DNA of 44,570 nt from positions 1 through 44,570 of the forward strand of contig JAUNGV010000002.1 in the NCBI GenBank assembly GCA_030524225.1. Direction: 5' to 3'. Made by a program: the position numbers and the translations under genes. The first letter of the stretch is position 1. Every line of letters begins with the position of its first letter. Positions 1 to 44,570 of the stretch are shown piece by piece. Below the pieces are notes generated by a model. It was not told where the DNA came from. It saw nothing but the letters and a program-made list of their open reading frames with translations, and searched no databases. This stretch comes from Eubacteriales bacterium (lineage in GTDB: Bacteria > Bacillota > Clostridia > Lachnospirales > Lachnospiraceae).

Positions 1-47
1 AATAAACGGGCAGGGCAGTTGTACAGAGAACAATCAGGGAGGAAGTC

Positions 48-1367
48 ATGAAACCATTGGGGGATTACAGTCATATCAAGGGATTTAATTACACGGCGAG
101 CTATGCAAAGAACGATTATGAGTTCTGGAGCGACTATCGCCATGATGTGGTGGAGCGGGAGATGGGATATGCGCAGCGCATCGGTTTTAACAGCGCGCGT
201 CTCTTTACGCCGCACCGATGCTATGTGGAGAACAGGGAGCGTTTTCTCGCAAATCTGCGGGACTTCGTGCAGACGGCGTGGGCGCACGGGATTTCCAGCA
301 GTCCGATTGTGTACTTTGGCCGGGAGTTCTATCCGGATTTCCAACCGGACGAAGGGGAGGCTGCGGCGGGGCTGACGGATATGCTGCGGCCGGAGAATTA
401 CCCGCTTTCCTGCGCGTATTTTGACGATTTGTACGAAGCGGTCGGACAGGAGCCGGGCCTGATCTTCTGGGATGTGTCGAACGAGCCGGGGTATCACACA
501 CCGAACTTTGTGACCTTCCATGAGCAGGAGCCCGCTTTTCGCAGGGAGATGGATCCCGTGCCGGAGGACATGGAGGCGTTTCGGGAGAAGCAGGAGAGCG
601 TGTGGCGTTTTCTGCATCATGTGATCGCGCATATGAGAGAGAAGGATCCGGTCAATGCCATCGGGATCGGCAACACCTACGCCTACGAGATCGAGCCGAG
701 CGGTACAGCGCCGCTGGTGGATATTCTGATCTATCATGATTATTTCGAGACGAGGAAGCGGGTGCGGGACGTCTGTGACATGATGAAGGCGCTGGGAGAG
801 AAGTACGGCAAGCCTGTCATCAACAACGAGACCGGCTGTCTGTGCCGGGCCAATCCCTATGACATGGAACTGGAAATTCTGCAGGAGTACGGCTTCGGCT
901 ATTATCTCTTCGAGCTGATGGTCGGGCAGGATATGTGGAGTCAGGTGCACGGTCTGGTCTATCCGGACGGTACGATCCGGGATCCCTCCGCGATTGCGGC
1001 GGTGCTGGGATTCTTCCGCAACAGGGGACCGTCACGGATCCCGACTCTTGTGAACCGGGAGGGAAGCGCGAACCGCGCGATTGCACTGGCGACGCGGGCG
1101 ATCGCGGAGGCGGGTTCAGGGCTGTACTGCGAGCGGCAGAAGGAAAAGACAGAGGGGTTGCTGGAGGCGGCGGAGTATATCGCCAACCTGCTGGAGGCCG
1201 GAGAGCACGTCCCGATGCACAGTCTTCCGACCGCGCGGATCGCCGGCTACCGCAGGCAGGAGACTCCCGACAGGGAGGAAATTATCGGCTGGCTCTATGA
1301 GCTGGTGAGGACGCTGCAGAAGGCGTGCCGCATCACAGGCGAGAGCGGAACCGAGAAGAGAGTGTGA
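48..1367 (+). CDS. Clan GH-A glycoside hydrolase (GH5-like, cytosolic)
   Basis: This 439-residue protein has the layout of a clan GH-A (beta/alpha)8 retaining glycosidase. The probable acid/base is Glu146 in DVSNEPG and the probable nucleophile is Glu261 in INNETGC. The N-terminal GFNY...RIGFNSARLF pattern resembles COG3934/GH5-like enzymes often annotated as cellulase or 1,4-beta-xylanase. There is no signal peptide, so it should act in the cytosol on imported oligosaccharides. The last ~110 residues are rich in charged helices and were not recognised. The ATG follows GGGAGGAAG at normal spacing. Only 47 bases precede it in the window, so it may be an internal operon gene. The GH43-like gene follows after an 85-bp gap. 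The fold class is fairly secure. The exact family and substrate are inferred from neighbours and remain open. Confidence 0.75.
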   Translation: MKPLGDYSHIKGFNYTASYAKNDYEFWSDYRHDVVEREMGYAQRIGFNSARLFTPHRCYVENRERFLANLRDFVQTAWAHGISSSPIVYFGREFYPDFQPDEGEAAAGLTDMLRPENYPLSCAYFDDLYEAVGQEPGLIFWDVSNEPGYHTPNFVTFHEQEPAFRREMDPVPEDMEAFREKQESVWRFLHHVIAHMREKDPVNAIGIGNTYAYEIEPSGTAPLVDILIYHDYFETRKRVRDVCDMMKALGEKYGKPVINNETGCLCRANPYDMELEILQEYGFGYYLFELMVGQDMWSQVHGLVYPDGTIRDPSAIAAVLGFFRNRGPSRIPTLVNREGSANRAIALATRAIAEAGSGLYCERQKEKTEGLLEAAEYIANLLEAGEHVPMHSLPTARIAGYRRQETPDREEIIGWLYELVRTLQKACRITGESGTEKRV

Positions 1368-1452
1368 TCTGCCGGGGATTCCGGGCAGGAGAATCAGACA
1401 GGTACAATCAGACAGGGGCAAACAGAGAAGGGAAGAAACGGGGAGAGCTGAC

Positions 1453-3228
1453 ATGGAACGGTATGCAGAAAAACAGAAGTATCTGATGATTTATACCAGA
1501 GAGCCGGTCGCAGGGGAATATCCGGCGGCGCTGGCGGGCAGTATTCATCTGGCGGTGAGCGGAGACGGGAGGCATTTTGAACCGCTGAACAGAAATTACG
1601 GGATTCTTTTTGCCCGTGGAAAGGTGCGGGAGGACGACACGATCGCGCCGAAGGCGCTGCGGAATCCGCGCTGTTTCCGAATGGCGGACGGGCGATTCGC
1701 GATCACGGCGACCCGGACACAGGAGGACGGATCGCCGGACACAGAAACGGACATCACTTTGCTCTGGACGACGGAGGATTTCATCACGTTCCGGGAAGAA
1801 GAGGCCGAAATGCTTGACGGGCTGAAACCGGATGGACGAGGCGACTTTGACAGAGAAATAGTTCCGGAGGCGCTGACAGCGGTTTCCAGTGGTTTGGCAG
1901 ACTGTAGCGTGACGGAGGTTTTTGCGACCTCATCATCCTGTGGCGCGGCGCAGTGCAGCGTGATCGCTCTCGAGGCTTCGGTCTGCGACAGGGCGGCTCT
2001 GCACTGGGGCGGAATCATCTGCGTGGGTGTGCGGGTTCCGGCGCAGATCACAGCGTCGTTGGCAGATGAGGTGCGGTCCGTGGAGGCACAGGCGGTGTAT
2101 TCCGACGGCTCGACGGCGGCAAAGCCGGTGGACTGGGAGCTGGATGGCGTGTCGTTTGACAGAGAGGGAACGTATCGGATCCGGGGACGTGTGCGCGGGG
2201 CGCAGTACCGTTTTCCGCTGGCCCGGGGCTACGGAGATCCTGTGATTTTCCCGTGGGAGGGGCGCTGGTATTTCATCGCCACGAACGACAACCTGAACGA
2301 CATCGGTCTGTATCTCAGAGTAGCGGATGAGGTGCCGGGACTGTTCGCGGAAGGCATACAGGAGCATCTGTTTCTGGGGCTGGACGAGGAAAAGGGGTTC
2401 GTGCAGACGTTCTGGGCGCCAGAGTTCCATGTGATCGGCGGGGAGCTTTATATTCTGTTCGCGGTCAGCGGGACGAAGTGGGGGCCGCAGTGCCATCTGA
2501 TGAAATTAAAGAAAGGGGCGAGTCTGACCGATCCGGAGGGATGGGAGCAGCCGGTGCGGGTGTGCCGCAGGGACGGAAGCCCGCTGTCCGAAGACGGGAT
2601 CACACTGGATATGACCTATCTGAATGCGGCGGGGCGCTCTTACTTTGTCTGGTCGTACCGGCGGAACATCGGAACAGCGATGGATACCGGATCGATGCTT
2701 TTTATCGCGGCGGCAGATGAGAGGGAGCCGTGGAAGCTCGCCGGGGATCCGGTGCTGCTCTCCCGTCCGCTTTACGGCTGGGAGAACATGGAGGGAACGA
2801 TCAACAACGAGGGACCGAACGCTTTTGTCTGCGGCGGAAAGGTGTATCTGACGTATTCCGGCGGTGCGGCGAACGGCTACAGCTATGTGGTGGGGCTGCT
2901 GACGGCAGACGAGACGGCGGATCTGACGGATCCGGCGGTGTGGCGCAAGAGAGAGACGCCGGTTCTGTCCTACTATTCGGTGCCGGGGGAGTTCGGGCCG
3001 GGACACAATTCCTTTTTCACCGACGAGAGGAGGGAGCTGATGATCGCGTACCACGGGGAGACGGCGATCGACAGCGATCTGCGCAGCGACGGGATCCGGC
3101 GTGTTCATTTTGACATTCACGGCGAACCGGTCTTTGACCTGTCCGCGGAGCGTGATCTGGATCCGGCTCTGGCACAGGTGGAACTGTGTGTGCAGGTGAC
3201 AGAGACGCGAACCGCAAAACGCGGGTGA
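1453..3228 (+). CDS. GH43-like glycosidase with internal Ig-like domain (paralogue of 12180-14000)
   Basis: The 591-residue protein has three parts. Residues ~1-190 look like a divergent, incomplete beta-propeller segment (LMIYTREP, SIHLAVS, NYGILFARG). Residues ~193-250 resemble a bacterial Ig-like group 4 domain (AVYSDGS...VDWELDGVSFDREGTYRIRG). Residues ~258-570 are a GH43-type five-bladed propeller. Candidate inverting residues are Asp262 (GYGDPVIF), Asp386 (ITLDMT) and Glu453 (NNEGPNAF). Family knowledge suggests alpha-L-arabinofuranosidase or beta-xylosidase activity. The absence of a signal peptide implies a cytosolic enzyme. It lies between the GH-A gene and the oligoxylanase gene. 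A second protein with the same unusual order is encoded at 12180-14000. Sugar specificity cannot be read from sequence. Confidence 0.8.
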   Translation: MERYAEKQKYLMIYTREPVAGEYPAALAGSIHLAVSGDGRHFEPLNRNYGILFARGKVREDDTIAPKALRNPRCFRMADGRFAITATRTQEDGSPDTETDITLLWTTEDFITFREEEAEMLDGLKPDGRGDFDREIVPEALTAVSSGLADCSVTEVFATSSSCGAAQCSVIALEASVCDRAALHWGGIICVGVRVPAQITASLADEVRSVEAQAVYSDGSTAAKPVDWELDGVSFDREGTYRIRGRVRGAQYRFPLARGYGDPVIFPWEGRWYFIATNDNLNDIGLYLRVADEVPGLFAEGIQEHLFLGLDEEKGFVQTFWAPEFHVIGGELYILFAVSGTKWGPQCHLMKLKKGASLTDPEGWEQPVRVCRRDGSPLSEDGITLDMTYLNAAGRSYFVWSYRRNIGTAMDTGSMLFIAAADEREPWKLAGDPVLLSRPLYGWENMEGTINNEGPNAFVCGGKVYLTYSGGAANGYSYVVGLLTADETADLTDPAVWRKRETPVLSYYSVPGEFGPGHNSFFTDERRELMIAYHGETAIDSDLRSDGIRRVHFDIHGEPVFDLSAERDLDPALAQVELCVQVTETRTAKRG

Positions 3229-3362
3229 CAAAGAAAACGGGAAGAGCAGAGACTGCCATACAGCGGCAGACCGCGGGGCGTGAAACCGCCCGCAGGCGAA
3301 GAACTGCGATGAAAGAAGCGAGTGGAGGGGCTGCAGACAGGACTGCGGCGGAAAGGAATAAA

Positions 3363-4529
3363 ATGGGGGCGTATCAGACGGGAGTGTATCCGAATCTCTT
3401 CGCGGAGATTGGAAAGAGCGAGCAGGAGATCGGGAGAAAAATAGAAGAGATTGTACAGACTTTTTTCTACGGGGATGAGCAGGAGCGGATCTACCGGGAA
3501 GCGGATCCTGATATGGGGTATCTGGTCGATACGGGAAATAACGACGTCAGAACCGAGGGAATGTCCTACGGCATGATGCTGTGCGTGCAGCTGGGAATGA
3601 GGGAGGAATTTGACCGGATCTGGAAGTGGGCAAGGACGTATATGTGGATGAGCGAGGGGGAAAACGAGGGATATTTTGCATGGTCCTGCCGCCTTGACGG
3701 GGCAAAGAACGCGTACGGCCCCGCGCCGGACGGGGAGGAATTCTTTGCGATGGCGCTGTTTTTTGCCTCGAAGCGCTGGGGAGACGGGGAGGGACTCTAT
3801 GATTATGCCGGACAGGCGAGAGAGATTCTGCGCGCCTGCCTCCACAAGGGGGAGAACGGACGTCCGGGGCTTCCGATGTGGAACCGGGAGAACCATCAGA
3901 TTCTGTTCATTCCGGAGGTCTCGTTCACGGATCCCTCTTACCATCTGCCTCATTTTTATGAATTATTTGCGCAGTGGGCGTACGAGGAGGACAGGCCGTT
4001 CTGGAAGAAGGCGGCCGGGGCGAGCCGGGCGTATCTGGCGAAGGCGTGCCATTCTGTGACGGGCTTAAGTCCTGAGTACGGGGAATTTGACGGTGCTCCG
4101 GTGACGGTGACGGAGCCATGGGGCGTGCACAGCTGGTTCTACAGCGACGCGTACCGGACGGCCGCCAATATCGGACTGGACTGCGCGTGGTTCGGACGAA
4201 GCGGGGAGCAGTGCGGCGCGCCGCTTCGCATGATGCGGTTCTTCGGCACGGATCTGGAAGCGGTGCGGTGCGTGCGGGAGATCGACGGCACGCCGTTGGA
4301 GAAACCGGTGCTCCATCCGCTGGGACTGCTGGCGGCGACGGCGCAGGGGGCGCTGAGCGTGGAGAAGAGGGACGTGCAGAATTCTGACAGCGACTGGAAT
4401 CTGGCGCTGCGATGGGTGCGGTGGCTGTGGGAGCAGCCGCTTCGCCGGGGTGAGAGAAGATATTACGACAACTGCCTGTATCTGTTCGCCCTGCTGGCGC
4501 TGAGCGGACGCTACCGGATGTATCTGTAA
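3363..4529 (+). CDS. GH8 reducing-end xylose-releasing exo-oligoxylanase (Rex)
   Basis: This predicted cytosolic GH8 inverting enzyme (EC 3.2.1.156 type) releases xylose from the reducing end of xylo-oligosaccharides. From memory the sequence follows Bacillus halodurans Rex closely: DTGNNDVRTEGMSYGMM with catalytic acid Glu65, APDGEEFFAMALFFASKRWGD, PSYHLPHFYELFA, and YSDAYRTAANIGLD with catalytic base Asp262. At 388 residues it matches the length I recall for that enzyme. The ATG at 3363 is chosen because AAAGGA ends a few bases upstream and the protein begins where the family does; the frame stays open to 3186 without homology. This gene is the best evidence that the locus handles xylan fragments. 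Product confidence is high. Confidence 0.93.
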   Translation: MGAYQTGVYPNLFAEIGKSEQEIGRKIEEIVQTFFYGDEQERIYREADPDMGYLVDTGNNDVRTEGMSYGMMLCVQLGMREEFDRIWKWARTYMWMSEGENEGYFAWSCRLDGAKNAYGPAPDGEEFFAMALFFASKRWGDGEGLYDYAGQAREILRACLHKGENGRPGLPMWNRENHQILFIPEVSFTDPSYHLPHFYELFAQWAYEEDRPFWKKAAGASRAYLAKACHSVTGLSPEYGEFDGAPVTVTEPWGVHSWFYSDAYRTAANIGLDCAWFGRSGEQCGAPLRMMRFFGTDLEAVRCVREIDGTPLEKPVLHPLGLLAATAQGALSVEKRDVQNSDSDWNLALRWVRWLWEQPLRRGERRYYDNCLYLFALLALSGRYRMYL

Positions 4530-4660
4530 GGGTGCGCAGTGCGCTCTGTCACAGAGATGGCAGGAGGCAGATGGTCAGGATGACATCAGCGCTGTTCCGG
4601 TATGTGACAGAGTGTAAACGGTGCGGGGAGCGCAGGGAGCGTCCCGGAAAGGAGTGTTCT

Positions 4661-6334
4661 ATGAAGCTTGTTCAGAATCCGATTATCGGCGCGGATATGC
4701 CGGACCCGGATCTGCTGCGGGTGGGAGATACCTACTACATGGTTTCCACGACGATGTTTTATATGCCGGGAGGGCCCATTCTGCGCTCTCGGGATCTGTG
4801 CCGCTGGGAGATTGTTTCCTATATTTTCGAGACGCTGGAGGATGACGAGGCCTACCATCTGCAGAACGGGAAGAACGCCTACGGCAAGGGGCAGTGGGCG
4901 ACGAGCCTGGCGCATCACAACGGGCGTTTCTACGCCTGCTTTGTCAGCTGGGACGAGGGGAAAACGTATCTTTATTCCTCGGACGATATTGAGAAAAGCG
5001 GATGGGAGCGGATCGAGATCCCGGAGGTCTTTCACGATATGTCCTTTCTCTTCTGGAAGGATAGGGCGTATCTCGTTTACGGAAACGGAGAGATTGGAAT
5101 CGTGGAGCTGGAGCCGGACCTGAGCGGCCTGCGGCAGGGCGGTCTGCGCCGTCTGCTGTTCAAGGCGCCTGCAGACGGAATGCGCCTGCGCTGTGAGGGC
5201 TGCCGGGCCGTGGTGCGGGACGGGATGATTTACCTGCTCTTTATCGACTGGCCGCAGCAGGGACTGCGCCGGGTGGTCTGCTACCGGAGCGGGCAGCCGG
5301 AGGGACCCTACGAGTGCCGTGTACTGCTCCATGACGATGGGGGAATGGCGGGACACGGCGTGGCGCAGGGAACCCTGATACAGGGAGAGGACGGCGAGTG
5401 GTACGGGATGTTTTTCCAGGACAGGGGCGCGGTGGGACGGATTCCGTATCTGATGCCGGTCGTATGGGAAGAGGGCTGGCCGGTGCCGGGGACAGAAGAG
5501 GAGACGGGCTCGGGGAGCGACGCGATTCAGAAGGATGGAAAGCGGATTGCGCCGGTGCGCTGGGAAATGCCGGAGCAGCCGGGAGAGATAAAGTCGGGAG
5601 AAACTCAGTCGGGAGGAACGCAGACGGAGGAAGACAGGGAGGCGCATACTCCGGAGTGTGCGGCGCACAGAGAGAATGCAGAGGGAAAGCAGCATGAGAA
5701 CGTGGGGTATCCGGTCTGCGGCAGCGATTCGTTTGCGCGAGGGGAGGATTCGCTCCCGCTGTTCTGGCAGTGGAATCACAATCCGGATCCCTCCTGCTGG
5801 TCGCTGACCAGGCGGCCGGGGTGGCTGCGCCTGACAGCCGGGCAGCCGGCGGATTCTCTGCTGCGGGCCCGGAACACACTGACGCAGAGAACCATGGAAC
5901 CGGGCTGTGTCTGCGAGGTGACACTGGACGTTTCCGGCATGAAAGAAGGGGATTATGCGGGACTGTGCGCCCTGCAGGGGCGCTACGGGCAGATCGGAGC
6001 GGCAGTGCGCGGCGGACGGACGTGGATCCGGACGGTGATCCGCAGTCAGAATGAAGAACGGGCGTCAGACAGGGAAGAGTGGCTTGGGTTTGACGGGACA
6101 AAGCTCTTCCTGCGGGTGATCTTCGACTACCGGGATGGAGTGGATCTGGCCTCCTTCTACTGGAAAAGCGAGACGGAAGGGTCATGGCAGAAACTGGGGG
6201 AGACGCTGCCGATGATCTATACGCTTGATGTATTCGTGGGGTACCGCATTGGCCTCTTCTGTTATTCGCCGGAGAAAACCGGCGGGTACGCGGATTTCAG
6301 GGAATTTACGATGCGGGACATCGGGGAGAGCTGA
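4661..6334 (+). CDS. GH43 beta-xylosidase/alpha-L-arabinofuranosidase with C-terminal beta-sandwich
   Basis: The protein has 557 residues. An N-terminal five-bladed propeller carries the GH43 triad: Asp15 in MPDPDLLR (base), Asp126 in FHDMSFLF (pKa modulator) and Glu179 in CEGCRAV (acid). A C-terminal lectin-like GH43_C2 sandwich begins near LFWQWNHNPDPSCWSL, as in many xylan beta-xylosidases. Between them lies an unusually long, charged Glu/Gly/Gln/Thr-rich linker of roughly 80-90 residues. The ATG at 4661 is preceded by AAAGGAG and matches the usual family start (MKLVQNPII); 43 in-frame codons upstream have no homology. There is no signal peptide. It is the last gene before the lacI-type regulator. 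Xylosidase versus arabinofuranosidase activity is unresolved. Confidence 0.87.
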   Translation: MKLVQNPIIGADMPDPDLLRVGDTYYMVSTTMFYMPGGPILRSRDLCRWEIVSYIFETLEDDEAYHLQNGKNAYGKGQWATSLAHHNGRFYACFVSWDEGKTYLYSSDDIEKSGWERIEIPEVFHDMSFLFWKDRAYLVYGNGEIGIVELEPDLSGLRQGGLRRLLFKAPADGMRLRCEGCRAVVRDGMIYLLFIDWPQQGLRRVVCYRSGQPEGPYECRVLLHDDGGMAGHGVAQGTLIQGEDGEWYGMFFQDRGAVGRIPYLMPVVWEEGWPVPGTEEETGSGSDAIQKDGKRIAPVRWEMPEQPGEIKSGETQSGGTQTEEDREAHTPECAAHRENAEGKQHENVGYPVCGSDSFARGEDSLPLFWQWNHNPDPSCWSLTRRPGWLRLTAGQPADSLLRARNTLTQRTMEPGCVCEVTLDVSGMKEGDYAGLCALQGRYGQIGAAVRGGRTWIRTVIRSQNEERASDREEWLGFDGTKLFLRVIFDYRDGVDLASFYWKSETEGSWQKLGETLPMIYTLDVFVGYRIGLFCYSPEKTGGYADFREFTMRDIGES

Positions 6335-6380
6335 TAGAGAGCAGAGTTACCTATGACAGGCGCAGAACCCGCTGCCCTGC

Positions 6381-6410
6381 TTGCGTCTGCACATCCGGCA
6401 GTGGTATAAT
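6381..6410 (+). promoter_or_regulatory. Sigma-A promoter for the LacI-family regulator
   Basis: TTGCGT (6381-6386) and TATAAT (6405-6410) are separated by 18 bp. Just downstream, TTTACTAAA (6422-6430) is a short palindrome within GTTTATCAATTTACTAAAC, a plausible autoregulatory operator. A second weaker candidate promoter, TTGACA (6478-6483) with TATACG (6500-6505), lies closer to the gene. Confidence 0.65.
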
Positions 6411-6585
6411 GCGTTTATCAATTTACTAAACAGATAAATAACGCACCGATTACGCGGAATTCTGCGTAGTGTATCGTTTGACAAATAACGCGGACGAGAT
6501 ATACGGCAGAGAGGGCGCGGCAGATGGTGCGGGGACAGTGTGCGGAAGCTTCTTATGGGGAGAAGGCACGGAAAGGCGGCCGGAA

Positions 6586-7692
6586 ATGGTGAGGCTGAAG
6601 GAGATTGCGGATGAGTGCGGCGTGTCCGCGACAACCGTATCGAATATTCTGAATGGCAAGGCGAGGGCGAGCGAGGAGACCCGTCAGCGGGTGCTGGAGG
6701 TGGTGCGCCGCAGGGGGTACCAGCCGAACTATATTGCCCAGGGACTGCGCAACCAGAAGACCAGGATGATCGGGATCATTGCGGAGGATATTGTACAGTT
6801 TACGACGCCGCCGGTGATTGAGAGCATTATGGAACACTGTGAGAAACGGGGATACCGGACGATTATGCAGAATCTTCGTCTTTATGCGCGATGGTCGGAC
6901 CGGTGGTTTCATGATGAGGAGGCGTACCGGTCGGTTCTGTTGCCCGCGCTGCAGGAGCTCAATTCCATCCGGGTGGACGGTGTGATCTGCGTGGCAGGTC
7001 ACGAGCGGGTGATCCGTTTTCAGAAAGGGGATCTCTCGGTGCCGTTGGTCATGGCCTATTCCTATGCGGAGGGGATTCCGGCGGTGTCCGTTGTGATCGA
7101 CGAGGAGCGGGGCGGTTACGAGATGATGCGCTACCTGCTCTCGATGGGGCACCGGAGAATCGGAATTATCGCGGGGCGGGAGGACAATATTCACGCGGTC
7201 AAACGTCTGGTGGGAATTCAGAAGGCGATGTTCGAGGCGCAGGTTCCGTACAATCCGGGATGGGTGCGGTACGGAAACTGGGACAGGGAGTCGGGATACC
7301 GGCTGGCGAAGGAACTGCTACAGGAGGATATTACCGCGATTCTGGCCATGACGGATACTATGGCGGGAGGGGTATACGACTGCATGGAGGAACTGGGGCT
7401 TCGGGCCGGGCAGGATATTGCGGTGACCGGCTACAACAATACTGAGCTGAGCGAATATGTACATCCCCGGCTTACGACGATGACGCTCCCCCTCTCGGAG
7501 ATCGGATACCGGTCTGCGGAAACGCTGCTGAATCAGCTGGAGGCGGGAGAGGAAACAGGAAGCGGGGAGGAACAAACGGAGACAGACAGAGCGCAGAAAG
7601 ACTGGACAGGGGGAAAGGAGATCCTGATCCCGGGTTCTCTCGTGATCCGGAATTCGGTGCACCGCATGGAGAGTCAGGCAGGCGGGACGTGA
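6586..7692 (+). CDS. LacI-family transcriptional regulator
   Basis: A sugar-responsive DNA-binding repressor of 368 residues. Residues 2-23 (VRLKEIADECGVSATTVSNILNG) form the LacI helix-turn-helix. A hinge helix region follows near YQPNYIAQGLR, then a periplasmic-binding-like effector domain (IGIIAEDI, VDGVICVAGH, GHRRIGIIAG, AILAMTDTMAGGVYDCMEELG, VTGYNN). The ATG at 6586 is chosen because the family start MVRLKEIA begins there with GAAAGG upstream. A 26-residue low-complexity stretch (EAGEETGSGEEQTETD...) sits near the C-terminus and is unusual. The gene has its own promoter and terminator, and lies between the xylan enzyme genes and the transporter. It probably controls one or both; the dyads at 7955-7968 and 7985-7996 are candidate targets. 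Confidence 0.93.
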   Translation: MVRLKEIADECGVSATTVSNILNGKARASEETRQRVLEVVRRRGYQPNYIAQGLRNQKTRMIGIIAEDIVQFTTPPVIESIMEHCEKRGYRTIMQNLRLYARWSDRWFHDEEAYRSVLLPALQELNSIRVDGVICVAGHERVIRFQKGDLSVPLVMAYSYAEGIPAVSVVIDEERGGYEMMRYLLSMGHRRIGIIAGREDNIHAVKRLVGIQKAMFEAQVPYNPGWVRYGNWDRESGYRLAKELLQEDITAILAMTDTMAGGVYDCMEELGLRAGQDIAVTGYNNTELSEYVHPRLTTMTLPLSEIGYRSAETLLNQLEAGEETGSGEEQTETDRAQKDWTGGKEILIPGSLVIRNSVHRMESQAGGT

Positions 7693-7742
7693 GGTAAAAT
7701 CGCGGGGTCAAATAGAACGTATATTGAAGTGTGATGCGGCGG

Positions 7743-7786
7743 CAGCCGTCTGAATGGACAGGAAAACCATTCGGACGGCTGTTTTT
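7743..7786 (+). terminator. Intrinsic terminator after the lacI-type gene
   Basis: Arms 7743-7757 (CAGCCGTCTGAATGG) and 7767-7781 pair over 15 bp with a single G-U, around a 9-nt loop, followed by TTTTT. It is a strong rho-independent terminator. Confidence 0.93.
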
Positions 7787-7940
7787 GTCTGTGCATTCCT
7801 TGTTTAATGTTGAACGATAAAATAAAGAAAAATAAAAACCGAAACCACAATGAAGAAGTAGAAATAAGTAAAATATGCACAAACTATGAGATGTAAAATT
7901 GTGAAATAAGTTAAAATAGACGACAAATCAGGAAATGGTA

Positions 7941-7969
7941 TTGACACAAATATGGTTTAAGGGTAAACT
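7941..7969 (+). promoter_or_regulatory. Promoter of the ABC sugar importer operon
   Basis: TTGACA (7941-7946) is a perfect -35 box. TAAACT (7964-7969) is spaced by exactly 17 bp and serves as a -10. The -10 is embedded in a dyad (7955-7968), so a bound repressor would block it directly. Confidence 0.75.
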
Positions 7970-7996
7970 ACAAACAGAAATTGATTTAACGATAAA
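7955..7996 (+). promoter_or_regulatory. Two tandem operator-like dyads (GTTTA-N4-TAAAC type)
   Basis: Dyad 1 is GTTTA-AGGG-TAAAC (7955-7968), overlapping the -10 box. Dyad 2 is TTTA-ACGA-TAAA (7985-7996), near the expected transcription start. Their centres are 29 bp apart, close to three helical turns, which would put two repressor dimers on one DNA face. The LacI-type protein encoded just upstream is the natural candidate binder, by inference only. Confidence 0.55.
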
Positions 7997-8059
7997 CCTA
8001 CTCAAAAACCAAGGGAAACTAATGCAAAACGAGATGGAAATGAACTGCGGAGGTTTTGC

Positions 8060-8113
8060 ATGGGAAAGAGCAGGGAAATCGGAGAGAGAAAGAAAGGCAG
8101 GGGGCCGGGATGA
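8060..8113 (+). CDS. Possible 17-residue leader peptide coupled to the permease
   Basis: ATG at 8060 follows GCGGAGG with 6-bp spacing, the best ribosome site in this leader. The frame encodes MGKSREIGERKKGRGPG and ends in TGA at 8111-8113, overlapping the permease ATG as ATGA. The arrangement suggests translational coupling. The peptide itself is very basic and matches nothing I know. It could be chance: the site might instead serve a TTG permease start at 8056, but that spacing would be only 2 bp. Confidence 0.35.
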   Translation: MGKSREIGERKKGRGPG

Positions 8114-9030
8114 AATTACTGCATGACAAGAAGAAATGGAATTCGTTCAAAATGTTTCTCTACATTCTTCCGTTTCTGATTCTGGTACTGATTTTTGCAT
8201 ACTATCCGCTGTATGGATGGGTTTACGCTTTTTTTGACTATAAGCCGCCGAAGCCTTTTTCGATCGACGATTTCGTGGGACTGAAATGGTTCCATTCTCT
8301 GGTGGAAAATGAGGTCAAGATCAATCAGCTGCTGCAGGTGCTCAAGAATACCTTTGCGATGAGCGGACTGTCGTTGGCAACGGCGTGGCTGCCGATGATC
8401 TTTGCGGTGTTCCTGAACGAGCTCAGCTGCGTGCCGTTCCGCAAATTCATCCAGACGGTTACGACGCTTCCGAACTTCATCAGCTGGGTTCTCGTGTATT
8501 CGATCGCATTCAGTCTGTTCAACAGTACGGGGATGATGAACACCCTGTTGCAGAATCTGGGGCTGACGACGGAACCGATCCTGTTCCTGCAGTCCTCCGA
8601 TCATGTGTGGCTGACGATGTGGCTCTGGAGCACATGGAAAAATCTGGGGTGGTCGGCGATTATGTATATCGCGGCGCTCTCCGGCATCGACGAGGAACTG
8701 TATCAGGCGGCCAAGGTGGACGGAGCCTCCCGGATGCAGAGAATCTGGTACGTCACGATCCCCTGCCTGCTGCCGACCTTCTTCGTACTCTTTATGCTGA
8801 GTATTGCGAATTTCCTTTGCAACGGCATGGAGCAGTACTACGTGTTCCAGAATGCGTTTAACAAGGAACACATTCAGGTGCTTGATCTGTATGTATACAA
8901 TACGGCGATGGGGAGCGGGAGCTATTCCGTGTCGGTGGCAATCAGTATGTTAAAAAGCGTAGTCAGTCTGATTCTGCTGTTCTTCGCAAACGGATTATCC
9001 AAGCTGGTCAGAGGCGAGAGTATTCTCTAA
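8110..9030 (+). CDS. ABC sugar transporter permease (LplB/YteP type)
   Basis: An inner-membrane subunit of a CUT1-type carbohydrate importer, 306 residues, with about six transmembrane helices, the first at FLYILPFLILVLIFAYYPLYG. The EAA loop that contacts the ATPase is present as EELYQAAKVDGASRMQRIWYVTIPCL. The opening LYGWVYAFFDYKP is typical of the LplB group that imports complex oligosaccharides in Firmicutes. ATG at 8110 is preferred; a TTG at 8056 is in frame but poorly spaced from its GGAGG. It is followed by the second permease and the binding lipoprotein. No ATPase is encoded nearby, so a shared MsmX-like ATPase is expected from family knowledge. Confidence 0.93.
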   Translation: MKLLHDKKKWNSFKMFLYILPFLILVLIFAYYPLYGWVYAFFDYKPPKPFSIDDFVGLKWFHSLVENEVKINQLLQVLKNTFAMSGLSLATAWLPMIFAVFLNELSCVPFRKFIQTVTTLPNFISWVLVYSIAFSLFNSTGMMNTLLQNLGLTTEPILFLQSSDHVWLTMWLWSTWKNLGWSAIMYIAALSGIDEELYQAAKVDGASRMQRIWYVTIPCLLPTFFVLFMLSIANFLCNGMEQYYVFQNAFNKEHIQVLDLYVYNTAMGSGSYSVSVAISMLKSVVSLILLFFANGLSKLVRGESIL

Positions 9031-9120
9031 ATATATAACAGATTCCGGAGAAAGACACCGGGCGAAAGAGAATGCGGCCTGTGGCTCCTGTCGGGATAAA
9101 CGGTGGAAAGGGTGAAGAAA

Positions 9121-10056
9121 ATGTTACGGAAAAAAGAAGAGGAAAATATAAAACCCCATAAGATTCATCAGAGTGCGGGGGACATCTCGCTGGAGGCGGT
9201 CTGCTACGTCGTGTTTGCACTCTGCGCACTGGTCTGCGTGTATCCGTTTTACTACATTTTTATCAACACGATCAGCGCGAATGACCTGAGTGCGAGAGGA
9301 GTGATTCTGTTCTGGCCGGAAGGGATTCATTTCAAGAACTATGCCAGCGCGCTGCGGATCGACGGTCTGTTTCAGGCGGCCAAAATCTCCGTCCTGCGCA
9401 CCGTGATCGGTACGGCGGCTACGGTGGCGGCTTCCGCCTTCCTGGGATTTATGTTCACACAGGAGAAGATGTGGCACAGGAAGCTGTGGTACCGTCTGGT
9501 AGTGGCGACGATGTACTTCAACGCCGGAATTATTCCATGGTATCTGACCATGAGGAATCTGCATCTGACGAATAATTTCTGGGGCTATATTCTCCCGGCG
9601 ATCGTCTCTCCCTTCTATATTATTCTGACGAAGACGTTTATCGAGTCGGTGCCGAAGGAGCTGCAGGAGGCGGCGCAGATCGACGGGGCGGGCGTGATGA
9701 AGATTTTCTTCCGGGTGATGCTGCCGGTCATCAAGCCGATTATGGCGACGATTGCGATTTTTGCGGCGGTCAATCAGTGGAACGCGTTCCAGGATACGCT
9801 GTTGCTGATGACGGATACCAAGCTGTACTCGCTGCAGTTCATCCTGTATCAGTATCTGAATCAGGCGAGTTCGCTTTCGAGTCTTGCGAACAGCGGAAGT
9901 TCGGCTTCGCTGGCAGCGGCTGCGGCGACAGTGCAGACGCCGACCAGTATCCGCATGACGATTACAATTCTCGTTGTGCTGCCGATCATGCTGGTGTATC
10001 CGATTTTCCAGAGATATTTCGTAAAGGGAATTATGATCGGAGCGGTTAAGGGTTAA
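9121..10056 (+). CDS. ABC sugar transporter permease (LplC/YtcP type)
   Basis: The second membrane subunit of the importer, 311 residues, with about six transmembrane segments. The first is CYVVFALCALVCVYPFYYIFI, and the EAA loop is KELQEAAQIDGAGVMKIFFRVMLPVIKP. The C-terminal motif YPIFQRYFVKGIMIGAVKG is the usual ending of YtcP-type permeases. ATG at 9121 is chosen with AAAGGGTG upstream; a GTG at 9103 is also in frame. It sits 90 bp behind the first permease and 128 bp before the lipoprotein gene. That second gap contains short hairpins (for example CTGTC-GCT-GACAG near 10086-10098), which could favour separate expression of the binding protein. Confidence 0.93.
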   Translation: MLRKKEEENIKPHKIHQSAGDISLEAVCYVVFALCALVCVYPFYYIFINTISANDLSARGVILFWPEGIHFKNYASALRIDGLFQAAKISVLRTVIGTAATVAASAFLGFMFTQEKMWHRKLWYRLVVATMYFNAGIIPWYLTMRNLHLTNNFWGYILPAIVSPFYIILTKTFIESVPKELQEAAQIDGAGVMKIFFRVMLPVIKPIMATIAIFAAVNQWNAFQDTLLLMTDTKLYSLQFILYQYLNQASSLSSLANSGSSASLAAAAATVQTPTSIRMTITILVVLPIMLVYPIFQRYFVKGIMIGAVKG

Positions 10057-10184
10057 ACAGGAGGTTACACAGATCTTCCATATCTGTCGCTGACAGACGC
10101 GGGGGAGAGTGGCAATCATAAACAACAACAGGGGCGGGGAGAACAGAGGCCCCACACACAGGAAAGGGAAACGGGAGGTAAGGT

Positions 10185-11954
10185 ATGAAGAAACGAAGTT
10201 ATCTGGCACTGCTTCTGGCAAGCATGATGACGGTATCGGTCGTGCTGACCGGCTGCGGCGGGAGCAGCGCGGGATCGGCGGCAGGCACGGATTCCGCATC
10301 GCAGGCGGAGAGCTCCGCATCGGCGGAAGGAGGGGCGGATGAGGTCTCTCACGATGAGGAGATGACGATCGAGATCTACGATGTGGCGGCCAACTATCAG
10401 GGCGAGCAGACCGGCTGGTTTGGCAAGGTGCTCAAGGATAAGTTCAATATCAAACTGAATATCATTGCGCCGCAGGTATCCGGGGATGCCAACTCCCTGT
10501 ATCAGACAAGGACAGCGTCCGGAAATCTCGGGGATATTGTGATTCTCGACAATGCGGATATGCAGGACTGTGTTGACGCAGGGCTGATTGTGGACATCGG
10601 GGATGTGATCGGCAGTTATGAGAATCTCTCCAAATACAGCGAGCAGATCAATCAGTTTAACGGCAGCATGGATGGAGTGGAGGATGGGAGTATCTATGCG
10701 ATACCCTGCCAGATGAATACGAACGGTCCTACGGCGTTTATGGGAATTACGGCGGATAGCGCACCGAAGCTTCCGTGGGATTACTATACGGAGCTTGGAT
10801 CGCCGGAAATGAAGACGATCGACGATCTGCTGCAGGTGCTGGCTGATATGCAGGCGGCGCATCCGACGAATGAAGCGGGCGATCCGGCCTATGCGATTTC
10901 CATGTGGAAGGACTGGGACGGAACGAGCATTGCGAATGTGCAGCAGCTGTGTTACTGGTTTGGGCAGGAAGTAAAGGACTCAGTACTTTTGGGAAGCGAT
11001 AACTCCATTACGCCGCTTACGGATAAAGAGGGAAGCTATTATAAAGCGCTGCAGTTCTTCTATAAGGCGAATCAGATGGGGCTGGTGGATCCGGATTCCG
11101 CGACACAGGACTGGAATGCGGTCAACAGTAAGATGAAGGAAAAGAGAGTGTATCTGCACTGGTATAACTGGTCGGTGGATTTCTGGAATACGCCGGAGCA
11201 CGGTGAGAATCGTGAGAATTATATGTACACGCCGGTAGAAGAGCTTCATTTTTATCAAAAGGCGGATCCGTATTATGGAGATGGCAGAGTATTTGGCATC
11301 GGATCCGGTGTAGATGAGGAGAAGAAGGCACGTATTCTGGAGTTCCTTGACTGGTATGCGTCTCCGGAAGGACTGACTTATCAGCATGATAGCATTGAGG
11401 GATTGATTTATACGGTAAATGAAGACGGCACCTATACGTTGACGGAAGACGGTGCAAAGCGCTTTACCGCGGATATTCAGGTGCCGGAGGAGCTGGGAGG
11501 AGGACTCTGGTCGGATGGAAATGACCAGATTAATCAGTGGATTGTTCATGGACGCGAAGTGAATCCGACGACGGGAGAGCCGTATGATGCTACGCTGTGG
11601 TCGTCCACCATTGAGAATAATCAGACGGCGACCACAAAAGAGTGGAGCGAGAAGTATGGCGCAGAGAATGAAGTTGATTACATGCGCCAGAATGGTCAGC
11701 TGGAGATGGTGGCAAATATTAATATTCCCCTGCCGAGCGATACTACTGATATTGCGCTGATCCGCAGCCAGTGCGGTGATCTGGTCTGCGATACTTCCTG
11801 GAGAATGGCGTTCGCGGCAGATGACGCAGAGTTCGAGCAGATGTGGGATGATATGTGCACACAGCTCGAGGGACTTGGCTGGAGTGAACTGGTCGCTTTT
11901 GATACTGAAAAACAGCAGGTCATCGTGGACGCGAGAATCGCTTCGGAGCAGTAA
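10185..11954 (+). CDS. Extracellular sugar-binding lipoprotein of the ABC importer
   Basis: A 589-residue family 1-like solute-binding protein that captures oligosaccharide outside the cell and feeds the two permeases upstream. A lipoprotein signal (MKKRSYLALLLASMMTVSVV) ends in the lipobox LTGC with the acylated Cys24. A Ser/Ala/Gly-rich tether follows, to about residue 50. The large size is typical of LplA-like binders of long glycans. GGGAGGTAAGG precedes the ATG. The second half (from about 10970) appears to use more A/T-ending codons than the first half and than most neighbours, judged by eye. A strong terminator follows at 12059-12105. The ligand, xylan-derived oligosaccharide, is inferred only from neighbours. 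Confidence 0.92.
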   Translation: MKKRSYLALLLASMMTVSVVLTGCGGSSAGSAAGTDSASQAESSASAEGGADEVSHDEEMTIEIYDVAANYQGEQTGWFGKVLKDKFNIKLNIIAPQVSGDANSLYQTRTASGNLGDIVILDNADMQDCVDAGLIVDIGDVIGSYENLSKYSEQINQFNGSMDGVEDGSIYAIPCQMNTNGPTAFMGITADSAPKLPWDYYTELGSPEMKTIDDLLQVLADMQAAHPTNEAGDPAYAISMWKDWDGTSIANVQQLCYWFGQEVKDSVLLGSDNSITPLTDKEGSYYKALQFFYKANQMGLVDPDSATQDWNAVNSKMKEKRVYLHWYNWSVDFWNTPEHGENRENYMYTPVEELHFYQKADPYYGDGRVFGIGSGVDEEKKARILEFLDWYASPEGLTYQHDSIEGLIYTVNEDGTYTLTEDGAKRFTADIQVPEELGGGLWSDGNDQINQWIVHGREVNPTTGEPYDATLWSSTIENNQTATTKEWSEKYGAENEVDYMRQNGQLEMVANINIPLPSDTTDIALIRSQCGDLVCDTSWRMAFAADDAEFEQMWDDMCTQLEGLGWSELVAFDTEKQQVIVDARIASEQ

Positions 11955-12058
11955 AGAACGAGAACTAACGGTATCGCTGGTGAAAATTAGATAAACAGAA
12001 AAGTGATATTACGGCAGCCGGATCGAAGAAGCGGGGCGCTGTCACAGAAGTTCAGGAT

Positions 12059-12105
12059 AAGCCCGAACAGCTTTGGAACGACAGGGAAAGCTGTTCGGGC
12101 TTTCT
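12059..12105 (+). terminator. Intrinsic terminator after the binding-protein gene
   Basis: A 14-bp perfect stem (12061-12074 with 12087-12100, GCCCGAACAGCTTT) extends by two A-T pairs, has a 12-nt loop, and ends in a short T-rich tail (TTTCT). The weak tail may permit read-through into the next glycosidase run, for which no clear separate promoter was seen. Confidence 0.85.
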
Positions 12106-12179
12106 GTCGAATGTTCGGGGGAGATGCTTTATTGAATGACATTCACAGGCGAAGAGACAGTGAAGGGAAGGAAAAGTAA

Positions 12180-14000
12180 ATGAGACAGAATTATATTGTC
12201 AGTTACACGAGAGAACCGTTGGAGGACAGTATTTATTCGGAAAAGCTGGCTTACAGTATGCACCTCGCAATTTTGGATGAGACGGGTGCGCATACGCCGC
12301 TGAATCATAACGCGGGGATTCTGTATGCGAAAGCGGTGCAGCGGGGAGAGGATGGCGTGCTGGAGGCCAAAAGTCTGCTGAGACCATGGCTTTTTGTACA
12401 GGCGGACGGGAGTTTTGGCGTACTGGCAATTCGTGTGGAACCGGATGGCTTGTCTGATCGAAGTTCAGACGGAAGTGTGCTCTGCTTTACCAGCAGGGAT
12501 CTGATTCGATATGAAGAGGTTGGTCTGTTGTCTCTTGGCTGTGATGTTGCGATAGAGGAAATCGTGTGCCGGTATGAGAGAGAGCAGGGGTATTATCGCC
12601 TGCAGTGGAAAGAAAAGAACGGGACATGCTGGCAGGCACTGGCAGATTCCGTTGGAAATAATACGAACGTGCGGGAGCGCAGACAAATTGCGGACGTATG
12701 GGACGGCTTTTCAGAGAGCAGGGTCACCGAGCTGCCGCAGGAGATCACAGGCGCAGTGCCATGCAGCAGGATTCCGATTGCGGATGAAACAGCGCGGAAA
12801 CTGCGCATTAAGTTCCTGCCGCCGATCAATACGGCGAATCTGGTTCCGGAAGAAGTGAGGGTATCCAGTGTGGAAGAACTGGAAAAGATCAAGGCAGTAG
12901 CGCTGTACAGTGACGGAACGCAGGTGGAAAAGCGGGTAAACTGGAACTGGAAGGGTGTGGATTTCACAAAATCAGGTGTTTATGAGGTGTCTGGTCTGGT
13001 GCAGCAGAATCGTTATGAATTTCCTGTTGCGTGGTATCGCGCTGATCCGTGTATTGGGCGATGGAATGGTAAATATTATTTTATCGCAACGAATGACAAG
13101 GATGATAATCATTCTCTGTATATCAGGGAAGCGGATTCCATTCCGGAACTGATGACGGCGCAGGAAGTCAAAATTCTGGACACAGAGACATACCCGCATC
13201 TCGGGAATCTGCTCTGGGCTCCGGAGTTTCATATCATACGCGGCAGGCTATATATTTTTCATGCAGGAACGCCAAAGGAATTTGAAAAGGAACAGTGTCA
13301 TGTTATGGCACTGCGCGAGGGGGGAAACCCGATGCGGGCGAGAGATTGGGAAATGCCGGTGCGTGTGATCAGAAAAGATGGTTCCATGCTGTATGGAGAG
13401 CAGGGAATTACGCTGGATATGACGGAATTTGAAGTGAATGGGCACGTCTATGCGGTCTGGTCACAGCGGCAGTTCGTACCGGTGGATCAGGGGGCGTGGC
13501 TGTATATAGCAGAACTTGATCCGCAGAAACCATGGCAGCTCCAAAGTGATCCCGTACTGCTCTCCATGCCGGAATACGGATGGGCCAATAATCATACGTT
13601 TGTGGATGAAGGACCGTTTGCAATCATACGGGAAGGAAAGATATTCCTCACCTTTTCGAGTGCGGCGGTAGACAGCACATATGTGGTGGGATTGCTGAGT
13701 GCGGATTTGGATGCAGATCTGCTGGAGCCGGATAGCTGGACTAAGGAGAATTATCCGCTGATGAGTTCGCGCAGCAGAGAAGGAGAGTTTGGAACCGGCC
13801 ACAATTCCTATATCGAGGACGAGGACGGTTTACTCTGGAACGCCTACCATGCCCGGCCGGGGGTGGAAGGGCCTCGAAGCGCAGGACTTCGCCGCGTGCA
13901 TTTCGGGTCGGACGGTTATCCGGTTCTGGATCTGACAGAGGAAAGGGATCTTGTTCCGGAACTGGCGTGGGTGCAGACAAAGGTAATTGTGGAGAAATAA
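12180..14000 (+). CDS. GH43-like glycosidase with internal Ig-like domain (paralogue of 1453-3228)
   Basis: The 606-residue protein shares the three-part order of the 1453-3228 product. A divergent propeller-like N-terminus (IVSYTREP, SMHLAILDE, NHNAGILYA) comes first. An Ig-like group 4 domain follows (residues ~218-275, VRVSSVEELEKIKAVALYSD...VNWNWKGVDFTKSGVYEV). A GH43 propeller with candidate catalytic Asp289 (YRADPCIG), Asp413 (ITLDMT) and Glu477 (VDEGPF) completes it. There is no signal peptide. AGGGAAGGAAAAG precedes the ATG. It starts the second glycosidase run, after the transporter terminator. Codon use to about 13.8 kb seems less G/C-ending than in downstream genes. Arabinofuranosidase or xylosidase activity is likely; the reason for two divergent copies is unknown. 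Confidence 0.8.
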   Translation: MRQNYIVSYTREPLEDSIYSEKLAYSMHLAILDETGAHTPLNHNAGILYAKAVQRGEDGVLEAKSLLRPWLFVQADGSFGVLAIRVEPDGLSDRSSDGSVLCFTSRDLIRYEEVGLLSLGCDVAIEEIVCRYEREQGYYRLQWKEKNGTCWQALADSVGNNTNVRERRQIADVWDGFSESRVTELPQEITGAVPCSRIPIADETARKLRIKFLPPINTANLVPEEVRVSSVEELEKIKAVALYSDGTQVEKRVNWNWKGVDFTKSGVYEVSGLVQQNRYEFPVAWYRADPCIGRWNGKYYFIATNDKDDNHSLYIREADSIPELMTAQEVKILDTETYPHLGNLLWAPEFHIIRGRLYIFHAGTPKEFEKEQCHVMALREGGNPMRARDWEMPVRVIRKDGSMLYGEQGITLDMTEFEVNGHVYAVWSQRQFVPVDQGAWLYIAELDPQKPWQLQSDPVLLSMPEYGWANNHTFVDEGPFAIIREGKIFLTFSSAAVDSTYVVGLLSADLDADLLEPDSWTKENYPLMSSRSREGEFGTGHNSYIEDEDGLLWNAYHARPGVEGPRSAGLRRVHFGSDGYPVLDLTEERDLVPELAWVQTKVIVEK

Positions 14001-14024
14001 ACCTATTTTTGTATTCAGGAGGAA

Positions 14025-14124
14025 GATTGAAAAATAAGCTCGATAGCTTATTTTTCAATCCCGAGATTTGTGCCGGAGCGTCACAAATCTCGATTATGGC
14101 AGACGCAAATCGAATATTTGCGTC
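14025..14124 (+). repeat. Cluster of three perfect stem-loops in a glycosidase leader
   Basis: Hairpin 1: 14025-14040 with 14045-14060, 16 bp, loop CGAT. Hairpin 2: 14062-14072 (CGAGATTTGTG) with 14082-14092, 11 bp, loop CCGGAGCGT. Hairpin 3: 14102-14110 (GACGCAAAT) with 14116-14124, 9 bp. The hairpin 2 loop bases CCGGAGCG (14073-14080) are the exact complement of CGCTCCGG (14141-14148) beside the next gene's ribosome site. Hairpin 1 has an A5...T5 closing stem and could also terminate transcription. Confidence 0.8.
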
Positions 14125-14140
14125 GCCCCGTCGCGAGAAT

Positions 14141-14165
14141 CGCTCCGGAATGGAGATTAAAAATG
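14141..14165 (+). promoter_or_regulatory. Repeated translation-initiation box, copy 1
   Basis: CGCTCCGGAATGGAG followed by ATTAAAA and the ATG. The same 25 bases, start codon included, recur at 18969-18993 in front of the GH36 gene. The GGAATGGAG part is the ribosome site, and CGCTCCGG can pair with the loop at 14073-14080. Confidence 0.7.
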
Positions 14166-15593
14166 AGCGAGAAGAAACAGTCTTTTAACCCCTACCTTCC
14201 GTCGTGGGAGTATATTCCGGACGGCGAGCCTTATGTGTTTGATGGCCGCGTGTATGTGTACGGCTCTCATGACCGGTTCCGGGGGCATGTGTACTGTCTG
14301 AACGATTACGTCTGCTGGTCGGCGCCGGAGGATGATCTGGGGAACTGGCGCTGTGAGGGCGTGATTTACCGCAAGACACAGGATCCCTTCAATCCGGACG
14401 GCAGGATGTGCCTGTACGCGCCGGATGTGACGAAGGGGCCGGACGGAAGATATTATCTCTACTATGTGCTGGATAAGGTCTCGGTGGTGTCGGTTGCGGT
14501 CTGCGACACTCCGGCGGGGCAGTATGAGTTTTACGGATATGTGCATTACGCCGACGGCACGCTGTTTGGAGAGCGGGAGGGGGATGAGCCGCAGTTCGAT
14601 CCCGGCGTGCTGACGGAGGGAGAGCGCACCTATCTGTATACAGGATTCTGCAGCGTCGGCGATACGGGCAGGAGCGGCCCGATGGGGACGGTGCTGGGGC
14701 CGGATATGCTGACGATTGTGGAAGAGCCGGTCTTTCTGATGCCGAGCGAGCCGTTTTCCAGGGGCAGCGGCTACGAGGGTCACGAGTTCTTTGAGGCCTC
14801 TTCCATTCGTAAGCGCGGCGATCTCTATTACTTCGTATATTCCTCCATCGTGATGCATGAGCTGTGTTATGCGGTGAGCCGTGATCCGATGAAGGGATTT
14901 GTTTACGGCGGGGTGATCGTCAGCAACAACGATCTGCATATCGATACCTATAAGGAAGCGGAGCGGCCGATGTATTACGGCGGCAACAACCACGGGAGTA
15001 TCGTACAGATCGGATCGGAGTGGTACATCTTTTATCATCGCCATACGGACGGGACGAATTTCAGCAGGCAGGGCTGTATCGAGAGGATCAGCTTCCGGGA
15101 GGATGGTTCGATTCCGCAGGTGGAGATGACTTCCTGCGGAGGAAACGGCGGTCCGCTGCGGGGTGAGGGAGAGTATCCGGCTTATCTGGCCTGCAACCTC
15201 TTTGCAAAGGACTCGTCAGTTTACACCGGCGATCCCTGCGGATGGCTGGACGACCGTTTCCCGAAAATTACGCAGGACGGGCGCGACGGGGATGAGGAGA
15301 CCGGTTATATCGCCAATATGCAGGAGGGGGCGAACGCGGGATTCAAATATTTTGCCTGCGAGGGCGTGACGGAAATCGCGATCCGGACGCGGGGCTACTG
15401 CAGGGGAACTTTTTACGTCAAAACCGCATGGGACGGGCCGGATCTGGGCTCGATCCCGGTCGATTACAACAATGAGTGGACGGAGACGAAAGGCAGGGTG
15501 CAGATTCCGGACGGCGTGCACGCGATTTATCTGGAGTACCGGGGACACGGCAGGGCGTCGCTGGCCTCCTTCCGTCTGATCTGCGGAGAATAA
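14163..15593 (+). CDS. GH43 glycosidase with C-terminal CBM6-like module
   Basis: A 476-residue predicted cytosolic arabinofuranosidase or xylosidase. The propeller begins FNPYLPSWEYIPDGEPYVF, where Asp in IPDGEP is the likely base. APDVTKGPDGRYYLYY and GHEFFEASSIRKRGDLYYFVYS supply the likely second Asp and acid Glu. The C-terminal ~130 residues (GYIANMQEGANAGFKYFACEGV...FYVKTAWDG...GVHAIYLEYRG) look like a CBM6-type sandwich, often fused to GH43 arabinoxylan enzymes. ATG at 14163 is set by GGAATGGAG seven bases upstream and by the family start; 31 upstream codons overlap the hairpin cluster and are not coding. No signal peptide. Activity on arabinoxylan side chains is inferred. Confidence 0.87.
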   Translation: MSEKKQSFNPYLPSWEYIPDGEPYVFDGRVYVYGSHDRFRGHVYCLNDYVCWSAPEDDLGNWRCEGVIYRKTQDPFNPDGRMCLYAPDVTKGPDGRYYLYYVLDKVSVVSVAVCDTPAGQYEFYGYVHYADGTLFGEREGDEPQFDPGVLTEGERTYLYTGFCSVGDTGRSGPMGTVLGPDMLTIVEEPVFLMPSEPFSRGSGYEGHEFFEASSIRKRGDLYYFVYSSIVMHELCYAVSRDPMKGFVYGGVIVSNNDLHIDTYKEAERPMYYGGNNHGSIVQIGSEWYIFYHRHTDGTNFSRQGCIERISFREDGSIPQVEMTSCGGNGGPLRGEGEYPAYLACNLFAKDSSVYTGDPCGWLDDRFPKITQDGRDGDEETGYIANMQEGANAGFKYFACEGVTEIAIRTRGYCRGTFYVKTAWDGPDLGSIPVDYNNEWTETKGRVQIPDGVHAIYLEYRGHGRASLASFRLICGE

Positions 15594-15690
15594 AAATGGA
15601 GCGGGGCGTCTGCGGCTGGGCGGACGTCCGGCGGAGCAGGCAGGGCGGGAATCGGCTGGCGCCTGCGGAGAGTGAAAGGAGAATGGCGCA

Positions 15691-17274
15691 GTGGAGAGAA
15701 AAGAAATACGGATTCAGGCAGGGACGTCCGTTCCCTTTCACAACGGGGCGGATTACTGCATCGGAACGGGGCGAATGGGTCTGGCGCTGCAGCGGGAGTA
15801 TCAGGAGCAGCTGGCTCTCGTGCAGGAGGAAATCGGATTTGCACATATCAGGGGACACGGACTGTTCAGTGACGATATGGCGATTTATCAGGAGTATGAG
15901 GAGGCGGACGGGCAGAAACGCGCGGAGTACAACTTTACCTATCTGGATCTGGTGATGGACAGCTATCTGCGGCTCGGCATCCGGCCTTTTCTGGAACTGG
16001 GATTCATGCCGGAGAAGCTGGCCTCGGGAAGACAGACCGTTTTTTACTGGAAAGGGAACGTGACGCCGCCGTCGGATTACGGCGCGTGGCGCGCTCTGGT
16101 GCAGGCGACGCTGCGTCATCTGATCGGACGGTACGGAGCGGAAGAGGTGACGGCGTGGCCGGTAGAGGTCTGGAATGAACCGAATCTGGAGGGCTTCTGG
16201 AAAGACGCGGACAGGGAAGAATATTTCAAATTGTTTGCCTGCACATTTGCCGCTGTTAAGGAGGTGGACGCACGCTTTCAGGTGGGCGGCCCTGCGATCT
16301 GCGGCGTGCAGGATGAACTCTGGATCCGCTCTTTTCTGGAATTTTGCAGAGCGGAGGGGATTTCTCCGGATTTCGTGACGCGCCATCACTACACGACGCA
16401 GGTGCCGGAGACGGCGGGACATTACGGGTATGCGAAGCTGATGCCTCCGGAGGAGGGCTTTGCCAATCTGGAGAGCAGCCGGAGGATCATCGACAGCTTC
16501 CCGGAATTCCGGGGACTTCCCATGCACCTGACGGAGTTTAATACCTCCTATATCCCGAATTGCCCGCTGCATGACACGAACCGGAACGCGGCGTACATCG
16601 CCGGTCAGCTGGCCCGGCTGGGAGAGACAAGCGAGTCGTACTCCTATTGGACGTTCGGTGATATCTTCGAGGAGTTCGGAGTGCCGTTTACACCGTTTCA
16701 TGGAGGTTTCGGGCTGGTGGCGAACGGCGGCATTCCGAAACCGACCTTCTGGACATTCCGCTTTTTCAAGGAGTTGCAGGGCGTGTGCGTACACCGCTCG
16801 CAGGAGGCGGTGATTGTGAGACGGCCGGACGGGAGTTACCGCGGGGTGGTATGGAACGCGACGCTGGATGGAACCGGACGGGGGAGAGAGCTGGTGTTCC
16901 GGCTTCCGATGGAGGGGGAGACGTACTGTCTGCTCACAGAGACGGTGGACGAGGAGACCTGCAATCCACTCAAATGCTGGCATGACATGGGTGAGCCGTC
17001 CAGTCTCTCAGAGAGGCAGAAAAAGATCCTGCGGGAAGCTGCCAGACCGCTGGTGCAGACAAGGCAGGAGCAGATCCGGTGCGTGCGGGAGATCATGCGT
17101 CAGAAGACAGACGGGGAAATGCCGGAAGCGATGCAGCGGAAGGAAGAGTGCGGATTGCGGGAGGCGGCGGTGACGCTGACGGTCGCGCCAAACGGCGTGA
17201 TTTACTTTGAGGCGGCTCCGGTCAGCCTTCAGCCGGATCGCGGGTACGACTATGAAAGAGCGGTGCGGGCGTGA
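15691..17274 (+). CDS. GH39 beta-xylosidase
   Basis: A retaining GH39 enzyme of 527 residues that would remove xylose from non-reducing ends. The acid/base is Glu163 in VEVWNEPN and the nucleophile is Glu282 in HLTEFNTS. YWTFGDIFEEFGVPFTPFHGGFGL and GGIPKPTFWTFRF are standard GH39 xylosidase signatures. It starts at GTG 15691, with AAAGGAG nine bases upstream and the usual family opening soon after (FHNGADYCIGTGRMGLAL). No signal peptide. The gene sits between a GH43 and the GH51 gene, all on one strand, with gaps of about 100-140 bp. Product confidence is high. Confidence 0.93.
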   Translation: MERKEIRIQAGTSVPFHNGADYCIGTGRMGLALQREYQEQLALVQEEIGFAHIRGHGLFSDDMAIYQEYEEADGQKRAEYNFTYLDLVMDSYLRLGIRPFLELGFMPEKLASGRQTVFYWKGNVTPPSDYGAWRALVQATLRHLIGRYGAEEVTAWPVEVWNEPNLEGFWKDADREEYFKLFACTFAAVKEVDARFQVGGPAICGVQDELWIRSFLEFCRAEGISPDFVTRHHYTTQVPETAGHYGYAKLMPPEEGFANLESSRRIIDSFPEFRGLPMHLTEFNTSYIPNCPLHDTNRNAAYIAGQLARLGETSESYSYWTFGDIFEEFGVPFTPFHGGFGLVANGGIPKPTFWTFRFFKELQGVCVHRSQEAVIVRRPDGSYRGVVWNATLDGTGRGRELVFRLPMEGETYCLLTETVDEETCNPLKCWHDMGEPSSLSERQKKILREAARPLVQTRQEQIRCVREIMRQKTDGEMPEAMQRKEECGLREAAVTLTVAPNGVIYFEAAPVSLQPDRGYDYERAVRA

Positions 17275-17410
17275 GGTTACGGACACAGGGCCGGAAGCCG
17301 GATCGAGACAGCAGACACAATAGAGCTGCGGACCGGGCCGGATTGGCAGAGCTGGCGCGGAGACGCGCAGCGCGACAGGCGTCCTGACAGGAGAACAACA
17401 GAGCATACGG

Positions 17411-18901
17411 GTGAAATTGACAGTGGCAAAATTATTTCTTAATTCCGGCAGGAAGTACGGAACGATCAACAGAAATTTATACGGGCAGTTTGCGGAGCAT
17501 CTGGGCAGCTGCATCTACAACGGAATTTATGTGGGGGAGCGCAGCGATATTCCGAACGAGGACGGGATCCGTCTGGATGTCGTCGAGGCGCTGCGGCATA
17601 TTCGTGTGCCGGTGATCCGGTGGCCGGGTGGGAGCTTTTCGGAGAACTATCATTGGAGGGACGCGGTGGGGCCGAAACAGGAGCGCCGTCCCATCGTCAA
17701 TTCGAGTTGGGGTGATGTGGTGGAGGACAATTCCTTCGGAACGCACGAGTTCTTCCGCTTCTGCGAGATGGTCGGGGCGGCACCCTATATTGCGGCCAAT
17801 GTCACGACCGGCACGGTGCGGGAACTTGAGGAATGGATCAGCTATATCACGGACGCGGGGGATTCGGCGATGGCGCGGCTGCGCCGGGAGAACGGACGGG
17901 AAGAACCGTGGCGGCTTCCCTACGTGGGGATCGGCAATGAGAACTGGAGCATGCGGCCGGAATTCTACGCGGATCGCTTCCACCTGTTTTCCTCCGGTAT
18001 TCACAGCAGGCAGCAAATAGAGAGAATCGCGTGCGGGCCGGACGGGGCGAACTATGACTGGACGGACGCGCTGATGCAGCAGGCGAAGCCCTCGCTGATG
18101 AATGGGCTCTCTCTTCATTATTATACGATGCCGGGCTACTATAAGACGGACGAGTATCCGCAGGACGAAAAGCGTCCGGCCAGAGATTTTGACCGGGAGG
18201 GATATTACCGGACGCTGCGCAGAGCCCTGTATATGGAAACGCTGATCCGGCAGCACTGCGCTCTGATGGAGCGGCGGGACCCGGAGGGCAGAATCGGGCT
18301 GGTGGTCGATGAGTGGGGCACATGGCATCAGCCGGAGCCGGGGACGAATCCTTCCTTCCTCTATCAGCAGAACACGATGCGGGACGCGATTGTCGCGGGA
18401 CTGACGCTGAATATTTTCAACCGCTGCAGCGAGCGGGTGCGGATGGCGAATATTGCGCAGGCGGTCAATGTGCTGCAGGCGATGGTGCTGACGCGGGAAC
18501 AGGAGATGGTGCTGACGCCGACGTATCACGTCTTCGATCTCTATCGGGCTCATCAGGATGCCAGACGCATCGAGAGCTACATCCAGCAGGATCTGACCGG
18601 GCCGCAGGATGCGCAGGTTCCGGCGCTGAGCGTCAGCGCTTCCGAGGACGAACAGGGTGTGCTCCACGCGACGCTGGTCAATACGGACGCTGATGAGAGC
18701 AGGGCGGTGCAGTGCCTGCTGGAGGGCAGAGCGTACAGTTCCGTGAAAATCCGCTACCTGAGCGGAGCGATTGGGGCGTATAATGATTTTGACAGAAAGG
18801 ATGCGGTGCAGATCCGCGAGATGACACCGCCGGTGATCGAAGACAATACCTTTGCCGTCGAGGTGCCGGCCTGCTGCGTGATGGAGCTGACGCTGGAATA
18901 A
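17411..18901 (+). CDS. GH51 alpha-L-arabinofuranosidase
   Basis: A retaining cytosolic arabinofuranosidase of 496 residues acting on alpha-1,2/1,3/1,5-arabinosyl groups of arabinoxylo- or arabino-oligosaccharides. The acid/base is Glu177 in GIGNENW and the nucleophile is Glu301 in VVDEWGTW. Typical motifs include LYGQFAEHLG, VIRWPGGSFSENYHW and LSLHYYT. The C-terminal beta domain ends with FAVEVPACCVMELTLE. It starts at GTG 17411; the nearest good ribosome site (CAGGAG, 17388-17393) is rather far (about 17 bp), so GTG 17423 is an alternative. The preceding 136-bp gap is GC-rich and shows no gene. Confidence 0.95.
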   Translation: MKLTVAKLFLNSGRKYGTINRNLYGQFAEHLGSCIYNGIYVGERSDIPNEDGIRLDVVEALRHIRVPVIRWPGGSFSENYHWRDAVGPKQERRPIVNSSWGDVVEDNSFGTHEFFRFCEMVGAAPYIAANVTTGTVRELEEWISYITDAGDSAMARLRRENGREEPWRLPYVGIGNENWSMRPEFYADRFHLFSSGIHSRQQIERIACGPDGANYDWTDALMQQAKPSLMNGLSLHYYTMPGYYKTDEYPQDEKRPARDFDREGYYRTLRRALYMETLIRQHCALMERRDPEGRIGLVVDEWGTWHQPEPGTNPSFLYQQNTMRDAIVAGLTLNIFNRCSERVRMANIAQAVNVLQAMVLTREQEMVLTPTYHVFDLYRAHQDARRIESYIQQDLTGPQDAQVPALSVSASEDEQGVLHATLVNTDADESRAVQCLLEGRAYSSVKIRYLSGAIGAYNDFDRKDAVQIREMTPPVIEDNTFAVEVPACCVMELTLE

Positions 18902-18957
18902 ACAGCGGCGGCCGCGGATCTTTGACCGCAGTGCTGCAAACAGGCGGCGGAAGAAGG

Positions 18958-18993
18958 GGAGCAAAACGCGCTCCGGAATGGAGATTAAAAATG
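18958..18993 (+). promoter_or_regulatory. Local hairpin and repeated translation-initiation box, copy 2
   Basis: GGAGC (18958-18962) pairs with GCTCC (18970-18974) across a 7-nt loop directly before GGAATGGAG. Bases 18969-18993 are identical to 14141-14165. The hairpin ends where the ribosome site begins. Confidence 0.65.
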
Positions 18994-20832
18994 GAACTGT
19001 ATGTGGAACTGAAACTGCGGGGAGATGAGGCAAACGGCGGCTTTTCCAACGGGCTGACTATGTGCGGGAGCCAGTCGGTCAGGGAACTGGAGCTGGTGGA
19101 GGACGCGGAGCGGGTACGGCGCTACCGGGACGGACGGGGACACTGCGTGAGCGTGGCGACGCGGCAGATCGGGGAGGCGCAGGAACTCGTCACAACATTT
19201 GAAAATCAGGGAACAGAGCCTGTTGTGCTCGACATGCTCTCCTCCTTTGCGATTCGGGATATTCCGGCGGACAGGATTCACAGGATGCAGTCGTTCTGGA
19301 GTGCGGAAGGGAAGCCGCGGACGGAGACGGTGGAGGAACTGGGCCTGGAGCCTTCGTGGGCCGGTTTTGGCCTGCGGTCGGAGAAATTCGGAAATCTCGG
19401 CTCCATGCCGGTCCGGAAGTATTTTCCCTTCGTCGTGCTGGAGGACAGCAGGGAGGGGCGCTTCGTGGGAATCCAGCTCTACGCGCCCTCTTCGTGGCAG
19501 ATTGAACTTCTGTGTGAAAAGGATGAGAACCTCGCGGTGGTCGGAGGAATTGCCGATCATGACTATGGACACTGGGGCAGGGAGGTTGCGCCGGGCGAAC
19601 GGTTCAGCGCGCCGCGTGCTCTTCTGGCACAGGGTGATTCTCTCTATGAAGTCTGCCATAAGCTGACGGCGGCACAGCAGCCGGAGATTTCCGCCAGGGA
19701 TCAGGAAATGGGAATCCTGTTTAACGAGTACTGCACGACATGGGGCAGTCCGAGTCTTGAGAATGTCAGGAAGATCTGCGACAGAATAAAGGGCCGGGGG
19801 ATTCAGTTCATGGTGATCGATGCGGGCTGGTACGGACAGACCGGGAACTGGGGTCACTATATCGGCGACTGGGACGTCAATACGGAGGTCTTTCCGGGCG
19901 GGCTGAAAGCGGCGGCGGACTATATCAGGAGCTGTGGCATGATTCCCGGACTGTGGTTCGAGCTGGAGTCGGTCGGACGGGCGTCGCAGTACTGGAATGC
20001 GACGGAACATCTGCTGCAAAAGGATGGTGTTCCGATCACGGTGGGCGACCGGCGTTTCTGGGACATGGAAGACCCGTGGGTCGTGGATTATCTGTCGCGG
20101 AAGGTGATCGGTCAGTTAAAGGAGGCCGGTTTCGGCTACGTCAAGGTGGATTACAACGAGACGATCGGCGTCGGATGCGACGGCACGGAGAGTCTTGGAG
20201 AGGGACTGCGCCGCAAGGTGAAGGCGACGCAGGCGTTCTTTGCCAGAATGAAGGAGGAGATTCCTGATCTGGTGTTCGAACTGTGCAGCAGCGGCGGTCA
20301 CCGTCTGGAGCCGTCGTTTCTGGAACTCGCCTCGCAGGCCAGCTTTTCCGACGCGCACGAGACGGTCACGATTCCGCTGATCGCCGCCAACCTGCACAGG
20401 GTGATGCAGCCGCGGCAGAGTCAGATCTGGGCGGTTCTGCGGGCGGCGGACAGTCTCGAGCGCATTCAGTATTCGATGGTCAACACGTTTCTCGGAAGGA
20501 TGTGTCTGAGCGGCGATATTTACGATCTCTCCGACAGTCAGTGGCAGGCGGTGGAGGAGGGAATGGACTTTTACCGGCAGGCGGCGGATATCATCCGGGA
20601 CGGCGAGACGGTTTCGTGCCTCTGCAATGTGCGCAGCTACGCGAAACCCTGCGGTGAGCAGGTACTGGTGCGGCGGCTCGGCGCGCGCCTTCTGGTGATT
20701 GCGCACCGGTTCGGAGATTCGCAGGAACCGGAGATGCAGATCCTGCAGGGCAAACGGATCCTGTGCGAATACGGGACTCTGACGGGGGATTTTACCGCAA
20801 AGGCATGGATCTGCGAGGAGACGGCGGAGTAA
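18991..20832 (+). CDS. GH36 alpha-galactosidase
   Basis: A 613-residue retaining GH36 enzyme expected to remove terminal alpha-D-galactose. The N-terminal beta-supersandwich covers about residues 1-235. The barrel follows: FNEYCTTWGSPSLENV, VIDAGWYGQTGNWGHYIGDW, PGLWFELESVG, nucleophile Asp387 in YVKVDYNE, ELCSSGGHRLEPS, and acid/base Asp454 in FSDAHE. It is shorter than the ~700-residue raffinose-type enzymes. ATG at 18991 is set by GGAATGGAG and the start of homology. No signal peptide. In this context it would strip alpha-galactose decorations from imported xylan or gum fragments; a raffinose or melibiose role is possible but does not fit its neighbours. Confidence 0.92.
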   Translation: MELYVELKLRGDEANGGFSNGLTMCGSQSVRELELVEDAERVRRYRDGRGHCVSVATRQIGEAQELVTTFENQGTEPVVLDMLSSFAIRDIPADRIHRMQSFWSAEGKPRTETVEELGLEPSWAGFGLRSEKFGNLGSMPVRKYFPFVVLEDSREGRFVGIQLYAPSSWQIELLCEKDENLAVVGGIADHDYGHWGREVAPGERFSAPRALLAQGDSLYEVCHKLTAAQQPEISARDQEMGILFNEYCTTWGSPSLENVRKICDRIKGRGIQFMVIDAGWYGQTGNWGHYIGDWDVNTEVFPGGLKAAADYIRSCGMIPGLWFELESVGRASQYWNATEHLLQKDGVPITVGDRRFWDMEDPWVVDYLSRKVIGQLKEAGFGYVKVDYNETIGVGCDGTESLGEGLRRKVKATQAFFARMKEEIPDLVFELCSSGGHRLEPSFLELASQASFSDAHETVTIPLIAANLHRVMQPRQSQIWAVLRAADSLERIQYSMVNTFLGRMCLSGDIYDLSDSQWQAVEEGMDFYRQAADIIRDGETVSCLCNVRSYAKPCGEQVLVRRLGARLLVIAHRFGDSQEPEMQILQGKRILCEYGTLTGDFTAKAWICEETAE

Positions 20833-20958
20833 AACGGAATGGAGGTTCCGGTGCGGTTAGAGGATTGCCCGCCGTGGGATTGCGGGCGGCGTGAGGCGGG
20901 AGACGGCGGGGCCGGCGCATGAAGGAGGAAATGATGCGCTGTCTCATGGAGGGGAGAT

Positions 20959-23328
20959 ATGTTATCGGTATGGCATAGAAAAAGCAGGGAGATCACCAGA
21001 GCGTATCGGGACGGCGGCGCGCTGTTTCTGGAAGCGGAAGGAGGCAGAATCCGGCTGGCTCCGCAGACGGAGTGCTGCGTACGGATCTCTTATACGGAGG
21101 GAGATTCCTTCGGAGAGGGGCAGGGCAGTCATCTGAATACGGCGGGCTCCGACTGCGCATGGAGCTGGCGGGAGACAGAGCGGGCAGTCGTGCTGGAGAC
21201 GGGCAGGATCCGGCTGCGCGTCTCCAGAGAGGAGGGAGCAATCCGGTATGAAAAGAGGGACGGCTCCCTCCTGCTCATGGAGCAGGCATATGACAGCAAG
21301 CGGACGGAGGCGTATCAATCGTTCCGCACGGTCGTAGACGACCGGACGGAAGTGGAGGAGGTGGAGACGCCGGATGGAGTCAAACGACGGCTCAGAGGGG
21401 CGGACAAGGTATTCGACAGGATGCTGTGCCGGACGAGACTGCGGCTTGCGTTCTCGGAGGATGAGCATCTGTACGGACTGGGGCAGGCGGAGGAGGGAGC
21501 GGGCGATCTGCGCCACACCGTGCAGTATCTGCATCAGGCCAATCTGAAAATTGCGATTCCCTTCCTGCTTTCGGATCGCGGGTACGGGCTTCTGCTCTCG
21601 ACGCAGGGAACCGCTGTGTTCAGCGATACGCAGTTTGGCTCCTATCTCTATACGGAGGCGGACGAATATCTTGATTATTTTTTTATCGAGGGGAAACCGG
21701 TCGAGGCTGTGAGAGAATTCCGGCGGCTTTCGGGGCGGGCGGCGATGCTGCCGAAATGGGCGTTCGGCTATATCCAGTCGCAGGAGCGCTATGAAACGGC
21801 GCAGGAGCTGGTGGACACTGTACAGGAATTCCGTAAAAGAAAGCTGGGCATAGACGCCATTGTGCTGGACTGGCAGTACTGGAAAGAAGGAATGTGGGGG
21901 CAGAAGGAATTCGACAGGGACAGGTTTCCGGATCCTGCGGCGATGACACGCCTGCTCCATGCACAGAACGTCCGCCTGCTGATTTCCGTGTGGCCGAATA
22001 TGACGGCCGGGAGCGGGAATTACAGGGAATTCGCAGAGAGCGGAAAGCTCCTTCCGGGGAGTGAGATTTACGATGCCTTCGATCAGGAGGCGAGAGATCT
22101 GTACTGGAAACAGCTGGAGAGGGAGCTGTTCCGGGCGGGGACGGACGGGTGGTGGTGCGATTCCAGCGAACCCCTCACACCGGAATGGGAGCGGATAGTG
22201 AAGCCGGAGCCGGGAGAGATGTATCATGCTTACAGAGAGACGGCGGCAGACTTCATGCCCGCGGAACGGGCGAACGCTTACGGGATGTACCATGCGCAGG
22301 GCGTCTATGAAGGGCAGCGGGCGTGCACAGAAGAAAAGAGAGTGGTCAATCTGACCAGAAGCGGCTGGGCGGGAAGCCAGAAATACGGCACGATTCTGTG
22401 GTCGGGCGATACGTGCGCACGGTGGGAGACCCTGCGCAGTCAGGTGGTGGCAGGGCTGCAGTTCTGCGCCAGCGGGATGCCGTACTGGACGCTCGATATC
22501 GGCGCGTTTTTTGTAAAAAGCGGAGAGCAGTGGTTCTGGGACGGACATTATGATGGAGGTGCGGCGGATCCGGCTTACCGGGAACTGTATGTGAGGTGGT
22601 TTCAGTACGGCGTATTCCTGCCGGTATTCCGCAGCCACGGAACGGACTGCCGCAGAGAACCGTGGAATTTCGGAGAGGAAACACAGCCGTTTTATGAGGC
22701 GATCAAAGCGTCCATCGCGTTGAGATACCGCTTGATCGCCTATATTTACTCTCTGGCGGGAGAGGTATGGCGGGAGCACGGGACGATGATGCGGCCTCTT
22801 GTTTTTGATTTTCCGGAAGATAAGAGGGCGGCCGGTATCATGGATACCTATCTGTTCGGACCGTCCCTCCTGATCTGCCCGGTTACGGAGAGCATGTATC
22901 CGGATGGACAGGTGAGGGAGGAAACGATCGGGAACAGAAAGAGCAGACGCAGAGTCTACCTACCGGCCGGGACGCAGTGGTACGATTTCTATACGGAAGA
23001 GAAATACGAAGGCGGCCAGGAAATCATCGCGGAGGCGGGGATTGACAGAATCCCGGTCTATGTGCGCGCGGGGGCTGTTCTTCCGCTCATGGAGGCGGGG
23101 GAGAGTACGGCGCAGATGGAAGGCGGCGGGATCACGCTGCAGGCGTACGCGGGGGCGGACGGAGGATTTACGCTGTACGAGGACGCGGGAGACGGGTACG
23201 GCTATGAGAGAGGGGAATACTGCCTGACGGAGCTTTCCTATCAGGATGAGAAGCGGGAAGTGACATGGGAGACGACGGGAATGGAGCGGTTCCGCAGGGG
23301 CGCATTTCGTGTCCGGATTGTGGAGTGA
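20959..23328 (+). CDS. GH31 alpha-xylosidase (or alpha-glucosidase)
   Basis: A 789-residue retaining GH31 enzyme. The N-terminal sandwich domain has LYGLGQAEEGAGDLR. The barrel carries nucleophile Asp401 in DGWWCDSSEP and acid/base Asp484 in LWSGDTCARWETL. The substrate loops include IVLDWQYWKEGMWG, FCASGMPYWTLDIGAF and FRSHGTDCRREPW. The DGWWCDSSEP form resembles alpha-xylosidases of the Xyl31A/XylS group rather than starch-type alpha-glucosidases. C-terminal sandwich domains follow. The ATG has GGAGGGGAG upstream. No signal peptide. Alpha-xylose occurs on xyloglucan and on complex cereal arabinoxylan; the neighbours favour the latter. Confidence 0.88.
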   Translation: MLSVWHRKSREITRAYRDGGALFLEAEGGRIRLAPQTECCVRISYTEGDSFGEGQGSHLNTAGSDCAWSWRETERAVVLETGRIRLRVSREEGAIRYEKRDGSLLLMEQAYDSKRTEAYQSFRTVVDDRTEVEEVETPDGVKRRLRGADKVFDRMLCRTRLRLAFSEDEHLYGLGQAEEGAGDLRHTVQYLHQANLKIAIPFLLSDRGYGLLLSTQGTAVFSDTQFGSYLYTEADEYLDYFFIEGKPVEAVREFRRLSGRAAMLPKWAFGYIQSQERYETAQELVDTVQEFRKRKLGIDAIVLDWQYWKEGMWGQKEFDRDRFPDPAAMTRLLHAQNVRLLISVWPNMTAGSGNYREFAESGKLLPGSEIYDAFDQEARDLYWKQLERELFRAGTDGWWCDSSEPLTPEWERIVKPEPGEMYHAYRETAADFMPAERANAYGMYHAQGVYEGQRACTEEKRVVNLTRSGWAGSQKYGTILWSGDTCARWETLRSQVVAGLQFCASGMPYWTLDIGAFFVKSGEQWFWDGHYDGGAADPAYRELYVRWFQYGVFLPVFRSHGTDCRREPWNFGEETQPFYEAIKASIALRYRLIAYIYSLAGEVWREHGTMMRPLVFDFPEDKRAAGIMDTYLFGPSLLICPVTESMYPDGQVREETIGNRKSRRRVYLPAGTQWYDFYTEEKYEGGQEIIAEAGIDRIPVYVRAGAVLPLMEAGESTAQMEGGGITLQAYAGADGGFTLYEDAGDGYGYERGEYCLTELSYQDEKREVTWETTGMERFRRGAFRVRIVE

Positions 23329-23352
23329 AGAACGCTCCGATAGGGAGGAGTT

Positions 23353-25587
23353 ATGAGAAATCGGCTATGGTATCGGAAACCGGCGGGGTGCTGGGAGGAG
23401 GCATTGCCGGTCGGGAACGGCAGAATAGGAGCGATGGTGGGCGCAAATCCGGTCTGCGAGACGGTGTGGCTCAATGAGGACAGCATCTGGAGCGGAAAAC
23501 AGCTTGACCGGATCAATCCGTCAGCCAGAGAATTCCTTCCGGAAATTCGCCGTCTCCTGCGGGCGGGAAGAATTCCGGAGGCGGAGCGTCTCGCTCTCTG
23601 TGCGCTGTCCGGAACTCCCAATTCCCAGCGCGCCTATGAGACAGCGGGAGAGTTGTATCTGGGGTTCCGGATGGAGGGAGAGATCAGAGAGTACCGCCGG
23701 GAACTGGATCTGGACAGAGGCATTGCCGGAGCCGTTTACCGGATCGGAGAGACGGAGTACCGGCAGGAGTGGATCGCTTCTGCGCCGGATCAGGTATTGG
23801 CTCTGCATCTGACCGCAGAGGGGAAAGGGAAGCTTTCTTTTGACTGCCGCCTCGGGCGCTGTCATAACAGGACGGACGAGGTGACGGCGAATGGGGAGAA
23901 TGTCGTTTCCTTTGTGGTGGAGAGCGGCGGGGGGATTTCTTTTACCGTTTCGCTGCGTGTGGAGACGGTCGGCGGGAGGATTCGGACGATCGGCGAGCAT
24001 ATCGCCGTGGAAGAGGCACGGGAGGCCACTGTGCTCGTGGCGATCGAGACGAGCTTCCGGCATGAGAACTACAGGGAAGAGGCGGAGCGCCGTCTGCAGC
24101 GGGCGGCGGCAAAATCGTGGGAGGAACTCCGGCAGGCGCATGCGCGGGAGTATGAACCTCTGTTCCAGCGGGTGGCGCTTTCTCTTGGTGAGGAGAACGG
24201 AGAGGCGGAGCCGGATACGCAGGAGCGTCTGGAACGCATGAGAAGCGGGGAGGATGACGCGGCGCTGCTGGCGCTGTATTTCCAGTACGGACGCTACCTG
24301 CTGCTCTCTTCGAGCCGGGGAGACTGCCTTCCGGCGAATCTGCAGGGAATCTGGAACTCCAGCCTCACGCCTCCGTGGGACAGCAAGTATACGATCAATA
24401 TCAATGCGGAGATGAACTACTGGCTGGCGGAGAGCGGGAGTCTGCCGGAGTGCCATATTCCCTATTTCCGGCATCTGCGCAGAGTGATGGAAAACGGAAA
24501 AAAGACCGCGGCGCAGATGTACGGCTGCCGCGGTTCCGTGGCGCATCACAACACGGATATTTACGGGGACAGCGCGCCGCAGGATCACTATATTCCGGCG
24601 AGCTTTTGGGTCATGGGCGAAGCGTGGCTGGCGACGCACATCTGGGAACACTATCTGTATACGGGGGACGGCGAATTCCTGACGGAATATCTGGATATCG
24701 TGGAGGAGTGTATTCGCTTTTTTGCGGATTTTCTGATCGAGAATGACAGGGGAGAGCTCGTGACCTCTCCGTCGGTCTCTCCGGAGAATACCTATATCAT
24801 GCCGGATGGAACGAAGGGATGCCTGTGCGAGGGGGCAGCCATGGATATCGAAATCCTCCGGGAACTGCTGTGCGGCTATCTGCGGGCTGCGGAGCACGGG
24901 TTCGGGAATCCGGAGGTCAGGGAACGGGCGGAGGAAATCTATGGCAGGCTGCCCGCGTTAAAAATAGGGAAGCACGGACAGATTCAGGAATGGATGGAGG
25001 ATTATGAGGAGGCGGAGCCGGGACATCGCCATATTTCACAGTTATACGCCCTGTATCCCGGAACGATGCTGAACTGGCGCGATACCCCGGAGTGGATGGA
25101 GGCGGCAAAGGCGACTTTAAACCGGCGGCTCTCTTACGGCGGCGGCCACACGGGATGGTCGCGGGCATGGATCATCGGGCTGTGGGCGCGGCTCGGAGAG
25201 GGAGAAGCGGCGTATGAGAATTTCCGCGCGCTGCTCTCACAGAGCACATTCCCGAATCTGTTCGACAATCATCCGATGGGAGAGGGGTTCGTGTTCCAGA
25301 TCGACGGCAATTTCGGGGCGTCAGCGGCGCTGGCAGAGATGCTGGCGCAGAGCCATGGGGGAAGAATTGTTCTTCTTCCGGCTCTGCCGCATCAGTTAAA
25401 GGATGGCAGAGTCTCCGGCCTCTCTTTGCGCGGACAGATTCGGCTGGATATGGAATGGAGAGAGGGAAAGGTTCTCCGGTATTCGCTGTATTCGCCGAAG
25501 GAGCAGAGCGTTTTTGTGACGGTCAATGGCTGCGAAGAGGAAATTCTGCTGCAGGGAAAAGAACAGTACAGGAGGGAGAAAAGCTGA
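23353..25587 (+). CDS. GH95 alpha-L-fucosidase or alpha-L-galactosidase
   Basis: A 744-residue inverting GH95 enzyme. An N-terminal beta domain ([24 protein letters not shown]) precedes an (alpha/alpha)6 barrel. From family knowledge of the Bifidobacterium enzyme AfcA, the matching residues are Asn349 and Asn351 ([11 protein letters not shown]), Glu478 (SVSPENTY) and Asp651 ([10 protein letters not shown]). The residue two before the first Asn is Thr347, where AfcA has His as I recall. Thr there has been linked to alpha-L-galactosidase preference, so L-galactose is a real possibility. No signal peptide. It ends the glycosidase run, 29 bp from the convergent TetR gene with no obvious terminator between. 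Confidence 0.9.
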
Positions 25588-25616
25588 GTTTATGTACGAT
25601 ATCTCTCGCCTGATTT

Positions 25617-26183
25617 TTACTTCTTCGGCGTGGAAAACACGGAGTAGAGGGTAGCGATTCCATTTTTTAACTGAGAAAAAAACAGTCTGGGGTCCTGCTC
25701 CGGATGTTTGCTCCAGATTTTAAAGACAGCGGGAATGATGGCCGACAGTAAACAGGCCAGATACTCCCGCTGCATCTCGCTCATCGGTCTGTCCGCAAAA
25801 AATATGTTTTTGATATCGTCGATGTGATTGGCGTGAAGCTGAAACAGGATGTCGGTCATGGAATTCCGTACTAACAGCTGCAGCAGTATCCTGTTCTGCA
25901 TCCAGAACGAGCTGAACTGGGCAAAAAGCTCCTCGAAAGAGGCGGAGGGATTGGCGCGCGCGTACTCGATCGTCTCCAGCATACTCTGTTCGCACTTCCA
26001 GTAGAGAATATCGGAGAGATTGTCAAAGAGCCGGTAAAAAGTAGGGCGGCTGACGCTGCAGTGGTGAATGACGTCCATGATTGTAATATCAGGAAAGGAA
26101 GTTTTTTCCATACATGTGAGCAGACCTTCATACAGGAGCGCGGCAGAGCGGAGCGCACGTTTGTCATTCGGAATATGATACAT
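25617..26183 (-). CDS. TetR-family transcriptional regulator
   Basis: A 188-residue regulator. The helix-turn-helix is near residues 33-60 (ITIMDVIHHCSVSRPTFYRLFDNLSDIL), with the Phe/Tyr-rich recognition helix typical of TetR proteins. The C-terminal ligand domain is not diagnostic. AAGGAGGA precedes the ATG on the minus strand. It is transcribed divergently from the HXXEE membrane protein gene across a 118-bp gap containing an imperfect 20-bp dyad (26198-26217) and a promoter for that gene. Regulation of itself and of the HXXEE gene is the simplest inference. Its convergent position next to the GH95 gene suggests it is not part of the xylan regulon. Confidence 0.88.
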   Translation of the reverse strand: MYHIPNDKRALRSAALLYEGLLTCMEKTSFPDITIMDVIHHCSVSRPTFYRLFDNLSDILYWKCEQSMLETIEYARANPSASFEELFAQFSSFWMQNRILLQLLVRNSMTDILFQLHANHIDDIKNIFFADRPMSEMQREYLACLLSAIIPAVFKIWSKHPEQDPRLFFSQLKNGIATLYSVFSTPKK

Positions 26184-26197
26184 ATTGTCCTCCTTGT

Positions 26198-26217
26198 GTC
26201 TTATAAAAATATGAGAC
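26198..26217. promoter_or_regulatory. Candidate TetR operator
   Basis: The 20-bp imperfect palindrome GTCTtATAaaaaTATgAGAC lies between the divergent TetR and HXXEE genes, 15 bases upstream of the TetR start codon. It also abuts the -35 of the HXXEE promoter. Confidence 0.5.
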
Positions 26218-26219
26218 TA

Positions 26220-26248
26220 TTGTATCACATAATATCGCCTGCTAGAAT
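26220..26248 (+). promoter_or_regulatory. Promoter for the HXXEE protein gene
   Basis: TTGTAT (26220-26225), a 17-bp spacer, then TAGAAT (26243-26248). Confidence 0.55.
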
Positions 26249-26301
26249 AACCGCACAGCAGTTTTGACAGGTGATTTATGACAAGGAGGTTGAAGAAGAC
26301 A

Positions 26302-26976
26302 ATGAAAAAAGGAATGAACTGGTGGTGTGATCGGGCGTGGATCAAATTTGGCTGTGCGATTACGGCGGGAGTGACAGCTGCAATTTTATGGAACTGGACA
26401 GTGTGGTCGGCGGAGCTCAAAATTGTGGCCGCTGTGGCGGCGCTGATTCCGATGCATGTTGTGGAGGAGTGGGTTTTCCCAGGTGGGTTTCACTATCAGT
26501 ATAATTCGCTGTTTCACTCCAAACGGCCGGATCGCTATCCGATGTGCCGTCTCTCGGATATGATCACCAATCTGGGGACAACGATTCTGTTTCTCGTTCT
26601 TGCACTTATCTGTGACAGGCAGGGCTATGTGAGTCCGGGACTTCTTCTGGGAATTATGATTTTCAGCGCGCTGGAGGTGGTCTTCCACACGGCAATCGGC
26701 GTCAGCATGTATCTTACTTTCAGAAAAAATGGTAAATCCACGATATACGGCCCAGGCTCCATCACGGCTTATTTGGGCTTCGGCGTGCTGGGAGTTCTCT
26801 CGTGGCACAGCATCAGAGGCGGGATACTGACAGGGGCGGATTGGGGGATTGCGATCGCGCTGCTCGCCGTTATTGCAGTGGGATTTATCCTGATTCCGGA
26901 AAATGTGATCAAGAGGACAAAGTGCGATCGGTATTATTTCAGGAATGCCGGATATTTTCAGCAGTTTCTGCGGTGA
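26302..26976 (+). CDS. HXXEE-domain membrane protein of unknown function
   Basis: A 224-residue integral membrane protein with about five to six predicted hydrophobic segments. The family motif HxxEE is present as His52-Val-Val-Glu55-Glu56 at the end of a membrane helix, followed by GGFHYQYN. Further conserved polar residues include VFHTAIG and LSWHS. The family (PF13787) has no established function; the His/Glu motif may bind metal. ATG at 26302 is preferred, 12 bases after AGGAGG; ATG 26278 and ATG 26314 are in-frame alternatives. It is divergent from the TetR gene, which probably controls it. A TIR-bearing repeat lies just downstream. Confidence 0.75.
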   Translation: MKKGMNWWCDRAWIKFGCAITAGVTAAILWNWTVWSAELKIVAAVAALIPMHVVEEWVFPGGFHYQYNSLFHSKRPDRYPMCRLSDMITNLGTTILFLVLALICDRQGYVSPGLLLGIMIFSALEVVFHTAIGVSMYLTFRKNGKSTIYGPGSITAYLGFGVLGVLSWHSIRGGILTGADWGIAIALLAVIAVGFILIPENVIKRTKCDRYYFRNAGYFQQFLR

Positions 26977-26994
26977 GTCCGGCTCTTTTAACAG

Positions 26995-27070
26995 GTAATA
27001 GTTCAGCCAGCCGAGAGCGGTGGAAAGCGAGGCAGCGCGGTTTTGCGAATGGTGCGGGCTGAACTGTTAC
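26995..27070 (+). repeat. 76-bp element with 14-bp terminal inverted repeats
   Basis: The left end GTAATAGTTCAGCC (26995-27008) and right end GGCTGAACTGTTAC (27057-27070) are inverted repeats with one mismatch. The interior includes GGCAGCGCGGTTTTGCGAAT (27031-27050). The reverse complement of that core recurs with one change at 40659-40678. It encodes no protein and looks like a mobile or MITE-like intergenic element. Confidence 0.7.
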
Positions 27071-27214
27071 TTTACTGTTACTTTAAAAGAGAACATCGGC
27101 TGGTTTACCCGTTAAAAAAGACTGATTCTGTGATACAATAAAAAGGATCTGTCTCATCTGCGGGAGAGCTTTTCAGACGGGGCGGAACTTTTAAGACAAC
27201 TGGGGGAGAAGGGA

Positions 27215-28585
27215 ATGCTGCAAAAACTGTTTGCGCCTGTCGACATGACAAAGGGCGCGCCATGGGAAAAAATCACGCTGTTCGCGATACCGATGCTGAT
27301 CGGGAATATCGCGCAGCAGCTCTACAACACGGTGGATTCCATTGTGGTGGGACGGTATGTGGGGGATAACGCGCTGGCGGCGGTGGGAAGTGCCGGGCCG
27401 ATCCTGAATCTGCTGCTCGTACTGTTTATCGGAATTTCGGTGGGAGCCAGTATTATGGTGGCGCAGTATTTCGGAGCAAGGCAGAGGGAGGAGCTGGCGA
27501 GCACGGTCGGCAGCTGTGTGACGCTGACAGCGTTCTCCTCCCTGATTATTATGGTGGCGGGACCTCTGGTGGTGGAGCCTCTGCTGGAACTGCTCAATAC
27601 ACCGGAGAGCATTACGGACTGGTGCGCCGGGTATCTGAATATTCTGTTCATCGGGGTGGCAGGCGTGGCTTATTACAATATTCTGAGCGGCGTGCTGCGG
27701 GGACTCGGGGATTCGATGTCTGCCCTCCTGTATCTGCTGATCGCGACGGTGCTCAATATTGTGCTCGATATCCTGTTCGTGACGCGGTTTGATATGGGAG
27801 TGCCGGGCGTGGCGCTGGCGACAGCCATCGCGCAGGCTGTTTCGGCGATCCTGTGTATGTGGAAGCTGGCGCATATGAGAGAAATTTTTGAACTGCGCCT
27901 GCGGGATCTGATTCCTACCCGCAAGCACAGTATGGATATGATCCGGCTGGGGCTTCCCTCCGGTGCGACGCAGGCGGTCTTTTCGATGGCGATGATTATT
28001 GTGCAGTCGCTGACGAACAGCTTCGGCGAGATGTTTATCGCCTCCAACGTGATTGTGATGCGTATTGACGGCTTTGCGATGATGCCGAATTTCTCTTTCG
28101 GTACGGCAATGACGACGTATGCCGGACAGAATGTGGGAGCGAAAAAGTACGATCGTGTAGACAGCGGGGCGAAGCAGGGAACGCTCATTGCGGTGGGGGT
28201 CTCAGCGGCGATTACGGCGCTGATTCTCATTTTCGGCAAATATCTGATGGGAATTTTCACCACGACGGCGGAACTGGTGGATCTGAGCGTGCGGTTGATG
28301 CGGATTCTGGCGGTGGGCTATATCGCGATGGCGGTAACCCAGAGTCTTTCCGGGGTGATGCGCGGAGCGGGCGATACGATGACGCCGATGTGGATCTCAC
28401 TGCTGACGACGGTTGTGATCCGCGTGCCGCTCGCCTATGGAATCTCATGGCTGACGAGAACGCCGCAGCTGCCGAACGGCAACAGTGACTGCATCTATAT
28501 TTCGCTTCTGATTTCATGGCTGTGCGGCGCTTTGCTGACATTCTTCTTCTACCGGAAGGGCAGCTGGAGGAAGAAGGGGCTGTAG
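27215..28585 (+). CDS. MATE-family efflux transporter
   Basis: A 456-residue polytopic membrane protein with two MatE halves and about twelve transmembrane helices. Diagnostic stretches are TLFAIPMLIGNIAQQLYNTVDSIVVGRYVG and, at the start of the second half, IRLGLPSGATQAVFSMAMIIVQSLTNSFG. Such proteins export drugs or metabolites by Na+ or H+ antiport; the substrate is unknown. GGGGGAGAAGGG precedes the ATG. A possible promoter is GTTAAA (27111-27116), 17 bp, TACAAT (27134-27139). It appears to be transcribed alone. A hairpin-rich intergenic region follows. Confidence 0.93.
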   Translation: MLQKLFAPVDMTKGAPWEKITLFAIPMLIGNIAQQLYNTVDSIVVGRYVGDNALAAVGSAGPILNLLLVLFIGISVGASIMVAQYFGARQREELASTVGSCVTLTAFSSLIIMVAGPLVVEPLLELLNTPESITDWCAGYLNILFIGVAGVAYYNILSGVLRGLGDSMSALLYLLIATVLNIVLDILFVTRFDMGVPGVALATAIAQAVSAILCMWKLAHMREIFELRLRDLIPTRKHSMDMIRLGLPSGATQAVFSMAMIIVQSLTNSFGEMFIASNVIVMRIDGFAMMPNFSFGTAMTTYAGQNVGAKKYDRVDSGAKQGTLIAVGVSAAITALILIFGKYLMGIFTTTAELVDLSVRLMRILAVGYIAMAVTQSLSGVMRGAGDTMTPMWISLLTTVVIRVPLAYGISWLTRTPQLPNGNSDCIYISLLISWLCGALLTFFFYRKGSWRKKGL

Positions 28586-28607
28586 CGCGGAGCGTATTTC
28601 AGGATAA

Positions 28608-28781
28608 GGAGTGCCGGATTGCCGATATGCACAGAATTCCATTGCCTTTGGCAGTGGAATTCTGTGGTGTGAGGAGAGGGGAGAGGAAAGAGGGGCTTTC
28701 AGAGTGATCAGACACTCCCTCAGCCGGAAGCAAGTGGCACAAATTCGTGCGAGCACGATTTGCCCCTCATGCTTTCGGCTG
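28608..28781. repeat. Intergenic hairpin cluster after the MATE gene
   Basis: Hairpin A: 28631-28646 with 28650-28665, 16 bp (ACAGAATTCCA plus TTGCC, one G-U), loop TTT. Hairpin B: 28721-28732 (CAGCCGGAAGCA) with 28770-28781, 12 bp with one G-U. Hairpin B encloses a second arm near 28735-28765 (AAATTCGTGC with GCACGATTT). GGAGTG (28608-28613) and CACTCC (28713-28718) form a long-range pair around hairpin A. No T-run follows either hairpin, so a simple terminator is unlikely. The spacer to about 28820 holds no gene. Confidence 0.7.
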
Positions 28782-28822
28782 GCTGAATTATAAAAAAATC
28801 ATCTTAAAAAATTCAGATTCCA

Positions 28823-28851
28823 TTGACGCTCAAAACGCCTGTCCGTATAAT
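28823..28851 (+). promoter_or_regulatory. Near-consensus sigma-A promoter
   Basis: TTGACG (28823-28828), a 17-bp spacer, then TATAAT (28846-28851). It is the strongest promoter match in this intergenic region and drives the leader upstream of the MBOAT gene, with an expected start near 28858. Confidence 0.85.
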
Positions 28852-28857
28852 AGAAAA

Positions 28858-29237
28858 CAGCTTCGAAAATTCTGCGGGGCGGAGGGGAACGATGGTTAGC
28901 CGATCGTCTGGAACACAGCGAATTCCTCCGGCGCGCAGGATGGTCGAAGAGACCGATAAGTGGCATATCCCTGCGAGTGAATGAGAGCGCGGAAAACGCC
29001 ATGCTTTGCAAGACCAAAAGATAAGGAAGCCATACTTTTAAGCGTCGTTTTGCGTCGTTCCGCAGCTCCCCCTTTCCGAAATTTTGGAAAAGACTTTCGG
29101 AGAGAAGAGAGCGGGAAGGCAGCGGAAAAAGGGGCCGGAGCGCTCTACGCAGGGCGGCGCGGTGAAAAGACAGGCGTAAAAACAGAAAACGGGACAAAGG
29201 GAGGAGGAGACCTCTAACTATTCGGGAGGAAAGACGC
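28858..29237 (+). ncRNA. Long structured leader or small RNA upstream of the MBOAT gene
   Basis: About 380 nt separate the promoter from the MBOAT start. Bases 28870-28885 (TTCTGCGGGGCGGAGG) pair with 28925-28940 over about 16 positions with two mismatches. They enclose a hairpin at ACGATGGTTAGCCGATCGT. Next come GGTCGAAGAGACC, a GCGTCGTTTTGCGTCGTT direct repeat near 29042, and CCGAA/TTCGG around 29086-29100. I tried to match TPP, FMN, SAM, cobalamin, purine, glycine, lysine, ykkC, ZTP, c-di-GMP, c-di-AMP, T-box, 6S and SRP patterns and recognised none. No convincing ORF is present. It could be a riboswitch, an independent RNA or simply a long untranslated leader. Confidence 0.5.
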
Positions 29238-30869
29238 TTGTCTTTTCAGTCTTTTTCGTTTGCAATATTTTTACTGGTGACCGTAGCGGTGTTTTATGCG
29301 GTGCCCCGGCGTCTTCGTCTGGCGGTGCTGCTGATCGCGAATGCGGTCTTTTTTCTGTGGTCGGATGTCAGCGCGGGACTCTGGCTTCTGGTTTCCGTCT
29401 TAAGTACGTGGGCGGCGGGACTGCAGCTGGAGAGAATGGGTGGAAGTCAGCGAAACAGGCGCGCCGTGCTGTTCGCTACGCTCGCGCTGAATATTGCGTT
29501 ACTCGCTTTTTTCCAGTATCTGCCGGTCTGGGAGAGAGAACTGAATTTGATGAGTGCTCTGCCGTTTCCGGTGCCGCCGCTGGATCTGGCGGGCAGACTG
29601 GGGCTGGCTGCGCCGGTGGGAATTTCGTTTTATACACTGCAGGCGGCGGGCTATCTGTTTGATATTTATTATGGAAAATATCAGCCGGAACAAAGTCTCT
29701 TCCGCTATGCGGTCTACGTCTCCTTTTTTCCGAATCTGCTGAGCGGGCCGATAGAAAGAGGACGCCATTTTCTGACACAGCTGGATGGGGTTCTTACGGC
29801 GAAGCGACGCACTCTGCTCGTTTATGACCGCGTCGCGCAGGGAATGATCGGGATTCTGCTCGGCTTTTTCATGAAGCTGGTGATCGCCGACCGCGCCGCC
29901 ATACTGGTGGATTACCTGTACGGCGTGTATCAGGATGGCAACAGCTTTACGATGCTGATGGCCGCGCTCTTTTATGCGGTGCAGATTTATTGTGATTTTG
30001 CGAGCTACTCCTGCATTGCGGTGGGTGTCGCGCAGCTGTTTGGATTCGAACTGATCCGCAACTTCCGCCAACCGTATTTTGCCTGTGGAATCTCTGATTT
30101 CTGGCGGCGCTGGCATATCTCGCTGAGCAGCTGGCTGCGGGATTATGTGTATATCCCGCTCGGGGGGAACCGGAGAGGCGCGGTGCGCAAGGAGTGGAAT
30201 CTCTTTCTCGTCTTTCTGGTCAGCGGAATCTGGCACGGAGGCGCGCCGACCTTCCTGCTGTGGGGCATCTGTTACGGCATGCTCGCGGCGGGGGAGGACT
30301 TGCTGGGCCGGGCGCTCCGGCGTGCCGGTGTGATCACGGAACAGGGGACGGGGAAACGGAGCAGAGAAGCGGCAGGAGGACGGACGGATTCTTTGCGTGA
30401 GAAGTTCCGGGATGGGCAGGCGGCAGGAAAGCGCCGGGTGCGCGGGGGCCGGCATGGCGGAGTGGCACAGAAGGCGCTGGCATTCCTGTGCAGAGCGGCG
30501 GGTGTCCTGCTGACCTTCTGCCTTGTCTCGCTGTTGTGGGTGATCTTCCGGAGCGACTCTCCGGAGATGGCCTTCACTTTTCTGAAAAATCTGTTCACAC
30601 GGCCGCAGGGCTTTATGATGGCGAGGGAATTTCTTTATGTGATGGGACTGAACCGGGCGGAATTCTGGATTGCAGTGGTGTCGATCGCGCTGCTGTTCGT
30701 GTTGGATCTCGTCTCCGAGCTGACCGGAAAGGAGACGGCGCTCTGGATTTACCAGTCTCCTCTGGTGCTGCGGTGGGGCGTGTGCCTTCTTTTGCTGATG
30801 ATGGTGTTCGTGTTCGGACGTTACGGCCATGGCGTGGACGCTTCGGGATTTATCTATGTGGATTTCTGA
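29238..30869 (+). CDS. MBOAT-family O-acyltransferase (AlgI/DltB-like)
   Basis: A 543-residue polytopic membrane protein. MBOAT proteins move acyl groups, usually acetyl, across the membrane for transfer to a surface polysaccharide. Diagnostic features are VSFFPNLLSGPIERGRHFL, SDFWRRWHISLSSWLRDYVYIPLGG (His293) and the catalytic-type His333 in SGIWHGG. Residues ~362-410 form a basic, Gly/Arg-rich predicted loop (TGKRSREAAGGRTDSLREKF...) longer than I expect for the family. The start is TTG at 29238, set by GGGAGGAAAG eight bases upstream. It is followed 100 bp later by an SGNH-type partner, the usual two-component O-acetylation arrangement. The acceptor polymer is unknown. Confidence 0.92.
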   Translation: MSFQSFSFAIFLLVTVAVFYAVPRRLRLAVLLIANAVFFLWSDVSAGLWLLVSVLSTWAAGLQLERMGGSQRNRRAVLFATLALNIALLAFFQYLPVWERELNLMSALPFPVPPLDLAGRLGLAAPVGISFYTLQAAGYLFDIYYGKYQPEQSLFRYAVYVSFFPNLLSGPIERGRHFLTQLDGVLTAKRRTLLVYDRVAQGMIGILLGFFMKLVIADRAAILVDYLYGVYQDGNSFTMLMAALFYAVQIYCDFASYSCIAVGVAQLFGFELIRNFRQPYFACGISDFWRRWHISLSSWLRDYVYIPLGGNRRGAVRKEWNLFLVFLVSGIWHGGAPTFLLWGICYGMLAAGEDLLGRALRRAGVITEQGTGKRSREAAGGRTDSLREKFRDGQAAGKRRVRGGRHGGVAQKALAFLCRAAGVLLTFCLVSLLWVIFRSDSPEMAFTFLKNLFTRPQGFMMAREFLYVMGLNRAEFWIAVVSIALLFVLDLVSELTGKETALWIYQSPLVLRWGVCLLLLMMVFVFGRYGHGVDASGFIYVDF

Positions 30870-30969
30870 GGGCGCCAAGCGGAAACGGAGAGCTGGCAAA
30901 GCGGCGCCTGTCTCCGGAAATGGCTGCGGTGTCGCTCTCTGACGGCAGATATGCCGGATAGGAGGAATT

Positions 30970-31962
30970 GTGACGGTTACGATGATAAAAAAGATGATCC
31001 GGGCGCTTGCTTTTATCGCGCTGGCGGCGTTCTGCCTGAACTGTCTGAGCAGGATTCTGTGCTTTAAATCGGAACACGGCGTGGATCAGGCGAGGTATTT
31101 GTATGTGCAGCCGCGTGGCAAGATCGACGTACTGTTTCTGGGAAGCAGCCGGGTGCACTGCAATGTGGATCCCGCCCTTTTGTGGGAGGAGCAGGGCATG
31201 GCGGCGTATCTGCTCACGGGAGCGGAGCAGCCGCTCTGGAACAGCTACCACGGTCTGGTGGAAGCGCTGAAAACGCAGAAGCCGGAGATCGTTGTTCTGG
31301 ACATGTACTGCCCGGCCCATTTTTATGACGATTATCAGGAGACGTGGCTGGAGCAGAATCTGGATGGTCTGCGGATATCATGGAACAAATGGCAGGCGAT
31401 TCAGGCGAGCACGCAGAACGACCGCCTCAATTTCCTGTTGGGATATACCAAATATCATTTTCGCTACAGTGAGTTGACCGCTGAGGACTTTTCGAGTTTT
31501 CTCTGGAATGAACCGGAGATGGCCCGCTGGAAAGGGTATGCGCCGCTGACGGGAATTACGCCCGTGGAGGAGCTGGATGTCAGCCACATCAGTGAGGAAC
31601 AGCCGATGACGGAGAAGTCGCAGTATTATTTTGACAAGATTGTGGAACTGACAAGACAGGAGGGGATTCAGCTGGCGCTGATCTGTGCGCCGTATCAGAT
31701 GGAAGAGGGGGATCAGCGGGTCTATAACGCCATTGAGAAACAGGCAGAGCAGAACGGTCTGCTGTTTCTCAACACGAATACGACGGAGCATTACCGGGCG
31801 ATGGGGCTGGATTTCTCACAGGACTTCGCCGATGCGAGTCATCTCAACACGGAGGGCAGCCGCAAGTACACCGGATATCTGGGAAAATGGCTGAAAGAGA
31901 ACTACGAGATCTCCGACCGCCGGGGCGAGGCGGGGTATGAGTCATGGGAGGAGCAGGAGTAG
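30970..31962 (+). CDS. Membrane-anchored SGNH/GDSL-type protein, MBOAT partner
   Basis: A 330-residue protein with one N-terminal membrane anchor (IRALAFIALAAFCLNCLSRIL) and an extracellular SGNH-like domain. Candidate catalytic residues are Ser59/Ser60 in FLGSSRVHCN and the Asp288...His291 pair in DASHLNTEGS. This matches the DltD/AlgX-like partner that completes polysaccharide O-acetylation with an MBOAT protein. GTG at 30970 follows GGAGGAA closely; ATG at 30982 is an alternative start. The last 21 bases overlap, tail to tail, the minus-strand Rpn-type gene. The polymer modified cannot be deduced. Confidence 0.8.
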   Translation: MTVTMIKKMIRALAFIALAAFCLNCLSRILCFKSEHGVDQARYLYVQPRGKIDVLFLGSSRVHCNVDPALLWEEQGMAAYLLTGAEQPLWNSYHGLVEALKTQKPEIVVLDMYCPAHFYDDYQETWLEQNLDGLRISWNKWQAIQASTQNDRLNFLLGYTKYHFRYSELTAEDFSSFLWNEPEMARWKGYAPLTGITPVEELDVSHISEEQPMTEKSQYYFDKIVELTRQEGIQLALICAPYQMEEGDQRVYNAIEKQAEQNGLLFLNTNTTEHYRAMGLDFSQDFADASHLNTEGSRKYTGYLGKWLKENYEISDRRGEAGYESWEEQE

Positions 31963-32859
31963 GGCGGGACGCTCCTCCTCGGGAACCATCAGCATGTCCA
32001 TCGCTTCTTCGGGGGATGTGCCGGTGGTTTTCATCAGGTTCTGAATGGAGCGCAGCAACCCTCTCTGCACCCCCTCCTGCAGTCCTTCCTGTTTTCCTTC
32101 TTCGCGATCCGTTTCCCTTACAGTCTGCTCATCATATCCTCCTCTTAGCCTCTTTATTTCCTCTGCCATGTATTTGCGCGAGTCTCTGGTTGGGTCCAGG
32201 GAAAAAAGACCGTCAAGTTTATACCTGTTAGTGTCTTTTGGAACAGCGCCTTTCAGGATCCAGTCCCGGTCATCACCGGTAACCCCAAGCGTGTCCATCG
32301 CCTGCACAGAGGACATGCCGGTGGCTTGTATCAGATTCTGAACGGCAAGAAACAGTGCTTCCTGTCGTCCTTCCTGTTTCCCCTCGTCATGATCCAATTC
32401 TCTTATAGCCTGTTCGTCGTATTCGGTCAGAAACATATTCATTACCTCCGCTCTATGTTTACTCAGATACTTGGACAGAATTCCATCGGCGATACAGCTT
32501 GCTGTGGCGTTTCTGACGGCCTCTGCCAGCGTCAGTCCCTTATCCTTTTGCGCCCGGATTCTTGCGGTCAATTCCGAATACTCATACAGAACAGGACATT
32601 TGGCCAGCAGCGCCTTGTTGCGTGCGGCATTGATATTAATCATGTGAGCCGTCCACTCATATCCTGCAGAAGGGTGGAAAAAGGCGTCGGACAATCTGTA
32701 ATCCAGCCGATCCGGAAGCTCCGCTCTTCCATTATAGAGCACATAATATGTCTTATTGCAGGAATATAGAATTGATGCCGGATGGTGGGGAGAGATGTGA
32801 AGCGCGGGGACTGATATGAGCAGAGCAGAAAACAAATGATCCGTTGAGAAAAATAGCAT
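31942..32859 (-). pseudogene. 5'-truncated Rpn/PD-(D/E)XK nuclease-family gene with duplicated C-terminus
   Basis: The frame encodes up to 305 residues. From about residue 34 it matches the C-terminal half of Rpn/transposase-like nucleases (YYVLYNGRAELPDRLDYRLSDAF, INAARNKALLAKCPVLYEYSELTARIRA, CIADGILSKYL, YDEQAIRELDHDEGKQEG). The N-terminal nuclease core, with the acidic and (Q/E)xK residues, is missing. Residues 1-33 do not look like the family, and no ribosome site precedes the ATG. The tail is duplicated: residues ~147-205 (YDEQAIRELDHDEGKQEG...) and ~242-300 (YDEQTVRETDREEGKQEG...). I read it as a decayed remnant, but a short C-terminal product cannot be excluded. Confidence 0.65.
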
Positions 32860-32922
32860 ATAAATTTATAATTAAGAATAATATTAGTCGCAAAAACAAA
32901 AAATGTCAAACCAATTCCCTCC

Positions 32923-32951
32923 TTGTCTTTTCTCTCCACTGTGTTTATAAT
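32923..32951 (+). promoter_or_regulatory. Promoter upstream of ychF
   Basis: TTGTCT (32923-32928), a 17-bp spacer, then TATAAT (32946-32951), in an A/T-rich gap. The implied ychF leader is about 210 nt and contains the hairpins at 33043-33155. Confidence 0.7.
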
Positions 32952-33042
32952 GAAATCTGTCTGTCCGGAAGAATGAGACGGCCAGAGAAAGTAAAAAAGT
33001 AAAATCAGAAGCGAAAAAATATGCGGGAAAGCAGCAGTAAGC

Positions 33043-33155
33043 CGCAGTTTTGTACAGGAGCGACGCAAAACTGCGCGGATCACAGCCGGAAAATCATCTG
33101 CACAACTGTGCGGGAGAATTTGTGTGATCGGAGTACGGAACGCTCCGGCATGGAG
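33043..33155 (+). repeat. Hairpin cluster in the ychF leader
   Basis: Hairpin 1: CGCAGTTTTG (33043-33052) with 33066-33075, 10 bp. Its 13-nt loop contains GGAGCG (33057-33062), complementary to CGCTCC (33141-33146) beside the ribosome site. Hairpin 2: GATCACA (33078-33084) with TGTGATC (33123-33129), enclosing GCAC-AACT-GTGC (33100-33111). The cluster ends in CGCTCCGGCATGGAGG (33141-33156), related to the boxes at 14141 and 18969. Confidence 0.7.
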
Positions 33156-33167
33156 GAAAAGGGAAAT

Positions 33168-34265
33168 ATGCGTCTGGGCATCGTAGGGCTCCCGAATGTG
33201 GGAAAGAGTACGCTGTTTAATTCACTGACAAAGGCGGGGGCGGAGGCGGCCAATTATCCGTTCTGCACCATAGATCCGAACGTCGGCGTCGTCGCCGTTC
33301 CGGATGAGCGGATTGTCAAGCTGGGCAATCTGTATCATTCTAAGAAGGTCACGCCTGCGGTGATCGAATTTGTTGACATTGCGGGACTTGTGAAAGGTGC
33401 GAGCAAAGGAGAGGGACTCGGCAACCAGTTTCTCGCGAATATCCGCGAAGTGGATGCGATCGTACATGTGGTGCGGTGCTTCGAGGATCCGAATGTCGTT
33501 CATGTGGATGGAAATGTCAATCCGCTCCGTGACATTGAGACCATCAACCTCGAACTGATTTTTGCAGATCTGGAGGTGCTCGAGCGCAGAATCAGCAAGG
33601 TGGCGAAGACGGCACGCATGGATAAAGAGGCGGCGCGGGAGCTGGCGCTGCTGCAGAAGGTCAAAGAGATTCTGGAGGCGGATCAGCTCGCTTCGTCGAT
33701 GGAGTTCGACGACGAGGAGGAGAAGAAGTATTTCGACGCGCTCAATCTCCTGACGGCAAAACCGGTGATTTATGCGGCAAATGTCGCGGAGGACGATCTG
33801 GCGAATGATGGAGCGGACAACGCGGGTGTGGCGGCTGTCCGGGAGTATGCCTCCAGAATGGGCAGTCAGGTCTTCGTCGTCTGCGCCAAGATCGAGGCGG
33901 AGATTTCGGAACTGGATGACGACGAAAAAGCGATGTTTCTTGAGGATCTTGGCCTGAAGGAATCGGGACTCGACAAGCTGATCCGGGCGAGCTACGAGAC
34001 GCTTGGTCTGATGAGTTTCCTCACGGCGGGCGAGGACGAGACGCGTGCTTGGACCATTAAAATAGGAACCAAAGCCCCGCAGGCCGCAGGCAAGATCCAC
34101 AGCGATTTCGAGAGAGGCTTCATCAAAGCGGAGGTCGTGAACTACGAAGTCCTCCTGCGGGAAGGCTCCCTCTCCGCGGCGAAGGAAAAAGGCCTCGTAG
34201 GAATGGAAGGCAAAGAATACATTGTCAAAGACGGCGACGTAATCGTGTTCAGGTTCAACGTGTGA
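33168..34265 (+). CDS. ychF: YchF/EngD P-loop NTPase, redox-regulated, translation-associated
   Basis: A 365-residue Obg-related NTPase of the YchF subfamily, which prefers ATP and associates with ribosomes. The P-loop is GLPNVGKST (residues 7-15), DxxG is [20 protein letters not shown], and the G4 motif is NVAE rather than NKxD, the mark of YchF. A coiled insertion and a C-terminal TGS domain ([16 protein letters not shown]) complete it. ATG at 33168 is the family start, preceded by GGAGGAAAAGGG; upstream in-frame codons to 33021 overlap the hairpin leader. Downstream is a palindromic repeat region, then lgt. Confidence 0.97.
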
Positions 34266-34268
34266 AAA

Positions 34269-34510
34269 CCGAACCGCGCATTTTATGAAACTCAGTCCCT
34301 GCGTCGTGCTTGCACGAAAGCAGGAGACTGAGTTTCATAAAATATGAGGCGAGCCTCATCATCGAGCCGAAGCGAAGTGCAGGCGAGATGGCGCGGTTCG
34401 GAGACAGACAGGCGTGCAGGCTTGTGTCGTGCAGAAGTCCCTGCGTCGTGCTTGCACGAAAGCAGGAGACTGAGTTTCATAAAATATGAGGCGAGATGGC
34501 GCGGTTCGGA
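34269..34510. repeat. Nested palindromes with a 60-bp direct repeat between ychF and lgt
   Basis: An outer pair CCGAACCGCGC (34269-34279) matches GCGCGGTTCGG (34391-34401) and again 34500-34509 in shorter form. Inside, 34280-34297 and 34326-34343 form a perfect 18-bp stem, continued by CCTGC/GCAGG and CGTG/CACG. Bases 34294-34353 are repeated exactly at 34436-34495. The second copy then joins ATGGCGCGGTTCGG directly, lacking about 33 bp present in the first. There is no T-run, and no gene is seen in this 285-bp gap. Confidence 0.85.
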
Positions 34511-34550
34511 TAACAGCCTGCGCGGAAGCAGAAGAAAGAGAGGTATATCT

Positions 34551-35438
34551 ATGCCCGATATCATGGGGCGGATGGACATTGCATTTCCCAATCTCGGCAT
34601 TTATCTGGAGAATGTGCCGAAGGAGATTATGATCGGTAATTTCTCCATTGCACTCTACGGCGTTATCATCGCGCTGGGAATGCTGGCGGGGATTCTGATG
34701 GCGGCGCACATTGCGAAGCGGACAGGACAGAATCCGGATATTTACTGGGATGCGTCGATCTGGCTGATCGTCTTTGCGGTGATCGGCGCGCGGATCTATT
34801 ATGTGATTTTCCGCTGGGATGATTACCGGGACGATCTGCTGCAGATCTTTAATCTGCGGGCGGGCGGTCTGGCGATTTACGGCGGTGTGATTGCTGCGGC
34901 GGTGACGCTGGTGATTTTCTGTAAAATCAGAAAGCAGAACTTCCTGCAGCTCCTCGACACGGCGGTGTATGGTCTGATTCTGGGGCAGATCATCGGACGG
35001 TGGGGGAATTTCACGAACCGTGAGGTTTTCGGACAGTATACGGACAGCCTGTTTGCCATGCGTCTGCCGGTGGAGATGGTGCGGGCGGGAGATATTTCGG
35101 AGAGTATCGCCGCGCATATGAGCGAGAGCACGAATTATATTCAGGTGCATCCCACTTTTCTGTACGAGAGTCTGTGGAATCTGGCGCTGCTGTGCCTGAT
35201 GCTGGCATACTGCAGGCACAGGAAATTTACGGGAGAGATTGCGCTGCTTTATTTTGGCGGTTATGGACTGGGACGGGCATGGATCGAGGCAATCCGCACC
35301 GACCAGCTCTATCTGCCGGGAACGGAGATTCCCGTCTCGATGGTGCTGGGGCTGCTGCTGTTTGCGGCGGCTCTCGTGACGGATCTGATCGTCCGCGCCG
35401 GGATAAAGAGCGGACGATGGGCAAAGAGCAGCTGGTAA
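34551..35438 (+). CDS. lgt: Prolipoprotein diacylglyceryl transferase
   Basis: A 295-residue membrane enzyme that transfers diacylglycerol from phosphatidylglycerol to the lipobox Cys of prolipoproteins. Family signatures are RAGGLAIYGGVIA (103-115), GRWGNFTNREVFG (149-161, the Lgt signature), HPTFLYESLWN and GLGRAWIEAIRTD (239-251). About seven transmembrane helices are expected. ATG at 34551 is chosen with AAAGAGAGG upstream; the longer frame runs back into the repeat cluster. Two likely substrates, the sugar-binding protein (10185) and the clostripain-like lipoprotein (35774), are encoded in this window. A terminator follows at 35516-35551. Confidence 0.96.
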   Translation: MPDIMGRMDIAFPNLGIYLENVPKEIMIGNFSIALYGVIIALGMLAGILMAAHIAKRTGQNPDIYWDASIWLIVFAVIGARIYYVIFRWDDYRDDLLQIFNLRAGGLAIYGGVIAAAVTLVIFCKIRKQNFLQLLDTAVYGLILGQIIGRWGNFTNREVFGQYTDSLFAMRLPVEMVRAGDISESIAAHMSESTNYIQVHPTFLYESLWNLALLCLMLAYCRHRKFTGEIALLYFGGYGLGRAWIEAIRTDQLYLPGTEIPVSMVLGLLLFAAALVTDLIVRAGIKSGRWAKSSW

Positions 35439-35515
35439 ACAAACGGAAGTGCAATATATAGTGTGTCAGAGTGGATGCGGCACAATATCCATAAAATACG
35501 AATAAATATTTCTTG

Positions 35516-35551
35516 ACAGGTGTTTTACCGCTTGGTGGGCGCCTGTTTTTT
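35516..35551 (+). terminator. Intrinsic terminator after lgt
   Basis: ACAGGTG (35516-35522) pairs with CGCCTGT (35540-35546) including one G-U, with ACC-GCTT-GGT inside the loop, followed by a run of six T. Confidence 0.8.
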
Positions 35552-35696
35552 ATAGGAAATTCCGGATCATTATCGATGCGGCGGGGATGCGAGTGTGTTC
35601 TTTCAGCAGCAGGCGGATCTGGATGATAGGGCACAGGATGGCCAGATGATCTTATTTGAGGCGGTAGAGTTTGATGTGGCAGACGGCAGTGCAGAT

Positions 35697-35726
35697 TTGT
35701 TGTACTTTTGTTGCGTGGTATATAGT
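35697..35726 (+). promoter_or_regulatory. Probable promoter of the clostripain-like gene
   Basis: TTGTTG (35697-35702), an 18-bp spacer, then TATAGT (35721-35726). The match is moderate. Confidence 0.4.
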
Positions 35727-35773
35727 AAAATAAAACATAAGAATATTACGTCAGAATGAAAGGGACAAAGCAA

Positions 35774-38020
35774 ATGAAAAAGAAACGGATTGTTGCGCTT
35801 ATGCTTTCGGCCGCCATGCTGGTATCCGCAGTCCTTTCAGGCTGCGCAGATCAGTCTGCACAGTCTGCCGCAGAGAGTTCTGTTTCAGAAACAGGAAGCA
35901 CTGCCGCAGAGAGTTCTGCTTCTGAAACAGAAAGCACTGCCGGAGAGGATGTTTTGGAGGAAGAGACAGGGGCAGAGACGGAGGAAACTGCCGGGGCGGA
36001 AGTCATTGATACTTCCGGATTTCGCTATCGTGATTTTTCACGGGAGACAGAAACGCCTATGGGAGAGGAGGATACATGGACGCTGCTCATCTATATGTGC
36101 GGTTCCGATCTTGAGTCGAGTCAGGGCTCCGCAACGTATAATCTGATGCAGATCATGCAGACCGTTCCGTCTGAACAGGTCAATGTGATCGTTCAGACAG
36201 GCGGCTCGAAAACCTGGGGAGATACACAGACCTGGGCCGAAAATCTGTCTCAGGAGTATGTGGATTACATTCTTGCGCAGTGGGGAATTACGGAGGATGA
36301 ACTTGTCACAAAACAGATCGATCCGGAGAAGCTGCAGCGATTCCGCGTTACCGATACGCTGGAACTGCTTGAGGAACAACCGCTTGCGAGCATGGGAGAT
36401 GCGGAGACACTTTATGATTTTCTGAGCTGGGGCGTACAGAATTATCCGGCGGAGCATATGGGCGTGATTATGTGGGATCATGGCGGAGGCGGTATTGCAG
36501 GTGCCTGCTATGACGAGTTGTTTGACGGGGACGGGCTGTATCCATTTGAGATGAGAGAGGCTTTTTACAAGCTTGCCTCCGGGATGACGGACCGCTTTGA
36601 ATTTGTCGGCTTTGACGCCTGCCTGATGGCTACCATTGAAATGGCCAATATGTTTGTGCCGTACGCGAGGTATCTGTACGGATCTGAGGAAGCAGAGCCG
36701 GGAGACGGCTGGTGTTATACGCATCTGATCGAGCAACTGAATAAAAACCCGGGTATGGACGGGGCGGAACTCGGGAGGGTTCTGTGTGACGGGGTTATGG
36801 CCTATTATCGGGAACAGGGACAGCAGGACAGCGTAACGATGTCCGTTACGGATCTCGACAGGCTTGACCCGGTACTTTTTGCACTCGATGCACTGACTGA
36901 AAAAATGCAGTATCTGACAGAAGAACCGGAATATATCGGACAGATCGCAAGAGAAACAGCCCGCTCCGAAAACTATACACTGCCGACGATCATTGATCTT
37001 GGCGATATGGCGTCCAATCTTTCCGCAATTATGCCGGAAGAAGGAGAGGCGCTCCTGGAAGCGCTGGAAGAAGCGGTCGTCTATTCCGTCAGCGGACAGG
37101 CGCGCAGTTTTGCGACAGGACTTTCCATTTACTATCCGACAGAGTACTATGCGACAGGGGCGCTGGCATACGAGCTTGCGGCGCCGACGGACACGTATGC
37201 GGAATATATCCGCAATCTGCAGACGGAACAGATAAAGCAGAATCTGGATAAAAAGCCGCTTGTGAAGATTGAGGGGGAGCCGGAACGCAAAGAGGACGGC
37301 ACGTATCAGATGGACATTGATCCGGATACGCTTATTTACGTGCGCGAGGCGGGTCATTTGCTGTTTGCCGATGTCGGGGATGGCATAAGCCTTTTTTATG
37401 GAAACAGCAATGATATAGACATTGATTTTGAGACGGGCGCAGTGCGTGATAAATTTGACGGAGCATGGGCCTTCCTGGAGGGGGAGCCGCTGATGCTGGA
37501 GCTGGATGAGTACTTTGAAGAGTATGCGATCTTTCTCTCCCCTGTCATATTAAATGGCAATCAGACGAACCTGGTCATACAGTGGATTGTAGACGATACA
37601 GAGGAATACGGCGGCCATTATGAGATTCTCGGCACTTATGCGGGCGTAGATCCCGAGACCGGTCTTTCGTCCCGTACCATGCGGAAACTGCAGTCCGGAG
37701 ATACGGTGCAGCCGATGTATGTTCTGGTGGCGACGGAGGATGTACTTTCGGAAGAGGATGTTGAATTTTCAGATGAGACAATGACGTTTGTTTACGGATC
37801 CTCTGTTATCATCGGACCGGAGCCTGAAATAGAGTGCAGACAGCTGGAAGAGGGGGATACTTACTATTATCAGTTCTATGTGATTGATATTTATGGAAAT
37901 CAGCAGACCTTTGTTCCGACCCAAATGCAGATCGGGGAGGCGGCGGACGGCGCTGCCGGGGAAGGAGAATCAGAACAGGGGGAAGCGGCAGAGACAGAAG
38001 AGATCGCGGACGCTGCGTAA
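35774..38020 (+). CDS. Clostripain-family (C11) cysteine peptidase-like lipoprotein
   Basis: A 748-residue surface lipoprotein. The signal peptide ends in the lipobox LSGC (Cys24). A Ser/Thr/Glu-rich tether with near-repeats (AAESSVSETGSTAAESSASETES) extends to about residue 75. The C11 domain follows: WTLLIYMCGSDLES, catalytic His236 in MWDHGGGG and Cys283 in GFDACLMA. The C-terminal ~280 residues (VKIEGEPERKEDGTYQMDIDP...) look beta-rich and unassigned, and the very end is acidic. ATG at 35774 has AAAGGGA at good spacing and starts the signal directly; ATG 35756 is also in frame. Substrate is unknown; self-processing of Cys peptidases of this family is common. Confidence 0.88.
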   Translation: MKKKRIVALMLSAAMLVSAVLSGCADQSAQSAAESSVSETGSTAAESSASETESTAGEDVLEEETGAETEETAGAEVIDTSGFRYRDFSRETETPMGEEDTWTLLIYMCGSDLESSQGSATYNLMQIMQTVPSEQVNVIVQTGGSKTWGDTQTWAENLSQEYVDYILAQWGITEDELVTKQIDPEKLQRFRVTDTLELLEEQPLASMGDAETLYDFLSWGVQNYPAEHMGVIMWDHGGGGIAGACYDELFDGDGLYPFEMREAFYKLASGMTDRFEFVGFDACLMATIEMANMFVPYARYLYGSEEAEPGDGWCYTHLIEQLNKNPGMDGAELGRVLCDGVMAYYREQGQQDSVTMSVTDLDRLDPVLFALDALTEKMQYLTEEPEYIGQIARETARSENYTLPTIIDLGDMASNLSAIMPEEGEALLEALEEAVVYSVSGQARSFATGLSIYYPTEYYATGALAYELAAPTDTYAEYIRNLQTEQIKQNLDKKPLVKIEGEPERKEDGTYQMDIDPDTLIYVREAGHLLFADVGDGISLFYGNSNDIDIDFETGAVRDKFDGAWAFLEGEPLMLELDEYFEEYAIFLSPVILNGNQTNLVIQWIVDDTEEYGGHYEILGTYAGVDPETGLSSRTMRKLQSGDTVQPMYVLVATEDVLSEEDVEFSDETMTFVYGSSVIIGPEPEIECRQLEEGDTYYYQFYVIDIYGNQQTFVPTQMQIGEAADGAAGEGESEQGEAAETEEIADAA

Positions 38021-38070
38021 GCGACAGCAGTCTTTGCACGGCAAAACAAAACAGCAAGCGGACGAACAGC

Positions 38071-38102
38071 TGCAGGCATCTTCGGATGCCTGCATTTTTT
38101 TT
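38071..38102 (+). terminator. Intrinsic terminator after the clostripain-like gene
   Basis: TGCAGGCATC (38071-38080) and GATGCCTGCA (38085-38094) form a perfect 10-bp stem with a TTCG tetraloop, followed by eight T. Confidence 0.97.
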
Positions 38103-38114
38103 CGCAAAAAAGTA

Positions 38115-38143
38115 TTGAAATCAGTGGGGGCAGGGGGTAAGAT
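38115..38143 (+). promoter_or_regulatory. Promoter of the mraZ division/wall cluster
   Basis: TTGAAA (38115-38120), a 17-bp spacer, then TAAGAT (38138-38143). The expected start near 38150 lies at the first MraZ box. Confidence 0.8.
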
Positions 38144-38153
38144 AGATCCATAG

Positions 38154-38198
38154 GTGGAGAAAAGTGGAGGAAAAGTGTGATTTAGTGTCACAAAGTGG
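38154..38198 (+). promoter_or_regulatory. MraZ-binding box array (five GTGG/GTGT repeats)
   Basis: GTGG at 38154, GTGG at 38164, GTGT at 38175, GTGT at 38185 and GTGG at 38195, giving steps of 10, 11, 10 and 10 bp. MraZ is known to bind tandem TGGGN-like repeats spaced by one helical turn in its own promoter. Five copies on one face suggest binding by the ring-shaped MraZ oligomer and autorepression. Confidence 0.75.
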
Positions 38199-38224
38199 TG
38201 AGTTGAGAAAGGCGGCGAGCGAAT

Positions 38225-38656
38225 ATGTTCATGGGAGAATACAGCCATTCGCTCGATGCGAAAGGACGGCTCATCATTCCGGCCAAATACCGGGAGGCAT
38301 TGGGAAACGCCTTTGTTGTGACGAAAAGTCTGGATAAGTGCCTCTGCATTTACGACACTGAATCATGGAATGCGTTTACGGCCAGACTGGCCGCGCTTCC
38401 GCATAATACGAGGGAACAGCGTGAACTCGTCCGCTTCTTCCTCTCGGGCGCTTCCGAGGTGGAGGTGGACAAGCAGGGCAGAATCCTGCTTCCTGCCAAT
38501 CTGCGGGCGGCGGCCGGTATCGACAGAGACGTCGTACTGGCGGGCGTTGGCGACAAGATTGAGATCTGGAGCAAAGAGGCGTGGGAGGGCAATATCTCCA
38601 ACGAGGAAATCAACAGAATCGCCGAGAAAATGATGGGCGAGGGACTTGTGATTTAG
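38225..38656 (+). CDS. mraZ: Transcriptional regulator MraZ
   Basis: A 143-residue regulator with two AbrB-like halves (MGEYSHSLDAKGRLIIPAKYRE and VEVDKQGRILLPANLRAAAGI). MraZ forms rings, binds repeats in its own promoter and represses the division/wall cluster it heads. The box array is present at 38154-38198. The length is normal. The start has GGCGGCGAGCG upstream, a weak ribosome site, and a second ATG two codons later (MGEYSHS) could be used. rsmH follows after 27 bp, in one operon. Confidence 0.97.
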   Translation: MFMGEYSHSLDAKGRLIIPAKYREALGNAFVVTKSLDKCLCIYDTESWNAFTARLAALPHNTREQRELVRFFLSGASEVEVDKQGRILLPANLRAAAGIDRDVVLAGVGDKIEIWSKEAWEGNISNEEINRIAEKMMGEGLVI

Positions 38657-38683
38657 TGAAAATCGCAGAGAGACGACTGACGA

Positions 38684-39619
38684 ATGGAATTTAGACATGA
38701 ATCCGTTCTGCTGAACGAGGTGATCGAGAATCTGAATATTGCGCCGGACGGGATTTATGTGGATGGGACACTCGGCGGTGGCGGACACAGTTTCCGGATC
38801 GCGGAGAGACTGACGGCGGGCGGACGCCTGATCGGAATTGATCAGGATGAGGAGGCACTGGCAGCCGCCGGAAAACATCTGGCGATTTACCGCGACAGGG
38901 TGACGCTGGTGCACAGTAACTATGAGAATTTCAGCGCGGTGCTGCAGGCGCAGGGGATCGCCGCGGTGGACGGAATACTGCTGGATCTGGGGGTTTCCTC
39001 CTATCAGCTTGACAATCCGGAACGGGGATTTTCCTATCGCGAGGATGAGGCCCTTGATATGAGGATGGACCGGAGCGCTCCGGTCAGCGCCAGGGAGATC
39101 GTGAACGATTCTTCGCAGGAGGAACTGGTGAGAATCCTGCGGGAGTACGGAGAGGAAAAATGCGCGGTGCGCATCGCGAAAAATATTGTGGCGGCGCGGC
39201 AGCAGAAGCCGCTGGAGACGACCGGAGAACTGGCGCAGATTGTGCGGCACTCGATTCCGATGAAAATGCAGGAGAAGGGCGGGAATCCCTGCAAGCGGAC
39301 GTTTCAGGCGATCCGTATCGCCTGCAACCGGGAGCTGGAGGTGCTGAGCGATTCGCTGGATGGCATGATCGACGCGTTAAAACCCGGCGGGAGAATCTGC
39401 ATTATCACGTTTCATTCGCTGGAGGACCGGATTGTCAAGAACGCTTTCCGCAAAAATGAGAATCCATGCACCTGTCCGCCGGAATTTCCGGTCTGTGTGT
39501 GTGGGAAAAAGCCGAAGGGCAGGGTAATTACCAAAAAGGCGATTCTGCCGGGTGAGGCGGAACTGGAGCACAACCGCAGGGCGAGCAGTGCGAAGCTGCG
39601 GGTTTTTGAACGGATTTAA
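38684..39619 (+). CDS. rsmH: 16S rRNA m4C1402 methyltransferase RsmH
   Basis: A 311-residue S-adenosylmethionine-dependent methyltransferase that N4-methylates C1402 in the ribosomal decoding site. SAM-binding motif [10 protein letters not shown] is at residues 27-36. Other family signatures are [40 protein letters not shown] and [16 protein letters not shown]. It is the standard second gene of the Firmicute dcw cluster. A 184-bp gap containing a 14-bp degenerate tandem repeat separates it from ftsL. Confidence 0.98.
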
Positions 39620-39624
39620 GAGAA

Positions 39625-39694
39625 CGGGATTGAGATTGCGGAATTAAAATCACGGAATTGAGATATCGGGATTAAGACTACGAGATTAGAGATT
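39625..39694 (+). repeat. Five-copy degenerate 14-bp tandem repeat
   Basis: Units start at 39625, 39639, 39653, 39667 and 39681 with the pattern CGGRATTRARATNN, for example CGGGATTGAGATTG and CGGAATTAAAATCA. The repeat lies in the non-coding gap between rsmH and ftsL. Further GATTAGA-like bases continue to about 39715. Confidence 0.7.
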
Positions 39695-39803
39695 AGAAAG
39701 ATTAGAAATCAGGAAGATCAAAATAAGAAGCAAGGGAGTCTGTTTTAGCGCGGGATATGAAGGAACCGGGGGCGGTACAGGCGGTTAAGAGGGGAGATTC
39801 GAT

Positions 39804-40595
39804 ATGGCTGGAACAAGAGAATATCACAACAGGGGGGCCTATCGGACTTCTTTAGCCGGACGCGCTGCTGCGGCAGAGCGTCACAGCTCTTCGGCAAGGA
39901 GGAGCGGCGGCGTTCGGATGGAACGGGAGAACGGAGCAAACCGCGGCGCGCGCACAGAGGTGCGCAGCAGCGGAAGGACAGCCCACAGCAGAAGCGCACA
40001 GGCGCAGAGCACGGTCTACAGCAGAAACATGCAGGCACAGAGCACGATCCGTAGCAGAAGCACACAGGCGCAGAGCACAGTCCACGGCAGGAACACACAG
40101 GCGCAGAGCACAGGTTACAGCAGAAACGCGCGCACGCAGAGCGCAGTCTACAGCAGAAACATGTATGTGCAGGGAACGGCGGCTCCGGCGTACGAGACGT
40201 TCCCTGAGATGCAGGAGGAACTGCACCTCAGGAACCGCGAGGAGCGCAATATCCGCCGCCGCAACAGAGAGAAGGCGGCGCATATGAATCCGGGATATGT
40301 CCTTTTCATGGTGCTGCTGATGACGGCAATGGGATTTATTCTGATTGCGTATGTCAAGCTGCAGGCGGATCTGACGAATTCCGTCAAGAATATTTCCCGG
40401 CTGGAGAGTCAGCTCAGCGAGCTCCGCACCGCCAATGACGAGGCGTACAATGAGATCGACAGCAGCATCAGCCTCGACGATATCAAGTACAGGGCGATCA
40501 CGGAACTGGGGATGAAGTATGCCAACGAGGACCAGATCGTGACCTACAGCAATGACGCGGGCGATTACGTCCATCAGGTGAGCGGAACGCAGTAG
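39804..40595 (+). CDS. ftsL: FtsL-like division protein with an 11-residue repeat domain
   Basis: A 263-residue bitopic protein. Residues 164-184 (GYVLFMVLLMTAMGFILIAYV) form the single membrane helix. A short coiled coil (residues ~186-222, LESQLSELRTANDEAYNEI) and a periplasmic-side tail follow, with the typical ELGMKYANEDQIV ending. Position between rsmH and ftsI identifies it as FtsL, which joins DivIB and DivIC in the divisome. The N-terminal cytoplasmic part is unusually long (~160 residues), basic and Ser/Gln/Arg-rich. Residues ~62-125 consist of an 11-residue repeat (QAQSTVYSRNM type) encoded by 33-bp DNA repeats. GGGGAGA precedes the ATG. Confidence 0.85.
   Translation: MAGTREYHNRGAYRTSLAGRAAAAERHSSSARRSGGVRMERENGANRGARTEVRSSGRTAHSRSAQAQSTVYSRNMQAQSTIRSRSTQAQSTVHGRNTQAQSTGYSRNARTQSAVYSRNMYVQGTAAPAYETFPEMQEELHLRNREERNIRRRNREKAAHMNPGYVLFMVLLMTAMGFILIAYVKLQADLTNSVKNISRLESQLSELRTANDEAYNEIDSSISLDDIKYRAITELGMKYANEDQIVTYSNDAGDYVHQVSGTQ
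39987..40184 (+). repeat. 33-bp in-frame tandem repeats within ftsL
   Basis: Full units start at 39987, 40020, 40053, 40086 and 40119, with a degraded sixth at 40152. Each begins AGCAGAA (GGCAGGA in unit 4) and contains the CAGAGCAC core with few changes. The period is a multiple of three, so copy number can vary without breaking the frame. Confidence 0.88.
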
Positions 40596-40637
40596 AGCGG
40601 GAGCGGAGCACGGAAGCCTGACCGGGGGCGGCAAACA

Positions 40638-40690
40638 GCAACAGTTCAGGCTGCGTCATTCGCAAAGCCGCGCTGCCGCAGAGGTTGCAG
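40638..40690 (-). repeat. Second, diverged copy of the TIR element, inverted
   Basis: GCAACAGTTCAG (40638-40649) corresponds to one terminal repeat of the 26995-27070 element. ATTCGCAAAGCCGCGCTGCC (40659-40678) is the reverse complement of 27031-27050 with one change. The other terminal repeat is not recognisable. The copy sits between ftsL and ftsI. Confidence 0.65.
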
Positions 40691-40713
40691 GAGAAAATAA
40701 AGAACGCTATAAT
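40685..40713 (+). promoter_or_regulatory. Internal promoter upstream of ftsI
   Basis: TTGCAG (40685-40690), a 17-bp spacer, then a perfect TATAAT (40708-40713). The -35 lies at the edge of the repeat copy. Confidence 0.65.
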
Positions 40714-40714
40714 A

Positions 40715-40744
40715 AAAAGCCGGATGGGGCCTCCTCCGGCTTTT
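40715..40744 (+). terminator. Terminator-like hairpin between ftsL and ftsI
   Basis: AAAAGCCGGA (40715-40724) pairs perfectly with TCCGGCTTTT (40735-40744) around a 10-nt loop. The T-run is only four bases, so it may be a weak terminator or attenuator for read-through from ftsL. Transcripts starting near 40720 would lack part of the left arm. Confidence 0.55.
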
Positions 40745-40811
40745 GCACAAGAAACAGGAGAATTTCACCGCTGCGGCGGATGTCATTCGGAAAGTAATAG
40801 GAAGTACAAAT

Positions 40812-43193
40812 TTGAAATCAAACGGGAACAAAGAGAGCAACGAGAACAGAGAGCAGAAGCTGCGCCGCGGGCAGCGCCGGTTTACGATTACGATGCAGAG
40901 AAAGCTGGTGGTGCTTTTTTTATTTGTCCTGATTGCCTTTGTCGGACTGGGAATGCGGATCTACGCGATTACCCGGGACAACGGCGAGGAGTACAAACGG
41001 CAGGTGCTCTCCCAGCAGTCGTATGACAGCGAGACGATCCCGTATAAGCGGGGAACGATCACAGACGCCAAGGGAACGATTCTGGCGACGAGTACGCAGG
41101 TGTTCAACGTGATTATCGACGCCAAGGCCATGCTGGAGAAAGAGGACTACCTGGCACCGACGCTGGCGGCCATCTCTTCCGTGCTGGATCTGGATTCGGA
41201 CGAGATCAGGGACTATGTGAACGATCATCCCGATTCGCAGTATTATATCGCGGCCAAGAACAGTCCCTATGAACAGAAGAATGCCTTTGACGAGGCACAG
41301 AGTGAGGATGGGAATATTCAGGGCGTGTGGTTTGAGGCAGCCTACATCCGGTCCTATCCGAACGGAACGCTGGCCAGCGATGTGATCGGGTTTACCAACG
41401 GATCGAACAGCGGCAGCTTCGGGCTGGAGGAGTATTACAACGATACGCTCAACGGCAAAACGGGACGTGTTTACGGCTATCTCGACGATATGTCAAACCT
41501 CGAGCGGACGACGATCGATGCGACGAACGGGAACAATCTCGTGACGACGATCGACGCCAACGTGCAGAGCATTGTGGAGAAATACCTGAAAAAGTTCAAT
41601 GACGAGCACGAAAACAAGGTGCGGGAGGGCAAGGGCGCGCGCAACATCGGCGCGATCGTCATGGAGGTCGATACGGGAAATATTCTCGCGATGGCGAGCT
41701 ATCCCAATTTTGACCTGAACGACCCGCAGAACACGGAGCCGCTGATCGGCATGAACAAGCTGGACGAGACGGACAGTCCGACGGATGAGGTGCTGACGGC
41801 GGAGGATGTGGAGGCGTTCACCGACGAGGAGAAATCCCGTTATCTGAATGCGCTCTGGAATAACTTCTGCATTGCGACGCCCTTTGAGCCGGGATCGACG
41901 GCCAAGCCCTTCACGGTGGCGAGCGCTCTGGACGCCGGAGCGATCACGGGCAACGAGACGTATCTCTGCGAGGGATATCTGGAAGTGGGCGGCCATCAGA
42001 TTTACTGCCATAACCGGTACGGAGACGGTCTGCTGACGGTGGGAGAGACGATCGAGCGCTCCTGCAACGTGGGGCTGATGTACATCGCGATGGCGCAGGG
42101 GATTGATACATTCACCGAATACCAGTCCCGCTTTAATTTCGGTCTGCGGACGAATATCGATCTGGCCGGCGAGGCGCGGACGGCGGAGCTGCTCTATTCG
42201 GCGGATACGATGCAGGCAGCGGATCTGGCGACGAACTCTTTCGGACAGAACTTTAACGTGACGATGATTCAGATGATCACGGGCTTCTGCTCGCTGATCA
42301 ATGGCGGGAATTACTATGAGCCGCATGTGGTGAGCAAAATCACGAGCCCGAGCGGGGCGACGGTGGAGAACATCGAGCCGCGGGTTCTGAAGAAGACAGT
42401 ATCGGAGTCGGTCAGCGAGAAGATCCGCGAGTACTGCCTGCAGGTGGTGACCGGGGAGAACGGAACCGGTAAAACGGCCCGTCCGGCGGGCTATCTGATC
42501 GGAGGCAAAACCGGAACGGCGGAGACACTGCCGCGTGGAAACGGCGAGTATATCGTTTCCTTTATCGGCTATGCGCCGGCGGATGATCCGCAGATCGCAA
42601 TTTACGTCGTGGTGGACCGCGCCAATGAAGAGGCGCAGGACGATGCGAAGTATGCGACCGGCATCGTTCGCAATATCCTGACGGAGATCCTGCCGTATCT
42701 GAACATCTATATGACGGAGGAACTCTCCGAGGAGGAGAGAGCGGAGCTCGAGGAGCTGCAGCTCTCCGACACACTGGCCCTTGGCAGGGATGCCGACGTT
42801 TCCGGCAATTCCGCTTCCGGAACGACGGGAGAAGGCGCCGGGGAAGGCGTCTCCGGAGAAGGAGAGTCCGGAGAGGGAAGCCAGACGGGTGCATCGGGGC
42901 AGGAGGGCGCGTCGGAGAACGCCTCCACGGCGGCGACGGCCAATGAGATCTGGAAAACGTTCGAGACGGATCCTGAGACGGGATATAAAGTGGATCCGAA
43001 TACCGGAGCGCTGGTGGATCCTGATACGGGATATGTGTTCGGCGGTTCCGTTCTGGATGAATCTTCCTCTCCGGGGAGCGCGGCGGGAAGCACTGCGTCC
43101 GGGGAAAGCGGAGAAAGCGCCGGGGCGGCCTCTTCTGCGGAGATAAGCGGAGAGGGCACGGCAGCCGCATCCCCGGAGGAAGCGCAGGAGTAA
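40812..43193 (+). CDS. ftsI: FtsI/PBP2-type peptidoglycan transpeptidase with C-terminal tail
   Basis: A class B penicillin-binding protein of 793 residues for septal peptidoglycan cross-linking. One membrane helix (KLVVLFLFVLIAFVGLGMRIYAI) is followed by the dimerisation domain (IPYKRGTITDAKGTILATS). The transpeptidase carries STAK (Ser362), SCN (Ser417) and KTGT (Lys566). The last ~120 residues are Gly/Ser/Glu-rich, with DPETGYKVDPNTG and DPDTGYVFGG repeats and no PASTA domain. TTG at 40812 is preferred because AGGAAG lies seven bases upstream. A TTG at 40743 would fall in the hairpin with no ribosome site, and ATG 40893 begins right at the membrane helix. Confidence 0.94.
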   Translation: MKSNGNKESNENREQKLRRGQRRFTITMQRKLVVLFLFVLIAFVGLGMRIYAITRDNGEEYKRQVLSQQSYDSETIPYKRGTITDAKGTILATSTQVFNVIIDAKAMLEKEDYLAPTLAAISSVLDLDSDEIRDYVNDHPDSQYYIAAKNSPYEQKNAFDEAQSEDGNIQGVWFEAAYIRSYPNGTLASDVIGFTNGSNSGSFGLEEYYNDTLNGKTGRVYGYLDDMSNLERTTIDATNGNNLVTTIDANVQSIVEKYLKKFNDEHENKVREGKGARNIGAIVMEVDTGNILAMASYPNFDLNDPQNTEPLIGMNKLDETDSPTDEVLTAEDVEAFTDEEKSRYLNALWNNFCIATPFEPGSTAKPFTVASALDAGAITGNETYLCEGYLEVGGHQIYCHNRYGDGLLTVGETIERSCNVGLMYIAMAQGIDTFTEYQSRFNFGLRTNIDLAGEARTAELLYSADTMQAADLATNSFGQNFNVTMIQMITGFCSLINGGNYYEPHVVSKITSPSGATVENIEPRVLKKTVSESVSEKIREYCLQVVTGENGTGKTARPAGYLIGGKTGTAETLPRGNGEYIVSFIGYAPADDPQIAIYVVVDRANEEAQDDAKYATGIVRNILTEILPYLNIYMTEELSEEERAELEELQLSDTLALGRDADVSGNSASGTTGEGAGEGVSGEGESGEGSQTGASGQEGASENASTAATANEIWKTFETDPETGYKVDPNTGALVDPDTGYVFGGSVLDESSSPGSAAGSTASGESGESAGAASSAEISGEGTAAASPEEAQE

Positions 43194-43382
43194 AGGATGC
43201 GGTCTTGATTCACAGGCGCTGTTCCTCGGGGCATTATGCGCGGCAGATGTGGATGGCAGAACCAATCTGCACGGAAAGCGCATTTTAAGGGAACCGCAGT
43301 GCGGGAATCACAGAAAATCAGTATAGAAGCGAATACAGAAACGAATGCGATACGAAGTACGGGAGAATTCAGGAGGTAGTCT

Positions 43383-44354
43383 ATGAGCACAGCGTTATCC
43401 GGCGCGGTATATCCGCTGCTTTTATCTTTTGCGATCAGCGCGGCGGCAGGCCCGTTTCTGATTCCATTCCTGCGCAGAATCAAGGCGGGACAGACGGAGA
43501 GAGACGACGGCCCCAAGAGCCATCTGGGCAAAACGGGAACGCCGAATATGGGTGGTCTGATGATACTGCTGGGCTTCCTTGTGACGGGCGGTATTTTTGC
43601 CGTGTGGAACAGAGAGATCATACCGGTACTTTTCCTGACGGTTGGATTCGGAGCGGTCGGTTTCATTGACGACTATATCAAGGTCGTTCTGAAACGCTCG
43701 ATGGGGCTGCGCGTCTGGCAGAAAATGGCGCTGCAGATCGTAATCACCTGTCTGTTTGCGTGGTATATCACCGCAGTGCAGGGGATATCACTGGGAATGA
43801 AGGTGCCGTTTGTATTCGGAATGACGATTGATTTCGGCTTCCTGAATGTTCCGATCCTGATCTTTATTGTGGTGGCGACAGTCAACGGCACGAATTTCAC
43901 GGACGGCGTGGACGGCCTTGCGAGCAGCGTGACGGCGGTGGTGGCGCTCTTCTTCACAGCTGCGGCGGCTCTGACAGGGGCGACGGGGCTGCTGCCGGCG
44001 GGAGCGGCGATGATCGGCGCTCTTCTGGGATTTCTGCTCTACAACGCCTATCCGGCGAAGATTTTCATGGGCGATACGGGATCGCTGGCGCTGGGCGGCT
44101 TTGTGGCAGGCATGGCATATCTGCTGGAAATGCCGCTTCTGATTCCGATCATCGGCTTTATCTATATGATCGAGGTGATCTCGGTGATCCTGCAGGTCGG
44201 ATATTTCAAGGCGACCCATGGCAAGCGCATTTTCAGAATGGCGCCGATCCACCATCACTTTGAGCTCGGAGGGTGGTCGGAGGTCCGTGTCGTCGCGGTC
44301 TTTACGATTGTGACCGTGCTCTTGTGCGCGGTGGCACTGCTGGGCGTCTGGTAA
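43383..44354 (+). CDS. mraY: Phospho-N-acetylmuramoyl-pentapeptide transferase
   Basis: A 323-residue polytopic enzyme making lipid I from UDP-MurNAc-pentapeptide and undecaprenyl phosphate at the inner membrane face. Signatures are GKTGTPNMGGL, the Asp pair in FIDDYIKV, VNGTNFTDGVDGLA, FMGDTGSLALGG and the C-terminal APIHHHFELGGWSE. About ten membrane helices are expected. CAGGAGG precedes the ATG. The 189-bp gap from ftsI shows no gene. murD follows after 55 bp. Confidence 0.98.
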   Translation: MSTALSGAVYPLLLSFAISAAAGPFLIPFLRRIKAGQTERDDGPKSHLGKTGTPNMGGLMILLGFLVTGGIFAVWNREIIPVLFLTVGFGAVGFIDDYIKVVLKRSMGLRVWQKMALQIVITCLFAWYITAVQGISLGMKVPFVFGMTIDFGFLNVPILIFIVVATVNGTNFTDGVDGLASSVTAVVALFFTAAAALTGATGLLPAGAAMIGALLGFLLYNAYPAKIFMGDTGSLALGGFVAGMAYLLEMPLLIPIIGFIYMIEVISVILQVGYFKATHGKRIFRMAPIHHHFELGGWSEVRVVAVFTIVTVLLCAVALLGVW

Positions 44355-44409
44355 GTAAGAAGGCGTTTTGTAAGAACGCATGATACAAGGAGAGAAGGAG
44401 AAGATTTCC

Positions 44410-44570
44410 ATGCATACATCGGAGTGGCAGGGACGGAATGTCCTCGTCGTCGGGACGGGACTCTCCGGAGCGGGCGCGGTGCGTCTGCTGCATCAGGAGG
44501 GCGCGGAGATTACCGTGCTGGAGCAGAATGAAAAAATGACGCGGGACGGCGTCAGGGAGCGGCTGCACGC
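44410..44570 (+). CDS. murD: UDP-N-acetylmuramoylalanine-D-glutamate ligase, 5' part only
   Basis: The window ends after 53 codons. The N-terminus (GRNVLVVGTGLSGAGAVRLLHQEGAEITVLEQNE) is the Rossmann-like UDP-binding domain of MurD with its GTGLSG loop. Position directly after mraY agrees. GAAGGAGA precedes the ATG. The ligase core lies outside the window. Confidence 0.9.
   Translation, partial: MHTSEWQGRNVLVVGTGLSGAGAVRLLHQEGAEITVLEQNEKMTRDGVRERLH

Follow-up and report, generated by a model that had tools for sequence, protein, structure and literature searches.

A probable LacI-controlled, import-first locus for branched arabinoxylan oligosaccharides in a member of the Lachnospiraceae

Which glycan is served by a locus in which eleven apparently cytoplasmic enzymes are encoded around a single importer? 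Such an arrangement occupies positions 48–25,587 of the window, the whole 44,570-nt stretch analyzed here, with which a 93,011-base contig from a probable gut bacterium of the Lachnospiraceae begins. Besides a LacI regulator, it comprises a three-protein ABC importer, made up of a lipoprotein-type binding protein and two permeases, and around this importer eleven enzyme ORFs whose products lack signal peptides; all eleven lie on the + strand, as do all other window features described below. Signal-peptide calls were based on N-terminal hydropathy (17-residue windows) rather than on a dedicated predictor: the enzymes peaked at −0.20 to 1.08, far below the 2.09 to 2.62 of the permeases and the binding protein, and all eleven were for this reason considered to lack signal peptides. 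Pfam placed ten of the eleven in glycosidase families (four GH43, GH8, GH39, GH51, GH36/melibiase, GH31 and GH95), while the eleventh, orf1, is linked to glycosidases via remote kin only; with this qualification, the first-pass annotation of eleven signal-peptide-free glycosidases around one importer was borne out. Its statement that endo-xylanase and glucuronidase genes are absent is true for 48–25,587 as seen, the first gene starting after 47 bases of contig, so that whatever may precede orf1 is lost at the contig end. Pfam matches in this region, ending upstream at the contig edge, included no esterase either. We consider it likely that the locus is a LacI-controlled, import-first system for branched arabinoxylan oligosaccharides, which are the best-supported substrate judging from gene content and gene neighborhoods; a corn-type substrate is plausible.

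The GH8 protein (3363..4529; the ORF opens at 3186, with ATG 3363 the likelier start) scored 455 bits with the Rex8A structure 6srd versus 301 bits with the next non-Rex structure, 6g00, which we take to be an endo-xylanase, 283 bits with 22gt (‘cellulase’) and 134 bits with endo-xylanase 1h12. The Leu-His-Pro loop that follows the +1 subsite in PbRex8A could be aligned in the window protein. This loop is said to block the Rex site past +1, although it does not occur in every Rex, BeRex8A being devoid of it (PMC8417218). By sequence, then, the window GH8 is of the Rex type. The GH39 protein (15,691..17,274; PF01229, 393 bits) reached 502 bits with a β-xylosidase (1w91) versus 32 bits with iduronidase, and a GH43 protein of β-xylosidase type carries a GH43_C2 domain (4661..6334; PF17851, 118 bits; PF04616, 103 bits; the ORF opens at 4532, an ATG with a ribosome site being located at 4661). 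Cytoplasmic processing of xylan-derived oligosaccharides, and with it the earlier proposal that GH8, GH39 and GH43 point to xylan, is well supported by the Rex-type GH8, the GH39, the neighbors of related importers and a shared operator-like motif.

As to the importer, permease 1 (8056..9030) and permease 2 (9103..10,056), both PF00528, are followed by the solute-binding lipoprotein (10,185..11,954; PF01547), in which an N-terminal hydrophobic stretch precedes LTGC. Outside the host, we compared the ten loci with the best importer matches; these loci, and those considered further below, were selected by importer or GH43b similarity and not at random. Where the binding protein was 46–56% identical, xylan-set genes were found in five of seven loci and none in the other two, versus no match to GH43-Big_4, GH43c, GH39, GH120 or carboxylesterase in the three distant loci (36–39%). 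A locus from the same genus (G280) unites the homologous importer, LacI, GH43c, GH31 and GH43-Big_4, and additionally contains GH120 (94 bits with xylosidase 3vst), a carboxylesterase+SGNH protein and GH51.

The LacI-family regulator (6586..7692; ORF opening at 6469; PF13377, PF00356) would be expected to bind an operator-like motif, GTWWANCGNTWWAC, found by comparing promoters by eye. One such site lies upstream of lacI (6413..6426, a pattern match with one mismatch) and two more, at 7955–7968 and 7984–7997, accompany a predicted importer promoter (TTGACA-17-TAAACT; 7941..7997), promoter-like sites in the promoter scan being no commoner than in shuffles. The window holds five motif matches versus 0.33 expected, two of the five inside coding sequence, and G280 has two exact matches, before the importer and before GH31. 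As the motif was first derived from one window site and the two G280 sites, these do not constitute independent support; among seven held-out loci, four carry it 20–53 bases before permease 1 and three are without it there. Palindromes of 18 bases were rejected as operator candidates, with one site in a window coding region and none in G280. Between the binding-protein and enzyme genes, a 15-bp hairpin (12,060..12,101; folding energy −34.2 kcal/mol over 86 nt, z −4.2) perhaps serves transcript processing or attenuation.

Arabinose-directed functions are suggested by four genes: the GH43a/GH43b paralogues with internal Big_4 domains (1453..3228; PF04616, 73 bits; PF07532, 23.5 bits; and 12,180..14,000; PF04616, 101 bits), GH43c of arabinofuranosidase/xylosidase type (14,163..15,593; ORF opening at 14,070; 452 bits with TerARA, 9no3) and GH51 of α-L-arabinofuranosidase type (17,411..18,901; PF06964, 149 bits). 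In GH43b, D289, D413 and E477 are invariant in seven aligned rows, and the best PDB matches are 3k1u, 5m8b, 9nxj and 3akf. The last is an exo-1,5-arabinofuranosidase, and the ten earlier characterized GH43_26 enzymes are described as active on arabino-oligosaccharides or arabinan (PMC12493170). One could therefore conceive of a locus for pectic arabinan, arabinogalactan-protein or mixed side chains, with the GH43-Big_4 pair acting as exo-1,5-arabinofuranosidases and GH36 as β-L-arabinopyranosidase, the latter being its best NCBIfam model, albeit at 128 bits and thus far under the cut-off of 1100. We regard this as very improbable and rejected it for the main substrate, since it has no place for Rex, the β-xylosidase-type GH39 or the GH43-C2 type and the companions of GH43b speak against it. 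In 80 loci picked for carrying a GH43b relative, GH39, GH8, GH120 or the GH43-C2 type occur in 33, and GH51 in seven, four of which have xylan companions. Of the 80, 43 combine the GH43b relative with one or more of GH43-C2 type, GH39, GH8, GH120, GH43c and carboxylesterase (GH43-C2 type 22, GH39 14, carboxylesterase 10, GH8 9, GH43c 9), the other 37, many of them short, having none of the xylan companions sought; GH31 is present in eight (four close, 43–56%; four distant, 27–31%) and GH95 in four.

The downstream end of the locus encodes three putative side-chain enzymes. The GH36-type protein (18,991..20,832; ORF opening at 18,922; PF02065, 112 bits) belongs to a divergent subgroup, about 30% identical to the shared classical type, and may be an α-galactosidase or a β-L-arabinopyranosidase; five of its eight closest neighborhoods contain no gene of the window set. 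GH31 (20,959..23,328) is of the α-xylosidase type, its best structures all being named as such (7kmp 460, 5jou 442, 2xvg 410 bits), with a preference for xylan or xyloglucan that cannot be read from the sequence. GH95 (23,353..25,587; 7kmq 513, 4ufc 486 bits) has the YTININ, SPE and QIDGN motifs. The active-site Thr of YTININ is common to an L-galactosidase and a fucosidase and is no guide to GH95 specificity (PMC8245568), for which reason α-L-galactosidase and α-L-fucosidase are not separable by sequence here.

The closest solved GH31 and GH95 enzymes (7kmp, 7kmq) come from a xyloglucan locus (PMC8245568), and import of xyloglucan fragments is known for a Gram-positive bacterium (PMC4780118), so that a xyloglucan oligosaccharide locus, with GH31 as α-xylosidase, GH95 as fucosidase and arabinofuranosidases acting on imported fragments, had to be weighed. 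The Gram-positive cluster described there, however, has a GH3 β-glucosidase and a GH42 β-galactosidase (PMC4780118), whereas GH1, GH2, GH3, GH35 and GH42 are absent among the Pfam matches of the 30 scanned ORFs. For want of any such β-glucosidase or β-galactosidase family in these ORFs, we rejected xyloglucan as the main substrate and give this reading scarcely any weight. To our knowledge, neither Rex nor GH39 has a role in xyloglucan breakdown, which also argues against it.

More serious, though still unlikely, is a composite origin, in which the importer, Rex, GH39, GH51 and GH43 enzymes serve ordinary arabinoxylan oligosaccharides and GH36-GH31-GH95 was added as a second module whose target is a different decorated glycan, for example fucosylated xyloglucan or an RG-II-like one. 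The xyloglucan origin of the structural relatives would suit this, as would a locus from another genus (G207), where GH36, GH95 and GH31 are contiguous, in an order unlike that of the window, and lie downstream of another importer. GH2 and GH78-type genes are close by in G207, and 39 kb there yielded nothing that matches the xylan-backbone enzymes of the window; the window GH95 groups with the G207 copy in the tree (100/100), and neither GH36 nor orf1 had a match in the 80 GH43b loci. Yet G207 also carries a GH115 gene ~21 kb upstream, and the closest GH31 relatives (55–56%) lie beside GH43-Big_4 pairs in two genomes (L088, also with GH39 and carboxylesterase, and L089). In Paenibacillus soyae (L109) and in an uncultured Lachnospiraceae bacterium (L142), GH95 occurs in one locus with both the GH43b and the GH43-C2 types, and G280 has the operator-like motif before GH31, though that site helped to define it. 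Of the first-pass proposal that these enzymes strip corn-type decorations, the resemblance of the GH31/GH95/α-galactosidase-family set to PUL-XylL of Bacteroides ovatus stands; it is weakened by the ambiguous GH95, the divergent GH36, the proximity of GH43b to an exo-1,5-arabinofuranosidase and the G207 trio without xylan-backbone enzymes.

The remaining enzyme, orf1 (48..1367), gave no Pfam match even at E=10, and the GH5 family model was not reached. PF00150 was matched by two of its three remote relatives (at 43.7 bits and, below cut-off, at 19.9 bits), the other one matching PF00331 across 38 residues; E146 (NEP; putative acid/base) and E261 (putative nucleophile) are invariant in these four sequences. 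On these two grounds we term orf1 clan-A-like (GH5-like, unclassified). Relatives in three genomes (G107, G152, G331) adjoin CUT1-type importers, and the closest one (47%, G438:C8) has no match to the window gene set within 19.5 kb; a scan of the genome contigs with orf1 found no relative, and the neighborhoods of its relatives pointed to no substrate. A bolder and rather doubtful version of the corn reading makes the locus a Gram-positive, wholly intracellular counterpart of PUL-XylL: corn-type fragments would be imported with α-D-xylose, α-D-galactose and L-galactose caps and stripped in the cytosol, orf1 being the first of an unnamed clan-A family that cuts a side-chain linkage.

For branched arabinoxylan oligosaccharides as the preferred reading, we envisage that xylan would be cut outside the cell by other organisms or by products of a distant locus, and that the binding protein, the two permeases and an ATPase encoded elsewhere would together import branched fragments. 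Inside, GH31, GH95 and GH36 may remove terminal side-chain sugars and GH51 and GH43 enzymes arabinose, the backbone then probably being degraded to xylose by Rex from the reducing end and by GH39 and GH43-C2 from the non-reducing end. The genome search suggested at first pass was carried out and yielded one GH30, in our reading a glucosylceramidase-like protein that is not secreted, and no GH10, GH11, GH67 or GH115 in a host genome that is 80.9% complete; among these five families, no clear endo-xylanase or glucuronidase candidate emerged outside the locus. A search with the OB_MalK model for the ATPase was empty, which we do not read as true absence. The L-fucose isomerase C-terminal model had four matches in the host, three above cut-off and none in the locus.

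Corn-type arabinoxylan has been described as one of the most recalcitrant xylans (PMC4491172). Should this bacterium import intact branched fragments and strip them inside, little would be shared with neighbors, with consequences for the way a gut community is fed by cereal fiber. In a small space, the locus also offers candidate debranching enzymes, and orf1 may represent a new glycosidase family. Its closest known systems are the xua cluster of Ruminiclostridium cellulolyticum and PUL-XylL. In xua, as described, the ATPase of the ABC importer (a binding protein plus two permeases) is likewise absent from the cluster, and GH51, GH43, GH8 and GH39 without signal peptides act together on arabinoxylo-dextrins in the cytoplasm (PMC9675976). 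It differs in having a two-component system instead of LacI, and also in having acetyl esterases, an esterase-type gene being found here in G280 but not in 48–25,587, whereas the window adds GH31, GH36, GH95, three more GH43 (compared at family level, the xua enzyme being a GH43_10) and orf1; xuaH is absent from some xua clusters (PMC9675976). PUL-XylL adds, for corn glucuronoarabinoxylan, a GH31 α-xylosidase, GH95 and an α-galactosidase family (GH97 there, GH36 here) beside GH43 xylan enzymes, but is Gram-negative, with surface and periplasmic enzymes where those of the window appear cytoplasmic behind an ABC importer, and the two B. ovatus xylan PULs hold GH10, GH30, GH67 and GH115 members (PMC4491172). 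For strain LL1355, GH31, GH95 (α-L-galactosidase), GH43 and GH120 were tested and GH51 proposed on corn-fiber oligosaccharides, although the enzymes in Table 3 of that report have scattered locus tags and no single importer-linked locus is described with them (PMC7176698). The R. cellulolyticum xyloglucan cluster shares the ABC importer, a cytoplasmic GH31 and an ATPase outside the cluster, but uses GH3 and GH42 for glucan backbone and β-galactose (PMC4780118); their place is taken in the window by Rex, GH39 and GH43. The locus is an unusually rich version of a known import-and-degrade strategy.

The plus-strand locus at window positions 48–25587 comprises genes for eleven enzymes, a LacI regulator, two permeases and a lipoprotein-type binding protein; the window, 44,570 bases long, opens a contig of 93,011 bases in the host assembly (2.9 Mb, 127 contigs, 80.9% complete). 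Since just 47 bases precede orf1 (48–1367), the first enzyme gene, the locus may extend beyond the contig. On the right it is followed by genes for an HXXEE protein, a MatE transporter and an MBOAT protein, and further on by the housekeeping genes for YchF, Lgt, MraZ, MraW, a penicillin-binding protein and a glycosyl transferase 4. Hydropathy over 17-residue stretches of the N-terminal region peaks at 1.08 among the enzymes versus at least 2.09 for the permeases and the binding protein, so that, with the gene content, the first-pass annotation was right in observing eleven signal-peptide-free enzymes around one importer. The same 25-base leader spans the start codons of GH43c (14141–14165) and GH36 (18969–18993), a short inverted repeat (CTCC/GGAG) flanking its ribosome site. 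A 15-bp hairpin directly 3' of the binding-protein gene (12060–12101; z −4.2 for its stretch) perhaps raises output of the binding protein above that of the enzymes. In the right flank, the MBOAT acyltransferase and a following protein with sub-threshold SGNH and DUF1574 matches (29238–31962) resemble an O-acylation pair, and a clostripain-family (C11) peptidase of 754 residues (35756–38020) adjoins the housekeeping genes.

Searches of solved structures matched the GH8 enzyme to the reducing-end-acting Rex8A at 455 bits, versus 301 bits for 6g00, which we take to be an endo-xylanase, and 283 bits for 22gt ('cellulase'), the best entries not named Rex or xylanase Y; the endo-xylanase 1h12 scored 134 bits. 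By alignment, the enzyme has the Leu-His-Pro loop that, according to one report, blocks the site after +1 in PbRex8A and is missing from one Rex enzyme (PMC8417218). GH39 matched the beta-xylosidase 1w91 (502 bits), GH43c the arabinofuranosidase/xylosidase 9no3 (452 bits) and the C2-bearing GH43 enzyme PF17851 (118 bits); GH43b, one of two GH43-Big_4 paralogues, is nearest among solved structures to 3k1u, 5m8b, 9nxj and 3akf (141–154 bits). For GH31 the top three solved relatives are alpha-xylosidases (410–460 bits), the fourth scoring 260 and the others at most 199. GH36 matched PF02065 at 112 bits, and GH95 matched 7kmq (513 bits) and 4ufc (486 bits), described as a fucosidase and an alpha-L-galactosidase, respectively (PMC8245568).

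The binding protein has matches in 217 of 397 family genomes, host included (E ≤ 0.001), and we read the neighbourhoods (18 to 39 kb each) of the ten non-host loci with the highest scores. Among the seven importer loci with 46–56% binding-protein identity, five carry xylan-set genes: carboxylesterase+SGNH and GH43-Big_4 in G430; GH43-Big_4 and GH95 in G321; two GH43-Big_4, GH39, GH120 and carboxylesterase in G381; two GH43c (one at 70%, the other distant at 24%) in G405; and GH120, GH43c, GH31, GH43-Big_4 and GH51 in G438. No such gene was found in the G417 and G004 loci, and the 36–39% importers of G046, G337 and G054 had no GH43-Big_4, GH43c, GH39, GH120 or carboxylesterase match, G054 having distant GH29-like (32%) and GH31-like (23%) genes. 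GH43b matches occur in 9 of 62 genus genomes, host included, the full-length form being confined to the host, G250 and G280. The same-genus genome G280, identified by way of GH43b, unites GH31, GH51, GH43c, LacI, importer, GH120, carboxylesterase+SGNH, GH43-Big_4 and a GH29-type gene on one contig; the GH29 Pfam match rests on the G250 copy, that of G280 being called as two ORFs.

Seven GH43-Big_4 query proteins yielded at least 575 confirmed stretches in genome_contigs, of which the best 80 by GH43b similarity (3.1 to 21.9 kb each) were kept, with a companion threshold of 90 bits. Labels among these 80 include Lachnospiraceae, Eisenbergiella, Acetatifactor, Clostridium, Ruminiclostridium, Oscillospiraceae, Paenibacillus, Cohnella and one Levilactobacillus. 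Among the matches listed, three Eisenbergiella assemblies come nearest, at 66%, one of them labelled chicken. Companions in these best 80 of at least 575 loci were GH43-C2 type (22), GH39 (14), carboxylesterase (10), GH8 (9), GH43c (9), GH31 (8; four close at 43–56%, four distant at 27–31%), GH51 (6), GH95 (4) and GH29 (3), with no match to GH36 or orf1 reaching 90 bits. Of the 80, 43 contained one or more of GH43-C2, GH39, GH8, GH120, GH43c and carboxylesterase, and 37 contained none of the six.

Of the 397 family genomes, 70, the host among them, have a GH36 match (E ≤ 1e-40). The host copy and those of eight other genomes constitute a subgroup (48–61% identity, 614–648 residues), beyond which lie homologues of ~700 residues and then classical GH36 at ~30%; a second host GH36 gene, on contig C110, is of the classical group. 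Ten GH36 neighbourhoods were read, the eight closest and two with longer homologues (G326 and G133). In G207, of another genus, GH36, GH95 and GH31 lie contiguously behind their own importer (L187 9835–16306; the window order is GH36-GH31-GH95), accompanied by GH2 and GH78-type genes, with GH115 ~21 kb upstream; within the 39 kb nothing matched the backbone enzymes of the window. In G236, a 932-residue ORF adjoining GH36 (L186 4793–7591) has GH43c and carboxylesterase matches in one frame, possibly a fused debranching enzyme. G089 has a related importer; the remaining five of the eight closest neighbourhoods have no gene of the window's set, and G326 and G133 have distant importer genes only, G133 also with further GH36 copies. 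In trees, the window GH31 grouped with those of L088 and L089 (100/99; 13 proteins, a long-branch warning concerning other rows), which adjoin GH43-Big_4 pairs, and the window GH95 with that of G207 (100/100; 7 proteins). The closest GH31 kin therefore sit in xylan-type loci and the closest GH95 kin in the G207 module.

By-eye promoter comparison of two G280 sites and one window site gave a putative operator motif, GTWWANCGNTWWAC, of which these three sites are not independent because it was derived from them. The window has five matches (at most one mismatch; 0.33 expected), three intergenic, upstream of lacI and of the importer, one across the end of permease 2 and one within the binding-protein gene. 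The G280 locus has two exact matches, upstream of the importer and of GH31; scanning of locus L021 gave none, and L087 has three, counted irrespective of gene positions. In the seven held-out importer loci, the motif lies 20–53 bases upstream of permease 1 in four (G430, G321 and G438 exact, G004 with one mismatch), including all three with a LacI match (G430, G321, G004); it was not found there in G381, G405 and G417, the last having a single match where permease 2 ends.

The orf1 product has no match in Pfam or NCBIfam, and a pattern scan of genome_contigs found no relative. Single-sequence search found relatives in 4 of 250 family genomes and profile search in 10 of 397, host included in both. 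Two Glu residues at clan-A-expected places are invariant in four sequences, and we regard orf1 as a candidate new family, nothing more. Elsewhere in the host, on contig C71 (L032 1354–2709 and 2761–3996), a GH30 gene without evident signal peptide adjoins CUT1-like permease ORFs; the gene beside it on the opposite strand is presumably GH127-like.

Sequence and context give good support to the xylan reading of the first-pass annotation; its narrower corn-type reading is a plausible hypothesis. Our searches of open-licence papers found no described Gram-positive importer-linked arabinoxylan locus with GH31 and GH95. The xua cluster of R. cellulolyticum comprises an ABC importer with an arabinoxylo-oligosaccharide-specific binding protein and no ATPase gene, cytoplasmic GH51, GH43_10, GH8 and GH39, and two esterases (PMC9675976). 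For corn xylan, PUL-XylL is described as adding GH31, GH97 and GH95 (PMC4491172). The window looks like a xua-like cluster joined to a cytoplasmic version of PUL-XylL.
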